From positions 28,622,164-28,686,163 of the forward strand of contig OZ026524.1 in NCBI GenBank assembly GCA_964019695.1: a DNA stretch of 64,000 bases, given 5' to 3'. This document shows positions 1 through 64,000 of this stretch, one piece after another; positions within the stretch are counted from its first letter, which is position 1, and the number at the start of each line of letters is the position of its first letter. The notes beneath the pieces were generated by a model. It was not told where the DNA came from. It did not search any database and saw only the letters and a program-made list of their open reading frames with translations. The DNA is from Loripinus fragilis. Its lineage: Eukaryota; Mollusca; Bivalvia; Lucinida; Lucinidae. Both the position numbers and the translations under genes were made by a program.

Positions 1-1000
1 AATCTAATCAAAGTAAAACTCACAGAATTAATTAAACAAACATTTAACAGAGAGGGCTCACTTTATTTGGCTTGTAATGATAAAAATTTTTACTTCTGAA
101 CAACCTAAACGATATAAATTGTGGTCATGTCAGAAAATGTGTGATGCTCTCCATTATCTTTTGGACAATATATTTATAAGATTTGGCTTGAAATTATATA
201 GACAAATTGTAGTATTCAAATGGGTACTAATTATGCTCCTCTTGTTGCAGATTTGTTTTTGTTTTGTTATGAGAGAGACTTTATGTTGTCTCTGTCAGAC
301 AATGATCAAACTGATATTATTGAAGCTTTTAACTCCACCTCAAGATATTTAGATGACTTACTTTGAACAAGTGGTAGGTCAGATATATCCTACTGAACTT
401 CAGTTAAATAAGACTAATTCTTCTGATACTGAAGCACCGTTTTTTGGACTTGAGCAATAGCATAGTTTCTTCTAAAATTTATGATAAACAGAATAATTTT
501 AATTTTGAAATAGTCAATTTCCCTTTTCTTGATGGAGATGTTCCTCGCTCCCCTTCCTATGGTGTATATATTTCTCAGCTTACTCGTTTTGCTAGAGTGT
601 GTTCTAATGTTGATGACTTCAACAACAGAAACTTATTTTTAACTGCTTAGTTATTAAATTAAGATTATAGATATCATAAAATTCGAAAAGCATTTTCTAA
701 ATTATACCACAGACACTCAGAGTTAATTGTTAAATACAGCATTGGGTTAAAAACTCTTCTACACCGATGCATATCAGAACCTATATTTTATGGCGATTTA
801 GTTTATAAATCAAATTAATTGTTGAAAGATCTAATTTTAGTGATCTATTCAAAAAGATTGTAAAACATTGTACAAGGGTTGGATATAACTTGGTTATCAT
901 GCGACAGTCTGCATGCCTGGTTTAAAACCCAATCACGGTTTATAGCCATGGTTTTCTCTTTAATTGCACAACGGTGGGTCAGGCCTTAGACTCTATGACG
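1..1000 (+). pseudogene. Penelope-like element, reverse transcriptase relic (C-terminal part)
   Basis: Reading across three frames reveals a decayed reverse transcriptase: NREGSLYLACNDK at the left edge, TSEQPKRYKLWSCQK, then YAPLVADLFLFCYER, SRYLDDL (the catalytic YxDD-type motif), SSKIYDKQNNF and VNFPFLDGDVPRSPSYG. This string of motifs is the one I associate with the Penelope-like elements abundant in bivalves. There are several frameshifts and in-frame stops (for example near 109, 364 and 650), and the 5' part is cut by the window edge. The copy is dead. It lies upstream of or within the first intron of the CUB gene. Confidence 0.75.
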
Positions 1001-1545
1001 TCTCTGACGTAAAGCTTTAATCGTTGGGTTGGTGCCTGATGCTTATCTGTAGCTGGACCCACCGTGGCTCAACTTGAGGTTTTCTTTAGCTGTCTATGAG
1101 TCATGAGCCCTTTATTTTGTTTCATCATGGTGTGTTAATATGATTAGAGTGTTTCTCCATGATGATACATTGCGTTAGTATAGTTAGAAGGCCTCCATGC
1201 GAGCTGACCATTTCTTGTACGTCAACAACAGCAGAATCTAGGGCGAAGATTTGGTACCAGTAAAATACATTTAAGCCTCCCAGTGGCTTAGGCTGCTGTC
1301 CCGCCAAGGCGGAGGTTCTGTTGTTGTTGACTTTTGTTTATTGTTACTCCCATTATTGGAGTCTGTAATTGTTCTATGGTTTGTTGTACGTTACTTTATG
1401 TCCATTCTAGTAATGCAATCATCTTGATGGGGAAGAGAGAGCTGGGTGCTTTGCTTAATTTGTCTTTCTGATGTCTCGCAATGGTTGAGTGGCTCTTCCT
1501 CGCGTTGCCATGGGGTTTTCTGCGGTTTGTGATTGTGGTATTTCC
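1001..1545 (+). mobile_element. 3' untranslated tail of the Penelope-like element
   Basis: This stretch follows the RT relic directly. Parts of it recur in reverse orientation at 14750-15420 and in part at 29755-29870: the CCACCGTGG/CCACCGCC context, CATCATGGTGTGTTAATATG, GGCGGAGGTTCTG, GGGAAGAGAGAGCTGG and the GGAAGAGCCAC/GTGGCTCTTCC block. The shared order with the 14.9 kb copy argues that it is the element's own tail, not unique DNA. Confidence 0.55.
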
Positions 1546-2639
1546 TGATCATACTCACTTACTATTTTTGGCTCTAACATGTATTCTACTGTGGATGCAG
1601 CGATTTCTGCTCATATGCTCTGATAATTTTATGTTTCTAATTGAAATCTCATTTCTTGGATTATCTTTTTCTCCTTCTTTCAGCATATATAAACCTACCC
1701 GTTTCCAAGCAGAAGAAATGTATGAATCATTTAACATGTAGCAACGATTCCATTGATACTTTTCTTCAAACAGAAGAAATCCAAATTTCATTAAATTAAG
1801 AAGAAATTAAATATCAGGAATAAGCTTTGCCTATGAGCAAACTTTAAATTCATACTGCGTTATAGCTTTGATTCCAGATAAACAGTCATTTATAAATGCA
1901 ATTATTCTTTGACCGTTTACCACCATAACAACATCACTGTTAAAACTTTGCAAAATATTTTACCAATGCTCGCCAATTGAAGTAATTAATTATGTATGTA
2001 AAATGCTTCCTTACCTTCATCTGATCATGAGAAAGCTGAGAACGTTCCATTTGACTGAGTTTCATCCGTGTGGTTAATATAAGCCTCACCATTTCCAAAT
2101 TAGCTCATGGAATATCATTTTTAAGTCGTTGCCATGTAAAGTTGCAGCTTTCCGTTTATAAACTTAGATTTATGCAAATTATCGCTTATGTTATGACGAT
2201 CCAGTACTAATATATGCTTTGTGCCTTGTTATTTGTTACAGTACAGTATTAACGTTATGAGGCTACGTTTCAATTTTAAGAAAACATTTCTAAGGTAGTC
2301 ACGAGTTGGTCTCTGGTTATTGGTTGTGCATGGTATTGGGTTGTTTTATTACTGCAAGACCTCATTACATGGCAGAAATCTTTTTAACAGATAAGCTTTT
2401 TCTGGAAAAAAAAACAAACAGTATACAGCAGATAGATAAAGTGTGATCCTCTTCTATAACCAACATAAAGTACTGATATGACCATGCATCTATTTATATT
2501 CAATTTTTCAGCCTATTTCATTGGAATTCATCTGTACTGCCAATCCATCCACCTTCGATATCGTCTCTCATGACCTCTAACTAAAGTGCTTGTTTATTAT
2601 AGTGTCACCCCTATTGAAAGAGCCAGCCATTTCTGACTT
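1546..2639. other. No gene recognised (AT-rich upstream sequence)
   Basis: I see no exon, RNA gene or clear repeat boundary here. The short ORFs are in AT-rich sequence without recognisable domains. Confidence 0.4.
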
Positions 2640-2855
2640 ATGAGACACCTCGACTTGTCATATTTATTTCCCAAATCCCATCCTTTTGCTAGGCACCAGG
2701 CAGGTTAGGAATTGGTAACCATTCGTTTAACTAGCTGGCGGCTCACCAACCGGCCATATCAGAGCTAAACACACTGCCACCGACACTGGGATTCGAACCG
2801 TCGACCTCCCACTCCCGAAGTGGATGCCTTTACCTCTGGGCTATCGGGACCGATC
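2640..2855 (-). mobile_element. tRNA-derived SINE
   Basis: On the minus strand the unit starts near 2855 with a tRNA-like head. The A box TAGCCCAGAGG is at 2843-2833 and the B box GGTTCGAATCC at 2799-2789, spaced as in RNA polymerase III promoters. The rest, towards 2640, is the SINE body. It does not fold as a functional tRNA that I can assign. It is a different family from the five SINEs further on. Confidence 0.6.
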
Positions 2856-3159
2856 TGTGCTACCAGCTTTCGTATAGCGCCAAACTTCACATCTTACAAA
2901 ATGCTTTATATCTAAAATGTCTATCTGATGAAAACAAGAAAAAACTGCTTTCTGTACGTATCTTTAAATTAAGCTTTAAATATGGACATTCAAATTTCCA
3001 ATGCCGACTTGGAACGAGCCAGATGCAAATAATCATCAACTACCTTCTAGCCAATGTGGGTTCTAATAACCTGTCCTTATTCCAAATATTGGAAGCTGGA
3101 ATGTAAGAACGTTAGATGTAAAACTGTGATTGATTCCATCGTAGAATGCACAATTTTAT

Positions 3160-3173
3160 ATTATTATAATTAC

Positions 3174-3216
<43 letters not shown>
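3160..3216. repeat. (ATT)n microsatellite
   Basis: About 18 tandem ATT triplets with one interruption near the start. The runs of Tyr, Asn or Ile seen in translated frames are artefacts of this repeat. Confidence 0.95.
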
Positions 3217-3217
<1 letters not shown>

Positions 3218-3469
3218 CCCCTTTTGCAAAACCAGGAAATGCCGCCCATTTCATGAGGCTGTATAGCCTGCTCTTGACGTCTATATACGTGAACATTATA
3301 CAAGCCTCAGTATATACTAATCGAGGCACACACCACAGGCGCATATCAGACTGCGCTTAAGCATCTTTGTTGTTCGCTGCCTAAGTGGTATCATGGTTTT
3401 ATCTGGTAGGTTTACCCCTGTTTCCCCCACTTTTTGACAAAAACACCGCTTTATTCTTGTTTCTCCGCA

Positions 3470-3990
3470 TTAACGTAACAGCCCTTTGTATACTGGAAAC
3501 CCCTAACAGGTGACTATGGCGAACAGTGAAGACCCAGCTAAAATGCAGCATAATCTTGCGCAGATCCAGAAAGTTTTGCCAGAGGGGGTCTAACTCTGAC
3601 GTTTTTATTTGTGTCGTTGGGTGGGACGATGGTGGCCCAACATTGAATGCTGGCTTGGTAGCTTAGTGGTTTTTCAGGGGATCTGGACTAGTATTGCTAC
3701 GAAACCCTATATATTTGTGATTTTTCAGGGTGGGTCCGGACCTCCTGCCCCCCACGCCTTCTGCATCCGCACACGATAATGCTTCATCAGAATACAAAAG
3801 GGTTAAGTAATATTATAAAATAAAACAGTAGCGAATAACGCGAGCGAGCAACTTTTTTATTAAATCTATAACGTAACCCTTTGTATTCGGGATATCCCTA
3901 AACGAGTACTTTTGCAAAAGGTGAAGACGCAGATGAAATGCAGCAAAATGCTACATTCCATCTGCGTCTGCACTGTTTGTAAAGGTGAAA
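3470..3990. repeat. Palindromic MITE pieces with CCCTTTGTAT ends
   Basis: Two related blocks, 3473-3570 and 3868-3950, share CCCTTTGTAT and GTGAAGACxCAG-type segments. 3920-3980 forms a hairpin (GACGCAGATGAAATG against CATTCCATCTGCGTC). A related reversed block is at 52615-52680 and a similar end at 4280-4300. Between them (3585-3775) lies a fragment of the GGATCCGCG-ended MITE family. Boundaries are uncertain. Confidence 0.45.
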
Positions 3991-4453
3991 AAGATCACCA
4001 GACAAAAACATACAATATTGTTTTAATTATAACCTGACTCCACTAGATATGTACAATGGACTATTCAAATATGTTCTTAAAAGTGGTATCTTTTGGAAGC
4101 AAAGGCTGCACCAAAGAACTTAAACTAGAGTGTGCATATTTCCTGGGCCAAGCCATTTAGGCTTCATCAGTGACCCTCTAATAGTTTCAAAGTTCCACAA
4201 TGAAACCCGAGATCCCAAATGACAAGAAATAAAATCGCTGTTTATTCAAAGTGTATTGTATTAGACAACAAGGTATACTCTATTAGCATACAAAGGGTTA
4301 ATTAAGAAGTGCTGAATGAATTCGTGATTGAACTTATTTTGGTCAATAAAGCCATCGAAGTGATCGGTTACAGTCTGGTTTTATAAACGTGGGAGATTTA
4401 CTTTTGAGCTGATCCATAATTCGAAAGAGCAGATTTATTTTTACGAAAGGGCA

Positions 4454-4886
4454 GAGAATCATAAGGCAAAAGAGCGGCTGTTTGAATCATTCAAATGAGC
4501 GAATTTTCCAGGTAAACATACAGATGCAGGGGCGGATCAAGGATTCCTGGAAATGAATTTCCTATGTATAAAATATGTTGGTTACGCTTTGTGGATTTTA
4601 TAATTTATCTTAAATATTCTATGAAAATGAAATGTTTTGGTCTCATCGAGACCAAATTATTTCATTTTCATAGAATATCTAATAGCGGGAAGGCTGGGGG
4701 CCGAACCCTGAACTCCCCCCTGGATGATCGCCACTGTAATTTCGCTCCAAAATACCTATTAAGGGCTGAGCAATGCTGGCCTTTACAGGCAATAGAACTG
4801 AGCGAATACTTATTTAAATGTCATTACCTGGAAAATTCGCTCATTTGAATGTTATATCCATCCGCTCTTTTGACTGTATGGTTCTC
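4454..4886. mobile_element. MITE with about 60 bp terminal inverted repeats
   Basis: The left end (AAAAGAGCGG...CAAATGAGCGAATTTTCC) matches the reverse complement of 4823-4886. The centre holds a second, near-perfect palindrome at 4613-4680 around GGTCTCATCGAGACC. No transposase frame. Confidence 0.7.
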
Positions 4887-5154
4887 CACTCATTGGATTG
4901 ACTTCTGCTCAAACGTATTCGCCTATAAAATAATTCGGGTTTAGTATGCAGAACATCTCTGTTTCTTCCTGTTTCTTGCCTTTGCTATAAATACGATTGG
5001 GCAATTGGTAACTTTCACAAATGGGTGGAGTTTGTTATCTGAAACTGCACATTCGCACAGAATTAAGTCATTTAATAATTAAAGGAATTGAATTGCTCAT
5101 TATTAAACTTCCGCTAGTTGTAACACTATCTTATGTCTCTTTATTTTTGTCTAG

Positions 5155-5354
5155 CTCTAGAACCTCGATGTTTAATCACTTATCAGACTGCAAGAGGCTC
5201 CATTTTCTCTCCGGATCTTGACTTTGATGGCTTTTATGACCCTATGATTGAATGCGTTTATCGTATATGGGCAGAACTGGATCATCAAGTGGAGCTCCAG
5301 TTTCTAGATATTGACATTGAGGATGACGATAATTGCTTAAAAGACTATATCAAG
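5155..5354 (+). CDS. Exon 1 (of those visible): CUB domain 1, N-terminal half
   Basis: The acceptor is a good pyrimidine tract ending TTTTTGTCTAG. The exon enters in phase 1 and leaves in phase 0 at AAG|GTGAGA. It encodes about 66 residues. The CUB hallmarks are visible in order: RGSIFSP near the start, ECVYRIW (second Cys, followed by the aromatic pair), the LQFLDIDIED strand, and CLKDYIK with the third Cys and the Asp that in many CUB domains helps bind calcium. The second half of the domain is 3.7 kb downstream. The last 12 coding nucleotides, GACTATATCAAG (DYIK), are the source of the minisatellite in the next intron. The phase 1 entry requires an upstream exon, not seen in the first 5 kb. 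Confidence 0.88.
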
Positions 5355-5385
5355 GTGAGAGTAGAGAATTGCAAAACGACTATAT

Positions 5386-5610
5386 ATGAGCCGCGACACG
5401 TGATTTCCAACAATGTGGCACTTTGACACGTGTAGACTCAGACGAACCTGTGCAGCCTCCTTTTTAAGCTTAGAAACTCTAAATGACGTTCAGTCAGTAG
5501 CTGAATACTCAAAGTATATTCAAGCGACTAGCAAAGGCTCTAATCAGGCTGATCTGAGGCTTTGCTGGTCGCACATGCCACATTGTTGGAAATCTCATGT
5601 CATCGCTCAT
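5386..5610. mobile_element. MITE (GATTTCCAACAATGTGG family) inside array A
   Basis: The ends match as inverted repeats of about 37 bp: ATGAGCCGCGACACGTG at left, and the reverse complement of CATGTCATCGCTCAT at right, both followed by GATTTCCAACAATGTGGCA. It separates the first junction copy at exon 1 from the next one at 5611. Relatives lie at 54128-55239 and, as a fragment, at 35490-35575. Confidence 0.75.
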
Positions 5611-7490
5611 ATCAAGGTGAGAGTAGAGAACTGCGAACAAGACTATATCAAGACAGGGATAATTCTATAAGGTGCCCTGTGCGAAAAGGTCCTTAATTTT
5701 CTGAAATGCCATTCTTCTGGTAGCATTTGTATTTTATAAGGTAAGTGTGTGGGGATATTCTACTTTTCGAGTACTGTTCTACGAAATTCCCTAAAAACGC
5801 TCATCATGTCTGAGAGCCAGAATTAATTATCCCTGTCAAGGTGAAAGTAGAGAATTGCAAAAAGACTATATCAAGGTGAAAGTAGAGAATTGCAAAAAAG
5901 AGCATATTAAGATGAGAGTAGAGAATTCCAAAAGATTTTATCAAACTGCGAAAAAGACTATATCAAGGTGACGGTAGAGAGCTGCGAAAAAAACTGTATC
6001 AAGGTGAGAGAGTAGAGAATTGCAAAACAGATTATATCAAGGCGAGAGTAGAGAATTGCTAAAAGATTATATCAAGGCGAGAGTAGAGAATTGCAAAAAC
6101 ACTATACAAAGGTGAGAGTAGAGAATTCCAAAAGATTTTATCAAACTGCGAAAAAAACTATATCAAGGTGAAAATAGAGAGCTGCGGAAAAAAGTATCAA
6201 GGTGAGAGAGTAGAGATTTGCTAAAAGATTATATCAAGGCGAGAGTAGAGAATTGCAAAAAGATTATATCAAGGCGAGAGTAGAGAGTTGCAAAAAGACT
6301 ATACTAAGGTATGAGTAAGTACTTCGATAAAGATTATATCAAGGTGAATGTAGATAATTTGCAAAAATAATATATAAAGGTGAGAGTTAATAATTTGCAA
6401 AAGGATTATTTTATTAAGGTGAGAGTAGAGAATTGTAAAAAAAGACTATCAAGGCGAGAGTAGAGAACTGCAAAAAGACTATATCAAGGCGATAGTAGAG
6501 AACTGCAAAAAGCTTTAACCAAGGTGAGGGTATAGATTTGCAAAATGATAATATCAAGGCGAGAATAGAGAACTACAAAATGATTATATCAAGGCGAGAA
6601 TTGATAACTGCAAAATGATTATATCAAAGCGAGAATAGATAACTGCAAAATGATTATATCAAGGCGAGAATAGATAACTACAAAAAGACTATATCACGGC
6701 GAGAGTAGAGTATAAAAACAATATCAAGATGAGAGTAGAGAACTACAAAAAATACTATATCAAGGTGAGAGTAGAGAATTGCAAAAGACTTCATCAAACT
6801 GGGATAAAAACTATATCGAGGTGAAAGTTGAGTGCTGCAAAAATATAATATTACAGTAAGATGAGCGTAGAAAATTTGCAAAAAGACTATATCAAGGTTA
6901 GAGTAGAGAATTGCAAAAAAAAAAGAGCGTATCAAGGTGAAAGTAGAGAAATGCAAAAAAAAGCGTATCGAGGTGATAGTAGAGAAATGCAAAAAGACAA
7001 TATCAAGGTAAGAGAAGAGAATTGCAAAAAAACTGTATTAAGTTGATAGTAGAGAATTGCAAAAAAGCATATCAAGATGAGAGTAGAGAATTGCAAAAAG
7101 ACAATATCAAGTTGATAGTAGAGAATTGCAAGAAAGAGCATATCAAGATGAGAGTAGAGAATTGCAAAAAGACAATATCAAGTTGATAGTAGAGAATTGC
7201 AAAAAAGAGCATATCAAGATGAGAGTAGAGAATAGCAAAAAGACAATATCAAGTTGATAGTAGAGAATTGCAAGAAAGAGCATATCAAGATGAGAGTAGA
7301 GAATAGCAAAAAGACAATATCAAGTTGATAGTAGAGAATTGCAAAAAAGAGCATATCAAGATGAGAGTAGAGATTAGCAAAAAGACAATATCAAGTTGAT
7401 AGTAGAGAATTGCAAAAAAGAGAATATCAAGGTGAGAGTAGAGAATTGCAAAAAAGAGCATTTCAAGATGAGTAGAGAGAATTGCGTAAA
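5611..7490 (+). repeat. Minisatellite A: copies of the exon 1 splice-donor junction
   Basis: About 45-50 imperfect units of about 35 bp, interrupted by the MITE at 5653-5836. The unit is GACTATATCAAG followed by GTGAGAGTAGAGAATTGC and a short A-run. The first 12 nt equal the last 12 nt of exon 1 (DYIK) and the rest equals the first bases of its intron. From about 7030 to 7440 two variants alternate as a dimer of about 70 bp (GACAATATCAAGTTGATAG and GAGCATATCAAGATGAGAG), a higher-order structure. Many units keep AAG|GTGAGA; others are decayed to GATGAGA or GTTGATA. Confidence 0.92.
5653..5836. mobile_element. MITE with ACAGGGATAATTCT ends and CAAG target duplication
   Basis: The left ACAGGGATAATTCT pairs with the right AGAATTAATTATCCCTGT. 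The element is flanked by CAAG on both sides (5649-5652 and 5837-5840), a 4 bp target duplication at the CAAG of the array unit, which is the copied exon end. It contains a consensus-like donor AAG|GTAAGTG near 5741. Confidence 0.65.
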
Positions 7491-7599
7491 ACGAGTATAA
7501 CACGTCTATATGTGCCATGCGTTAGAATGGGTAACCCTGATTAAGAACACAAAACAATTAGAGCGATATCTAGTTTGACATTCACTGACTCAAAATGGT

Positions 7600-8030
7600 A
7601 ATACATCTAACCAGGAAATGCCACAATCGCACACAATCTGCAGACCAACCCAGCCCGGTACCACGAGGAAGAGACACGGAACACTTGCAGTCACATGACA
7701 CCAAAAGGCAATTAAAGTTAACGTTGCGTTTTCTGTCTTTCGGGAGCTATGTATATAATTTCATCGAGGAAATATTTACAAACTCGGGGAATGTCCTGTG
7801 ACAACCCTTGTTTATCGACGTCTGTTGAATAAATCTCGGACCATCTGCTGAATAACTATTCGGATGACGAAAATGTGCAGAATGCCACCGAAAACTAGAT
7901 TTGATGATATATGATAATCTTAGCGTCATCATAATGACGTCGCGTCTGCCCATAACAACGTCGCGTATGTATGTCAAAAACCTACCGTTTTCATACCGAA
8001 AAATAATATTTCAAAGTAATGATTTTGTCA
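7600..8030. other. No gene recognised
   Basis: Short unexplained sequence after array A. The stretch 7650-7700 shows a weak resemblance (GGAAGAGACACGGAACAC) to the Penelope 3' tail. Nothing else is supported. Confidence 0.3.
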
Positions 8031-8039
8031 TATGATAAA

Positions 8040-8200
8040 TAGAATTTAACATTCGTGCTCTGACGAAAATACATGTGATTAAATTTATTAAATAAACGCG
8101 TTGCAAAAAAAATGGTAAAATCCTTGGTAAGCCTAGTATTTTATCACTTTTCCTCAACTCGTTTGATAAATTAATAAAACATTAGCACTCATGTAAGATC
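8040..8200. mobile_element. Palindromic MITE (relative of 53339-53461)
   Basis: The left ATTCGTGCTC...TTTATTAAATAAACGCGTTGC and the right CAACTCGTTTGATAAATTAAT...AGCACT read as inverted copies with an AT-rich centre. A cleaner relative is at 53339-53461. Confidence 0.5.
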
Positions 8201-8332
8201 CTCTGTCTAACATTCTTGGAACTGTGAAGTATGGGGTAGGATCAGTAGTGTATCATCTCTGAACTGTTCAGCTGGAATTCACCTCTGGGCTTCGATACTT
8301 TTCTGTATACATAAACGATACACTATTCAAAT

Positions 8333-8505
8333 TTTTGGAATGAATATGACATTTATTTTTATATCATGAAGAGAAAAAATGTATTATTTCATTCGTGGCT
8401 TTAGCACTATACATTTTTCTCTTCACTCGATTTCGCAACGAATAAAATATATATTTTTTTTCGCTTCACGAAATGAAATAAATGTGATATTCATGGCAAA
8501 AAATT
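8333..8505. repeat. Imperfect hairpin element
   Basis: GGAATGAATATGACATTTAT at left mirrors ATAAATGTGATATTCAT at right, with an inner inverted GAAGAGAAAAAATGTA / TACATTTTTCTCTTC. Likely a small foldback MITE. Confidence 0.5.
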
Positions 8506-8774
8506 GAATTTTCTTATTATTATATTCAATCTTTGAACCGTTACACAGACAAAGAGCTCTTTTTGTTTATTGGCGTGATCAATGAAACAACTATCGTTGC
8601 GCAACGTATAGCTACAGAAAAGTGCCCTTTTAGGTGTAGTCGTTCCGTAGCAATATGAAAGCGCTACAGAATGCTAAATAAAAGCGCTCGCCTTAATGCA
8701 ACTCTCGCAAAGTTAATAAAAATACAAAAAATCAGATGTGTCTAAAACATTCAATGTCTCCAACTAACCTTATT

Positions 8775-9015
8775 TGGGCCTTGACGCGCAAAACCCTGTC
8801 TTCGGGGGTTTGCGAACAACAAAGGCGCAGACCAGCCTGCGCATCCGCGCAGACTGATCAGCGCCTTTGTTATTTGCTCATTTGAAAGTGTTATACCTAA
8901 ACTTACTTCAAGCGGAATTCCAATTTTCTAGCTAGTCTCTGTAGCTGAGGAGACTGGTTTGAGTCTCACTTTTTTCGGAAAACCCCGGAGACAGGTATTC
9001 CCCCGACGAGGCTCA
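8775..9015. mobile_element. MITE (GGGCCTCGTCGCG-ended family), abutting exon 2
   Basis: The terminal inverted repeats are GGGCCTTGACGCG...CTGTCTTCGGGG at left and the reverse complement of CCCCGGAGACAGG...GACGAGGCTC at right. The core has CTGATCAGCGCCTTTGTT and CTAGCTAGTCTCTGTAGCTGAG. Copies of this family are at 22900-23137, 30899-31124, 46560-46690 and 53818-54048. It ends about 10 bp before the acceptor of exon 2. Confidence 0.75.
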
Positions 9016-9025
9016 TTTGTTTCAG

Positions 9026-9194
9026 GTAACTTCGACGTTTGCAATAGAGCATGAATCGTTTCTTGGGACATTCTGTGGACGCAACAGACCGCTGCCAGAA
9101 CCAATCGTAGCTATGGAAAGAATACTTGTGTACTTTCACACCGATGGTGAGGTCCATGGTCGAGGATTCGCGGCAAAATACCACATAATCAGCG
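9026..9194 (+). CDS. Exon 2: CUB domain 1, C-terminal half
   Basis: The acceptor CATTTGTTTCAG precedes the exon. It enters in phase 0 and exits in phase 1 at a GTTAGT donor. It encodes about 56 residues with the second half of the CUB fold: LGTFCG (fourth Cys), a PLPEPIV loop, the ILVYFHTDG strand with the conserved FxTDG core, and GRGFAAKYHI, which is close to the typical CUB ending GFxAxY. Joined to exon 1 it gives DYIK-VTSTF without a break and completes the four-cysteine pattern. A MITE ends about 10 bp upstream, so the branch point must lie within or at the edge of transposon sequence. Confidence 0.9.
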
Positions 9195-9646
9195 GTTAGT
9201 GTGCCCATTTTCTCCTAATATACTGAGGGACTTTAGAAACGCACCACTATACATTCACTGTTTTTTCCCACAATTCTTATTCAAAGATGTTTCCTTTATC
9301 ATTTTCTATCCCCTTACAAAATGGACCATTATTTGCCATACTTTAGATTTGCTCATGCTGTGCATTCTGACGTAACACCGACGTTAGTGTTTTTCAATAA
9401 CTGTCTTCTGACAAATGTGAGTTCAAATCAATTCGAAATTAAACACTTTGAGCAAGTAGCCAAATGTCTTAACCAATTGAAAAGCACGAACGGTTTTGGA
9501 AATAATCCTTCAATTACACTCCCAGGCAAAACGTGTCTTTGCTTACGTCAGCATATGGTCAGTCTTATTTTTCAAACTGCAATAACAGGCGGATGACGTT
9601 CGCGCATGCAGGGATACTTTTGTCTTTTATGCAACGGATTGATGAG

Positions 9647-10977
9647 TTCGAGGACTGTTCAAATATGAATGCAAGTAATTTCATAACTTTCTTCACATAT
9701 ATGCTACGACAAAATGTCATACATTTCTGGAAAGAACTATTTATCGCCTTTAAAATGGCATCAAACATAAAGGAACACTCACTATATTTCTTGAGTTACA
9801 GATACTTATATAAAGGCCATTCCTGTATACTGAAGTTTTTCTGAAGCAAATTGCAATGCATTTTTTGTACATGTGCGGATATAGTGTCATATCTTTGTAA
9901 GTTTTCGACAAAATGGCACAAAATTCTAGATGCAAGTTTAAGTATCAATACAAAAGTTGCTTGCAGGAAAAAGTTTCTATAATCCTGTGTCAATCTCGAG
10001 TAAACATGCACGTTTGTGACGTCATTAATTTTATGATAAACGTCATTTTGAGTTATCTACTGGTGATGTAATAATGAACATCGCTGTGTCGTTTTCTTTC
10101 CTTTTTGCTGAAAACACACTAAATATGTCACTAGGGGTTTTCAAAACGCGCCGACTCTATTTACAGAGTAATGACATTTTCTATCATTTTTCAAGCATTT
10201 TTCCGCTTCTTAATGACTTGTTTACATTAATTAAAATATATTCAATCTGTCTAGTCCTCAAGACAAGGTGAGTAATTCTTTTGTAAATAATGTTTTTATG
10301 GTCAACCTTAAAGTTTACGTTCAAATTTAGAATAAAGCCGCAATGTTATGACAAAAAAAAATAAGTATAAATTCTATAACCCCTTCACTTAAGGCATTTT
10401 TGACTTAATAAAAATGCTTTCCAGCGTTTTAAAGTTACCCACTATTCATCAATATTTTGTAGCAACAACTCAGTATGAGCGATCAACATATTATGGTTGA
10501 GTTAAAATAAATTTAAATGTTGCTGCGTGCTTTTTGTTAGAGTTAACTTTAACTGAAAACTGTAAGATGGTGTTTTGTTTACCATTTATTAGCAAACCTA
10601 AGGAGACTTTAGTGTAAACGATTTGTTGTGATTTAAAAAAAACATGTCAGATTCTCGCAACTTTCACAGAATCATTATATAAGAATATAGAGATACTTCC
10701 TTAAAAATTTCAAGACATTTCAGCTGTTTATAGAAGAATTATACGCTCGTCTATATCACTGGTATAATTATGTTTGAAGTATTGAGTTTGTTAGTATACT
10801 AACGTGACCCTCATTCAAAGGGCTATAGCTCAATAAGCATGCCGTATTGTTCTTTAGGTCTGGTACCAGTTTAAAGGTGACATATAGTCCTTTATAGAAA
10901 CGTTTACCATTTTGTCGTAGCATATACGGAAAGAAAGTTATGAAGCTACTTGCATTCATATTTGAACAGCCCTCGTA
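9647..10977. mobile_element. Mariner-like non-autonomous element, about 1.33 kb
   Basis: The left end (TTCGAGGACTGTTCAAATATG) and right end (reverse complement TACGAGGGCTGTTCAAATATG) share about 115 bp including GAATGCAAGTA and TATATGCTACGACAAAATG. A terminus of the TACGAGGG...TTCAAA type and TA ends are typical of mariner elements. No transposase motif is seen inside. A third end of the same family begins at 63615. Confidence 0.7.
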
Positions 10978-11084
10978 TCTGGTGGCACTTAAAGATTTTG
11001 ATGATTCCTGTTCCTTAGGAATCATAAACGGGCAATTATGTCAAAAGTTAAATGATGTCATGTAGAGCAGACATGTGGCTTATT

Positions 11085-12345
11085 AATCGTTAATGCTTAT
11101 GCATTATTAATGCATTACTTTTTTTCAGTAATTCAAGGTAATGATTAATTCACCGGTTTTTGAATTACTTTAATGCTAATTCAATGTATTACTTTTGTCA
11201 AAATTCACTGCGTTACTTACATTACTTTGAATTACTGTCTAGCTGAAATTTTGCCATCAATATAGTATACAGACTGCACAATACTGAAGAGAGAAATGAG
11301 ATACATAACAAGAGGACATGTTTCCATTAGTTATTTCAATTCACAGTTTCCTTTTGTTCAACTTCCTTGACAAGACTGTTATTTAACTAAGGAACATGCT
11401 AAATGCACTGTGAAAGTTGTAAAAGGGTTTTGATTATATATCAATAACGTGAAACAGCTTACAGTTACTGGCAATCCCAGAAGAACCTAGAATGGTGAAA
11501 ATGTACCTGGGAAGTGTTGAAATAAAAGATATTCTATCCAACTTTATTTAAATCAATTTTTTACCTATAATTCATTTGAAGGCTAATAAAATTAGCTTTA
11601 AAATCGTGTGAATTTTGTTACAATCCAATATCAAAGAAACAAATGTTTTGATCACAATTAGGGTTATTAATTATCACTTGATTGTCCTGTTCACACATTT
11701 TGACACTTGACTGGCAGTGTGTCTCTTTGGTCAGTTTTGCTACAGGATAGATATAATTGGGTCAACAATATAAGAGACAAAGGATTATGATAAAGCCTGC
11801 GCTTTGTTTATTGAATAATTCAGACAAGAGATATAGGGCAGGAAACTCAAAATGTTTATAATTTTCCTCCCATAAAATATAATTCCATTGGAAAACTTCC
11901 CAGTGGTATAATATACAATGCAATATGATCGCTTAAAAAGCTGGGGTTGCTGCTACATCTGAGTGTTTCCTCAATTTTTCAAAAACTATGAAATTTCAAC
12001 GAATGTTACTGACAAGAATAGGAAATTCACTACCAAAAAAAGCGAAGATATTGTAATTTGTGGCTCATGTGAAATATTTATTTATATCTATAATATCTAT
12101 ATTTGAAATTTACATGTTTACTGTATTTACACATAATTGTTCAATGTATCAAAACTGTTCAAAGGTTACAGTATTGTATGATTCTGTTTCACGTATATGA
12201 AAGTTATGCTAAATTCAATGCATTACCTTCTTAAATAATGCTAATTCAATGCAATACTTTTTCAAAACAAGTAATGGTTATGCTAATTCAATGCCCATTT
12301 TTGGCAGTAATGCTAATTCAATGCATTACTTTCAAAAGGAAATCG
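11085..12345. repeat. Region bounded by GCTAATTCAATGCATTAC motif clusters
   Basis: AATGCTAATTCAATG followed by TATTAC/CATTAC and related motifs occur repeatedly at 11090-11230 and again at 12205-12330, as subterminal repeats would. The 1 kb between is AT-rich and holds nothing I recognise. It may be a non-autonomous DNA element. Confidence 0.35.
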
Positions 12346-12729
12346 CCCAATGTCTGATGTAGACGAAATGAACGTTGCCAGAAGCCTTTAACTTTATGAT
12401 TTGAATTTTTCTTCCTTTTTGCTTTCAAGAGCAAACATCGGTTCCAAAACTTTAATGTGCGCATTATTGAAGGTATTGGTACACTGTGACTTTTAGCATT
12501 AAAATTGCCTCAGAATTATTGCGACAACAACCATAAAACACAGCGTTTCGATTTTTTTAATGAATGCAAGCTAAATGATGGGGCTTGTCAAATTTTTTTT
12601 TATAATCATAATAAAAAATTTTGGCAATTAATTAACATTTTAGCAGGTGGTGCATTTCTAAAGTCCTTCAGTATATATAACTTTTGCTTGCTAGCCGTGA
12701 CTGTTGTCATCTCCCATCTGCCAGTAACG

Positions 12730-12820
12730 TTTTTAAACAGTTTGGACCAAGACCAAGACCATTGTTTCGCCGGTTCTGGTCTGGATCCAAACGGTTTGAC
12801 ACTCTGATAGTGTTTTAGAA
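12730..12820. repeat. Short dispersed repeat GGATCCAAAC-GTTTG
   Basis: The core CTGGATCCAAACGGTTTGACACTCTGATAG-like unit occurs here and again near 16030-16065 and 16588-16620. It is probably the end of a MITE family. Confidence 0.4.
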
Positions 12821-13083
12821 CGAATTTACGGACAAAATATTTTGAAATATTCGACAGACGAAAACTAAACCCATATGATAACATTATTCCCTATGGAATA
12901 TAAATGAATATTATTTGAAAACTAAACCGTTTAATTTACCCAGCAAGACTTAAAGACCTCAATATTTAGACAATAAGATTGATACCACTGCCTGTAGGCT
13001 ATTCCAGGCAGATAAAAGGCTAATCTTTATTAGGTGATTATGACTTCCTTACATGGGGTAATAAAGTGGTCCCATGAAGGGTA

Positions 13084-13958
13084 TACGAGGGTCATCCAAT
13101 AAAGAATGATACTTTTTCTATAGCTTAGTGAATTTGCATGCTAGACTTATGAAATCTCGTTCAAAGCTAGCACGTCTTTATGGCTATTCACCTGTACCAT
13201 ATTCAACGTGTTGCACTCTTCCATCTTTTGTTGCTAGGCATCATTAGAAGACTAGGCAAACATCCGTGGACGGCTCAGTATAGGTGGTCACCATGACAAC
13301 AGATTAAGATGTATAGTTTACTTTTCTACGAATACTGATATATACTCATACAACCTGTCTATAACTTATAGGGGAAAGTTATGTTACAAAGTCTTGAGCT
13401 GTTACCATGGAAACAAAGGTTCAAAAATCAAGTTTTTAAGAAATATCTGGTATTTTCTGCTGACCTCTTGACTTTAGAAGTTAATATCATATAGTCAAAG
13501 GCAATTTAAGTGAATAGGGGCTGTTCATCTATACCTAATAACAATCAGCTGCACATAGTTATACATTTTGTGGGATATCCTTCACTAACATAGTTGCCAT
13601 GGCAACGCAAAGTAGTGTGTTTTGAAAAAAAATGAGAAAATCGGTTGCTAGGCACCAAAAATAAAGATTATGCATATTTGGTTCTTCTTTTATAGTATTT
13701 TATGTAACAATTAGATCAAACATTAGAAGAAAATATACAAAGAGGTTAAATTATATCTATGAGCGAAAATAAAATACTTTGAATGGCCGTGGGTATCCAA
13801 AAAAAATAATGTAAACGTGTCCATGCATCTTTAACATATTGTTACTATTCCTGAATTGCTAAGATGTTATACTTTTATTATGGTAAATTTTAACTAAATG
13901 CATACACAGATTTTCAGACTATGAAGAAAGTCTCATTCTTTATTGGATGACCCTCGTA
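13084..13958. mobile_element. Mariner-like element, 0.87 kb, TA-flanked
   Basis: The inverted ends are CGAGGGTCATCCAATAAAG at left and the reverse complement of CTTTATTGGATGACCCTCG at right, continuing to GAATGA(T/G)ACTTT, with TA at both borders. The inside is AT-rich with no transposase frame. Confidence 0.75.
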
Positions 13959-14200
13959 GGTACTTCTGATAAAATATTTATATGTATCTCAGTGAAGGAT
14001 TTTTTATACAGGTAAATCCCACCTTGGGGCCCCTTTAATCTAGTGAGATACTGAAACTGTCCCTTATCAGTTAATCCGCTAATGCCTGTGACCTCTATTG
14101 GACAGAAATATATGCCTTAAAGCGATGGATGTAGGGATGATACCGAAAGTGTAAATGCAATGACAGAAACATGTGTGATAATAATGCATGCATTTTGACA

Positions 14201-14630
14201 ATCAGAAAATTTCTACTCAATTCGTGAAACAAGCCTTAGATGAATGTAGGGTGTAGTATTATGTATGAAAAATCTGCATTGTATTAGCCAGATCTGGCGT
14301 AAGAAAATAGTAGTACTGTAGCATGTGGGTTCAGTCCTATTAATATTGATTATTCTGATTACCTGCAACGAATAAATGAAGTTTATGGGTTCTTTTTTCA
14401 ATAAAATATCGCTACGCTATAGCGATATTTTATTGAAAACACCTACATTTCATTTATAGCAATGTTTATTGTGGAATGTTGTAACCGTTTGTTTCTCTGC
14501 AATCACACTTGTTAGTATATGTGTTGGCATGGTTTATTTGACGTCACTCTCACGTTATCAAAATAAACCCTCGATGTACATCCGAGGTCTGAGTCCACAG
14601 ATTTGGCTGAGACAGTTCCAATTGGAATTT
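14201..14630. mobile_element. Palindromic MITE with TATAGCGATATTTTATTG centre (copy 1)
   Basis: The centre, 14399-14441, is a near-perfect hairpin TTCAATAAAATATCGCTA. The outer arms share AATAAATGAAGTTTATG and, at the tips, a (C)AATTCGTGAAACAAGCC-type end against the reverse complement of GGTCTGAGTCCACAGATTTGG. Other copies are at 26033-26482, 26870-27255 and 48660-50100; a piece is at 45975-46035. Confidence 0.65.
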
Positions 14631-14744
14631 TACCTGATATTCCTTCCAAAACATGCATAAAACAAATTTTAAACATTAAATATTCCCTTTTCTTACATTG
14701 GATTTTATTATTCGGAATGAAGCCAGCTTGCAAAAAAACGAGTG

Positions 14745-15420
14745 AGTATCATCAGGAAACACCACAGTAACACTGTAGACTTACCCACGGCACCATGAGG
14801 AAGAGCCACAGAACAATAACAATTAAAATAATCTAGGAAGACAAAGGAAGGCAACCAACTCTCTTCTCCATCAAGGTGATTGCAAAACTAAAAAGGACAC
14901 AAAGCACTACATAACAAAAGATGAAACAAGCACAGAACCCCCATAATGTGAGCAACAATAAACAACGAACCAACAACAACAAAACCACCGCCTAAGAACA
15001 GAGCAGCCTAAGTCACTGGGGTGCTTAAATGCATTAGACTGGTACCACATATTCACCCTAGACTCTGTTGTTGTTAAACACATACTAGCAACACTAATGC
15101 AATGTAGCATTACAGAGAAACAATCTAATCATATTAACACACTATGATGAAACAAAGAAAATGGCTCTTGAGATCTAAAGAAAACCTCATGTTGGGTCAA
15201 AGTAGGCCCACCGCCAAAGACAACCATTAGATACCCACCAACAGATTAAAGCTTTCCGCAAGGGCCATAATTGAGTCTGCGACCTGACCAACTGTCCAGC
15301 AAATGAAGAGGAAACCATAGATATGTTTTCAACCAGACTTGCAGACTGTCGCATGACATCCATGTTATATCCAACTTCTTTATAACTTTTGCATATGTTT
15401 TTTAATTGATCACGAAAATT
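14745..15420 (-). mobile_element. Second Penelope-like element copy, 3' end only
   Basis: The reverse complement of this stretch aligns in order with 850-1545: TTGGATATAAC, GCGACAGTCTGCA, the GTTGGTGGGT block, GTGTGTTAATATGATTAG, and the GGAAGAGAGTTGGTTGCC block. Only the last coding codons and the 3' tail are present, as expected of a 5'-truncated insertion. It lies in intron 2 on the antisense strand of the host gene. Confidence 0.6.
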
Positions 15421-17051
15421 AGGTTTTCCATGAAGGTAATGTTTCTAAAATGCCCAATTTCTATGTTATCTCTCTTTGGTATGTAAGAACTATACGCTAG
15501 ACCTCATGGCGAACGCAAAAAGGCAATATTGAAGGGAATATTCAGGCCCAATTAATATTTATCTTGATCAAAAATAAATTCCTCATTAATTACTTATTTA
15601 TTTTTACGACTCTGCTTCTTCATCAGCTAAGGTGATTAAACGCCTGTTTATTGCCCATAAACCAATAACTGGCTGCTGACATGTTTTCCCTCATGCTTGC
15701 CAAACAGCTTGATTTCAAGCATCTGGTCACCTCAGCTGTGAGTTAATTGCAGCACAACTCAGTGGAGAGAGCTTATAATTAGGCTGTGCTTCTATTCAAT
15801 TATTTCATTGAGTTATAATGGTTTCAAGTGATAAGAATGAGAATTGTTTTAGATATGGCCTACGTTACATGTTTTTGCACTACATAAATAAGTACTCTGG
15901 TTCAGAGCCCCTAAGTAAATAATAGTTAATAGCATTAATTGAAATTGTAACATTTAGCTCTGTTTATAATATCCTCTGCTTTGCAAACTTTTTGAACCCA
16001 GATAAGGCACGACAAAATAAGGGACCTGATCAGGATCCAAACTGTTTGGTGCTCTGATAGCATTCCTGAAAGGAGTTTTTTTTTGAAAAGTGATTTCTTA
16101 AAGAAAAAGGCAGACAATTAAAACATTCAAAATAATCCTGTATTCGCAAAGAGTACATGTATGTCATAATTTTTATCATTCCAATTATCATTTCCATAAT
16201 TCTGAGCAAATTCTTAAAAATTTAAACCAAGTCCAGTTTGTAAGGTCCAAACCAACAAAATGGCATGCAAGCCCAAGAGACTCAGATCCGCCTGCGCATT
16301 GATCCATGCAGTCAGCAAAGACTCTGACCATACAGTGTCCATATCCAGGCTGATCTGAGTCTCGGCTGTTTGTTCATGCATCTGCCAATTCTAGCCAGAT
16401 TCCTCGAAGCTTGGATACTTAGCTACCCATTATGTTACTGTGAAAACACTGATCAGACTATAATCAAATGCAGATGGGGTGCTTGATGCTCAAACCATTT
16501 AACTTTAAACCTGTTTGTGTCGTCTGTTGATATAAAAGCTTTACAAAAAAATTGATGAGAGATCTGACATATTGTCGGGCTTGATCTGGATCCAAACTGT
16601 TTGACACTCTTTGATAATCATCCCAAACAGCTTAGAAATAGATCAGACCGAACATTATACACCGACTGTAATTAGCCTGCCTAGCCTTGTAACTACACCT
16701 TCTGTAGCTCTGCCAGAGGAATTCTTCTTGGAGTATTCAAGTGATTAATGGCGATCCCCTGTTGCACGTGAGTGCAATTTAATTATGGGCTAATTGGAGC
16801 AGTTACAACAAATTAATGGTCATATGGTTCTCAGTATACTGTCAGCTCTATTATAACATGCATATGTAAAAAAAAAAAAGTCAGAATTACCACTTTAAGC
16901 GCAAAATTTGTTTAGAAAAACGTTTTAATAAATATCTACAGGATCTTTCAGCTATTTGAAATAATCATGCTCGCCATGGTTTACTTTCATTTTTTAGGTT
17001 TTTTGCCTATTTCTGTTTTACGTTATTTAGAGAAAGAGGCTAAGTAATAGT
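15421..17051. other. Intron 2 sequence, no gene recognised
   Basis: AT-rich intron with two short repeat hits (near 16030 and 16600, GGATCCAAACTGTTTG) and a GCCTGCGC / CTGATCTGAGTCTCGGCTG stretch at 16255-16385 that resembles the MITE cores elsewhere. No exon seen. Confidence 0.4.
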
Positions 17052-17142
17052 TATACCATGGGTTGTCCGCTTGTACGTGGAGATAATCCACGAGCTTTAG
17101 CGAGTGGATTATCTTACGTACAGGTGGACAAACATGGTATAA
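17052..17142. repeat. Hairpin MITE
   Basis: TATACCATGGGTTGTCCGCT...GGAGATAATCCAC mirrors GTGGATTATCTTACG...GGTGGACAAACATGGTATA around a short loop (GAGCTTTAGCGA). The arms are about 38 bp. Confidence 0.75.
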
Positions 17143-17225
17143 ATATTTTATACCACCTACATCAGTGTAGACCTTGCACATCAAGTGATATTTCATGCTA
17201 AAGTTGGTAAAGGTGGTATAATGCA

Positions 17226-18519
17226 TTTTATGGTAAAGCTATAAAGACAGTAGGGTCTTTGCAGCTTTAAACATATGTAATGTCATGTCCTATGGAAATT
17301 TTCTGGTTATTCAATATTTTGCTCAGTTAATCAGCTGTTTTTAAATTGTCAACTGATTTACTGTGATGGTTACTGATTAACCTGCTTTTATTCATCATAA
17401 GATATCAAAAGTGTCATCTTTGAGGGAACATAATACAAAATGGCTTAAAACTGATGTTGCCAATTCACAAACATTGATTTAGAAATTTTAGTGATGTTAT
17501 TGAAATAAACACTTGCAACTCCCTTTTATTTAGCCATTCCCAAAAAGGGTATTTTTGTGTCATAATCTTAATCCAGCTAGCAAACATACACATATAGAGG
17601 GTTGTAAGTCCAATTTTACATGAGCTAGCTATATTAAATAACAAGAGATTTTAACACCTTTGAGAAGTATTGTTTTTATGGTCTGTGTTTGACAAATTTA
17701 CCTATGAAAGCAGCTAAGCATGTCAACATGACCAGAACTAATTTTGTCTCTCAAATGCAGCAAATGAAAGGAGAAATACAATGCTGTCATAGTGAATATT
17801 AAGAGAAAATGTACCTTATACCATTTACAACATCTATTGCAGTATTTAAAAAAAATGTAAAAAAAATCAATATAATTTTGATCGTTTTAATACACAATGC
17901 ACATTTATCTCAAACATCTAAATCAAATTGATGTTAATTCTGAAAGAGACTAAATCTTTAAAGTTTGCTATTATTTATCTATTGTCTACAAAAGTCAATA
18001 TTTTTTATTTATCCACAGTGTACCGTTTCCCAATCATCTGAATTAAAATAATACCATTAGTCATCACTCATCAGTGAGAAAATTTGCTCACCACTAGAAA
18101 CTAAGTAAGCAGCCAAATGTCTTTAAAAGAATTTGAAAGTATTTATTATTACAGCTAAATTATTTTCAGTAATGATTACAATTACATCACATGTATTTGA
18201 GCCAAACCATGATTACAATTATATATGATTACTTTGAAAACTATATTTGATTACAGGTAATTATAATTACTGATTACAATTAACCCAGGTCTGCTAGCCA
18301 TGTTGCAGACTTCAACACTTGCAATTCACTTTTAACTCAGAAACTTCTTAAACAAGTCTATCGATATCATAATTTTCGAATAACTTTTTTCTATATTTTG
18401 TCAACTATACTATGATTTGATATCTAATTTCCATGTCAGACTTAAATCTCTCTTGTGCCAGGGACGGGTGAATTATTAAAGTGATAAATATGTGGATTTT
18501 TATCCCCATTTGTTTTCAG
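17226..18519. other. Intron 2 sequence, no gene recognised
   Basis: AT-rich, with GATTACAATTA-type simple patterns at 18150-18290. Ends at the exon 3 acceptor. Confidence 0.4.
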
Positions 18520-18704
18520 GTACCACTTGTGGTGAAGACATTCTAAACCAAGAGTCTGGTGAAATAGTGTATCACAATTATTACAGGGATAATTATGTAG
18601 ATTGTGCTTGGACAATTGTTGGTGGCATTGGTAAAATAATTGACGTCAAGATCACAAGAGTTCATATTTCTGAAAGTGTGCACTGTAATTACAATTATTT
18701 AAAG
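18520..18704 (+). CDS. Exon 3: CUB domain 2, N-terminal half
   Basis: The acceptor TTTGTTTTCAG precedes a phase 1 entry (the split glycine codon is completed by the last base of exon 2). The exit is phase 0 at AAG|GTAAAT. The encoded half-domain starts TTCGEDI and contains ESGEIVYHNYYRDNYVDCAW, the classic CUB pattern of first Cys, Gly-rich stretch, Tyr-Asn and Cys-x-Trp. It continues with an IIDVKITRVHI strand and CNYNYLK. The usual acidic residue of the CxYDYL motif is Asn here, so calcium binding at this site may be weaker (inference). The preceding intron is 9.3 kb. Confidence 0.9.
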
Positions 18705-18839
18705 GTAAATTGAAGGATACTAAAGTGATCGAACTAGGTTTATAGACCCAATTCGTCATTGTTATGTATCAACTAAAGTATATGTTTTCTTAGATTTTGA
18801 CTGATATTTTCGATTGTAGGAGTGTTTCACCCTCATAAA

Positions 18840-19490
18840 CTCCCATCTGGACTTTGGCCAAACTTGGCAGAAATGATCGTTATATGCCCCGTTTTAACAT
18901 ATGTTCAAATGGTTTTGGTCCGTTGCATATCTAGGTCACATGGGCTAAAATAGATTTTGAGATGAAATTTTTAAAAATCATCTTGTCTTTGTTCCATGTT
19001 TTGTTGTAAGTGCTTTGTGCCCTTTCTAGTTTTACGATGCCTGGAGTCTTAATATTTGGTATGTAGCAACGCCAAGTAGACCATTACCATTAAGTTTTTT
19101 CGAATGACCCTTGGACCAAAAATGGTCCCACCTATAAGTTGCATATTTTACATAGGTTTATAAAGGGAACCATGACAAAAAATCTTCTTGTCTGAATTCA
19201 GAACTTCAAGGTATTTGGTATATGTATCCTTATCTATTCGACCTTTGCCAAGTATGTTAAAATTATGCCCCTGGAGCCCAAAATGCCCCCCCTCAGCTGT
19301 CGCTCGTTTTACATCGACTTATATTAGGAAGACATGAAAACTCTTTTTGTCTAAAACCCCAAGACTTAGACCCTTGCTATTTGGTATATAATATCATTTA
19401 GAAGACCTTTGTCAAGTTTGTTTAAATTGTTTTCCTGGTGCCGAAAATGGCACCCCAGGAGTCACAGTCATGTTTTACAAGGGCGATCAA
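18840..19490. repeat. Imperfect satellite, about 3 units of about 210 bp
   Basis: Units share TATTTGGTATxT, a GACCTTTGCCAAGT/GTCAAGTTTG block, a TGGxGCCxAAAATGxxxCC block and GTTTTACATxGACTTATA. The copies are strongly diverged. It lies at the start of intron 3. Confidence 0.55.
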
Positions 19491-20858
19491 CAAATATGAG
19501 GAAAATATCCACCCATTCTACGTGGTTTGATTAATAGAGTTGGAATTTCCGCATTTAATACTGCAACATATACGATGCTGATTCGTCACAAAATGGTTTA
19601 TATTAAACTCCGTTCAGAAATTGTGTGGCACCGGTTTTTTGCAGTTCCCGCTTTTATGCGTAATTTTAGGTCCTACATCCTGTGAGAAAGTTATTCTTGA
19701 AGACCTCCCATAATTTCTCCAGCAGGTTCCGTGGCAGTGCATGCTTCTGGCAAAGCCCTGATATCTGGAGAAAAATCAGAAATTTCATGACTGCGCCCAC
19801 AGACTAAGTCCAGTTGACGATGATTGCCACATAAAATATAACAATATTCATCGATATGCTTCACATCTCTTGAATATATTTTTAAATTGTTCAATTGCAA
19901 CACGTCCTTTACTCGAATTTTTGATGTTTTGATAACAAGTTAGAATAAAAAACGATTCTTTTTTTCTAACGTTTTACCAATCCTAGTACACGTGAAAGTA
20001 AGGATCGGCATGGATTGGTAAGGGGGTTGGGGGTCCTGCAATAGTGGCAATTAGTTATTAGTTCTAGGACCGTCCTTCCAAGGCAATGGTCAAGCAAACC
20101 CATGTTATATGTCCACGTTGTGTCAATAGTGCATGGATGTGGCAAGCACGACGTAAAGCCATTTGACCGGGATGCCCCATCACAAATTCATCAATTTTCA
20201 CAAAAGTATGACTATGCTTACAAAAAGACACAGTAAAGGTAATACCTTCAAATTGCGAACAGGCATTTCTACAACCATTCTTAATCGCTGGTTTAATCGA
20301 CAATACATCTTGAATTGTGTTTTATGATTTCATACCCGTGTATAAAGTAGGAATCCAATCTTTTCTAATTGTAACGATATCGGCAACGAACATTTTTTCA
20401 AATAGGTACACCATGAAAATAAGTTTATATTTTATTCAAATTTAATAGCAGCTGAACTGCCATTGATCTTGGTGACCATCTAACTGCTTTAAAGCTATAT
20501 TCTGTTCAGTGTTTTGATCCACAGAGTAACTTCAGTCAATAACAGGTAGAAATGTTTAATATGTATACTGGAGAAATGTTAGCCTCAGTGTGTAATAAGA
20601 GGAAATGTTATTATGTGTGTAAAGCGCCAGATTTATGTTAAATTTTCCAGATATACGGTGTGTAGTCACGCTTTATACTTTACCACGAATTTCTCGCCAA
20701 TTGAAATTACCACTCCCAAATATTATAATGAAAACATTGTCATTTCCATATAAAGTCATGGAGGGCGTTTCAAACGTGTCAAATTGTCTTAGTCTGCTGG
20801 CGTATTTCTTAATTTCTTGATTTTTTCAGCGGTAGCTGCCTATAATCGACTTTACTCT

Positions 20859-21000
20859 AAATTATCCACCAATCAGAAATAATCTTACAGCTGCAAGTCT
20901 GCTATCTATTCTCAATGAAACGGACTATCTAAATTATCCACCAATCAGAAACAATCTTACATCTGCAAGTCTGCTATCTATGCTCATTGAAACGGACTAT
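20859..21000 (+). repeat. 71 bp tandem duplication
   Basis: CTAAATTATCCACCAATCAG to GAAACGGACTAT occurs twice in direct succession with about five differences. Confidence 0.85.
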
Positions 21001-21595
21001 AATTTCAAGAAAATCACACCAGTTCTTCGGGTCCTGTTTAAAAGAAGTCCATTCTGTCTGGAATTTCCTGTTAATATAACAAAACGCAAAACTTTTTCAA
21101 CATAATCACCTTTTGTTTAAAGATGTTGGGGCTATTTGTTTTGTATCCGGCTCAGCCCAGGTTGCCCATTTCACCCGATTGTGTCTAAAAGCTGTAACCG
21201 AACCGAATTCGGCCGAAACTACCGAACTTACCGAATATTCACTGTTTTAACCTATTAATTATAGGTATGTGATTTTCTTTATATCCCTTTAAGTGTTTGG
21301 CCAATATCTCTGTATCCTTAAAACTCTTCCAGTGCCTCACTAAGGATAAAAGTGTCGTCGAGTTGTCTCATAAAGTGTCGCCGAATTGTCTCAAAATCTG
21401 TCGACGAGTTGTCTAAAACAACGTGTCGCCGTCGGCGACAGTCCGGTATATTTCGGTATGTTCTGGTGTTTCTTTGTAGTAACTATAAATAGCCTACGCA
21501 TGTAAATACAACGATCTATGCCACAAAGGTTAGCTTTTAAAAAAGCTTAGAACCATCGCATGGCGTTTTACAGTTATTAAAGAAGAACGTTTATA

Positions 21596-22010
21596 GGGGA
21601 GACCGGAGCTAGTTCGGACTCGGGGCATGTTCGTCATACGGCTATACTTAGCATGTAAACTAAGATATGGGGCTGGGAAACATGTTTGGAAATTACTTGT
21701 GACGAGTTTTTCTACATGAGTATTGAAGGGTAGATTGATATTGTACCAGAAAACTCATTTTCTTGCATGATTAGTAAATTTTTCATAGTAATTTCTGTTT
21801 TTATTTATCTAAAGATGTGTTTAGATTCTGATTTGAATTCTATATTTTTATTACGAAAGGATTATGTGCTTTGATATAAAACATCGTTAATTTCTTCTCC
21901 TGCATGTTAAAAGGAGCTGTCACGTGATATTTGGAAAAAGTCTGTCAGGGACAAGTTGAGCCACTTAAGTCGGGGCAAGTTCGGCCCATAGCTAAACTTG
22001 CTCCACAATT
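21596..22010. repeat. Possible end of a GGGGAGACCGG element
   Basis: TATAGGGGAGACCGGAGC and an internal GTCGGGGCAAGTTCGG recall the ends and internal motif of the element at 48867-49864 (GGGGAGACCGGGGCAAAATG). The other end is not clear. Confidence 0.35.
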
Positions 22011-22899
22011 ACATAAAATTAAGCCATTGTATTATAGGTCACCTATTTTGTGAAGGGTGTTCATATCATGGATCCTAAATACCTCCGTGTTCATATTTAG
22101 CACAAGGATTGACTGCACAATGACTACGTTTATTTCATCGAAAGTTTCAGATCGCCATTTTACATTGAAGTCAAAAGTTAAAATACCTGTCTAAGACACG
22201 TTATGCAAACTTTTCCTTTTCTGTTTATTATTTTCACCTCAATCTAACACCAATCTACTGTGCATAAAAACATCTTCCAATGACAACAGGACTTTAAATG
22301 TATGTTCTCCTTTGAATGCCGCTGAATATCTTTTTTAAAGATATTTCTTGTTCCAAGATATCAGGGCTTTGCCAGAAGCTCGCACAGGCACAGAACCTTC
22401 TGGAGAAATTAGGGGAGGTCTACACGAGTAACTTTCTCACAGTGATGTAGGACCTAAAATGACGTATAAAAGTAGGAACTGCGAAAAACCGGTGCCACAC
22501 AATTTCTGAACGGAGTTTTTTTTAGTCGTCTACACGCGCTACATCTGTCCTCAAGGCAACGCTTCCTAGCGCGAACTGGGGCATTTTACTTTGCATTTTG
22601 ATTGTTTTACTACGTAACAAATCAAGCCCTAACGTCTTGTCATATTTTGTTATGCAGTGAAAGCCCATATTGCGACACATGCATAATTTACGACATGTTT
22701 ACTCCTCTTTCTATGCAAACTTTCACTGATTTATATAAAATTGTTGCTCTCCCAAAATACCTATTTAAAAGATGACGTCTGTAAATGTCTGGTTTCATTT
22801 GCCTAAGATCCTGTTCTCGTCATTGCAATTATGATTGTTCGATATTGCACAAAGATGAGCATAAAAAGATGCGAAACATTATGCATATTAAATATTATT

Positions 22900-23137
22900 G
22901 GGCCTTGATGCGACCAAACCTGTCTTTGGGGGGTTCGCGAACAACACAGGAGCAGATAAGCCTGCGCATCTGCGCAGACTGATCAGCGCCTTTGTTATTC
23001 GTTATGTGGAAAGTATAATATCTAAACTTGCTGCAAGCAGAACTTCAATTTTCTAGCTAGTCTATGTAGCTGAGGGCACTGGTTTAAGTCTCGCTTTATC
23101 GGAAACCCGGAAGACAGGTTTTGTCGCGACGAGGCCC
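22900..23137. mobile_element. MITE (GGGCCTCGTCGCG-ended family) near exon 4
   Basis: Same ends and core as 8775-9015 (GGGCCTTGATGCG at left, GTCGCGACGAGGCCC at right; CTGATCAGCGCCTTTGTTAT inside). It ends 80 bp before exon 4. Confidence 0.75.
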
Positions 23138-23216
23138 ATATGATCTATTACCTATACAAAAAAGCATAATCAATTCCAGAAATCTGATGTTCTCAGGTCT
23201 TATACTGGATTTTCAG

Positions 23217-23388
23217 GTATTTGATGGTGAAACTATTGATGTATCAACACCACGGGGTGTATTCTGTGGTGAAGTGTACCCACCGGCTATAATATCACAA
23301 GTATCAGTTGGGCTGCTGATTACCTATCATTCTCAACTGGCAGCCGTGGATGAAGGATTTGATATTAAGTTTTACAGACACGAGCAAG
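23217..23388 (+). CDS. Exon 4: CUB domain 2, C-terminal half
   Basis: The acceptor GGATTTTCAG precedes a phase 0 entry; the exit is phase 1 at GTCAGT. The peptide reads VFDGETIDVSTPRGVFCG, with the usual xxDG turn after the strand and the fourth Cys in FCG. It then has PPAIIS, a LLITYHSQ strand and a DEGFDIKFYR ending that fits the CUB C-terminal GFxIxY pattern. The donor lies about 60 bp before a MITE with an internal tandem expansion (23436-23955), which does not resemble the exon sequence. A separate MITE occupies 22900-23137, just upstream. Confidence 0.88.
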
Positions 23389-23435
23389 GTCAGTGCAAAA
23401 TTTAAAGTCATAAAGCGGACATGTGCGCATCGTGA

Positions 23436-23955
23436 AAGTTTTGTCAGAGTGGGGGACCAACTCAACTTTGACAACTTTAATTTTATTACTTATTTTTTTT
23501 ATTTGAGTTGGGGTCCAACTCAAATTTGATAACTTTAAATTTTTATTCTCATTTTGATTTTATTTGATTTGGAGTCCAACTCAACTTTGACAACTTTTTT
23601 TTTATTTTTTATATCTTTTATTATATTTGAGTTGGGGTCCACCTCAACTTTGACAATTTTTTCTCTATTCTTTATTCTTTTATTTGAGTTGGGGTCCAAC
23701 TCAACTTTGACACCTTTTTTTATTCTTTATTTTTCTATTTGAGTTGGGGTCCAGCTCAACTTTGACAACTTTTATTTTATTCCTTATTTTTTATTTTATT
23801 TGAGTTGGGGCCCAACTCAACTTTTACAACATTTTTTTATTTTTTATTTATTTATTATCAACATTTTTTGATGATGAGAGGAAAGGAAAGAAGATTCAAA
23901 TACCACTAAAAGCTGGCACCATCAGCCCGCAAGCGAAATGTCATTTAAATAGGTG
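23436..23955. mobile_element. GGATCCGCG-family MITE with internal tandem expansion
   Basis: The left edge has GAAAGTTTTGTCAGAGTGGGGG and the right part has CAAATACCACTAAAAGCTGGC followed by CATCAGCCCGCAAGCGAAA. Both pieces occur in the same order in the copy at 33925-34050. Between them the element carries about seven units of about 60 bp (23457-23870), each TTTGAGTTGGGGTCCAACTC followed by AACTTTGACAACTTT and a T-rich run. Confidence 0.6.
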
Positions 23956-24037
23956 CATTTTAGATAAAAGTGTTAACAGGAACAAGAACTAAAGATATGG
24001 AACTACAATATATAAAAGTATTTTGACCCAAATATTA

Positions 24038-24613
24038 TACAATTATTGACTTATGTTGAAGTGGACATGGAGTGTTATTGAACAGTAAACGTCATATTGA
24101 CCGACGCGGAGCGGAGGTCAATATGATAAGGTTACTGTTCAAAAACACTCCATGTCTACCGAAACATAAGTCAACAATTTTTTTTTATAAAATAAGTGTA
24201 TGTTATTCATTTCCTGTCATTTTATATCATTAAAACCATTGACGTTACGGATAGATCATGCAAAAATACTTGATGTTCTGACGTCACTTCCCGTAAGCCA
24301 TGCAATATTACCTCGTGCCGTGTGCTTTGCTACATCACGTCCGGTAAACCATGCAATATTATACAATTATTTACTTATGTTGAGGTGTTATTGAATGGTA
24401 AACGTCATATTGACTGACGCGGAGTGGAGGTCAATGTGATTAAGTTTACTATGTATGTTATTTTTTTTACGCATTTTATACCGTTAAAACCATTGGCGTT
24501 ACGGATGGATTCTGCGAAATTACTTGACGTTCTGACGTCACTTTCCAAAAGCCATGCAATATTACCTCGTGCCATGTGCTTTGCAACGTCATGTTTGGCA
24601 AACCATGCAATAT
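24038..24613 (+). repeat. Tandem duplication of about 250-320 bp
   Basis: Two copies (about 24038-24362 and 24363-24613) share GTAAACGTCATATTGAC, GACGCGGAG, AAAACCATTG(A/G)CGTTACGG, GTTCTGACGTCACTT and ATGCAATATTACCTCGTGCC. In the first copy GTxxACTGTTCAA...AACACTCCATGTC pairs with its left part as an inverted repeat. A 181-codon ORF starting at 24424 crosses it but has repeat-derived content. Confidence 0.75.
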
Positions 24614-24757
24614 GTAGTTGTATTGACTTGAGTGGATATGCATCTGGGCCAATCAAAAGATGTTTATTTATAGATTATATAATAAGTAGTTATATTGACT
24701 CGAGTGGATATGCATCTGGGCCAAGCAGAATATGTTTATTTATAGATTGTATAATAA
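24614..24757 (+). repeat. 72 bp tandem duplication
   Basis: GTGGATATGCATCTGGGCCA and TGTTTATTTATAGATT occur twice in the same order, directly after the larger duplication. Confidence 0.85.
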
Positions 24758-25282
24758 ACGTATTTATGGTATTATTTATATTTCTTTATTTTTACCATAA
24801 ACAATTTATAAGCAAAAAAATGGACAAATACATTTTTTACCAGAATTTTTTACATTTGGGGGAAAATACTTTTATTTATTGTGGTTGGATAATTGTAGTT
24901 CATAAATATGCAAATGTTCACCAAGCATGTCAGAATATTGCAAACGGAATAAAAGCAAGGAGTAACTAAATAAACGGCTGATAGGTTTGCTGTCCAGTGC
25001 TCAAAAGCTGTATCTTGGGACTTAAAGTGATCTATGTGAGATGTATAAATGGTTCATACAACAAGGTATCCTACACCTTGATAAAACAGCCATTTTTGTT
25101 TCTCGTACATAAGTAAGATTTTTTGAAAGCAAGGTCCCGTTAAGGGACAAAATAATTGGTATTACGTAGTCAAAATTCAATGTTTCTTTAAAGAATGTGA
25201 TAATTTGAAGGTGCATGTATGCATAATAGTATCAAGTGTATGCTCGTATGTTAAGAAATAAAACTGTTGCTTTTTGAAAGGT

Positions 25283-25707
25283 CAGGGGCGTGGCTACCGT
25301 ATACGCAAAAACGCATTTGCGTACACATTAGAACCAAAGATATTGGATGATTCTATGTCAGATTTGATGGTTTCTACAAAACGTGAGAATAAAAAGTCTA
25401 AATTCAATCAAAGTTTGGCAAAGGTTGCATCTCCTCCTAGACTAGCACCCATTCTCACAAAATGAAAGGGGACTTTAATCAATATGACTTTATATGTCCA
25501 TTCTTTTATCTCCAACCATTACCAAGAGAGTGATTATCGTGGCAAACAGCGCAGACCCTTATGAGACGCGCGTTTTACGGCGTCTCATCTGGGTCTGCGC
25601 TATTTGTAATGCTAAATATTTCCTTTTTGAGATCACTTCAATAAATGCATTATTGACACCCGTTTCCTCAATTGCGTACTTTGAATTTAAGGCCAGCTAC
25701 GCCCCTG
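25283..25707. mobile_element. hAT-like MITE (CAGGGGCGTxGC ends)
   Basis: The left CAGGGGCGTGGCTACCG and the right reverse complement CAGGGGCGTAGCTGGCC form short inverted ends of the type seen in hAT elements. An 8 bp target duplication could not be confirmed. A second palindromic MITE is nested at 25530-25610 (CAAACAGCGCAGACCC against GGGTCTGCGCTATTTG). It ends about 105 bp before exon 5. Confidence 0.6.
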
Positions 25708-25811
25708 AAGACTGTGTCACGTGGATGGTAGGCTGATAGAAACGCCAATTCCTATAAATCCCTTTTTACAATATTTTTCTCCTCCCGATGCTTTAGTCTA
25801 TCTTATTACAG

Positions 25812-26020
25812 GGACTGGAGAGCAGTGTGAAAGCATTCGGTATGATCCTGAGCAGACAAGCGGTTTGATCAGAAGCCTTGATGTAGACGGGGATGGAATA
25901 TATGAACAAGACCTTGATTGTACCTGGTCAATTGAATCACCCCCAGACAAAGTTGTCAAACTTGATATCACTGACTTTGAGCTTGAGCCTGATGACTTTT
26001 GTAGATATGACAGTTTAGAG
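25812..26020 (+). CDS. Exon 5: CUB domain 3, N-terminal half
   Basis: The acceptor TCTTATTACAG precedes a phase 1 entry; the exit is phase 0 at GAG|GTACAT, a weaker donor than the others. The peptide contains EQCESIRYDPEQTSGLIRS, DLDCTWSIESP (Cys-x-Trp), a VVKLDITDFELE strand and DDFCRYDSLE. The Cys-x-Tyr-Asp signature is intact, so the calcium-type CUB site looks better preserved here than in CUB2. The next half is 12.5 kb away. A palindromic MITE begins only about 13 bp after the donor. Confidence 0.88.
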
Positions 26021-26032
26021 GTACATGACACC

Positions 26033-26482
26033 CTAGATCAGTCGGAACTGTCTTTGCTAATTCCGTGGAATAAGACCTTGGATGTACATATAAGATCTAC
26101 TTTGATAACATGATGCTGACGTCACAGAAACCATTCAAAGGCAATAACAAGTTTAAATGGTTACAACGTCGTAGACACTTTCATGCTATACAATAAGTTT
26201 AGGTTGTTTTCAATAAAATATCGCTAAAAATATTGCGATATTTTATTGAAAACAAACTGAACTTCATAGCGATATTTCATTGAAAATAACTTTAAACTTC
26301 ATTTATTCTTTTGATAAAATGAACAATCGATTTTGAGAGGACTGAATTCGCATGCTATATAGAACTAAGTTCCCTTATGCCAGTTCCGGCTAACAAAATA
26401 CAGCTTTTTCATACATAATACTACGCATTACATACATCCGAGGCTTGATTCTCGAATTGGGCCGAGATTTTCCGATAGACCC
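26033..26482. mobile_element. Palindromic MITE with AATAAAATATCGC centre (copy 2)
   Basis: The left end CAGTCGGAACTGTC...AATTCCGTGGAAT and the right GATTCTCGAATTGGGCCGAG are the two tips of the family at 14201-14630. The hairpin centre is at 26208-26256, partly repeated at 26265-26285. It starts about 13 bp after the donor of exon 5. Confidence 0.65.
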
Positions 26483-26869
26483 CTGGAGGTCTAAATGTAA
26501 AGTAAATTAAGTTTGAATGGACTTGCACCTTGAATTGGCTCAGAATTCACTATTTCTAACTTTCTTAAATTCTATTTCCGCAGCGTGTATGAATACCAAG
26601 GGATGCACAAATATTTAACAGGGGCTGGCTCCCGGATAAGAGTGTGTAACTGAAAATTATCTTTTTTATTTCTCAACTAAAACATATTTTGTGGATACTC
26701 AAATGAACTGTCTCAATGAGATGTTTTAGCACCCATAACACAGGTTTAAACTGATTGATAAGAAAATAATCAAAATTTTACGCTGAAAAATAGCTTATCT
26801 GGCCCTATAAGAGGATTCAAGACAGAATTTTATGACAATCCGGAAATTTGGCACAAAAGGTACGTAAGC

Positions 26870-27255
26870 GCAGTACACTTAGAACTATGTACGAAAAAGC
26901 TCCATTTTGTTAGCTGGAACTGGTGTAAGGAAAATTAGTTTTGTACCATGTGGGTTCAGCCTTAATAAAATCCATTTTTTCTTATTAACCTGAAAGGTTT
27001 AATCAGCAGAATAAATGAAGTTTATGTATTTTTGAATAAAATATCTAAAGCGATATCTTATTGAAAAAACAACATAAACTGCATTTATATTGTGTTGTTT
27101 TGCTGCAATCATACTTGTTATTGTGTTGACATGATTTCTGTGACATCAGCGTCACGTTATGTAAAGTTAGCGTCACGTTATCAAAGTAGATCCTCGATGT
27201 ACATCCATGGTCTGATTCCATGGAATTCCACGGAATTGGCCGAGGCAGTTCAGAA
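26870..27255. mobile_element. Palindromic MITE (copy 3, left end worn)
   Basis: Contains the family's TACGAAAAAGCTCCATTTTGTT block, AATAAATGAAGTTTATG, the decayed hairpin centre near 27040 and TCCACGGAATTGGCCGAGG at the right. An ORF at 27092-27424 runs through it and is not gene-like. Confidence 0.6.
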
Positions 27256-27289
27256 TGGGCTTTGGGAATCTAGGACTCAATGTCCTCAG

Positions 27290-27790
27290 TCAGGGAAAAC
27301 CACGAAACACACAATTAAGATTTACCCAGAGGCAATAAAAAATGTATCGTCACATATTATTAGAATCCATCATGAGTGTGAGGGTGAGATGGAAATCACC
27401 GATTGGCATCATGAGGCTTGCTGAGTGATGGCAAACGGTGATCGCGAGGGACAGATTTTTCAATCACATCCTCACACCAATAATGGATTCTGTTTCTTGC
27501 TCGCCACTAAATACCGCATTTTATATTGGAAAATCCAGAAAATCCTGAATAAGCCAAGATGCGATATGGTGACGTTATTTTAACACAACAAGGACGTCAC
27601 TAATCAACGTACGGCCAGCGTGTGACCGACATGCCGCTGTTCAATTTTTATCTTTCCAACGGACTGGTATGGGTATGTAAGACCGAAATTCCAATTTGGT
27701 GTGCGAGAAAACCATGAGACGCACAATTACTCAGAGGCAACGAAAATACATCGTCACATATCATTCTTTAATACTCACAAGAGTGTATAT
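27290..27790 (+). repeat. Direct repeat pair of about 85 bp
   Basis: ACACACAATTAAGATT...CAGAGGCAA...ATCGTCACATAT at 27300-27380 recurs in diverged form at 27715-27790 (CGCACAATTACTCAGAGGCAA, ATCGTCACATATCATT). Confidence 0.5.
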
Positions 27791-27999
27791 GTTTGACTTG
27801 TTATATTTCCTTTTTGGCGATGCAAATTGTCGACTGTTTATATGGCTTCATCTAGTAATAATGGAATGAGGACCCTTTATCAAAAGCGATATTTTCAAAA
27901 GGATCACGTACCAGTCATTTTGAGTGTACATCTGAAGGTCACATATATCAGTGAAAACACCCACACCATTATTTGACCTATACATTCTACACAATGGCT

Positions 28000-28526
28000 G
28001 AAATTTTAATTCAAAGGGGCTCTTACATGGTATGGGAAATTAACATGGAAGTCTGCCCACGCTTGGAATTTGATAATATTATGTGTATTAATTGTCTGGG
28101 GTATGACTTTTATATTTATGGTGCATTTGAGTTTTTATGCAATTCCATTGATAATTTATGACGTCATGTATAATATCACTAGAATACCTTAGGGTACCCA
28201 GTTATAATAATTTCTAAAGTAATTGACATAGCATGTAATGAGCGCAGAAATGTTTTATTAAGTAATTAAATCATTGATAAGTTCGTTGATACTATAAATG
28301 GCTTTGTATGTATTAGGGAGCGGGTGGGCATTCATTTGTATGACATGGTACCGTATATTTTGTATTCAGTCAAATTTGGAATTTAATTTTTTACACGTTG
28401 CAATCTTTGTCAAGATACCATTTCAACATATAAATATCCATATATGTTAAGAATATTTAGACCAAATTTCATGAAATTCAAGGACCGGTAACATTTTTTT
28501 AATATTTTCAACTTGATGTAAACACA
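28000..28526. other. Intron 5 sequence, no gene recognised
   Basis: AT-rich, with no repeat or exon that I can support. Confidence 0.4.
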
Positions 28527-28720
28527 TGGACCCGATTGTATCAATATTTAATAACGAATTAAACCATCATTAAACCATCATTAATTAAGTCGTCATTAAA
28601 CCCGGTTGTACTAAACTTTTAATGACGAATGTTTGTCGTTAAATCAGAGAGTTTGTCATTAAAGTTAACGATGGTCCAGGGGTAGTTTTAAACCGTCATT
28701 AGCGGAAATAAAGATGGCCG
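28527..28720 (+). mobile_element. Left end of a TTAATGACG-rich TIR element
   Basis: The tip GACCCGATTGTATCAA pairs with the reverse complement of 36195-36212 (GACGTGTTGATACAATCGGATCC). Both sides then hold subterminal repeats of TTAATGACG / CGTCATTA and a GGTTGTAC motif. A similar but shorter relative is at 58030-58200. Just inside lies AAGATGGCCGCCAATG followed by a 23-codon ORF that may be the remnant of an element gene. Confidence 0.5.
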
Positions 28721-29084
28721 CCAATGTTGTTTTTTCATCGACTCGGAGCGATGAAACCAAAAAAATGCTCGAAATCGACGCCTAATGAAGATCTAGACGT
28801 TGTTAAAATGGCCAAAGAGATCAAAAATACCTAGATACATACTGGAGAAAATTCTGCATGAAATAGAAACCAAATCAAAACGAGTAAACAATATCGGCAA
28901 AACGTCCAGTGTCCATTTGGTTATTTCATTGTCCTTCTCTGAAAGATCAGCTGTTGTTTTGACTGCTGACGTATTGAAATCGACATGACGTGATGAAATA
29001 AAATGACAGACCGCACACTAGTAATTTGCATAATAAACCGCATTCATTATTATTTAATTATTTGATTATTTAACTAAGGTATAA

Positions 29085-29345
29085 GTAGGGGCAGGGACTG
29101 GGAGTCCGGACCCCCCCCCCCCCCCCCCCGCCTGGAAAATGATACAACTGTCCGAAAAATTACGAAGCTCCTCAGCCAAAATGACATTTAAATATTGTAA
29201 ATCGTAAGAATTCATATTTGATCATTTAAATAAGGATTCAGTGGGGACAGGGACTGGGCGTCCGGACCCCCATCCCCCCTTTGGGAAATGATAAAACTGT
29301 AGGAGGTCACCCTCTGAAAAATTACGAAGCTCCTTAGCTAGCAAT
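29085..29345 (+). repeat. Duplicated GGACTGGGxGTCCGGACCCCC unit
   Basis: Two copies about 155 bp apart share GGGACTGGG(A/C)GTCCGGACCCCC, GGAAAATGATA(C/A)AACTG and GAAAAATTACGAAGCTCCT. The first contains a run of 19-20 C (29111-29129). Confidence 0.65.
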
Positions 29346-29499
29346 CAGCGTTGGCATTACACCTCATCCCCAAGCAATATGACATTTAAATGGTGTTTCC
29401 CTGGTAGGCAGGCCAATGATGGCCCACTTCGCCTACTTTAAACAGGTTTTTAGGCATGGACCTCCTCTCCCCTCTGTAAAATATTAGTTTTGATGTCAT

Positions 29500-29712
29500 T
29501 AAAACACTCTGAACCTGGACACCATACTTCCCCACCCCCTCGCTGACTCGAGGGGCCGCGAGTTCGAACCTCACAGGCGTCACTGCGTTGTGGTCCTTGA
29601 GTAAGATACATTTATCCTAGCTAAGTACTGAATCAACACAGGAAGACCCGTCTCTGTTTATCTGAAAGATTGTTGATGGGACGTAAAGAATCATCAAACA
29701 AACAAACAAGAC
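29500..29712 (+). mobile_element. SINE family 1 (copy 1)
   Basis: The tRNA-like B box GAGTTCGAACC is at 29560-29570. It is followed by the shared body: GGCGTCACTGCGTTGTG, CTTGAGTAAGATACA, AGGAAGACCCGTC, GAAAGATTGTTGATGGGACG and AAGAATC, with a CAAA-rich tail. It ends in AGACCCAAATTGCCGTAGTGG, a piece of the TIR element found complete at 58849-59349. Confidence 0.7.
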
Positions 29713-29754
29713 CCAAATTGCCGTAGTGGTATGTCTTTTCTAGGTTTGTAATCA

Positions 29755-29870
29755 TCTCTTTTGGGAAGAGAGAGCTGGTAATGCCTTCTAGATGTCATGT
29801 AATAGCTTTCAGTGTTATGTGTATCTTTCTCATGGTGCAGTGACGGTTGGTCTACTATGTGTAATTGTGG
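29755..29870 (+). mobile_element. Fragment of Penelope-like 3' tail
   Basis: It contains GGGAAGAGAGAGCTGG, GATGTCATGTAATAG, TTTCTCATGGTGCAG and CTATGTGTAATTGTGG, corresponding to 1430-1530 of the first copy. It is joined on the right to another repeat family at about 29875. Confidence 0.4.
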
Positions 29871-30050
29871 AATTCGCGGATCCAGAGGGGGGCAGGGGGT
29901 CCGGACCCCCTGAAATAGGGTTTCCTAGTAATAATGGTCCGGATCCCCTGAAAAATCATGAAGCTAGGAAGCCAGCATTTAATATTGGGCCATCATCGGC
30001 ACGCCAGCGACGAAACGCCATTTAAATAATGATGGCGATCCGCTTTTTGT
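29870..30050. mobile_element. GGATCCGCG-family MITE (partial)
   Basis: TTCGCGGATCCAGAGGGGGG, GGGTCCGGACCCCCTGAAA, TTTCCTAGTAATAATGG, GGGCCATCATCGGC and ACGCCATTTAAATAATG follow the order of 42249-42552. Confidence 0.65.
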
Positions 30051-30139
30051 GGTATTTGGATCATAAACTAAAAATAAAAATTGGAACTGCACATGCTGAC
30101 TTACAGTGACATTTACGGGATTAATGTGTTCAAAATTTT

Positions 30140-30262
30140 CATTTGAGGGGGGCACACCATCGGCTAAACGGTCGGAAATTTAGTTTTACAACGACACGCG
30201 AGCGGAGCCATTAAACATGATTTGCGAACGTATCCGACGGTACACCTCCCGAAATGACAATT
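30140..30262. repeat. Palindromic MITE
   Basis: TCATTTGAGGGGGGCACACC mirrors GGTACACCTCCCGAAATGA, followed inward by ATCGG / CCGA. Confidence 0.6.
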
Positions 30263-30384
30263 GTGAATATCATGGTTATCCCCATTCTGCATACGTCGAG
30301 GACACCTTTGTTTTTCTCGTTCTTTAAACATATATTTCATTTTAAAAAAAAGCCTACATTTACATTTTCAGCTCAGATATTGAT

Positions 30385-30600
30385 GCGACATCAAATCTGC
30401 TGAGTGGTAGAGTGCTTGACTCGAGACCAAGGAGTTGCGGGTTCGAGTCTCATCGGCGTCACATTTATCTTTGAGAAAGACACATTTATCCTTGCTGAAC
30501 ACTGGTTTAGCCTAGAAAGAACCGTCCCGACATACATGTAACTGAAAAATGTTGACTGAGACGTTAAGCTTCAAATCAATCAATCAATCAAACAACATAT
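30385..30600 (+). mobile_element. SINE family 1 (copy 2, most complete head)
   Basis: The A-box region TGCTGAGTGGTAGAG at about 30400 and the B box GGGTTCGAGTCT at 30439-30450 are spaced as in a tRNA. The body follows (GGCGTCAC, TGAGAAAGACACATTTATCC, GAACCGTCCC, GTTGACTGAGACGTTAAG) and the tail is a CAAT repeat at 30575-30592. Confidence 0.75.
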
Positions 30601-30898
30601 TCCAAGGAATACCTGGGATATAGAATGCCTAAACACAATTTTGGTCAATACTTGAAATTTGAAATTGCTGGTGTGAGTTTGAAAAAAAACCCTCAAGGCC
30701 AGGGTAACCTAAATCTAATTATATTAATTCTTTTCCGTCTCCAGACAGTGTATCTCCAAGATCTATGAAAATCCACATAAGGGTTCATACGATAGAGAGC
30801 TCAGAAAATGCTGATATTCAGTCTTGAAGGGATGGTGGCCCACAAGATTAGGTCAAGTCACCAACTCTATATTGTACTGCAATAAAAGAATAAAAATT

Positions 30899-31301
30899 TG
30901 AGCATCGTCGTGCGAAAACTTGTCTTCAGGGTTTCTGACAAAACGGGTTTCAAACCAGTCTCCACAGCTACAGAAAACTGAAATTTTACCTGTAGCAAGT
31001 TTACATATGAAACTTTCCAAAAAATGAACAATAAAGGCGCTGATCAGACTGCGTGGCTGCGCAGGCTGGTCTGTGACTGTGTTGTTAAAAAACCCCGAAG
31101 ACAGGTTTTCTCGCGACGAGGCCCATATATATAAATTGATCAGAATCCATTGTTACATTGTTCGGTTCAAGATCAGACTGCGCGGATGCGCAGGCTGGTC
31201 TGTGCTTGTGTTGTTAAAAATCAACCGAAGACAGGTTTCCTCATGACGAGGCCCATATATAAAAATTGACCAGAATCAATTGTTCCATTGTTCGGTTCAA
31301 G
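30899..31301. mobile_element. MITE (GGGCCTCGTCGCG-ended) with a 126 bp tandem duplication of its right end
   Basis: The full element is 30899-31124 (CTGATCAGACTGCGTGGCTG, CGCGACGAGGCCC at right). Its right third and flank (GGATGCGCAGGCTGGTCTGT to GTTCGGTTCAAGA) are repeated once more up to 31301, so the duplication includes both element and neighbouring DNA. Confidence 0.7.
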
Positions 31302-31599
31302 AAATCACCTTCGGAAATCCTATTTTGGTCAAATCTGACATTGCAAAGTGCTGGTGTGACCTTGAAAATAAAATTAACCCCCCCAAACAATGTATCTATG
31401 CATTTAGTTAAAATTCACACACTATAAAAACAGCCTTCATATGATGGTGACCTCGAAAATTATGGTCAAAGTCACCAAATCTAATCAACTCTCTCGAAGT
31501 TTTGGTCAAAGTCCATTCACTGGTTCACGGAAACGAAGCAGAGAGTTAAAGCTGATACGCGTATACACAAGCAAACAAGGAATATTTATATCTCCCGCT

Positions 31600-32310
31600 G
31601 GAACGGTCGGGAGACATATTGTTTTTCCCCTTGCGTCCGTCCATCTGTCTGTCTGTCTGTCCGTCACAAAATCGTGTCCGCTCTATAACTTAAAAACCCG
31701 TAAGTGATATTTCGACGAAATTTCATACATTTGTAAGGCACATTCAGACGACGTGTCATGCACAAGATCCATAACTCTTGCATCTTAATTTTTCAAATAA
31801 TTTCCCTTGTAACAAAACTAAATTTTTTGGTCCGCTCTGTAAGTTGAACACTGTTAAAGCTATTTGGTTGAAACTTCATGCACTTCTAGAGCACAATGAA
31901 ACAATGTGTCACGCACAAGAAGCATAACTCCGCTTTGTATATTTTGGAGTTGTTCCCTTTGATCATTTGCAATGCTATTTCGTGTCCATAACCATTGGAG
32001 GTATTTCAACGAAACTTCATACATTTGTAAAACACATTCAGACGACGTGTCATGCACAAGAACCATAACTCTTGCATGTACTTTATTTCCCTTGTGTCTG
32101 TTCGTGGGTATCCGTCACAAAACCGTGTCCGCTCTATAACTTGATAACCGTCAGAGATATTTCAACGAAACTTCATATATTTGTAAAGCACATTCAGACA
32201 ACGTGTCATGCATAAGAACCATAACTATTGCATATATATTTTTCAGATCATTCCCCCTGTAACATTACAAAACACAATTTTGTGTTTTTTTATTCCTAAA
32301 AGGGGGAGAC
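31600..32310 (+). repeat. GTCTGTCC-core satellite, about 4 units
   Basis: Units near 31705, 31865, 31990 and 32155 share TTTCAACGAAACTTCATACA, TTTGTAAAxCACATTCAGAC, ACGTGTCATGCACAAGAACC and CATAACTCTTGCAT. The array opens with GTCCGTCCATCTGTCTGTC and carries GGGAGACAT at both ends. Confidence 0.75.
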
Positions 32311-32418
32311 ATCTGCTTTTTCGTTGAAGATTAATTCTAGTTTAAACAAAATTTGTGATTGTGTTTCCCTTTGACAATAACGGCGTTTAAGAAATGAGAG
32401 AATGATAATAAGAGGATA

Positions 32419-32557
32419 AAACATTCTTTTTCATATATTAACGTTTGCCAAGCCCGAGTGTGATAATGTGTTGCAGCCCGAACCGCGAAGCGGTGAGGGC
32501 TGCAACACATTATCACACGAGGGTTTGGCAAACGTTAATATACGGAAAAGAATGTTA
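32419..32557. repeat. Long hairpin MITE
   Basis: ACATTCTTTTTCATATATTAACGTTTGCCA...GTGTGATAATGTGTTGCAGCCC mirrors GGGCTGCAACACATTATCACAC...GGCAAACGTTAATATACGGAAAAGAATGT. The arms are about 60 bp. Confidence 0.85.
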
Positions 32558-32688
32558 TAACGTAATCATGGTAATTGTTATATACCTTCCTCTCAAGCAT
32601 CAGCAGTTCTAAATAATTTTATTCAATTGTATGCAGAAATGTCCACCGTAACATCATGAAGCGTACAACGAATTCACACAGGATATGC

Positions 32689-33345
32689 GGCAATCGAAAA
32701 CGTCAATATTATCGACAAACGTAGACAAAAAATAGTTAGAAACATAGTTTTTGATTGCCTTTAGTCGCCCGACTGGTGACGATTGGCAATCGAAAACACT
32801 GGTTATCGCAATTTCTGATCCGCGTCCGTCGATTGTTGAGAGAGTTTTTGATTGTCGTATACATCTGGTGTGGATACAAAATTATTTTTTTCAACAGAAC
32901 CATGAAAAATGTAAATTATTCAAAGTAGCCCTTGTTTCGGATTGTTTTGGCTATATGTATTCAGTAGGTCTATATTCAATAAACACTTCAGATAGGCGGC
33001 AATCGAAAACGTTAATACTATCGACGAACGTAGATCTAAGATCGTTAGATACAGAGTTTTTGATTGCCGTTTGTCGCCCGACTGTAAATTATTCCTAGTA
33101 GCCATTGTTTCGGATTGGTTTTGCCTCGTATTCAGTAGGGCTATATTCAATAAACATTTCAGATAGGTGGCAATCGAAAACGTTAATACTATCGACGAAC
33201 GTAGATCTAAGATCGTTAGAAACAGAGTTTTTGATTGCCGTTTGTTGCCAGACTGGCGACAAATGGCAAACGAAAACCCCTTTTATAGCGATTTGTGATC
33301 CGCGTTCATCGATTGTTCATAGCGTTTTCAATTGCCGCCTGTCCG
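32689..33345 (+). repeat. Tandem repeat with GGCAATCGAAAAC / TTTTTGATTGCC units
   Basis: Two adjacent units of about 174 bp (32930-33095 and 33105-33255) share TATTCAATAAACA, GGCAATCGAAAACGTTAATA, CTATCGACGAACGTAGATC and AGAGTTTTTGATTGCCG. A third, more diverged copy is at 32689-32790. GGCAATCGAAAA and TTTTTGATTGCC form an inverted pair in each unit. Confidence 0.75.
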
Positions 33346-33424
33346 ATATGATAAAGGAGTGTTTTTTATGGTAATTAAAATAGTTTGGTCATTTCTCCAT
33401 AAAACATTAGAGACGATATATCTT

Positions 33425-33520
33425 AACTTGCAGACGATGTCCTTGAGCGGGCTTTAATGGCAATGCAGCCCTCTGCAGCCATGTATTAATGGGAATGAAG
33501 CCCGCGAACAGTAAAGTGTC
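33425..33520. repeat. Small palindrome
   Basis: GAGCGGGCTTTAATGGCAATGC mirrors CATGTATTAATGGGAATGAAGCCCGC. Confidence 0.5.
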
Positions 33521-33797
33521 GCATTGCGACACTATAAATTTAGATGAAAGTACAACTGTCAGCGATTGAAACAAGTCAAGTTTCTATAGTTATATAACAA
33601 TAGCGCACAATGCGTTAATAAATGCTTTGAACGGCTATTCTGCGTTCGGCGTCGTTCTTTCCTTCTTCTTTTCTTCAGGGAATACGGTGTTAAGTATAAA
33701 CTAGTTCCACGATTGAGATATAACAAATTCTGTGCCTGTCATTGAAGGGGGCGGGGGCTTGTAGGCTTTGCGAATGATAGACATTACTGTCGAAAGG

Positions 33798-33884
33798 CGA
33801 TATTGCTCTAATAACCCCCGGTCTGCACTGCAGGTATGAGCGATATTGCTCTAATAACCCCCGGTCTGCACTGCAGGTATGATT
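33798..33884 (+). repeat. 43 bp exact tandem duplication
   Basis: GCGATATTGCTCTAATAACC and CCCGGTCTGCACTGCAGGTA occur twice in immediate succession. Confidence 0.9.
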
Positions 33885-33919
33885 GATTTCTTGTGGGTGG
33901 GAAGTGGGTACAGAGACAA

Positions 33920-34215
33920 GCGCGGATCCTGAAAGTTTTGTCATAGGGGGTCCAACTTTAACAGCGTTTTTTGTAGTTTTTTTTCTCGATGAGGAAGTAG
34001 AGGATCCAAATACCACTAATAGAGGGCCATCATCGGCCCGTCAGCGAAACGTTTCGCTGCTGTGCGGATGATGGTCCAACATGGATGCTGGCTTGGAAGC
34101 TTTGTGATTTTTTCAGGGGATCTGGACCAGTAGCGCTAAGAAACCCTATATTTTTGTGATTTCTCAGGGGGTCCGGACCCCTGCCCCCCCCCCCCCCCCC
34201 CTGGATTCGCGCATG
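33920..34215. mobile_element. GGATCCGCG-family MITE
   Basis: The left CGCGGATCCTGAAAG and the right CCTGGATTCGCGCATG form the ends. The interior has GGGCCATCATCGGCCCG, CGAAACGTTTCGCTGC, CCAACATGGATGCTGGC, GGATCTGGACCAGTAG and GTCCGGACCCC, then a run of about 18 C (34184-34201). Confidence 0.65.
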
Positions 34216-34944
34216 AGGGACAGATAACAGAGGCAGCCTATGTGATACATGTAATCGTGGTCTTCTGGCTTCTGTTGATTTCTACCGGCACATAAACAGT
34301 GTAACAGATTGAATTATCAGTGCGCTGTCAAATGAAACATCGGGTGATTTTTGTGACGTTTCACATTTACACGGCTGTCTATCTTCGCAATCGTAACCAA
34401 AACGACTTTCAATAGCCAGTATTTGCAGATGCAAATATTCACATCGGGTAATAATTATAAGAGCGTATCTGATTTATGTATTACTGGGTGTGTACATTAT
34501 TTTTGAAACTTTGCATACATTTTCGACATATTATCAGGATATGCATGTAGATGCACTGATTATATAGCTATGTTACTGACGAAGTTACGTCTGGCCAGAC
34601 ACAGTCTTTTTTCTACTATTGGCACTGGAAGACAAAGTTAGACACCCATGAACAATCTATAATATCACCCACAATGGCGCAGCACATATAATTTATGGGA
34701 TATGATCCCAGTGGGGTGGGGGTAGGCGTCTCTTGATTTTTTAATATATGCGTTTCCTTGATCATTTGATTCTTGGCTCAAATTTTTGAGTTACTACATA
34801 TTTTAGCGGTTCACAGAAAAATTATAAGGATGAGGTACTGGATGGGAATAATTTATGGGGCATCAGGGACGTACCTACATGTACGCAAATAGGCATGTGC
34901 GTACAACTTGACGCAGCAATTAGTACAGGTTTTTAGGTACAATA

Positions 34945-35122
34945 ATACCTGTCTTTAGCGGCCATTCAAAAAAAAGAAGAAAAAAAATATCTTCATGACA
35001 AAAGGTACCTTCATGAAGGTCGAAAGTATTGCAGAATGCTCCTTGTTTTGACCTGCATTAACCGATTGTCGGTCTTGAAAACCCAGTTTTGGACTTGTTT
35101 TTGAGTGGCCGCTTAAGACTGA
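34945..35122. mobile_element. MITE (gaatgctcc family, copy 1)
   Basis: The left CTGTCTTTAGCGGCCATTCA and the right TTGAGTGGCCGCTTAAGAC are inverted ends. The inside has GCAGAATGCTCC and GACCTGCATTAA, also found at 38039-38463. Confidence 0.65.
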
Positions 35123-35404
35123 TTTTTCTATATTTAATTTGATTTTGGAAGAAAAATATAGCTAATAGTGTTTAGTTGCGTGTCTTTGGGGCTCATTTTA
35201 GCCCTTTGGAATGCCCTAAACCATTTTCTGCCACAGGGCTTCACCCTTGGCCCCATACAGGGGGAGTACCACCAGACCCCTCAAGATTGCGTACTCTATA
35301 AAATGCCTCAGTAACGCACCTTGGTATACCCGTATATTTTTAAGGGAAAACAGTAGCTGCTGGTGTCTATCATATGTAACAAGAAAAATGATATTGACGG
35401 TACC

Positions 35405-35475
35405 CCCCCCCCCACCACCACCACCACACACACCACCACCACCACAACCACCACACACACACACTCCCTCCTCAC
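35405..35475. repeat. CCA/CA low-complexity tract
   Basis: A C-run followed by CCA triplets and CA dinucleotides. Pro-, His- or Gly-rich translations across it are artefacts. Confidence 0.9.
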
Positions 35476-36004
35476 ACTCACGCTAGTCGCCTGAATATTC
35501 TATAACTGTTAAGCTACCGACCAAACATCATTTGGAGTTTCTAAGCTTAAAAGGAGGCTGCACAGGCAAATTTCCTGGACCAAAGAGAATTCAAATGCTA
35601 TTTTATAAGGATATACTTGTAGGCGACCTTACACAACAAGCTGTTTTCTTTGATTTATGCATATCACTGACGAATCTCAATGCTGGTTTAGCAAAACTTT
35701 CAGCGTTTAAATTTCGTTCCCGATGATTGAATTGCGATGATTAGTAGTCGTGAATAATTTGTATGTATTTGAATAAAATCACAAAAAAAACTTTAAAAAG
35801 AAAGCAATACGGGATAATTCCACTGTTAATCATGTAGATTCTCTCTCATAAGTCTCTCCTCAATCGACTGTTTTAGCGATCGAATTCCTGATTCTTCGTG
35901 GATTTGACAAAAGATGTAACAGTTGACTTCGTACCAACATTCATTTGTTTTAAATTTCTTTCTTTTGTTCGAACGAACTTAGATTAGACCTAACAAATTG
36001 TTTT

Positions 36005-36212
36005 GTTTATCGACCGGAAATTGTAGGTGACTGGTTCACGTTAATTTTAATGACGAGGTTCGTCATTAGCGCGTTATTAACTAACGTCGGCTTAATGAAC
36101 CTTTCGTACAACCCACTTTAATGCCGCCATTAACTAATACGTCGTTAGCGTTTTAATAACGTATTAGCCGCTAATTTGTCGTTAGGCTAATGACGTGTTG
36201 ATACAATCGGAT
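36005..36212 (-). mobile_element. Right end of the TTAATGACG-rich TIR element
   Basis: The mirror image of 28527-28720, with several TTAATGACG / CGTCATTA repeats and ending TTGATACAATCGGATCC. If both ends belong to one insertion, the element spans 7.7 kb and has itself collected SINEs, MITEs and satellites. Confidence 0.5.
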
Positions 36213-36547
36213 CCGGATCTTAATTAATCGAAACGTAAAAAATACAATAATTATGTTTCAGTGTAAAGCATACTTGAATACTTCCTTAGTTCGAATCACC
36301 ATGCTAGTACGTTTATTGGTAGAAGTTGATATGGTCAGTGTTTTTCCCTATTTTGGACTGGAAAACGAAAAAAAAAAATATTCTTTGATATTAAGTGCCA
36401 CAACCCTTATTTGATGAAGTGCTTACACAATAATATTACCCAAAGTGATACAAAATGGTGACGCCCGTACTTACCACATCTAGTTTCTAACGTCAAAACT
36501 ACATCTAACCAATGTAACATTAATATGTAACATTATTAAGAATTTGG

Positions 36548-36660
36548 ATTCACACAGAAGATAAACCTTATGACAAGTCAGTTCATACCGGAGAAGAACC
36601 TTATATCTATGGTTTTATAAATGTAAGCCTCATTAATAACCCTGGTTCCTGGTTCACAAG
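36548..36660 (+). pseudogene. C2H2 zinc-finger relic
   Basis: One frame reads IHTEDKPYDKSVHTGEEPYI followed by YGF. This is close to the HTGEKPY linker repeated between C2H2 fingers, with a missing finger body and lost cysteines. It is a small decayed fragment, not an exon of the CUB gene (wrong domain, no splice sites). Confidence 0.45.
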
Positions 36661-37568
36661 AATAACCCCCTTTCAAACCTATTGCTTAAAATTAACCATT
36701 TTGGTCACAGAGAACCGTTGATTTCAAAAGTATTGTTAATCTAATGCTTAAACCTTCTCTGTTCATTCTGTTTTGTAAAGCTGATGCTGTTTTCCATCAA
36801 ATAGCAACATTTATACTTTAGCTGGCTGTATATTCCAGGCATACAGTTTCGTTTCTGGACTTCACTTATTCATGTAGAACACTGGTCTATGATGCCTTTG
36901 ATAAGACTCTGTTACACTTTATCCTGGTCACTGCACCAAAATGTGGTTACTCTTGTTCAGGATGTAAAGGAAATATTTAGTCTTCTTGTTTTCACACGTT
37001 TATTGTTAGAATATTTTGTTTCTTTAACAATATCATGCAGGACTTCAGGAAGTGATACACATTGTCTTGGCCCCATAGTGCCATGACATAGGGCCATGAC
37101 CTTCGGCATTTCCATCCATTGAATCATTTGAAGTTGTCTAAACATGCCTTTCTTTAAGAAAAGTGGAAGTAGATTTAAAAACAACCTCCTTCTGTCGAGT
37201 TATTGATTCATTTCAACTAAATAATTAATTTTGCTAAAACTGACCTATACCCATAAGTGGTAGGAAATGACAAAGTTACCTGTTATGGATTTTAATGAAA
37301 TTAGGCTCAGATCAGCAAAATATATATGGCATGTTTTTGTTATAATATGATATCTTGACGAAGACTAGAACATATCTATCTTTGGAATTGAATATTGAAT
37401 GTTTTGTAAATTTAAATATTGAAATTTTATAATCACTTCTTCAGAAAACGTAAACCATAATTTATCGAAATGGTTTTGTGATATTAATATAATGCCTATG
37501 ATATTTTGGATTCAATCTAGATGACAAATTATAGAAATAAACAAAACTATATATTTGGGACATGGAAA
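36661..37568. other. Intron 5 sequence, no gene recognised
   Basis: AT-rich sequence without repeat boundaries or an exon that I can support. Confidence 0.4.
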
Positions 37569-37649
37569 TTTAGAGACAGGTACCACCTCAAAGGTGGAGT
37601 ACGTCAGGGTTGCTTCCTAAGCCTTAATCTTAACTATCTAATTCGATAA
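37569..37649 (+). pseudogene. Non-LTR retrotransposon reverse transcriptase relic
   Basis: One frame reads FRDRYHLKGGVRQGCFLSLN and then LNYLIR before a stop. GVRQGCxLSPxLFN is the conserved RT motif of LINE elements. Only about 26 codons remain. Confidence 0.6.
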
Positions 37650-38038
37650 AAAAAAATTCATAGTTTGTATACAATGTGTCATGAATATGCAAAGTTTAAA
37701 AAAATCCATGCGTGGGCACAGATGTAAGTACCCCTTTCTCATTTTTAAAAAAAAAATCTACCTTGCAATAATGGTAATAGTAAATTCATAAAGATTTTAG
37801 TTCCTTGGCTGTTTTGAAAAAATTATGAAAATGGAAGTTATTGAAAATAAAGATTTGCTTAGATTTTTTAGCAAATTTGTGCGGGCTGCTTATTATACAA
37901 GCCATCATTGCAAATGCAACCATGCTGATATAACATATACAATTACATTTTTGTATTTATTAAAGATTTATTTTGTAGGCTTTTGAACATAAACAGTAAG
38001 TATTAAAATCTCATGTACCAGTCAATTATGTTGGTGTA

Positions 38039-38463
38039 CAGTAAAACCTGTGTAAAACGGTTACTCTCAAAAATGCAAAAAATTGGTTTTTAAGACCAAT
38101 GATCGTTTAATGCAGGTCAAAAAAAATTGAAGAATGCTCCAGCATTCTGCAACTTTTTTGACCTTCATTAAACTTCAATTAGTCATTACGCCTATTCGAC
38201 AAGGTCAATTCGTGCTTCATGACCATAATGATGATTTCATCTGTGTTGTGCATTTTCTACATTTTATGACATCATCTGTGCTGCACATTTTTTTAAATTT
38301 TAAAGCAGATTGTGTAAATAGTGTATCTACAAGCACAAAGAAAATAACCATAAATGTACTTTAAAAAGTCGTAAAGCACTAAATGACCAGTCAAATAGGC
38401 GTATTAAGATATTTGTTTTGTCTATTTTTGAGTGGGTCGTTTTACACAGGGGTTTCAGTACTT
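38039..38463. mobile_element. MITE (gaatgctcc family, copy 2), next to exon 6
   Basis: The left GTAAAACCTGTGTAAAACGG...CTCAAAAA mirrors the right TTTTTGAGTGGGTCG...ACACAGGGGTTTCAGTAC. The inside has GAATGCTCCAGCATTCTGC. The right end is 26 bp from the exon 6 acceptor. Confidence 0.7.
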
Positions 38464-38489
38464 TATATCTCTGCTTGTATGTTCTGTAG

Positions 38490-38658
38490 ATATTTGATGG
38501 TAAAAACAGTACTGGTACGTCATTGGGTGTGTACTGCGGGTCATCAGCCTCTATACCCAAGCAGTTTAGATCTTCATCACAGTTTTTACATATTCATCTA
38601 GTCACTGATGGCAGTGGCCACTTTCAAGGAATCTTAGCCCGTTTCTCACATGCTGATA
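38490..38658 (+). CDS. Exon 6: CUB domain 3, C-terminal half
   Basis: The acceptor GTATGTTCTGTAG precedes a phase 0 entry; the exit is phase 1 at GTAAGT, a consensus donor. The exon encodes IFDGKNSTGTSLGVYCG, a proline-lysine loop, FLHIHLVTDGSG (the core FxTDG-like strand) and FQGILARFSH. This completes CUB3 with four cysteines. The exon sits about 26 bp after a MITE (38039-38463). It ends the CUB series; the next exon carries a different domain. Confidence 0.87.
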
Positions 38659-39515
38659 GTAAGTATACGACTCAGCCACAATCAGGTGCACTTTTTGTAC
38701 CAGCAGCTTGTTATATGCTCCTGTGATACAGAAAATATTGTGAAAACCCTTAATTGGTAATTCAGAGAAGTGTTAAGAGACTAATTTATGAGGACAAATA
38801 GCATTGGACATCATTGACATAACATGTTTTTCACATCAGAGTATACAATGGTCAAAAATGCTTGAAAATCATTGTTATGATGTTTCATTTAAAAAAGGTT
38901 TTTAACAAATAAGTCTATACCCATTTCTTTGAATGTACATATAATGATATCAATTTTTGTATAATATGCATTGTCCTCTTTTTTTAGTTGGTTAAATTAT
39001 CAAGCTATGTCAACTAGTACCTAAATGGCATCTAAAAGACCAAATACCTACTTTGTTGTATTTCAATTTTAGGAAGTGACAGATAGCACAGCACCCTTAA
39101 TCGTAGCAATACAGTTGATGACGTGAATTGTGAAGCATAACATACCAGCTAATGAGTTTGTATAACATTAAGTATCTTAGGTATCAAATAAATTTACAGT
39201 TTTCATTCGGCTGGTATGGTGTAAAAATGGTCGGAAAAAATGTCCAGTCCGTAGACATCCTTGTTTTGTTGAAGACTTTGAAAGATTACAGTCATGTTTA
39301 TGTATGTGATACAAGTGGGTGTCAGGACTAAGTTAACATATGAAATAGAAAAATTGTTTGCAACAGATAGGATTTAGGTGTCTTTGAATGCAAAAATGTC
39401 CTGTCCTTAGACGTGTCCTATCCATAGACACTAAAATTTAAATGAATATTTAGAAGCAAAAATACACCAGCATTGATTTAATTTAAATTGAATATGTTTA
39501 TTATATCCACTTTTA

Positions 39516-40330
39516 CCTTTAGAAAAAAGAGTATATTAATTTTGTTCCAAAGTCAGTTCATCGTCCGTCTGTCCGTCCGTGCATGCATCCATAAGTCCAT
39601 CTCGTTTGTTGTAAATGCAGCTCCTCCTAAACAGTTGGACGCAGCAACTGCAAATTTTGCAGGTGCATAGATCACATAATGTAGAGGGAACTGAGCGAAT
39701 TTTGGTGTGGCGTTGACCTTGGAGTCAAGGTCAAAGGTCAAATAATGTATTTTCCTGTAAATGCATCTCCTCCTTAACCATTGTAAGTATTTACTTCAAA
39801 CTTTACAGGTGCATAGGTCACATGATGTAGAGGGTACTGGGCAACATTTCCTGTGACCCTGACCCTAAAGTCAAGGTCAAGGAACGTATTTCTTGTAAGT
39901 GCACTCCTCCTTAACCCATCCACATAGCACCTTCAAACTTTGCAGGTGTAAAGATCACATGTTGTTGATTGTACTGGGCAACACTTCATATGGCATTGAA
40001 CCCAAGTCCAAGGTCAAAAATGTCTTTCTTGTAAATACATCTTCTCCCAAACTGTTGGACGTAGCAACTTCAAATTTTGCAGGTGCATAGGTCATATGAT
40101 GTGGAGGGTACTGGGTAATATCTTATGTGACCCAAGGTCAAGGTCATATGATTTTTTCTTGTAAACGCATCTCCTTCGTAACCGTCAGACATAACAACTT
40201 CAAACTTTGCAGGTGCATAGGTGACATGGTGTAGAGGGTTCTGGACAACATTTTGTGCAAACTTGACACCGAGCTAAATGTCAAAGGTAAAAAAAGGGTA
40301 CTTACAGTGGTGTTTCTTTGACAGCTGCTC
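39516..40330 (+). repeat. Satellite array, + orientation (about 5 units of about 145 bp) with TIR-like end
   Basis: It begins CTTTAGAAAAAAGAGTATAT and TAATTTTGTTCC, then GTCCGTCTGTCCGTCC. Units carry CTTGTAAATGCATCTCCTCC, CTTCAAACTTTGCAGGTGCA, TAGGTCACATGATGTAGAGG and GACCTTGAxCCxAAGGTCA. The same unit and the same end appear in reverse at 43540-45183. Confidence 0.8.
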
Positions 40331-41171
40331 TAGTTTTCTTAAATAATAATAATTACTTTAATTTACACTTAGATTTTGGAAAGTAAAATGTAAAATTTCT
40401 CTCTAACTAGTGAGAAATAGTTATTTCAAAAATGATGTTTTCTTTACAAAATCTAGGTGTAATTCTAAGGCATCATCAAAAAAAAAAACCAATCTGATGT
40501 AGATTGAATCAATGTTAGTTTCTCTTCTTAATATTTATAAAGCATTTGTGTCTACAGACAAGACACGTCAAGGACAAGACGTTTTTATAGTCAACGACTG
40601 ATAAATCCTTTGTGTTGTGAACACTCCTTGTACTTCAAATTTGAACTTAGTCTTTGCACACAATTGTATCTCAAACATAAAGATCAACTTATTCTTTCAA
40701 AGCCTTCAATAAAACAAGGGTGTCTATGGACTAGACAGTTGCCATTTAACACTATAGGAACTGAAGGAAAAATGGCAAATTTATTTGCATCCTGACATAC
40801 TTAATGTTATTCAAACTCATTTACTGGTTTGTTTTACTTCACAATGCACTTAACCAATTGTAATCTGAAACATATCTGCCTTGGTTAAAGGTGCTGTGTT
40901 ATATAACAGTCCCTGAATTTGGGAAATATATAAGAAAGTAAACATTTGGTCGTTTTGATGCCATTTAGGTTCAGGTTGACAGAGCTTGTTAATTTAATCT
41001 GCAAAAAAAAAAAAGATAGTCAATTTTTGATATCATATTTTGATAATTTTGAGAAAAAAACTATGTTATTATTTATTGAAAACAGTACTTTACAAATGAA
41101 ACAGTTTAACAGCACTTTTCAAGCATCTTTTGACTGCATATGTATTTTATGCGCTGAAGTTTGTTTGATTT
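40331..41171. other. Intron 6 sequence, no gene recognised
   Basis: AT-rich. ORFs at 40610-40795 and 40946-41173 have no recognisable domain. Confidence 0.4.
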
Positions 41172-41345
41172 GATTCTTTACATCTCAGTCAACAATTTTT
41201 CAGTTATGCCGAGGGGTCTTCCTGGGTTGAACCAGTTATGTCTTGCTCAAGGACACAACGCTTTGACGCTGGTTAGGCTCGAACACACACCCCTTAATAT
41301 TGAGTCCAGCATTCCACCACTGAGCCACTGCTCTCCCTTTATGTG
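41172..41345 (-). mobile_element. SINE family 1 (copy 3)
   Basis: The minus-strand body is read here as TTCTTTACATCTCAGTCAAC, GTCTTCCTGGGTTGAACCAG, TCTTGCTCAAGGACACAACG, then the reversed B box region GGCTCGAACAC and CCACTGAGCCACTG (reversed A box). Confidence 0.7.
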
Positions 41346-42248
41346 CTAATTTGCAGAAAAAAAAGTGCAATGACGTTCAGCGTTTTGCTCTCTTGATATA
41401 GTCTCTTAGCATTCCTCTTAAATAAAGTTAAAGTATTACACAATTTTGTCTGCAACACAGAAACATATAACAAGCTCGATAATTGTAAGAAATACATGCA
41501 CTGCATACTGCTTGTAGTTGTGATTCAGTATCATTACAAAACAAAATAAAAACTTTCAAGTCATGTATATTCTATCCTCTGGTGATATTACTTATTTTGC
41601 TTATCATTTTGAGACATAAAAAGGAAGTTGTCATGTATGCTTACAAAGTTTTATTTGAAACAGGTAACTAATGACCTGTCCGTAGACATTTTGGCTTCAT
41701 TTCAGAGACCATTTATGAAACCATAAAACCTTACACTTAGACGACATAGAATAACAACCAACAGCTCTCTGAATTTGTAGTATGATCTAGTTTTTCATTA
41801 TGTTTCATGTGATTAGAACATTTCCTTTTGAATAGATTTATAGCAACTGATAGGAGTCATTTCTTCGGGTTTTATATAGAATTTTTTAATTTCACCGGCA
41901 AAAAAGACCAATGAAAATGAACGTCACATCATTTATTTTGATGCCATAATTTTCCATATATTGTGCCTTTCAAAACATCAGAACATTTATGTATAGATTT
42001 ACCTTGAATGAAAAAAGTGGTCATTTTATGAATGGTGTCTTCTTTTTTCCCCTTACAGCATCCTCTTTCAACCATAAATGTGCGAGTTATTACTTTCGTT
42101 ACTCTATAACACCAACTGGTTTAAGACAATATAACGTTTATAAATTGTGAAAATGCATCAAAAAAGTGGACTGAAAGAACTTTATTTTTGACCTCCGATG
42201 AAACAAAATTTTGCTTCTGATTGTGGCTGAGCCGATAGAGAAAATACG
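41346..42248. other. Intron 6 sequence, no gene recognised
   Basis: AT-rich, no supported feature. Confidence 0.4.
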
Positions 42249-42552
42249 CGCGGATCCAGAGGGGAGTACAGGGGGTCCAGACCGCCCTGACAAAATCACA
42301 AAAATATAGGGTTTCTTAGCAATAGTGATCCGGATACCCTACAAATCACAAAGCTACAATGTACCAAGCCTACATTCAATGTTGGGCCATCATCGGCACG
42401 CCAGCGAAACGCCATTTAAATGGCGTTTCGCTGGCGGGCAGATGATGTTCCGCTAATTGTGGTATTCGGATCCTTCCTCCCTCACCAAACTAACTAAATA
42501 CAAGCAAAAAACTCGTCAAAAAACCCTCTGACAAATCTTTCTGGATCCGCGA
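42249..42552. mobile_element. GGATCCGCG-family MITE, complete copy
   Basis: Inverted ends CGCGGATCCAGAGGGG and the reverse complement of CTGGATCCGCG. The centre, 42383-42450, is a hairpin: CATCATCGGCACGCCAGCG, AAACGCCATTTAAATGGCG, TTTCGCTGGCGGGCAGATGA. Partial copies are at 3585-3775, 23436-23955, 29870-30050, 33920-34215 and 46322-47749. Confidence 0.8.
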
Positions 42553-43012
42553 ATGGAAAAGGATAATGAAAGCAAATGATCTCAAAATTGACTATATAGC
42601 CTCAGTAAGGCGAGGGGTAAATTCTTTTACATGTTTAAGCGTTGAAGTAAAGACGTTCAACCGGAATGGCTCCTTTTTCATGCCATATCAATGGGTTTGC
42701 TTTTGTCCTCAAAATATATTCCATATGTTCCAAAACTTAAATAATTGAATGAACCCTTTTCTGTGATGCTCTGGATTACTGAGGCTAAGTGTTAGAGAAA
42801 ACAGATAAACCTTTTTATCAGTCACCGCTAATATTAACTGATTGATTCAACATAACCTAATAAACGTTTCCTATCTCACGGCATGTTATCTTTATCAGGT
42901 CATGATGACGTTGCACTTTTTGAACGACGTCGCTAATGACGCTGAATCAACACAAAAATCAACAATTACGTCATAATCGCTAGTTTGAAGAGGGTTCAAC
43001 AATGGGTAAACT

Positions 43013-43178
43013 GATAAATAGAATACCAGGTTCGCGTCTTTTGATATCAAGTTTTTCCAGGCTCGGCTTTGAGAACGCATGTTGAATCGCTCGGCAAGCC
43101 TCGCGATGTCAACAAGCGTTCTCAAAGCCTTGCCTGGTAAACTTGATATCAAAAGACACTCACCTAGTATTCTCTATC
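43013..43178. repeat. Hairpin MITE
   Basis: ATAGAATACCAGGTTCGCGTC, TTTTGATATCAAGTTT and GGCTTTGAGAACGC mirror GCGTTCTCAAAGCC, AAACTTGATATCAAAAGAC and ACCTAGTATTCTCTAT. Confidence 0.85.
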
Positions 43179-44509
43179 TCTAACCTTGTAATGTGCCAAT
43201 ACTGCTAGATTTATACTTTGGCAATATTATTTGTAAAAACTTGATAATGTTTTAAGATTGTATTCACACATTTAAACTTGAGGGTGTTCCTTTTGATTGC
43301 CATGTACCTTTCAAATGCGGTCAGGGACTTTATTTAGATTATTTTTCTACCAAATATTGTCAAAATGTCCAGTTTGCTATATGTCAAAAACAAGGACATG
43401 ACTCTTTGGTACTTTCAAAGATCAAAACGTATACATTAGTTTAAAAATTGTATTTAAGGAACAAATGGATATGAACTTAAATTCTACTAGACTTTAGTCG
43501 ATGGTACATCAACGCTAATACCCGCTTTTGATCTAACCAAAGAAAATGCAAGTTTGAATTTGCTACGTCCAACGGTTTAGGAAGCGATGCATTTACTAGA
43601 AAGTACATTATTTCACTTTTGACCTTGACCTTAGGTCAAGGACAAACACGAAACGTTGCCAAGTATCCTCTACATCATATGACCTATGCACCTGCAAAGC
43701 CAACGGTTTAGGAGGAAATGCATTTACAAGAAATATTTGATTTGACCTTGACCCACGGTCAGGGCCACATGAAACATTTCCCTCTATATCAAGTGACCTA
43801 TGTACCTGCAACGTTTGAAGTTGCTAAGGCCAATGGTTAGGAGATGCATTACCAAGAAAAAGCATTCTTTGAACTTGTCCATAAGGTCAAGGGGGTCAAG
43901 GTCACTAAAATGATCCCCAGTATCCACGACATCATGTGACCTATGCACCAGTAAAGTTTGATGTTGCTACATCCCATGGTTAAGGAGAAGATGCATTTAT
44001 AAGAAAATACATTATTTGACCTTGACCTTGGGGACAAGGTCACACAAAATGTTGCCCAGTACCCTCGACATCATGTGACCTATGCACCAGCAAAGTTTGA
44101 TATGCTACATCGTATGGTTAAGGAGAAGATGCATTTACAAGAAAATAAATCATTTGACCTTGACCTTCGGGTCGAGGTCACACGAAATGTTGCCCAGTGC
44201 CCTCTACATCATGTGACCTATGCGCCTATAGAGTTTGATGTTACTACGCCAAAAGGTTTAGAAGGAGATGCATTTACAAGAAAACTCAATATTTGACGTT
44301 TGACCTTGACCTTGGGGTCAAGGTCAAGGTCTTGGGGTCAAGGTAACACGAAATGTTGCCCAGTACCCTCTACGTCATGCGAACTATTCAGCTACAAAGT
44401 TTGAAGTTGCTACGTCTAACCGTTTAGGAGGAGATACATTTACAAGAAAATACATTATTTGACCTTTGACCTTGGGTTCAATGTCAAACAAAATGCTGCC
44501 CAGTAACCT

Positions 44510-45014
44510 CCCAGCTAGCAATCTATATGGGACCCATATGGGCAGTGCAACAGGGCTCCATATGGGTCCCATATGGGCTGGCCCATGTAAATAAAATATA
44601 ATAAATGGTAGAAGCAGGGGTGGATCCAGGATTTCTTTCGAGGGGGTTCAAATTTACAAAGGAGGTTTCGATTTGAAAATTGTACATGATTATTTGATAG
44701 TTTATGCCTGTTTTGCTTAAATTCCTCATAAAAATGGAATAATTTTGTCTCAAATGGGGGTTCAAGTGAACCACATGAATCCCCTCTGTATCCGCAACTG
44801 TAGAAGCTAGCCATGCATTATAAAGAAGGAAATAAGTTTATATAAAGATTATTATATCATTTCTATTTTCTTTATGGGACTGTTATATGGGACCCATATG
44901 GGACCTATCTGGGCAACCCCCATATGGGCTAACCCATATGGGAGACATGCCGAGCCCGGTTGCACTCCCCATATGGGTAGCCCATATAGGACCTATATAA
45001 GCATGTTTGCTGGG
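44510..45014. mobile_element. CCCAGC-ended element rich in CCCATATGGG
   Basis: The left CCAGCTAGCAATCTATATGG and the right reverse complement CCCAGCAAACATGC are the ends. The host satellite motif (CAGTACCCTC to CATCATGTGACC) is split by it with CTC on both sides. At least seven CCCATATGGG-type palindromes lie inside. Confidence 0.65.
44615..44800. mobile_element. hAT-like MITE nested in the CCCAGC element
   Basis: The ends are CAGGGGTGGATCCAGGA and the reverse complement of CCCCTCTGTATCCGCAACTG. TAGAAG flanks both sides (44609-44614 and 44801-44806) as a target duplication. Confidence 0.7.
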
Positions 45015-45183
45015 CTCTTCATCATGTGACCTATTCAGCTACAAAGTTTGAAGTTGCTACCTTCAATGGTTTAGGAGGAGATGCAATTACAAGAAACGCG
45101 ATGGAAGGACGGGTGCACAGACGGAAGAATGGAGGATGGACCGACTTTCATACAAAATTAATATACCCTTTTTTTCTAAAGTA

Positions 45184-46321
45184 AAAAGCGTTTATAGCAA
45201 CCAACCAATGAGTTGTTGCCGCGAAGGGGCAACAACTAGAGTTGGTGGCTCTTACGATTAGACATGCTTTTTTTCAGTGACATACCCCACCCACTTCTAC
45301 ATACTAGGCCATAATTTTTCGCCGTCAAAGCAGCTTCCGGCTACTGGAGCCTGGAGGTTGTTTCCGGTGTATTTCCGCCTTGAATACAACTATCTTGCTA
45401 AATTAAACACTCAGAGCAATGCTTCCATCGCCACTTGTTAGAAATAAAACAAACCTTATTCTAGAAGATCTGTTGCGATTTTTTTCCGAACGGAAACCGC
45501 TCCGACAAATTTTTCATTTCCATTTCGACGGATCATAACACATGAAATAAGTCACATCAATACTGCAGTCTTTTTTGCGACAATACCCTTTCCGTCACAA
45601 ATTCTTTTATTTTCGTTTGATCAAACGTCCGATAAAACATGTGGAAGCGATTTACTTAACTTCCACTTGCTGTCAATTCATTGTTGTTGTTTTTGCAATC
45701 CATTGCGTCATTTAAAATGTAAATGGCGTCATAGACTGGTTCTCGCCCCTACACTGGCTATTGTAGAGACAGGTCATCAATAGATAAAACGGGCAGAAAT
45801 CTGCCCGTTTCACGGAATGTCACGGAGCTAGCCGACAACTCGGAACAAGTTTAAAAGTTCCATACAGGCTACAGAAAAAAAGCTTATGTTTTTTTCTATT
45901 AAATAATAGAACAACATTAAATATCGCTTTTATCATTTCCTTTCTACGACGTTTTGTCGAGTTTGTAACGCTGCATTCAAACTTGTTATTGTGTTGGCAT
46001 GGTTTTCTGACGTCAACGTCACTGTTAACGTCCGGATAACATTATACATGACCAGTTGTTAATTTGAACAACTCGGAACCAGTTTAATGGCGTCACGTCA
46101 TTGTAACACAAAGGACAAACTCCCCAACAGTTGCCAACGCCCCAGACGCGGGACCAAATTCGGGGAGCATCAAAATCGTATCTTAAATGCAAATATCAAC
46201 CTGTAATTGGATCACAAGTTCATAAAAAAGTGACAGAGAAAATAATTTGACGATACTGTCCAAAGCACATGACATGCACATCTTCAAACCATGAGCAAAA
46301 CATCTGGAGAGTGAGTTTTCA
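45184..46321. other. Intron 6 sequence with small hairpins
   Basis: GTTGTTGCCGCGAAGGGGCA (45213) and AAACGGGCAGAAATCTGCCC (45787) are short palindromes. 45975-46035 is a piece of the 14201-type MITE. No exon seen. Confidence 0.4.
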
Positions 46322-47749
46322 TGCGAGGATCCAGAGGGGGAAAGGGGGTCCGAACCCACCCCCAGGAAAATCACAAGTTATTTGGATTCTTATACTTTGA
46401 CCCCCCCCCCCGGGGTAAAGTTTGACCCCCCCCCCCCCCCCCGGAAAATGTTGGACACTCTCTCGAGTCTTGGAAAATTATAGTTTTCTTTAAAAAGAAC
46501 CGTAAATTAAGTTGATGACTGAAAAAAAACTTGTGGCTGATGGGCCTGGACCCCCGCTTTTGGTCTTTTGGAAAGTATCATATCTGAATTTGCTTCAAGC
46601 GAAATTTCAATTTTCCAGCTAGTCACCGTAGCTGAGCAAGCTGATTTGAATCTTAATAAGACCTTGTTTGTCGCATCGAGGCCCATATATTTTCTATTAT
46701 TCTATACGGCTATTCATGAACACGCCCATCCACTCTGGAAAATAACAAAGCATTATGTATAAACTTTCCTAGTAATACTTGTCCGGACACCCTGGAAAAT
46801 CATATGACGAAACTGCAGACGCCAAAATATATTTAAGAACAGGGGCTAATATGCGTCCACTAAAGATTCGAAATGTGCATGGTAAGCATAACTCTTTTGT
46901 AACCGCTAAACGGGAGTACTTTAACAAACAGAGAAGACCAGATTCAAAATTGAAAGCAACATCATGCTGCATTTCAGCAGGGTCTACACTGTTTGCTATG
47001 GTAAAAAGAGCTCCAGGTACAAAAATACAATATTTTAGAAAAGTTTACTTGACACCCTTTTTTCCATACAATGGACTATCCCAAGTTCGTAATTGTTTTA
47101 AACCAGAAAGTAAAAATTCTTTAATTATTATACAAAAGTTAAAGTTAAAGAGGATGAGCTGCGAACTTTGTTTGGTTTGATTCTTTAAGTCCCATCAACA
47201 CTCTTTCAGTTATCTACGGACAGATCTTCCTGGGTTGAACCAGTACTAAGCTAGGATTAATGTTCTTGCTCAAGGACATAACACAGTGACGCCGGTGAGG
47301 TTCGAACCCGCGGCGGCCCGTAGTCTCGGTTCAAACATTCTACCACTGACCCACTGCGCTCCCATGGGCTGCGAACTAAAAAAGAAGTGCAAGAACATAG
47401 CATCGTCAGAGCTCTCACTAACTGCTGATTGGCAGTCCTGAACTCCTAATTTTGGTGCTGGGACTCTCATTTTTGAAGGAGGCTAAATTCTTTAGTATGG
47501 CGGCACTCCCACTTTTTGCAAAGAGGGCTATGGGACTATTCATATGTTTAAAAATATATGAGTACCCCACCCCCTAGAATCAGCCTCTCGGAACTATTGG
47601 GACATGCACGGTTCCGGGACCTCCTCTCTATAACTGTAAAATATTAAAGTTGAGTATACTTTAAAAAAATGTCAGGGTTGCTTTCAGGCAGCCCCCCTCT
47701 CTCTCCCCCCCCTCCCTAAAAAAATATATATCTTGGATCCGCGTTTGGG
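46322..47749. mobile_element. Broken GGATCCGCG-family element with nested insertions
   Basis: The left end GAGGATCCAGAGGGGGAAAG and the right end TTGGATCCGCGTTTGG bracket internal family blocks (46767-46815, TTTCCTAGTAATACTTGTCC). Two C-runs lie at 46401-46411 and 46426-46442. Nested are a partial GGGCCTCGTCGCG MITE (46560-46690) and a SINE (47168-47366). The 133-codon ORF at 46779-47180 crosses these and has no domain. Confidence 0.45.
47168..47366 (-). mobile_element. SINE family 1 (copy 4)
   Basis: Reverse reading: body TTCTTTAAGTCCCATCAAC, GATCTTCCTGGGTTGAACCA, CTAAGCTAGGATTAATG, CTTGCTCAAGGACATAACAC, then AGTGACGCCGGTGAGGTTCG (reversed B box) and CCACTGACCCACTGCG (reversed A box). Confidence 0.75.
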
Positions 47750-48659
47750 AGACTGGCTATTCATGCATTGATTCCCTGCATGGACCTCCTTTTAATCAAA
47801 TAACAGCATGTATCACAAAAATGTACAAATAACACCAATAAATCTTGAGCTTGCAGCATTTCAAAAACATGGGGGTCCCAGGATTTCTTTCTTTCTTATA
47901 GTACTGTCACGATCAACTTTTGATCATTACACCAGGGAGTGCGGTTTTGGAATTTTGAAACAAAACATGTAGTTCGTCCAACAGCTTGGCGACCCCTTTC
48001 GGGTCAACTGTTATGTCCCCAAAAGGGGAGAATGGACTAGCCCCTATAGAGAGCGGGTCAGAGTCGCCTTTGCCTGTGAAGGCTGATTAAAACTGCCTAT
48101 AGCATATATTGGCTTTTTCCTTTGTATCTGTCTTAAGAATTCCATTTTCTCTGAGTTATGAGATCCCAAACGCGTTTTTCTAAGAGATTCGACAAATTAC
48201 CATTTTTTTTATCTTTATTATGTCTCCCTGTACTAAAATGAGCAGGGGTGTCCAGGGGATTTTGTCGTACACTTACACAAAGTAAGTAAGGGTGCAAAGA
48301 TCAGGAATCCAGTGGGACAGTGATAAAAACTAACAGTTAGACACCACAAACGAGAGCCAAGAGGTCAGCCCTTTCCCAGCAGGTGAATCATTAAAGCCAA
48401 ATGCTATTAACCATTGGTTGGTTGCAGTTAGGTCGCACCTATTTCATATTAAAAATATATGAGACAGTCATAATTTTCGGTTAACATTATATATGAACAG
48501 AGTGGGTGTTACAAATTACAGATGCAAGTTTATACCAAAACGCTTGGTAAGTTACCCCCTCCCTCACTCCCCGAGTATAAAGCATTCCAATTCTTGAAGA
48601 CATTTATAAAAGATTAAAACAAGTAGTTAATAACGAAGTGGAGAGTTTTTGCTGATATA
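47750..48659. other. Intron 6 sequence, no gene recognised
   Basis: No exon or clear repeat. AGCTTGGCGACCCCTTTCGG and GGTCAGAGTCGCCTTTGCC are locally GC-rich but unassigned. Confidence 0.35.
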
Positions 48660-50100
48660 AAGACCAAATCGGAACTGCCTCGGCCAATTCCGTGGAATTC
48701 TGTGGAATCAGACTTAGGATGTACATTGAGGATCTACTTTGATAATGTGACGCTGACGTAACATCACGTGACGCTAACGTCACAGAAACCATGCCAACAC
48801 AATAACAAGTGTGATCGGTTATAAATGAAGTTTATGTTTGTTAAATAAAATATCGCTATAGCGATAGGGGAGACCGGGGCAAAATGATACATGGGGCAAA
48901 ATGAAACAGCGCGATTTTTCAAACGATTATGCCATATTTGACGTTTCTTACTCACACTGAATGCGCATTTTGAAATCCGCCATATTATAAGAAAGGCTCG
49001 GCCAAAAACAGAGCAAAGTTAAGCTTTTTATATAAACAATTGACTTTTGAGGCACTCTGAGTAAATTTCAAAGGTATCAGTTATTTTATGAATGTGAAAA
49101 ATGTGGTAGATATATACTTTAATTGTATTGTGTAAATTGAACTATACAGATACAGATATGTCTCCAAATAATCAGAACTATTGTGGGGTGTCGTATTTTT
49201 GAATTGTTACGAGAACAGTAAACAAGAGGTCACTGGGGCAAAATGGTACAGCGTGGTTGGGGCAAAATGATACAGTCTGAAATAATCTAATTTGACTCTG
49301 TTTTAAAGCGTTTTCAAGATATTTTTATCGAAACTGTCTATTCCTATCACAAGAAAATTAAAAGATACTGCTATTTCAGAAAAGTACCATTTTATTTTTC
49401 AGAATGTTAAAAATTGGGTGGTCAACTGTATCATTTTGCCCCGTGGCAAAACATAAAACATGCATGGTAACAAATGTGACTCAGAAAATTCAGAAAACTG
49501 TTCGTGTTCAATCCTATTTCCGTGGCGATATATAGCATTATAAATTGTTTAATTGTGTTTATAGTAATTTCTGTGTTACGTCTTGAATATTTGAATCTGA
49601 GATGAGAAAAGTCTAACTGTATCATTTTGCCCCGTGTACTGTATCATTTTTCCCCCGTGCACGGGGCAAAATGATACAGCTGACCACACATTTTGAATGC
49701 TTGATTTCAAGCACTAATGTCACTTTATGCCTGCTTTTCTTTCTCTCAAGTTGTAGCTTATACTTGACAGTGTATTATACATTTGAAAGCAATAAGATAT
49801 ATCCAGTCATAAAAGCAGGAAAAAAATATTTAAAAAAAGTGGATCATTTTGCCCCGGTCTCCCTTATTTTATTGAAAAATATATAAACTTCATTTATTCT
49901 GCCGATTAAACTTTTCCCGTAATCATAAAAATGGATTTTAATAGGGCTGAGCACACATGCTAAAGAACTTATTTTCCTTACGCCAGTTCCGGCTAACAAA
50001 ATGTAGCTTTTTCATACACATAATACTACGCGTAACGCGCCTTACATACACCTGAGGCTTGATTCGATTCTCCAATTGTGCCGAACTTTCCCGATTGATA
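48660..50100. mobile_element. Palindromic MITE (copy 4), split by a 1 kb element
   Basis: Left half 48660-48866 (ATCGGAACTGCCTCGGCCAA to CTATAGCGAT) and right half 49867-50100 (TTTTATTGAAAA to GAACTTTCCCGATTG). Joining them restores the TATAGCGATATTTTATTG hairpin centre of the other copies. The insertion falls exactly in that centre. Confidence 0.75.
48867..49864. mobile_element. TA-flanked element with GGGGAGACCGGGGCAAAATG ends
   Basis: 998 bp with TA on both sides (48865-48866 and 49865-49866). The inverted ends are GGGGAGACCGGGGCAAAATG and AGGGAGACCGGGGCAAAATG. The GGGGCAAAATGxTACAG motif recurs inside at least six times, in both orientations, including a back-to-back pair near 49620-49680. 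No transposase frame. The TA target suggests mobilisation by a Tc1/mariner-type enzyme. Confidence 0.75.
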
Positions 50101-50243
50101 TGGAGAAGCTGACAAATATTTTGAATTGATTCAAACTACAAACTGCGTTTCCCACCATAAGCTCAATCAGTTCTCAAAAATAGATACAACGGTAAAATGC
50201 CAAATTTCTGGTACGAATTATGTGGATGGAATTTTCTCACACC

Positions 50244-50597
50244 AATGTCCATGTAAAGATAGGCAGTCAGCTCATGTAAGGACTTTCTTTCTCCCATATT
50301 CGCTCATGTAAGATAGGATGTCAGCTCATGTAAGTAATTTCAATCTTACAGTACCACGTGACTGCTTTCTTGAATGTGCAGAGTAAAACATTCTTTTTCT
50401 CACAAAAAGGTATTCAAAGGACCAATATATTGCGCCTTTGTAACTCAAAGGCACAATGCAAGAGTAAACGTCACTAACTGACGTCATATAAAATTAATGA
50501 CGTCCCAAAACGTGCACCACGTGACGATAATGACAATCTGGTGCTAATGGCAGAGGGAGCCTAGCAGGATTTTAATCTGTATTTTGCAATTTAACTA
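50244..50597. mobile_element. Dispersed repeat, copy 1 (relative at 63311-63612)
   Basis: CATGTAAGATAGG(A/C)TGTCAG, CCACGTGACTGCTTTCTT, AACTCAAAGGC, GACGTCATATAA, AACGTGCACC(A/G)CGTGACG and GCxxTATTGCAA(C/T)TTAACTA occur in the same order in both copies. The left part holds inverted CTCATGTAAG / CTTACATG-type motifs. Confidence 0.7.
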
Positions 50598-50599
50598 AT

Positions 50600-51350
50600 G
50601 CTTCTATCCTGTATTCTAGTCAATAACAAGGTGCAAACTATATTTTCACCTATTTTTGATACCTGATAAAAATACTTGATATGGGTCAGGATATGACAAA
50701 ATGTACTTTACGGTTGTGTTCATCAAAATATAGCTAATGTTGTCGCTTTAATGTACTGTCTCTTAAGAGCATTTCCTGAAATTGTGAAGCAGTTATCTTC
50801 AATATTGATGAATACATGGAGGTTAGAAGCAACATATGTAATCCAGTTTGAAACGTGACGTCAAGAAGAAAGTTAAACCTAATATGACGTCAAAGTGCTC
50901 GTCTCTAGTTGCTTGTTAGTTATTTTTGACTCAGTAAAACATCTAACAAATTTCATGTATTCACAAGCGTTATTTATGATATAAAGAAAATGCAAATGAA
51001 AATATATGAATTTATACTTTCTAAGTTGTTTTATAGGCAATTATAGTGACCCACTCTTCATTATGAGCCCTTGTAGGTGGTATGGCCTATTTGTAACCAT
51101 GGAAACATGCAGCATACAAAACTTTAAATATAATCAGAAACATTTGCTACTTTGATGATAACAAGGGATAGGAACATTTTCGTGGTAATATAAAAGCACG
51201 TGAAATTTCGTCATTTTATGCGTTTTTCAAATGTCTATTATGTAATAAATGCTGGAATGTCTTAAGGACCCTTTTCTCAGATCCGCGCTCATATATATTG
51301 CTTATCTTATAGTTGCATGTTTGTAATTATTGCATTGCAATTTTATTCAG
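50600..51350. other. Intron 6 sequence, no gene recognised
   Basis: AT-rich up to the exon 7 acceptor. Confidence 0.4.
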
Positions 51351-51668
51351 AATTGTCTGTGAGACGCTGGCCAACTGGTAACTATGCAATACCGATGTCT
51401 CCATATGGATGTCCAATCAAGCCGGATGACGCCTGGACTCAGAGCAGCCTTAACCTTACATTTGGCCGAGATGAGATCATTCTTTCTCAGATCAACGCCA
51501 AGTCAATGGGACATGACCTATATGTGGGGCCCTATGGGTCTTATAGCTTTCAATTGAATTTCTGCGTAAAAACTGCTACAGAAGCCGAGTCAACAGTTGC
51601 TACCGCAGAGAGAGAATGGCCACCGGGTGATTATGCTGTGTTTGCGATGGGGGAGGATTGTCCAAGCG
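51351..51668 (+). CDS. Exon 7: ApeC-like region, first part
   Basis: The acceptor GCAATTTTATTCAG precedes a phase 1 entry; the exit is phase 1 at GTAAGT. It is the longest exon (318 nt, 106 residues). It carries two related modules, RRWPTGNYAIPMSPYGCP and EWPPGDYAVFAMGEDCPSG, separated by about 70 residues that end in QLNFCVKT. ApeC domains are recalled to start WPxGxYxLPxxxxGCP, to carry an FCxK strand, and then a second WPxGxYCIxxxxxxCPxGF block, so the order and spacing fit. The glycine/asparagine-rich DDEDxNN stretch of typical ApeC between them is missing or diverged. Identification is by motif memory, not a search. Confidence 0.85.
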
Positions 51669-51747
51669 GTAAGTTGCCACAGGCACAGACAGACAAACAT
51701 TTTCAGCGTAAAATTGAAAATATTTTCTTACCAATAATTTTAAGTAT

Positions 51748-51832
51748 AGGTTTTGGGTGCTCAAAAGAACCGTCTCAATGAGACGGTTCTTTTGATTACC
51801 CACAACATATGTTTTGGTGATAAATAAGAAAA
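51748..51832. repeat. AAAAGAACCGTCTC hairpin (copy 1)
   Basis: CAAAAGAACCGTCTCAATG folds onto AGACGGTTCTTTTG. It is followed by TACCCACAACATATGTTTTG and AATAAGAAAAAA. Related copies are at 53690-53765, 57650-57740 and 57905-57990, all within 6.3 kb. Confidence 0.8.
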
Positions 51833-52123
51833 AAAATGTTTCTGTTATGCACTCTTAACTAAAGTTATAAAACTTTTTTCATGCTCAACTACACTGAGCA
51901 CGGAATTTCAACTACTCATAAAAACAAAAATATCGATAAATAAAGAAGTTTCTTGCTTTTGAGTCTCTCAGATGCTGATTTATCATGCTAATAAATGTTA
52001 AAATGCCAACGATTGAGCAGGATAAATCTCGTGCTCGGCTGTGTTGAGTATGGGGATATTTGTATAACCTCGGGGCCTGGTTGCTTCAAGTGATTGATAA
52101 TTTACAACAAAATCCATAAACTC

Positions 52124-52498
52124 TTAAAGCTGCATAGTCTGTAACTTTTGATCTTCTAATTTTAAAAATAATGTTTTTATTTTTCATGAACACAGTAAAA
52201 ATACTCAAATTCAGGTAAACATTTTACCATTTTCGTAAATCTTAACAAGTTATCACTATCAAAACAAATGCATTTATGTTGAAATTCAACGGTCTAGAAT
52301 TATTGGAGGGACGCAAATAATTACCAACAAGAGAAAAAAACACCTATTTGATAAGATAATTAACTTTTCCATGCACTTTTCAGCTGTACTGACCATTTTT
52401 ATAGTGAAAACATAGCTTAATTCTACTTTTACAAATGATTTAAAAATAAAATAAAATTTTTCGAAAAATATTCATAGTTACAGAGTATGCAGCTTTAA
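52124..52498. mobile_element. MITE with TTAAAGCTGCATA ends (copy 1)
   Basis: TTAAAGCTGCATAGTCTGTA at left mirrors TACAGAGTATGCAGCTTTAA at right. The inside has ATTATTGGAGGGACGCAAAT. An inverted copy is at 62360-62734. Confidence 0.85.
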
Positions 52499-52733
52499 TT
52501 CCTTCTGGCTGATACAATAAAAAGGGGAAAGTCCATTGTATATATCAAGGGGTCACAAGTTGTACTTTCCAAATTCGATTGTTTTTTTTTTTAAAGATTA
52601 TATTGTGTAGACCCTAATGAAATGTAAACTTATGTGGCATTTTATCTGGGTCTTCACTGTTTGACAAAGGGTTAATAAACCAGTTCTTGTCCAGAAAATA
52701 AATATTTACAGGGATAGTAATGTCATTCTCTAA

Positions 52734-52899
52734 AGCCCCTGTCCAACAGAACTTGCAACCGCCCTTGCGACCTCTCCGTGACTAAAAAATGACAATCAGA
52801 CTGATCGGAGTCGAACAGTTGCAATTGTTGCAGAGGTTGCACTCAAAATCTACTGCTGAGAGGTCGCGCCCCGGTCGCAAGCTCTCTGGGATTGGGGCT
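52734..52899. mobile_element. MITE with AGCCCCxGTCC ends
   Basis: AGCCCCTGTCCAACAGAACTTGC at left mirrors GCAAGCTCTCTGGGATTGGGGCT at right. GACCTCTCCG and GAGAGGTCGC pair inside. Confidence 0.65.
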
Positions 52900-53338
52900 A
52901 TAAATAGCTTTAACATGTGACCCCTCATGATAAGTAATGTATCATCCTTACTTTATAGATTAGGTCATTTTAGTACTAATGACTAGAGGTACATTTGAAT
53001 TATCAGTAGTTCGAATTATAGGGAGGTAGAGATAAAATTACATACCACCAAAATGATTATTATCAGTTTTATTTCTATCAAATGTTAGTTTTGCACAAGT
53101 AAAAGAAACGTGTCAATGAGACGTTATATGCACACGAAAACATAATATAGAAGATTATTCAAATAAATCATGATAGGGTCCTATTTTCTGAACCCAGTGT
53201 GTCCAAAATTTATTTTGGATTAGCCAATATTTAAAAAAAACGATGTTTGAATGTTCGAGGTTTTACTGCAATTACAAATGAATACAACATTTCTAAGCAA
53301 TACATAGGCACAAATAAGAAATTTTAGGATATCACATT

Positions 53339-53461
53339 AGTGCTCGTATTATATTAAATTTATTAACCAAGTTGGGGAAAAAGAGATATAATGCGAGACT
53401 TGCAGAGCATTTCATCTCTTTTTCGCAACGAGTTTAATAAATACAAGAGCACAAATGCTAG
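53339..53461. mobile_element. Palindromic MITE
   Basis: TAGTGCTCGTATTATATTAA...GGGGAAAAAGAGAT mirrors ATCTCTTTTTCGC...TTTAATAAATACAAGAGCAC. A relative is at 8040-8200. Confidence 0.7.
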
Positions 53462-53689
53462 ATTTTTTATCATAAATTGTGACATTATCTCATTTCTGGC
53501 ATAAAAAGTCATTATGTAAGCAACGTTGTTATTGACGTCATTTCATACATGTAACGTTACCCGAAAATCTGTAGACCACTTAACTAGTGGATTATCGATT
53601 TTAATGCATGACGTTATTTCTCTCCAAGACGCGACGTCACATGATAAAGTGCTATAATTTTCTTACCCATCATTGTAAATATGTGCTTT

Positions 53690-53765
53690 GGATGCTCTAC
53701 AGAACGGTTCTTTTGAGTACCCCCAACATACATGTATGTTTTGGTTGAGAAATAAGCAAAAAATA
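53690..53765. repeat. AAAAGAACCGTCTC hairpin family (copy 2, half)
   Basis: Keeps GAACGGTTCTTTTGAGTACC and TGTATGTTTTGG; one arm of the stem is lost. Confidence 0.6.
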
Positions 53766-53817
53766 CTTGTCCACTATCACTTTTATCTGGAAGCCCATAA
53801 AACAATATAATTATGGT

Positions 53818-54048
53818 CCACGACATGAGAAAACATGTCTTCTGGGTTTCCCACAAAGTGCTATTCAAACAAGCCTCTTCAGCTACAGAGACTAGCTAGA
53901 AATTTGAGATACTGCTTGTAGCAAGTCTAGATATGATATTTTTTAATATTGGAATAACAATCTTGCTGATCAGACTGCACGGATGTACAGGCTGATCTGC
54001 GCCATTGTTGTTCATAACCCAAAAAGGCGCCTTTTCTTGCTTCAAGGT
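53818..54048. mobile_element. MITE (GGGCCTCGTCGCG-ended family)
   Basis: ACATGAGAAAACATGTCTTC at left, CTTCAGCTACAGAGACTAGCT, TGCTTGTAGCAAGTCTAGAT and CTGATCAGACTGCACGGATG inside. The right end is worn (TTTTCTTGCTTCAAGG). Confidence 0.65.
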
Positions 54049-54127
54049 CATATCATCCATATTTTATATAATGAATCTGAAACCAACAATTGGTCTAAAA
54101 GGGGTGATTTTAAGGCTTTCTTCATTA

Positions 54128-55239
54128 GAGCCGCGGCATGAGATTTCCAACAATGTGGTATGTGCGACCAGCAAAGCCTCAGATCAGCCTGCGCATACGC
54201 GCAGTCTGATCAGAGCCTTCGCTAATCGCTTGAATATTTAATGAGTGTTAAGCTACTGACTGAACATCATTTGGAGTTTCTAAGCTTAAAAGGGGGCTAC
54301 ATAGGCTCGTCTGAGTCTGCATTTGTGAAAATGCCACATATACTAGACCAAAAAAGAAACGCCACATACAATAATTAAAAATATTGTGTGTTAAATGAGA
54401 GTGGCAAAATTTTATCATCTGTCTATGCTTTGCTATTTTTTCTTCCGCACATTTTCCTCATAGATTTATTGAGGTGAGTCAATCAAAACCAGTGTTCTGA
54501 CCCATTTTCCATTTTCCTGTTTTTCACGGGCACACTCAGTCCATTCAGATTTACATGTGTTCTAACTACTGAAATCTCTAGTCGAACATCCCAAACGTCT
54601 AAAAACTTTTAAAAACTTTGGAATTTAAGATTACACATTGCTAATTTACGGTGACAAAATTGGCACATGTGAAACGTTAACGTGCAATAGGAATGTTAAA
54701 AGCTAACCTGACGCCATTGATAGAAGCCAACCTATTTCGGTGTCATGTTAGGACGATTGGATGTCTTAAGAATTGTTTCTAACAAATTAGGACAACGTCA
54801 CACCGCCTGCGTCCAGGGCATCGGCGTGTGTCGACGTGACGTCAAAATCGAGCCGCCCAGACGTATCATTTGTGCAATCGATTTAATCTGGAGTCAGTCA
54901 CAGCAAGAACACCCCAAGGAACTCATAATCCAAAATTCAGGGCTGAAACTGTGAGAAATCATTTAAAGAGATTTGTTTAAGACCCCCACCTCCCAACGTT
55001 TGACGGAACCTAACTTTGGTGCAGTATTTACGTCAAATTAAGGAACCCGCGGTAGTACCAACGTCTTAATGAATTGAGAAACTGGCAAATAGCGTTCTCT
55101 AGCACTATTTTGCTCTAATTTTTCTAGTTACTGCATGTTTTTTTTAAATGAGATACATAACTGGTACAGATAGCACTTTTCATACATAGCGGCGTTTCTT
55201 TTTTGGCCTAGTATAGTTGGAAATCACGTGTCACGGCTC
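54128..55239. mobile_element. GATTTCCAACAATGTGG-family MITE, split
   Basis: The left tip GAGCCGCGGCATGAGATTTC and the right tip GGAAATCACGTGTCACGGCTC are inverted. The body is 54128-54342 and 55214-55239. The core includes CTGCGCATACGCGCAGTCTGATCA and AGTTTCTAAGCTTAAAAGG. One frame reads LEPRHEISNNVVCATSKASD, a MITE translation that I recall turning up in predicted invertebrate proteins. Confidence 0.7.
54343..55211. mobile_element. TA-flanked element with CTAGxCCAAAAAAGAAACGCC ends
   Basis: 869 bp with TA on each side. The inverted ends are CTAGACCAAAAAAGAAACGC and CTAGGCCAAAAAAGAAACGC. It is inserted in the MITE at 54128-55239. No transposase frame; an ORF at 54745-54954 has no recognised domain. 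Confidence 0.75.
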
Positions 55240-55347
55240 AATTATTTTCTTGCTTCGAGTTCATAATATCCATATTTTATATTTGAATTTGAAACCAGAA
55301 ATTGGTCTAATAGGTGTGATTTTAAGGCTTTCTTCATTAATTTTCAG

Positions 55348-55583
55348 GGTTTATATGGGACTTGAAAATATTCAAAACCAGCATTCCAATCGCCTACACG
55401 TCATTTGGAGACACTCCAATTAGGTTGTTCGATGATGAGACAAAAGGTGATCCGTATGCTTCCTATATAGTCAAGCGAGATGTGACTGTCCATGCTTGTG
55501 TGAAAGATGTTTCAGCGGCGACAGTAACTAACCAGCATGATTTTCGCCTGCCTTACACTGTATTAGCACCATCCATATTACAA
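55348..55583 (+). CDS. Exon 8: ApeC-like region, second part
   Basis: The acceptor TTAATTTTCAG precedes a phase 1 entry; the exit is phase 0 at CAA|GTGAGT. It encodes about 78 residues: FIWDLKIFKTSIPIAY, then RLFDDETKGDPYASYIVKR, DVTVHACVKD and FRLPYTVLAPSILQ. The CPSG-F junction with exon 7, the FDDE acidic stretch, the TVxACxK strand with a single Cys, and the LPxxxxxPSxL ending parallel the second half of ApeC, where a WDDED stretch, a YCCR strand and LPxxxPFxL occur in the same order. The donor opens directly into minisatellite B. The intron just upstream of the acceptor is a 95 bp duplicated stretch. Confidence 0.83.
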
Positions 55584-56735
55584 GTGAGTAGTTGTTTGCT
55601 CATTAAACACCAGCTATTTTACTAGTTAGTAGTTGCTTGCTCATTGATCACTAGCTATTTTACTAGTGAGTAGTTACTTTCTCATTAATCACCTGCTAGT
55701 TTACTAGTGAGTAGTTGCTTGCTCATTAACCACCTGCTATTTTACTAGTGATTAGTTACTTTCTCATTAACCACCTGCTAGTTTACTAGTGAGTAGTTAC
55801 TTGCTCATTAACCACCTGCTATTTTACTAGTGATTAGTTACTTTCTCATTAACCACCTGCTAGTTTACTAGTGAGTAGTTACTTGCTCATTAATCACCTG
55901 CTATTTTACTAGTTAGTAGTTGCTTGCTCATTAATCACCTGCTAGTTTACTAGTGAGTAGTTGCTTGCTCATTAATCACTAGCTATTTTACAAGTTAGTA
56001 GTTGCTTGCTCATTAATCACCTGCTATTTTACTAGTTAGTAGTTGTTTGCTCATTAATCACCTGCTAGTTTACTAGTGAGAAGTTGCTAGCTCATTAAAC
56101 ACCAGCTGATTTACTAGTGAGTAGTTGCTTGCTCATTAATCACCAGCTATTTTACTAGTGAGTAGTTGCTAGCTCATTAATCACCTGCTATTTTACTAGT
56201 TAGTAGTTGCTTGCTCATTAATCACCTGCTATTTTACTAGTGAGTAGTTGCTTGCTCATTAATCACCTGCTATTTTACTAGTGAGAAGTTGCTAGCTAAT
56301 CAATCACCAACTATTTTACTAGTGAGTAGTTGCTTGCTCATTAAACACCAGCTGATTTACTAGTGAGAAGTTGCTAGCTAATCAATCACCAACTATTTTA
56401 CTAGTGAGTAGTTGTTTGCTCATTAAACACCAGCTGATTTACTAGTGAGAAGTTGCTAGCTAATCAATCACCAACTATTTTACTAGTGAGTAGTTGTTTG
56501 CTCATTAAACACCAGCTGATTTACTAGTGAGAAGTTGCTAGCTCATTAAACACCAGCTGATTTACTAGTGAGTAGTTGCTTGCTCATTAATCACCAGCTA
56601 TTTTACTAGTGAAAAGTTGCTAGCTAATTAATCACCAACTATTTTACTAGTGAGTAGTTACTAGCTCATTAATCACCAGCTATTTACTAGTGAGTTGTTG
56701 TTTGCTTATTAATCAGCAGCTATTTTACTAGTGAT
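55584..56735 (+). repeat. Minisatellite B: starts exactly at the exon 8 donor
   Basis: About 28 units of 41 bp: GTGAGTAGTTGCTTGCTCAT, TAATCACCTGC, TATTTTACTA. The first unit is the intron start itself (CAA|GTGAGTAGTTG). The unit's last bases, ATTTTACTA, match 7 of 9 exon-end bases, ATATTACAA. Most units keep GTGAGTAG; variants include TTAGTAG, TGATTAG and TGAGAAG. Between about 56290 and 56520 variants alternate in a higher-order block of about 82 bp (GAGAAGTTGCTAGCTAATCA with GAGTAGTTGTTTGCTCATTA). Confidence 0.93.
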
Positions 56736-56745
56736 TAGTAGTTTG

Positions 56746-57454
56746 GTAAAAAAAATATTTTTTTACAAAATGACAGCTATGAGAACTTAGACAATTTTTA
56801 GTATATGCATAGATAGTGTCTTCAAGGGCCGATCAACTTCTACCACAGCTTTTGATGGAGCAAGTTGGTACTTTGCCTATACAATGTAGACGCATTGAAC
56901 ATATGCATGAAGGAGTATGGTTCAAAAAAATTAATGGTACTGTCAACATGATGGATGATTGTACTTCCACTTTTTGTTTAGACTAGCGTTTAATGGGATT
57001 TGGCCACAAATTGGCTGGAGAAGTGATATGCCTGAAGAATTGAATTGGTCCATATAGGCTTATGGAGCATCTGTCAAGCAATTTGGATGACAATTCCTTG
57101 TTATGCTAAGGCTGCCACTGATGAAATAATAGTACTTTTAAAGCTCTTAATATACTACTATTGCAGGTAGCAAGTTTTATACTTTCAATTGGAGTAGCAC
57201 CCACTACGCAGATTACGCACGTGCTTCATAAAATAGTAACAGTCAAGGGAGGTTACTAAAAGTGATAAAAGTGATTTCCATGCTATAAGGAACTGCTCAT
57301 AAAGGAAAGAATCCGCTCCCTCTGGGAACAAACTCTTTCCTTTAAGAGAAGTTCCAATTTTAAAAAGGCACGCAATTGAAGGGAAACATTGCTTGATCCA
57401 GTAGTCCCCCTTTGACGTGCGTTACTTTCTCAGTGTTCTGGCTTCGCCATTGCG
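56746..57454. other. Intron 8 sequence, no gene recognised
   Basis: AT-rich DNA between array B and the next repeats. 57290-57370 has an imperfect palindrome (AAGGAACTGCTCATAAAGGAAAG against CTTTCCTTTAAGAGAAGTTCC). Confidence 0.4.
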
Positions 57455-57498
57455 TGAACAATAAATGCGCTGATCAGACTTTACAGGCTGGTCTGCAT

Positions 57499-57992
57499 CA
57501 TAATATGTTATCATGCAACAAGCTCAAGGTTTCCCACGATGTGGCCCATATAATCACATTCTGCTATTGTTAAATCATATACATGTATCCAGATAAGTAT
57601 TTTTTATTAAAAGTGTACTTATTTTCTTATCCATCAATTTAAACATGTGATTTGGGTGCTCAAAAGATCCGTCTCACTAAGACGGTTCTTTTGAGTACCC
57701 ACAACATATGTTTTGGATAATAAATAAGAAAAAATAGTTTTCCTGGTCTTCACCTTAATTTGTTATCATGCAAGGAGGTGAAGGTTTCTCGCAATATGGC
57801 CCATATAATCACATTATGCTACATGTATAATTTATACATAGATCCAGATAAGGAATTTATGAGCATAAAATTGTAATTATTTTCTTACCCATCAATTTAA
57901 ACATGTGTTTTGGGTCCCCAAAAGAACCGTCGCATTCAGACGGTTCTTTTGAGTACCCACAACATATGTTTTGGATGAGAAATAAAGAAAAT
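57499..57992 (+). repeat. 247 bp tandem duplication carrying the AAAAGAACCGTCTC hairpin
   Basis: Two units (57499-57745 and 57746-57992) share GTTATCATGCAA, GGCCCATATAATCACATT, ATCCAGATAAG, ATCAATTTAAACATGTG, the GACGGTTCTTTTGAGTACCC stem and CACAACATATGTTTTGGAT. The first part derives from the GGGCCTCGTCGCG MITE family (57455-57550). Confidence 0.8.
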
Positions 57993-58029
57993 AGTTTTCC
58001 AATACGCACACTCATCTGAAGGCCTGGAC

Positions 58030-58200
58030 CTGGTTGTACGAAGCTCTATTAAATTTAATCATGGATTAAGCGTTAATCAATCATTTAAATCTTAACGATG
58101 GATTAACTAATTGATGTATTTAAACGTGTTGTACGAAGCCTCATTAAACGGTTGATTAGTTAATTGACCTTTAATCGAGGGTTCGTAATTAATTTCAATA
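58030..58200. mobile_element. Short TTAATCxATGG-repeat element end
   Basis: CCTGGTTGTACGAAG occurs with a second GTTGTACGAAGCC 100 bp on, plus several TTAATC / GATTAA motifs. It resembles the subterminal structure at 28527-28720 and 36005-36212. Confidence 0.4.
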
Positions 58201-58251
58201 GAAATCATAAAACCAGTTTCCCATAATTCAGCCATGTAAACTAAACGCCGC

Positions 58252-58679
58252 AATATCACACTGGTAAATGTATACGTCGATTTGGTGGTATTTACGCGTA
58301 TTGCCGGTACTTCATAGACCGGAAGTGGTAGATATTGGTGTAATTACTATAAAGAAAAACATCCCATATGCCTAAAGGACTATAGAATTAGATAGTTTTT
58401 AAGTATTTGGCATGCACATGGCGATTTATGTAAGCATTTAGGAATAGATTCGAGTACCGATCTGGATGATCGGTACTCGAATCTATTCCTAAATGCTTAC
58501 ATAAATAGCCATGCACATACTGAATACTTAAAAATGGTTGAAGTCTATAGTCCTTTAGGCATATGGCATGTTTTTCTATATAGTATTAACACCAATATCT
58601 ACCACTTCCGGTCTATGAAGTACCGGCAATACGCGTAAATACCACCAAATCGACGTATACATTTACCAGTGTGAATATT
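58252..58679. repeat. 428 bp near-perfect palindrome
   Basis: The arms of about 205 bp fold around a centre near 58465 (GTACCGATCTGGATGATCGGTAC). Outer tips AATATCACACTGG and CCAGTGTGAATATT. Arm blocks such as TTTACGCGTATTGCCGGTAC, CATAGACCGGAAGTGGTAGA and TTATGTAAGCATTTAGGAAT are identical on both sides. A foldback MITE is the simplest explanation. Confidence 0.9.
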
Positions 58680-58848
58680 AGAAAAGAGAAATTCTCGAGT
58701 CAAAACTTACAAATTAAGTTTAGGACGTAAAGAAAGAGGAGGAGATGGTCGATGTTACCCGTGGATCGTTTATTTATACTGCATTAGTTAAATTAATAGA
58801 CAATGGATGGCGAGTATCGATAAGGGAGACCTCATTGGTACTTTATTC

Positions 58849-59349
58849 CACTGTAGTCATACCATTACGGCAATTTGGGTCTCGTCACTTATTCCGGTGT
58901 TAAGGTAACTTTCTCATCACGTTCAATTTCTTCATTTAATCACAGATAAACGCCCCAAAATGCTTGGCTTCTGATTATTTTTTGTTCATCAAATTCCAAT
59001 GTATCTTAGCTTTAAAATTATATGAAAACCTTAACGTTTGATGTCTAGGCATGAAATCACTTATTACGGTTTCGTCATCGTGGACAATTAATCAATGACG
59101 AAACCGTATAATTATGACTAAACCGTAATTGACATTTTTTTTAATATAATTGTAGAAAAAACACATTTAAAATCTGATTTTATCTCCGTTTTTGCAAATC
59201 AACACAGAGGCTGTTACCTAGACGATGCAATCTCGAAGCAAACATATTCGAAAGTTCTCATTTTTGTCAGCCTTTATTTGAAGGTAATTTTACTATAACA
59301 CCGGAGTAGGTGACGAGACCCAAATTGCCGTAGTGGAATGACTACAGTG
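58849..59349. mobile_element. TIR element, 501 bp
   Basis: CACTGTAGTCATACCATTAC, GGCAATTTGGGTCTCGTCAC and CCGGTGTTA at left mirror TAACACCGG, GTGACGAGACCCAAATTGCC and GTGGAATGACTACAGTG at right. The inside pairs further (GGTTTCGTCATCGTGGACAA...TCAATGACGAAACCGTAT). A 21 bp piece of the end occurs at 29708-29730. Confidence 0.85.
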
Positions 59350-60246
59350 TTATTCATAGACTTTCCTGTAACGTTCATTTCGCAATAAAGGTTAATTTTC
59401 TATTAAACACAGTGAGAGTGTAAAGATGTACCAAGTATCCAGTTATCACGTCATGTCTACTCTATGATTGTTTTATTGACAGAGTCTGTTGAAATATCTG
59501 GTAAGCGTCGCCAACGACAATGTAACAATGACGTCATTGTCTATGTCGAGCTCTTTTGTTGCTATTTTCATCACGCCAGTTTTATCTGACTCACTGGGGC
59601 ACCTGGTACACTCCCCAGGGGGGCGGGGGGGGGGGGTATCTGATATTTTCATATATACGTAGGCTCGGGTAAAATATTTTTTGGGTGCTTGAAATTCCTG
59701 ATATTTTTTGGGGTGAAAGTTAGATGCTGGGCGCGAGCCTACGCATGCAGAAAAAAATAGAGACCCCCCCTCCCCGGGAACACTCAGGCTTCGCAGAAAT
59801 CAGGCGTTTGAAAAAGGCGAACATGTGCGCGATTAAAATCAAGAACATGAGCCCATGGAGGCCCTTAACACCCAAAATAACGACACACTCAGGTCGAAAA
59901 CGGAGACGACCAAATGACACTGTTACCACCGAATTCTGCATCCCTAACCAACCCCATGCCTCTCCTCAAAATCAGCTCTATGATATGGAAATGAAAAAAG
60001 AACGCAACCGTAACATCGGGTTTTCATTCGAAATAGTTAAACAATAAGCCTAGAACAAAACGAACGTCAGATGCTACCCCTCAGTAAACAGTATTGGATC
60101 TATTCAGACCCAACAAAAGTTGGAACTGAAACGGCCCAAATCAGTTTTAAACTATAAAACAAAACGGAATACAAAACAAACACCCTGGAACATGATCAAA
60201 CATGATCAGACTGACAAAATTAGGGACTGCGCCTGATTCACGGTGT
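59350..60246. other. Intron 8 sequence with G-rich tract, no gene recognised
   Basis: 59618-59636 is a G-run interrupted by C. ORFs at 59724-60047 and its opposite strand are not gene-like. No exon seen. Confidence 0.4.
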
Positions 60247-60440
60247 TTGTTTTGTTTGTTTGATTAGATTCTTTACGTTCCAGTCAACAATCTTTCAGTT
60301 ACGTAGGGACGGGTCTTCCTGGGCTGAACCAGTACTATGCTAGGATTAATGTGTCTTGCTCAATGACACGACGCAGTGACGCCGGTGAGGCTCGGAACCG
60401 TGGCCCTTTGGTATCGAGTTCGCAGTGTTTGAATACAAAA
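60247..60440 (-). mobile_element. SINE family 1 (copy 5)
   Basis: Reverse reading: tail TTTGTTTGTTTGATTAGATT, body CTTTACGTTCCAGTCAACAA, GACGGGTCTTCCTGGGCTGA, ATGCTAGGATTAATGTG, CTTGCTCAATGACACGACGC, AGTGACGCCGGTGAGGCTCG (reversed B box). Confidence 0.75.
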
Positions 60441-61380
60441 TGCGGTCAAAGCAAACGCTTTGGAACCTGGCCTGGCCGGAGACCAGATTGGGCCGGGTAC
60501 GGGTCCAGACTTTTTGGCCAAACACTAAGCTGCCACCCATTTGTATCCGAGCGAAAATATGGGCATATGGGTGTCAGAAAAGTTTGGCCATTCAAATGCC
60601 AAAACTCAGAAAGCGGGTAATTCAAAAACTTTCTTTATTAAAAAAGGGGGGTTTATACCTGGCGGCGCTGAAAAAGGGGGGTATTCGGGCGCATATCCGT
60701 ACTATGTCTAACATAGGGAGTTACCCCCCGAGAATGTCGTAAGGGGCGATCAAAAGTTATGCAAACGTGCGCCTTACAATGCCTCCTTTAAAGTTAAGCA
60801 AGACTTATGTTAAGTATTGATATTTCAACATGATATATTAAATGCTAAAAATTGCCTGATCGATGTGGGATATCATTGTGCTCTTCAGAAAAATTAAAAC
60901 TATTTTGATTTTGATCAGTTTTAAACGTTATTTTTCGCATCCTGAAAAATCAATGCTGAACTCTAATGAGGCATTGTAATTCCGGGCCCAGATCTTGTAA
61001 TATTGTCGCATAGAAGTTCAAAATAGGCATAAGTGACTGTACCGACGTAACATTTCTACAGATGTAATGATTTTATAACTAACTCAAAAATATCAGTATT
61101 TGATACATGTATACAGCAAGTCGGTATGTGAAATTACAGGACTTGTCACCTCTGACATACAGCTGCATCTGAGCCGATCTTTCTGTTGGCATGCTGGTCT
61201 GGGTTACGGTACAAGAAGCTCGCCACAGATGAAGACAAGTAACATGAATTTAACAAAGTAACTTCGGCGACGAAGCGATGGGGTGCGGAGGAGGGGGTTA
61301 TAAATGTCAATTATGTTAACAATGCCTGTGTCAGAATGTTATCTTTTTATTATATGCTAAAAACCTCATAGTCTTTTACT
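60441..61380. other. Intron 8 sequence, no gene recognised
   Basis: No supported exon or repeat. ORFs at 60351-60742 run out of the SINE and look random. Confidence 0.35.
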
Positions 61381-61608
61381 ACTGTCGTGCCAACCAAGAG
61401 TGACAGTGACGTAATACCGTGTTTACAATATCTAGGTTACACACTAACGTATACACTTCACTTGAGCTAACGCCAATCGATAGATCACTGGTGTATTAAG
61501 CCTATCCTGCGGATAGGATTAATACACAAGTGATCTGTCGATTCTAAGTCCCTGATAACTTTGTAAACAAAACATGGCGTCACTGTCACTCTTGCCTGGC
61601 AGGACAGT
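61381..61608. mobile_element. Hairpin MITE, ACTGTCGTGCCAACC ends (copy 1), 39 bp before exon 9
   Basis: ACTGTCGTGCCAACCAAGAG and the reverse complement of CTCTTGCCTGGCAGGACAGT are the ends. The centre AGATCACTGGTGTATTAAGC / GGATTAATACACAAGTGATC folds around CCTATCCTGCGGATAGG. Confidence 0.85.
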
Positions 61609-61647
61609 ACTTTCATAATACAGCTGTATTTCTTTCAAATTTAATAG

Positions 61648-61783
61648 GAGGTGGGAGACAGGGATACTGCTATGAACGTGAGTTCAAACATGGACGTCTT
61701 TCCTGAAGATTTTCTGTTAGGATTTGCTGATGGTGCAGAGGTGCCATTGGATTGGTTAAGTTTTAGAACATATGTGCCAATAG
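61648..61783 (+). CDS. Exon 9: ApeC-like region, third part (divergent)
   Basis: The acceptor is CAAATTTAATAG. The exon enters in phase 0, as exon 8 requires, and leaves in phase 1 at ATAG|GTAAATG. It encodes about 45 residues: EVGDRDTAMNVSSNMDVFPE, DFLLGFADGAEVPLDW and LSFRTYVPI. The open frame, both splice sites and the phases support it as a real exon. It fits the place of the last ApeC segment, but the cysteine expected there is absent. The exon is bracketed by two copies of one MITE family, ending 39 bp upstream and starting 12 bp downstream. Its last 25 or more nucleotides are copied in minisatellite C. Further exons should lie beyond the window. Confidence 0.7.
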
Positions 61784-61794
61784 GTAAATGAGCC

Positions 61795-62022
61795 ACTGTC
61801 GTGCCAGCCAAGAGTGACAGCGACGCCATGTTGTGTTTACAAAGTTATCAGGGACTTAGAATCGACAGATCACTTGTGTATTAATCCTATCCGTGGGATA
61901 GGATTAATACACAAGTGATCTTTCGATTCACATTAGCTCAAGAGGAGTGTACACATTATTTATTTACTTAACAATTATAAACAAAACATGATGTCACTAT
62001 CACTCTTGGCTGGCAGAACAGT
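61795..62022. mobile_element. Hairpin MITE, same family (copy 2), 12 bp after exon 9
   Basis: Ends ACTGTCGTGCCAGCCAAGAG and reverse complement of CTCTTGGCTGGCAGAACAGT. The same GGGATAGGATTAATACAC centre is present. It separates the real junction of exon 9 from the rest of array C. Confidence 0.85.
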
Positions 62023-63150
62023 GAACGACTGTTTCAGGTTAAGAACATATGTACCAAAAGGTAAATGAGTTAATAGGTTGTTTCAGTTTAAAAACATATG
62101 TACCAAAAGGTTAATGAGTTAATCGATTATTTCAGTTTAAGGACATATGTACCAAAAGGTAAATGAGCTAATCGACTGTTTCAGTTTAATTAAGGAATGA
62201 ATTAAATTTTGGAATGTTCATGGCATCATGAGCTATCGAACATATGTACTAAAAGATAAATGGGTTGTAAGACTGGTTCAGTTACAGAAAATATATTATG
62301 TACCAAAAGGTACATGAGTCATTTGACTTGTTCAGTTAAAGAACATAATGTATCAAAACTTAAAGCTGCATACTCTGAAACTATGAACATTTTTCGAAAA
62401 AAAATATTTTCTTTTTAAATCATTTGCAAAAGTAGAATAAAGTTATATTGTCACAATAAATCTTATTTCTACAGTTAAAAACTGCATGAAAAAGTGAATT
62501 ATCTTATAAAAACAGGTGTATTTTCTCTTGTTTGTAATTATTTGCGTCCCTCCAATAATTCTAGACAGTTAATTTTTAACATAAATGCTGTTGTTTTGGC
62601 ACTAATAATTTGTTAATTATTACGAAAAAGGTAAAATGTATACCTGAATCTTAGTATTTTTACTGTGTTTTTAAAAAATAGAAACATTATTTTTAAAATG
62701 AAAATATCAAAAGTTACAGATTATGTAGCTTTAAAGGGGCCATTAAATTGTACTGATTATGTGCCAGAACATATACCAAATGATTAATGAACAATTGGAC
62801 TGGTTTGGCTTCAGAACATATAGATATGCACCAAAAGGTAAATAAGCCATCCTATTAGTTTAGTTACAGAATTTATTATGTACCAAAACGTGAATGAGCT
62901 GTTGGACTGGGCCAGTTATATAATATATGTACCAGTGGGTAAATGAGCTATTTGAATGATGCAGTAAATGAACATATGTACCAAAAGGTATATGAGTCAT
63001 TTGACTGGTTCAGTTACAGAACATATTAATGCATCAAAATTGAAATGAGCTGTTAGACTGAATCAGTATTAGAACATATAAACATTATACCAAGTGCTAA
63101 ATAATGCATTAGAGTGTTTCCATTTCAGAATATATGTACAAGAACAAATT
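62023..63150 (+). repeat. Minisatellite C: copies of the exon 9 splice-donor junction
   Basis: About 14-15 units of about 49 bp, interrupted by the MITE at 62360-62734. The unit holds AGAACATATGTACCAAAAG, which matches the last bases of exon 9 (AGAACATATGTGCCAATAG), then GTAAATGAG of the intron and a GACTGGTTCAGTT-like spacer. Early units (62030-62190) are close to each other; later ones decay. Many spacers contain TTTCAG or TTCAG just before the exon-like part. Confidence 0.9.
62360..62734. mobile_element. MITE with TTAAAGCTGCATA ends (copy 2), inside array C
   Basis: TTAAAGCTGCATACTCTGAA at left mirrors TTACAGATTATGTAGCTTTAA at right. The inside (TTATTTGCGTCCCTCCAATA) is the reverse of the copy at 52124-52498. 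Confidence 0.85.
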
Positions 63151-63310
63151 GAATGGAAAGACTTATTGGTTCTACATATACAATGTAGATTTTCATTTAT
63201 TTTTCTTTGGAAGTGAAACCTAATCTTATGTTGACAAAACTTATACATGTATTTCCCTGCACACCAGATAAGGATATCTAATATTTAACCCTGGGATAGA
63301 AAATCTTTTC

Positions 63311-63612
63311 TCCAACCTTTGCCCATGTAAGATAGGCTGTCAGTTCATGTAAGAAATTCTATCTTACATGACCACGTGACTGCTTTCTTACATGGGTAGA
63401 GTAAAATAGTCTTTTTATTCCGTAAAACGATAAGCAAAGGGCAAATTTATTAGCTTAAGTAACTCAAAGGCGCCAAGCAAGGGTAAGCGTTACTTATTGA
63501 CGTCATATAACTTTAATGACGTTACCGAACGTGCACCGCGTGACGTTAAAGGCAATGTGACGCTGATGGAATAGAGCGCTAAGCAGGAATTTATTTTGCA
63601 TATTGCAACTTA
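63311..63612. mobile_element. Dispersed repeat, copy 2 (relative at 50244-50597)
   Basis: CCCATGTAAGATAGGCTGTC, CCACGTGACTGCTTTCTTAC, AACTCAAAGGCGCCAAGCAA, TTGACGTCATATAAC, CGTGCACCGCGTGACG in the same order as copy 1. Confidence 0.7.
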
Positions 63613-63614
63613 AC

Positions 63615-64000
63615 TACGAGGGCTGTTCAAAAATGAATGCAAGTAGCTTCATAACTTTCGTCACATATATGCTAGGGCAAAATGGTATACTTTTCTATTA
63701 AGGAGTTTATGTCACCTTTAAACTGACACCAGACATAAGGCAAATACAGTATAATTATTGAGTTATGGTCCTTTGAATGAGGGTCACTTTAGTATACTAG
63801 CAAATTCAATGCTTCGAACATACCAGTGATATAGAAGAGCGGATAATTCTTCGATAAATTGGTGAAATTTCTTGAAATTTTTAAGAAAGTATCCCTATAT
63901 ACTTTTATAATGATTCTGTAAAAGTTGCGAAACTCCTACTTGTTTTTGTTAAATTAGATCTACATCGAATCGTTTTCACTAAAGTTTCCTTATGTTTGCA
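63615..64000 (+). mobile_element. Mariner-like element, left end (cut by window edge)
   Basis: TACGAGGGCTGTTCAAAAATG with GAATGCAAGTAGCTTCATAA and TATATGCTAGGGCAAAATGG follows the same family as 9647-10977. Confidence 0.7.

Follow-up and report, generated by a model that had tools for sequence, protein, structure and literature searches.

Why should the splice donors of a single gene open into minisatellites made of those very donors? The window, a stretch of 64,000 bp from the bivalve Loripinus fragilis, is spanned by a multi-CUB/ApeC gene with nine known donors in the window and 11 in total, two further exons (e-1 and e0) lying upstream. An initial annotation had reported that three of the nine donors lead into tandem arrays of their own junction, and had proposed that 5′ splice sites are the targets of such expansions. 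The features of the locus are listed in Table 1. A protein search with exons 7 to 9 returned three matches of 97-99% identity, each spanning only 40-46% of the query; the search with the exon 8 protein returned no match, and neither did a search of solved structures. In the sequence search, exons 8 and 9 matched only the two copies of this locus.

Table 1. Exons, junction arrays and inserted elements in the window (a slash marks the exon-intron junction)
Feature	Position	Strand	Description	Basis
Exon 1	5155..5354	+	CUB first half, end CLKDYIK, donor 5355, AAG/GTGAGA	Pfam CUB 9.8e-12
Exon 2	9026..9194	+	second half of exon-1 CUB domain, both ends without array	
Exon 3	18520..18704	+	CUB first half, array-free	Pfam 7.7e-6; junction-word count
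Exon 4	23217..23388	+	CUB second half	below Pfam cut-off
Exon 5	25812..26020	+	CUB first half, array-free	Pfam 1.1e-10; junction-word count
Exon 6	38491..38658	+	CUB second half, array-free	Pfam 3e-4; junction-word count
Exon 7	51351..51668	+	ApeC domain start, array-free	Pfam 5.1e-12; junction-word count
Exon 8	55349..55583	+	end PSILQ, donor 55584	open frame, CAA/GTGAGT; second copy encodes same protein
Exon 9	61649..61783	+	end FRTYVPI, donor 61784	open frame, TAG/GTAAAT
Array A	5331..7485	+	35-bp unit, 24 bp exon + 11-12 bp intron, 47 junction copies	exon share by eye
Array B	55567..56739	+	41-bp unit, 17 bp exon + 24 bp intron, 29 junction copies	exon share by eye
Array C	61750..63026	+	49-bp unit, ~34 bp exon + 14-15 bp intron	exon share by eye
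E1	5384..5612		37-bp terminal inverted repeats, within array A	inverted repeats + BLAST
E2	5652..5837		13-bp inverted ends, within array A	inverted repeats
E3	61794..62023		49-bp terminal inverted repeats, within array C	inverted repeats

Arrays were located by Tandem Repeats Finder (TRF) and by direct matching. Each exon end was represented by a junction word of 30 bases (15 from the exon and 15 from the intron), and a recurrence was scored when at least 22 of the 30 bases matched. The junction words of the donors of exons 1, 8 and 9 recurred 44, 21 and 7 times in the 3 kb downstream, and never upstream. No recurrence was found by the same measure at the other five donors and all eight acceptors of that run, nor at either end of exon 2, e-1 and e0. 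Hence, arrays are present at 3/9 donors in the window, as the initial annotation had it, at 3/11 known donors and at 0/11 acceptors. The first unit of each array consists of the exon end plus the start of the intron, and the array units are the gene's own exon-intron junctions. When the cut-off was lowered to 19/30 for arrays A and B and 18/30 for array C, 87 junction copies were counted, the exons' own included, against an earlier estimate of about 90; array C holds 11 of them, all degenerate, in two blocks. The unit lengths had also been read correctly. Since sequence and length differ between all three units, the arrays had three separate births, in agreement with the first reading.

The arrays had been described as beginning from 0 to about 260 bp past the donor. 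Gaps do exist at A and C, where the arrays appear detached from their donors because inverted-repeat elements were inserted later; array A is broken up by two of them (E1 and E2). As these gaps are insertions, all three arrays begin at the donor itself. E1 has 21 BLAST pieces in the sequence searched, and the longer ones among the matches listed, which include loci on C15 and C16, are 78-88% identical. No further copy of E2 was present among the sequences searched by BLAST, and copies of E3 were found at 61381-61608 and on C20 (L076). Other tandem repeats start 4, 58 and 134 bp past the donors of e0, exon 4 and e-1, respectively; the second of these, a 61-bp array at 23447, was rejected as a fourth junction array because the junction does not recur in it. 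Also set aside was an array with a 73-bp unit carrying CAG/GTAAAT (-1895 to -1250 relative to base 1 of the window), which is donor-like but has no recognisable exon next to it. Within 1 kb upstream of the 11 acceptors of the gene, TRF detected no repeat (P 0.005).

In a search of the 2-Gb genome, in which very common words were skipped, units A and B were matched at this gene and at the second copy of the locus, and nowhere else. A dispersed satellite or transposon array was thus discarded as their source, no match having been obtained at unrelated loci. The same search, with the same words skipped, listed two exon copies for unit C and missed even the known units of array C. The second copy of the locus, either a paralogue or an alternative haplotype, has 103, 30 and 11 junction copies in arrays A, B and C, so that copy number has changed clearly for A, barely for B and not at all for C. 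In addition, 127 bp of exon 1 with its junction is repeated three more times in the second copy, and a shorter piece once, at a spacing of 0.8-1.2 kb.

For comparison, 100 other CUB and ApeC exon ends (60 donors and 40 acceptors) were picked by hand from the genome, with uneven sampling. Straddling arrays were observed at 3/60 donors (L053, L080 and L084) and at 3/40 acceptors (L091, L102 and L050; Fisher P 0.68); elsewhere in the genome, both ends of exons are affected. The background was taken from random positions of one 184-kb region from which arrays A-C and a satellite had been removed. Arrays covered 61/2110 of these positions (2.9%), with 37/1000 (3.7%) in the gene span and 24/1110 (2.2%) outside it. 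The 6/100 exon ends amount to about twice the regional rate (P 0.075 against 2.9%, 0.17 against 3.7% and 0.024 against 2.2%). An excess at junctions is neither shown nor excluded by these numbers, since the sample is small and a true excess could be hidden. For the window gene, which was selected for its arrays so that every P value is post hoc, 3/22 junctions gave P 0.026 (regional) to 0.048 (gene span), and 0.14 at the 6/100 rate, while 3/11 donors gave P 0.0035-0.007 on these backgrounds, and 0.015 at the 3/60 rate. Only 0.66% of 3199 random 30-mers of the window had at least three downstream and no upstream recurrences; at that rate 3/8 donors correspond to P ∼1.5e-5, a post hoc figure that counts array edges.

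We consider it probable that these arrays are minisatellites that arose astride exon-intron junctions and that selection has kept pinned in place. Short tandem duplications would arise anywhere in a duplication-prone genome. When one spans the edge of an exon, the copy next to that exon would retain the coding sequence and a working splice site, and the remaining copies would fall in the intron, where they would be free to multiply, shrink, decay and take transposon insertions. What would hold the array at the edge of the exon is the need for one copy to remain coding and spliceable. It would then always seem to begin at a junction, be it a donor or an acceptor, with the splice site not being the cause of the duplication. 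The data are compatible with junctions being no likelier targets than other positions. The exon-proximal splice site is presumably the one in use, and the arrays may have grown by slippage or unequal exchange. Several observations run against pinning: the 6/100 exon ends are about double the background, the window gene has arrays at 3/22 junctions (P 0.026-0.048), all of them at donors (3 versus 0 at acceptors), TRF detected no repeat in the 1 kb before its acceptors, and the clumping of arrays in the C15 gene described below is not what plain chance predicts, unless that gene is repeat-rich throughout.

A distinctly less likely alternative is that the exon edges of some genes, donors and acceptors alike, are intrinsic hotspots of tandem duplication, so that arrays clump by gene. 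A single multi-CUB gene on C15 holds five of the six cases outside the window gene, and 5/23 of its sampled junctions carry an array (P 0.0005-0.0014 against the regional and gene-span backgrounds); the remaining sampled exon ends have 1/77 (P 0.002 against 5/23). In the 23 fragments of the C15 gene, all five TRF arrays of at least 3.5 copies lie across a junction. The 3/22 junctions of the window gene, with the P values given above, also exceed the 2.9% of random positions. Against a hotspot stand the uneven hand sampling, the single gene that provides most of the cases and the preselection of the window gene for its arrays.

The possible causes listed in the initial annotation include a process acting at the 5′ splice site (R-loops, U1 binding or repair focused at exon ends), which would make donors duplication hotspots. 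The bias of the window gene, 3/11 donors versus 0/11 acceptors, speaks for it, as do the unrelated tandem repeats that follow three other donors of this gene, and in the 2-kb window 6001-8000, within array A, the GC skew is 0.278 and the AT skew 0.324. However, a strand skew of the R-loop type is confined to array A, the GC skew in the windows of arrays B and C being only -0.05 to 0.10. Moreover, donors and acceptors were hit alike outside this gene, and when the window gene is included the tally is 6/71 donors versus 3/51 acceptors (P 0.73). The 5′ splice site does not stand out as the target, and a donor-specific process appears improbable.

It is about as improbable, or slightly more so, that the arrays were retained as useful extra donors (decoys, alternative donors or protein repeats). 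The GT is kept in 29/29 copies of array B and 9/11 of array C, and the L053 array has an open in-frame 45-bp unit whose six copies differ at the first base only. In array A, on the other hand, the donors have decayed: GT is present in just 21/47 copies, which contradicts the earlier suggestion of selection for extra donors, and the two GT columns (0.68 and 0.77) show lower conservation than the majority of the other columns. None of the unit lengths of the window gene is a multiple of 3. When scored by position weights, the functional donor of array B ranked above all 28 copies; copies scoring at least as high as the functional donor numbered 10/46 in array A and 3/10 in array C. Equally hard to credit is an array-first order, in which exons would have been extended into existing arrays by a donor shift to an array unit, a reading that, for the polarity of B and C, draws on the matches of exons 8 and 9 to only the two locus copies and on the empty protein search with exon 8, but that is opposed by array A, L053, L080 and L084, whose exons end in a conserved CUB core, by L102, which lies in a CUB second half, and by L050, at an ApeC start.

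For array A, the order of events can be deduced. Its exon ends in the CUB core C..DY[IL]./V. Among the CUB exon ends sampled, 37/40 are without arrays, and most of these 37 carry the same core. The exon preceded the array, because its end is a conserved CUB motif common to array-free CUB exons, so that the possibility raised at the outset, of an exon end copied from an older array, does not apply to array A. Creation of the array A intron from a tandem array was likewise rejected, since array-free CUB exons have introns at the same, shared position. Zhuo et al. 2007 and Gao and Lynch 2009 are reportedly cited for introns arising from AG/GT tandem duplication. In the Rogers model, as presented by Lehmann et al. 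2010 (PMC2891723), introns originate when AG/GT sites are duplicated in tandem. The duplication across a splice motif is common to that model and to our arrays; unlike in the model, the CUB introns look older than the arrays.

The pattern itself matches one that already has a name, mirages. The original mirage paper is reportedly that of Canestro et al. 2002. The initial annotation knew of no established name, but this one is in use for amphioxus (lancelet; PMC3087553). According to PMC3087553 and PMC3902484, amphioxus mirages are tandem repeats that span a coding exon edge and its splice site, with an intact gene copy at the edge, and affect both 5′ and 3′ boundaries; units measure 10-72 bp in Adh3 and 150-160 bp in the globins, BflGb6 haplotypes have 3 and 6 units, mirages have also been reported in TnC and PGBD5, and regular splicing was checked. 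Differences in allele length and somatic change are reported for amphioxus Adh. The arrays described here share with those accounts the unit across a coding exon edge, the intact edge copy, the involvement of both boundaries, similar unit lengths and a copy number that varies between locus copies. They differ from them in the 2-Gb genome, in the three arrays within one gene, in the elements inserted inside arrays and, relative to BflGb6, in reaching up to 103 junction copies. De Grassi and Ciccarelli 2009 (PMC2812944) reported internal tandem repeats (average unit 30 bp) in human segmental-duplication genes, some at exon-intron boundaries. These too are minisatellite expansions; there, however, they are said to change exons or to give rise to new introns, whereas here pre-existing introns were extended.

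Through junction-straddling minisatellites, introns can lengthen and gain decoy splice sites with the exon unharmed. Repeats that end at exons need not implicate the splicing machinery, because an array crossing a junction is visible only as ending there. If about 6/100 exon ends carry one, a rate that comes from a small and uneven sample, the genome would offer very many natural tests of spliceosomal choice between dozens of almost identical sites, as well as raw material for new introns. If the exon edges of some genes are indeed hotspots, mirages would be a gene-specific mutational habit that steadily offers new splice sites and, where units preserve the reading frame (the C15 gene, with its 45-bp unit, is an example), would give repeat-length variation in the protein.

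The genome assembly comprises 1.987 Gb in 685 contigs, and the window, part of contig C13, carries a long gene in which CUB half-exons are followed by an ApeC region. Its exons were predicted from homology and open reading frames. Exons 1, 3, 5 and 6 scored above the Pfam CUB cut-off, exon 4 fell under it (E 0.0036), and exon 7 corresponds to Pfam ApeC. A tblastn search with CUB halves as queries located exon 2 and, further upstream, the CUB exons e-1 and e0.

Features of the window gene and of related loci (window positions unless a contig is named; exon and intron shares of array units were read by eye)
Feature	Position	Strand	Description
Exons 1-9	5155-61783		predicted from homology and open frames
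Array A			35-bp unit: last 24 bp of exon 1 + first 11-12 bp of intron
Array B			41-bp unit: final 17 bp of exon 8 + 24 bp of intron
Array C			49-bp unit: about last 34 bp of exon 9 + 14-15 bp of intron
First element after donor A	5384-5612		inserted; 37-bp terminal inverted repeats
Second element after donor A	5652-5837		inserted; 13-bp inverted ends
Element after donor C	61794-62023		inserted; 49-bp terminal inverted repeats
Second copy of region (L009-L018)	G000:C13:82086001-82186000		53 Mb away, same contig
C15 multi-CUB gene	G000:C15:35094434-35238921	minus	closely packed CUB half-exons that seem to form a single gene
L053 junction array	G000:C15:35155082-35155542	minus	45-bp unit, open in frame, SIEDHSTCIYDYIEV repeated

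Unit composition bore out, for all three minisatellites (A, B and C, at the donors of exons 1, 8 and 9), the initial annotation's claim that each is built from the exon's 3′ end plus the start of the intron. A 30-base junction word recurred downstream 44 (A), 21 (B) and 7 (C) times and never upstream, and looser matching raised these counts to 47, 29 and 11 junction copies. The corresponding words recurred neither at 5 other donors and 8 acceptors of the gene nor at either end of exons 2, e-1 and e0. The arrays had been described as beginning 0 to ∼260 bp past the donor; B begins at the donor, and what separates A and C from their donors is later insertions, so that all three arrays start at the donor itself. 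The first element after donor A and the one after donor C have further copies among the sequences searched, some on other contigs; for the second element after donor A no other copy was found among them. Other repeats lie in or near this gene. A 61-bp array at 23447-23856, with a near-palindromic core (GAGTTGGGGTCCAACTC), starts 58 bp past the exon 4 donor; it was rejected as a junction array, its unit not being copied from that junction. At the e0 donor (position -6660, 6.7 kb upstream of the window) a long TC/TCTG microsatellite starts 4 bp into the intron. Downstream of the window, a satellite of 158-bp units occupies 125140-134000, counted from window base 1 (56 copies to the end of segment L028), and runs on into segment L030; over the following 10 kb, 95% of the positions tested remained repetitive.

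In array A the exon part codes for NCLKDYIK, which is the CUB core and the place where CUB introns lie. Exons 3 and 5 finish in a core of this kind, as do most of the other CUB exon ends in the sample, the majority of them array-free. Array A is therefore a copy of the exon end. In a search with exons 7-9, the only matches to exons 8 and 9 lay in the two gene copies, and no relative reached the exon end; for arrays B and C we infer the same polarity by analogy.

In the second copy, which may be a duplicate (paralogue) or a misplaced haplotype, exons are 94-99.6% identical to those of the window gene and long flanks align, with large insertions and deletions. It holds 103 (A), 30 (B) and 11 (C) junction copies. 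Because all three arrays are present at both copies, their births most simply predate the split; array A has more than doubled or halved since. This copy also has three extra occurrences of the final 127 bp of exon 1 with its junction, and a shorter piece, at a spacing of 0.8-1.2 kb; they form part of larger repeats that contain the inserted elements as well. A whole-genome DNA search, which skipped very common words and scored only the best candidates, listed exon plus array copies of junctions A and B only at these two loci. For junction C it listed only the two exon copies and none of the known array units, and thus reveals little about unit C.

The data on arrays A-C give no evidence of selection for extra donors, a possibility that the initial annotation had raised. 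The copied GT is intact in only 21 of 47 units of A, where most columns are better conserved than the two of the GT (0.68 and 0.77), in 29/29 of B and in 9/11 of C. Scored against a donor consensus, the functional donor of B exceeds 28/28 copies, but 10/46 copies in A and 3/10 in C equal or exceed the functional donor of their own array.

Other exons of the genome were chosen by hand from match lists, and in these samples arrays interrupted by insertions beyond ∼400 bp would escape detection. Twenty exons of ApeC relatives were taken with ∼450 bp before and 550 bp after each, and in 16 of them a donor-like site could be seen close to where the match ended. Donor-side arrays were found in none of the 20, and one acceptor-side array was seen (L050, 119-bp unit, 4.5 copies). 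Forty CUB first-half exons (last 60 bp of the match plus 400 bp beyond) yielded three junction arrays (L053, 45 bp × 7.1; L080, 117 bp × 3.9; L084, 55 bp × 8.3), and 20 CUB exon starts yielded two (L091, 42 bp × 9.6; L102, 129 bp × 3.6). The 5′ splice site had been proposed as the target; acceptor arrays exist too, with 3/60 donors versus 3/40 acceptors affected outside the window gene (Fisher P 0.68) and 6/71 versus 3/51 with it (P 0.73). Nothing singles out donors in genes other than the window gene, which was picked for its donors. In the window gene TRF found no tandem repeat in the 1 kb upstream of any of 11 acceptors, versus a repeat within 1 kb at 39% of random intron points (P ∼0.005); this stretch seems poor in repeats there.

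The arrays of the window gene belong to a known kind, mirages, reportedly defined by Canestro et al. in 2002, which in the Loripinus fragilis genome is not donor-specific. The initial annotation knew of no established name; "mirages" is that given in amphioxus to tandem repeats across exon-intron boundaries, and two papers describe 5′ and 3′ boundaries as affected, copy number as variable and regular splicing as seemingly undisturbed, by Adh3 data and globin RT-PCR (PMC3087553, PMC3902484). Boundary repeats are also described in human genes (PMC2812944). The window gene has more copies than the amphioxus globin mirage. Among the titles listed by literature searches there was no mollusc case of minisatellites at splice sites, which is weak evidence of absence.

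For a background, the same kind of test was applied at random positions of a single 184-kb region, after exclusion of arrays A-C and all of the downstream satellite. Downstream positives were 61/2110 overall (2.9%), 37/1000 within the gene span (3.7%) and 24/1110 outside it (2.2%). Against these three rates in turn, P was 0.075, 0.17 and 0.024 for the 6 arrays at 100 sampled junctions, 0.026, 0.048 and 0.012 for 3/22 junctions of the window gene, and 0.0035, 0.007 and 0.0016 for 3/11 of its donors; against the 6-in-100 rate of other exons, 3/22 gave P 0.14. A modest excess at junctions is possible, not established. The array-edge figure for the window gene, P ∼1.5e-5, overstates that excess, because pinning at the exon edge predicts it: an array straddling a coding edge, one copy of which must stay coding and spliceable, would be unable to extend into the exon, and its end would always lie at the junction.

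What speaks most strongly against plain chance is how the arrays clump in the C15 gene, which we take to be cubilin-like. Straddling arrays occur at 5 of its 23 sampled junctions (P 0.0005-0.0014 against the 2.9% and 3.7% backgrounds), versus 1/77 of the other sampled junctions (P 0.002), and in its 23 fragments all five TRF arrays of at least 3.5 copies straddle a junction. This would fit either a proneness to duplication at the exon edges of some genes or a C15 gene that is rich in repeats throughout. In its L053 array six copies differ only at the first base; if an inner donor were used, 15-residue repeats would be added to the CUB protein.
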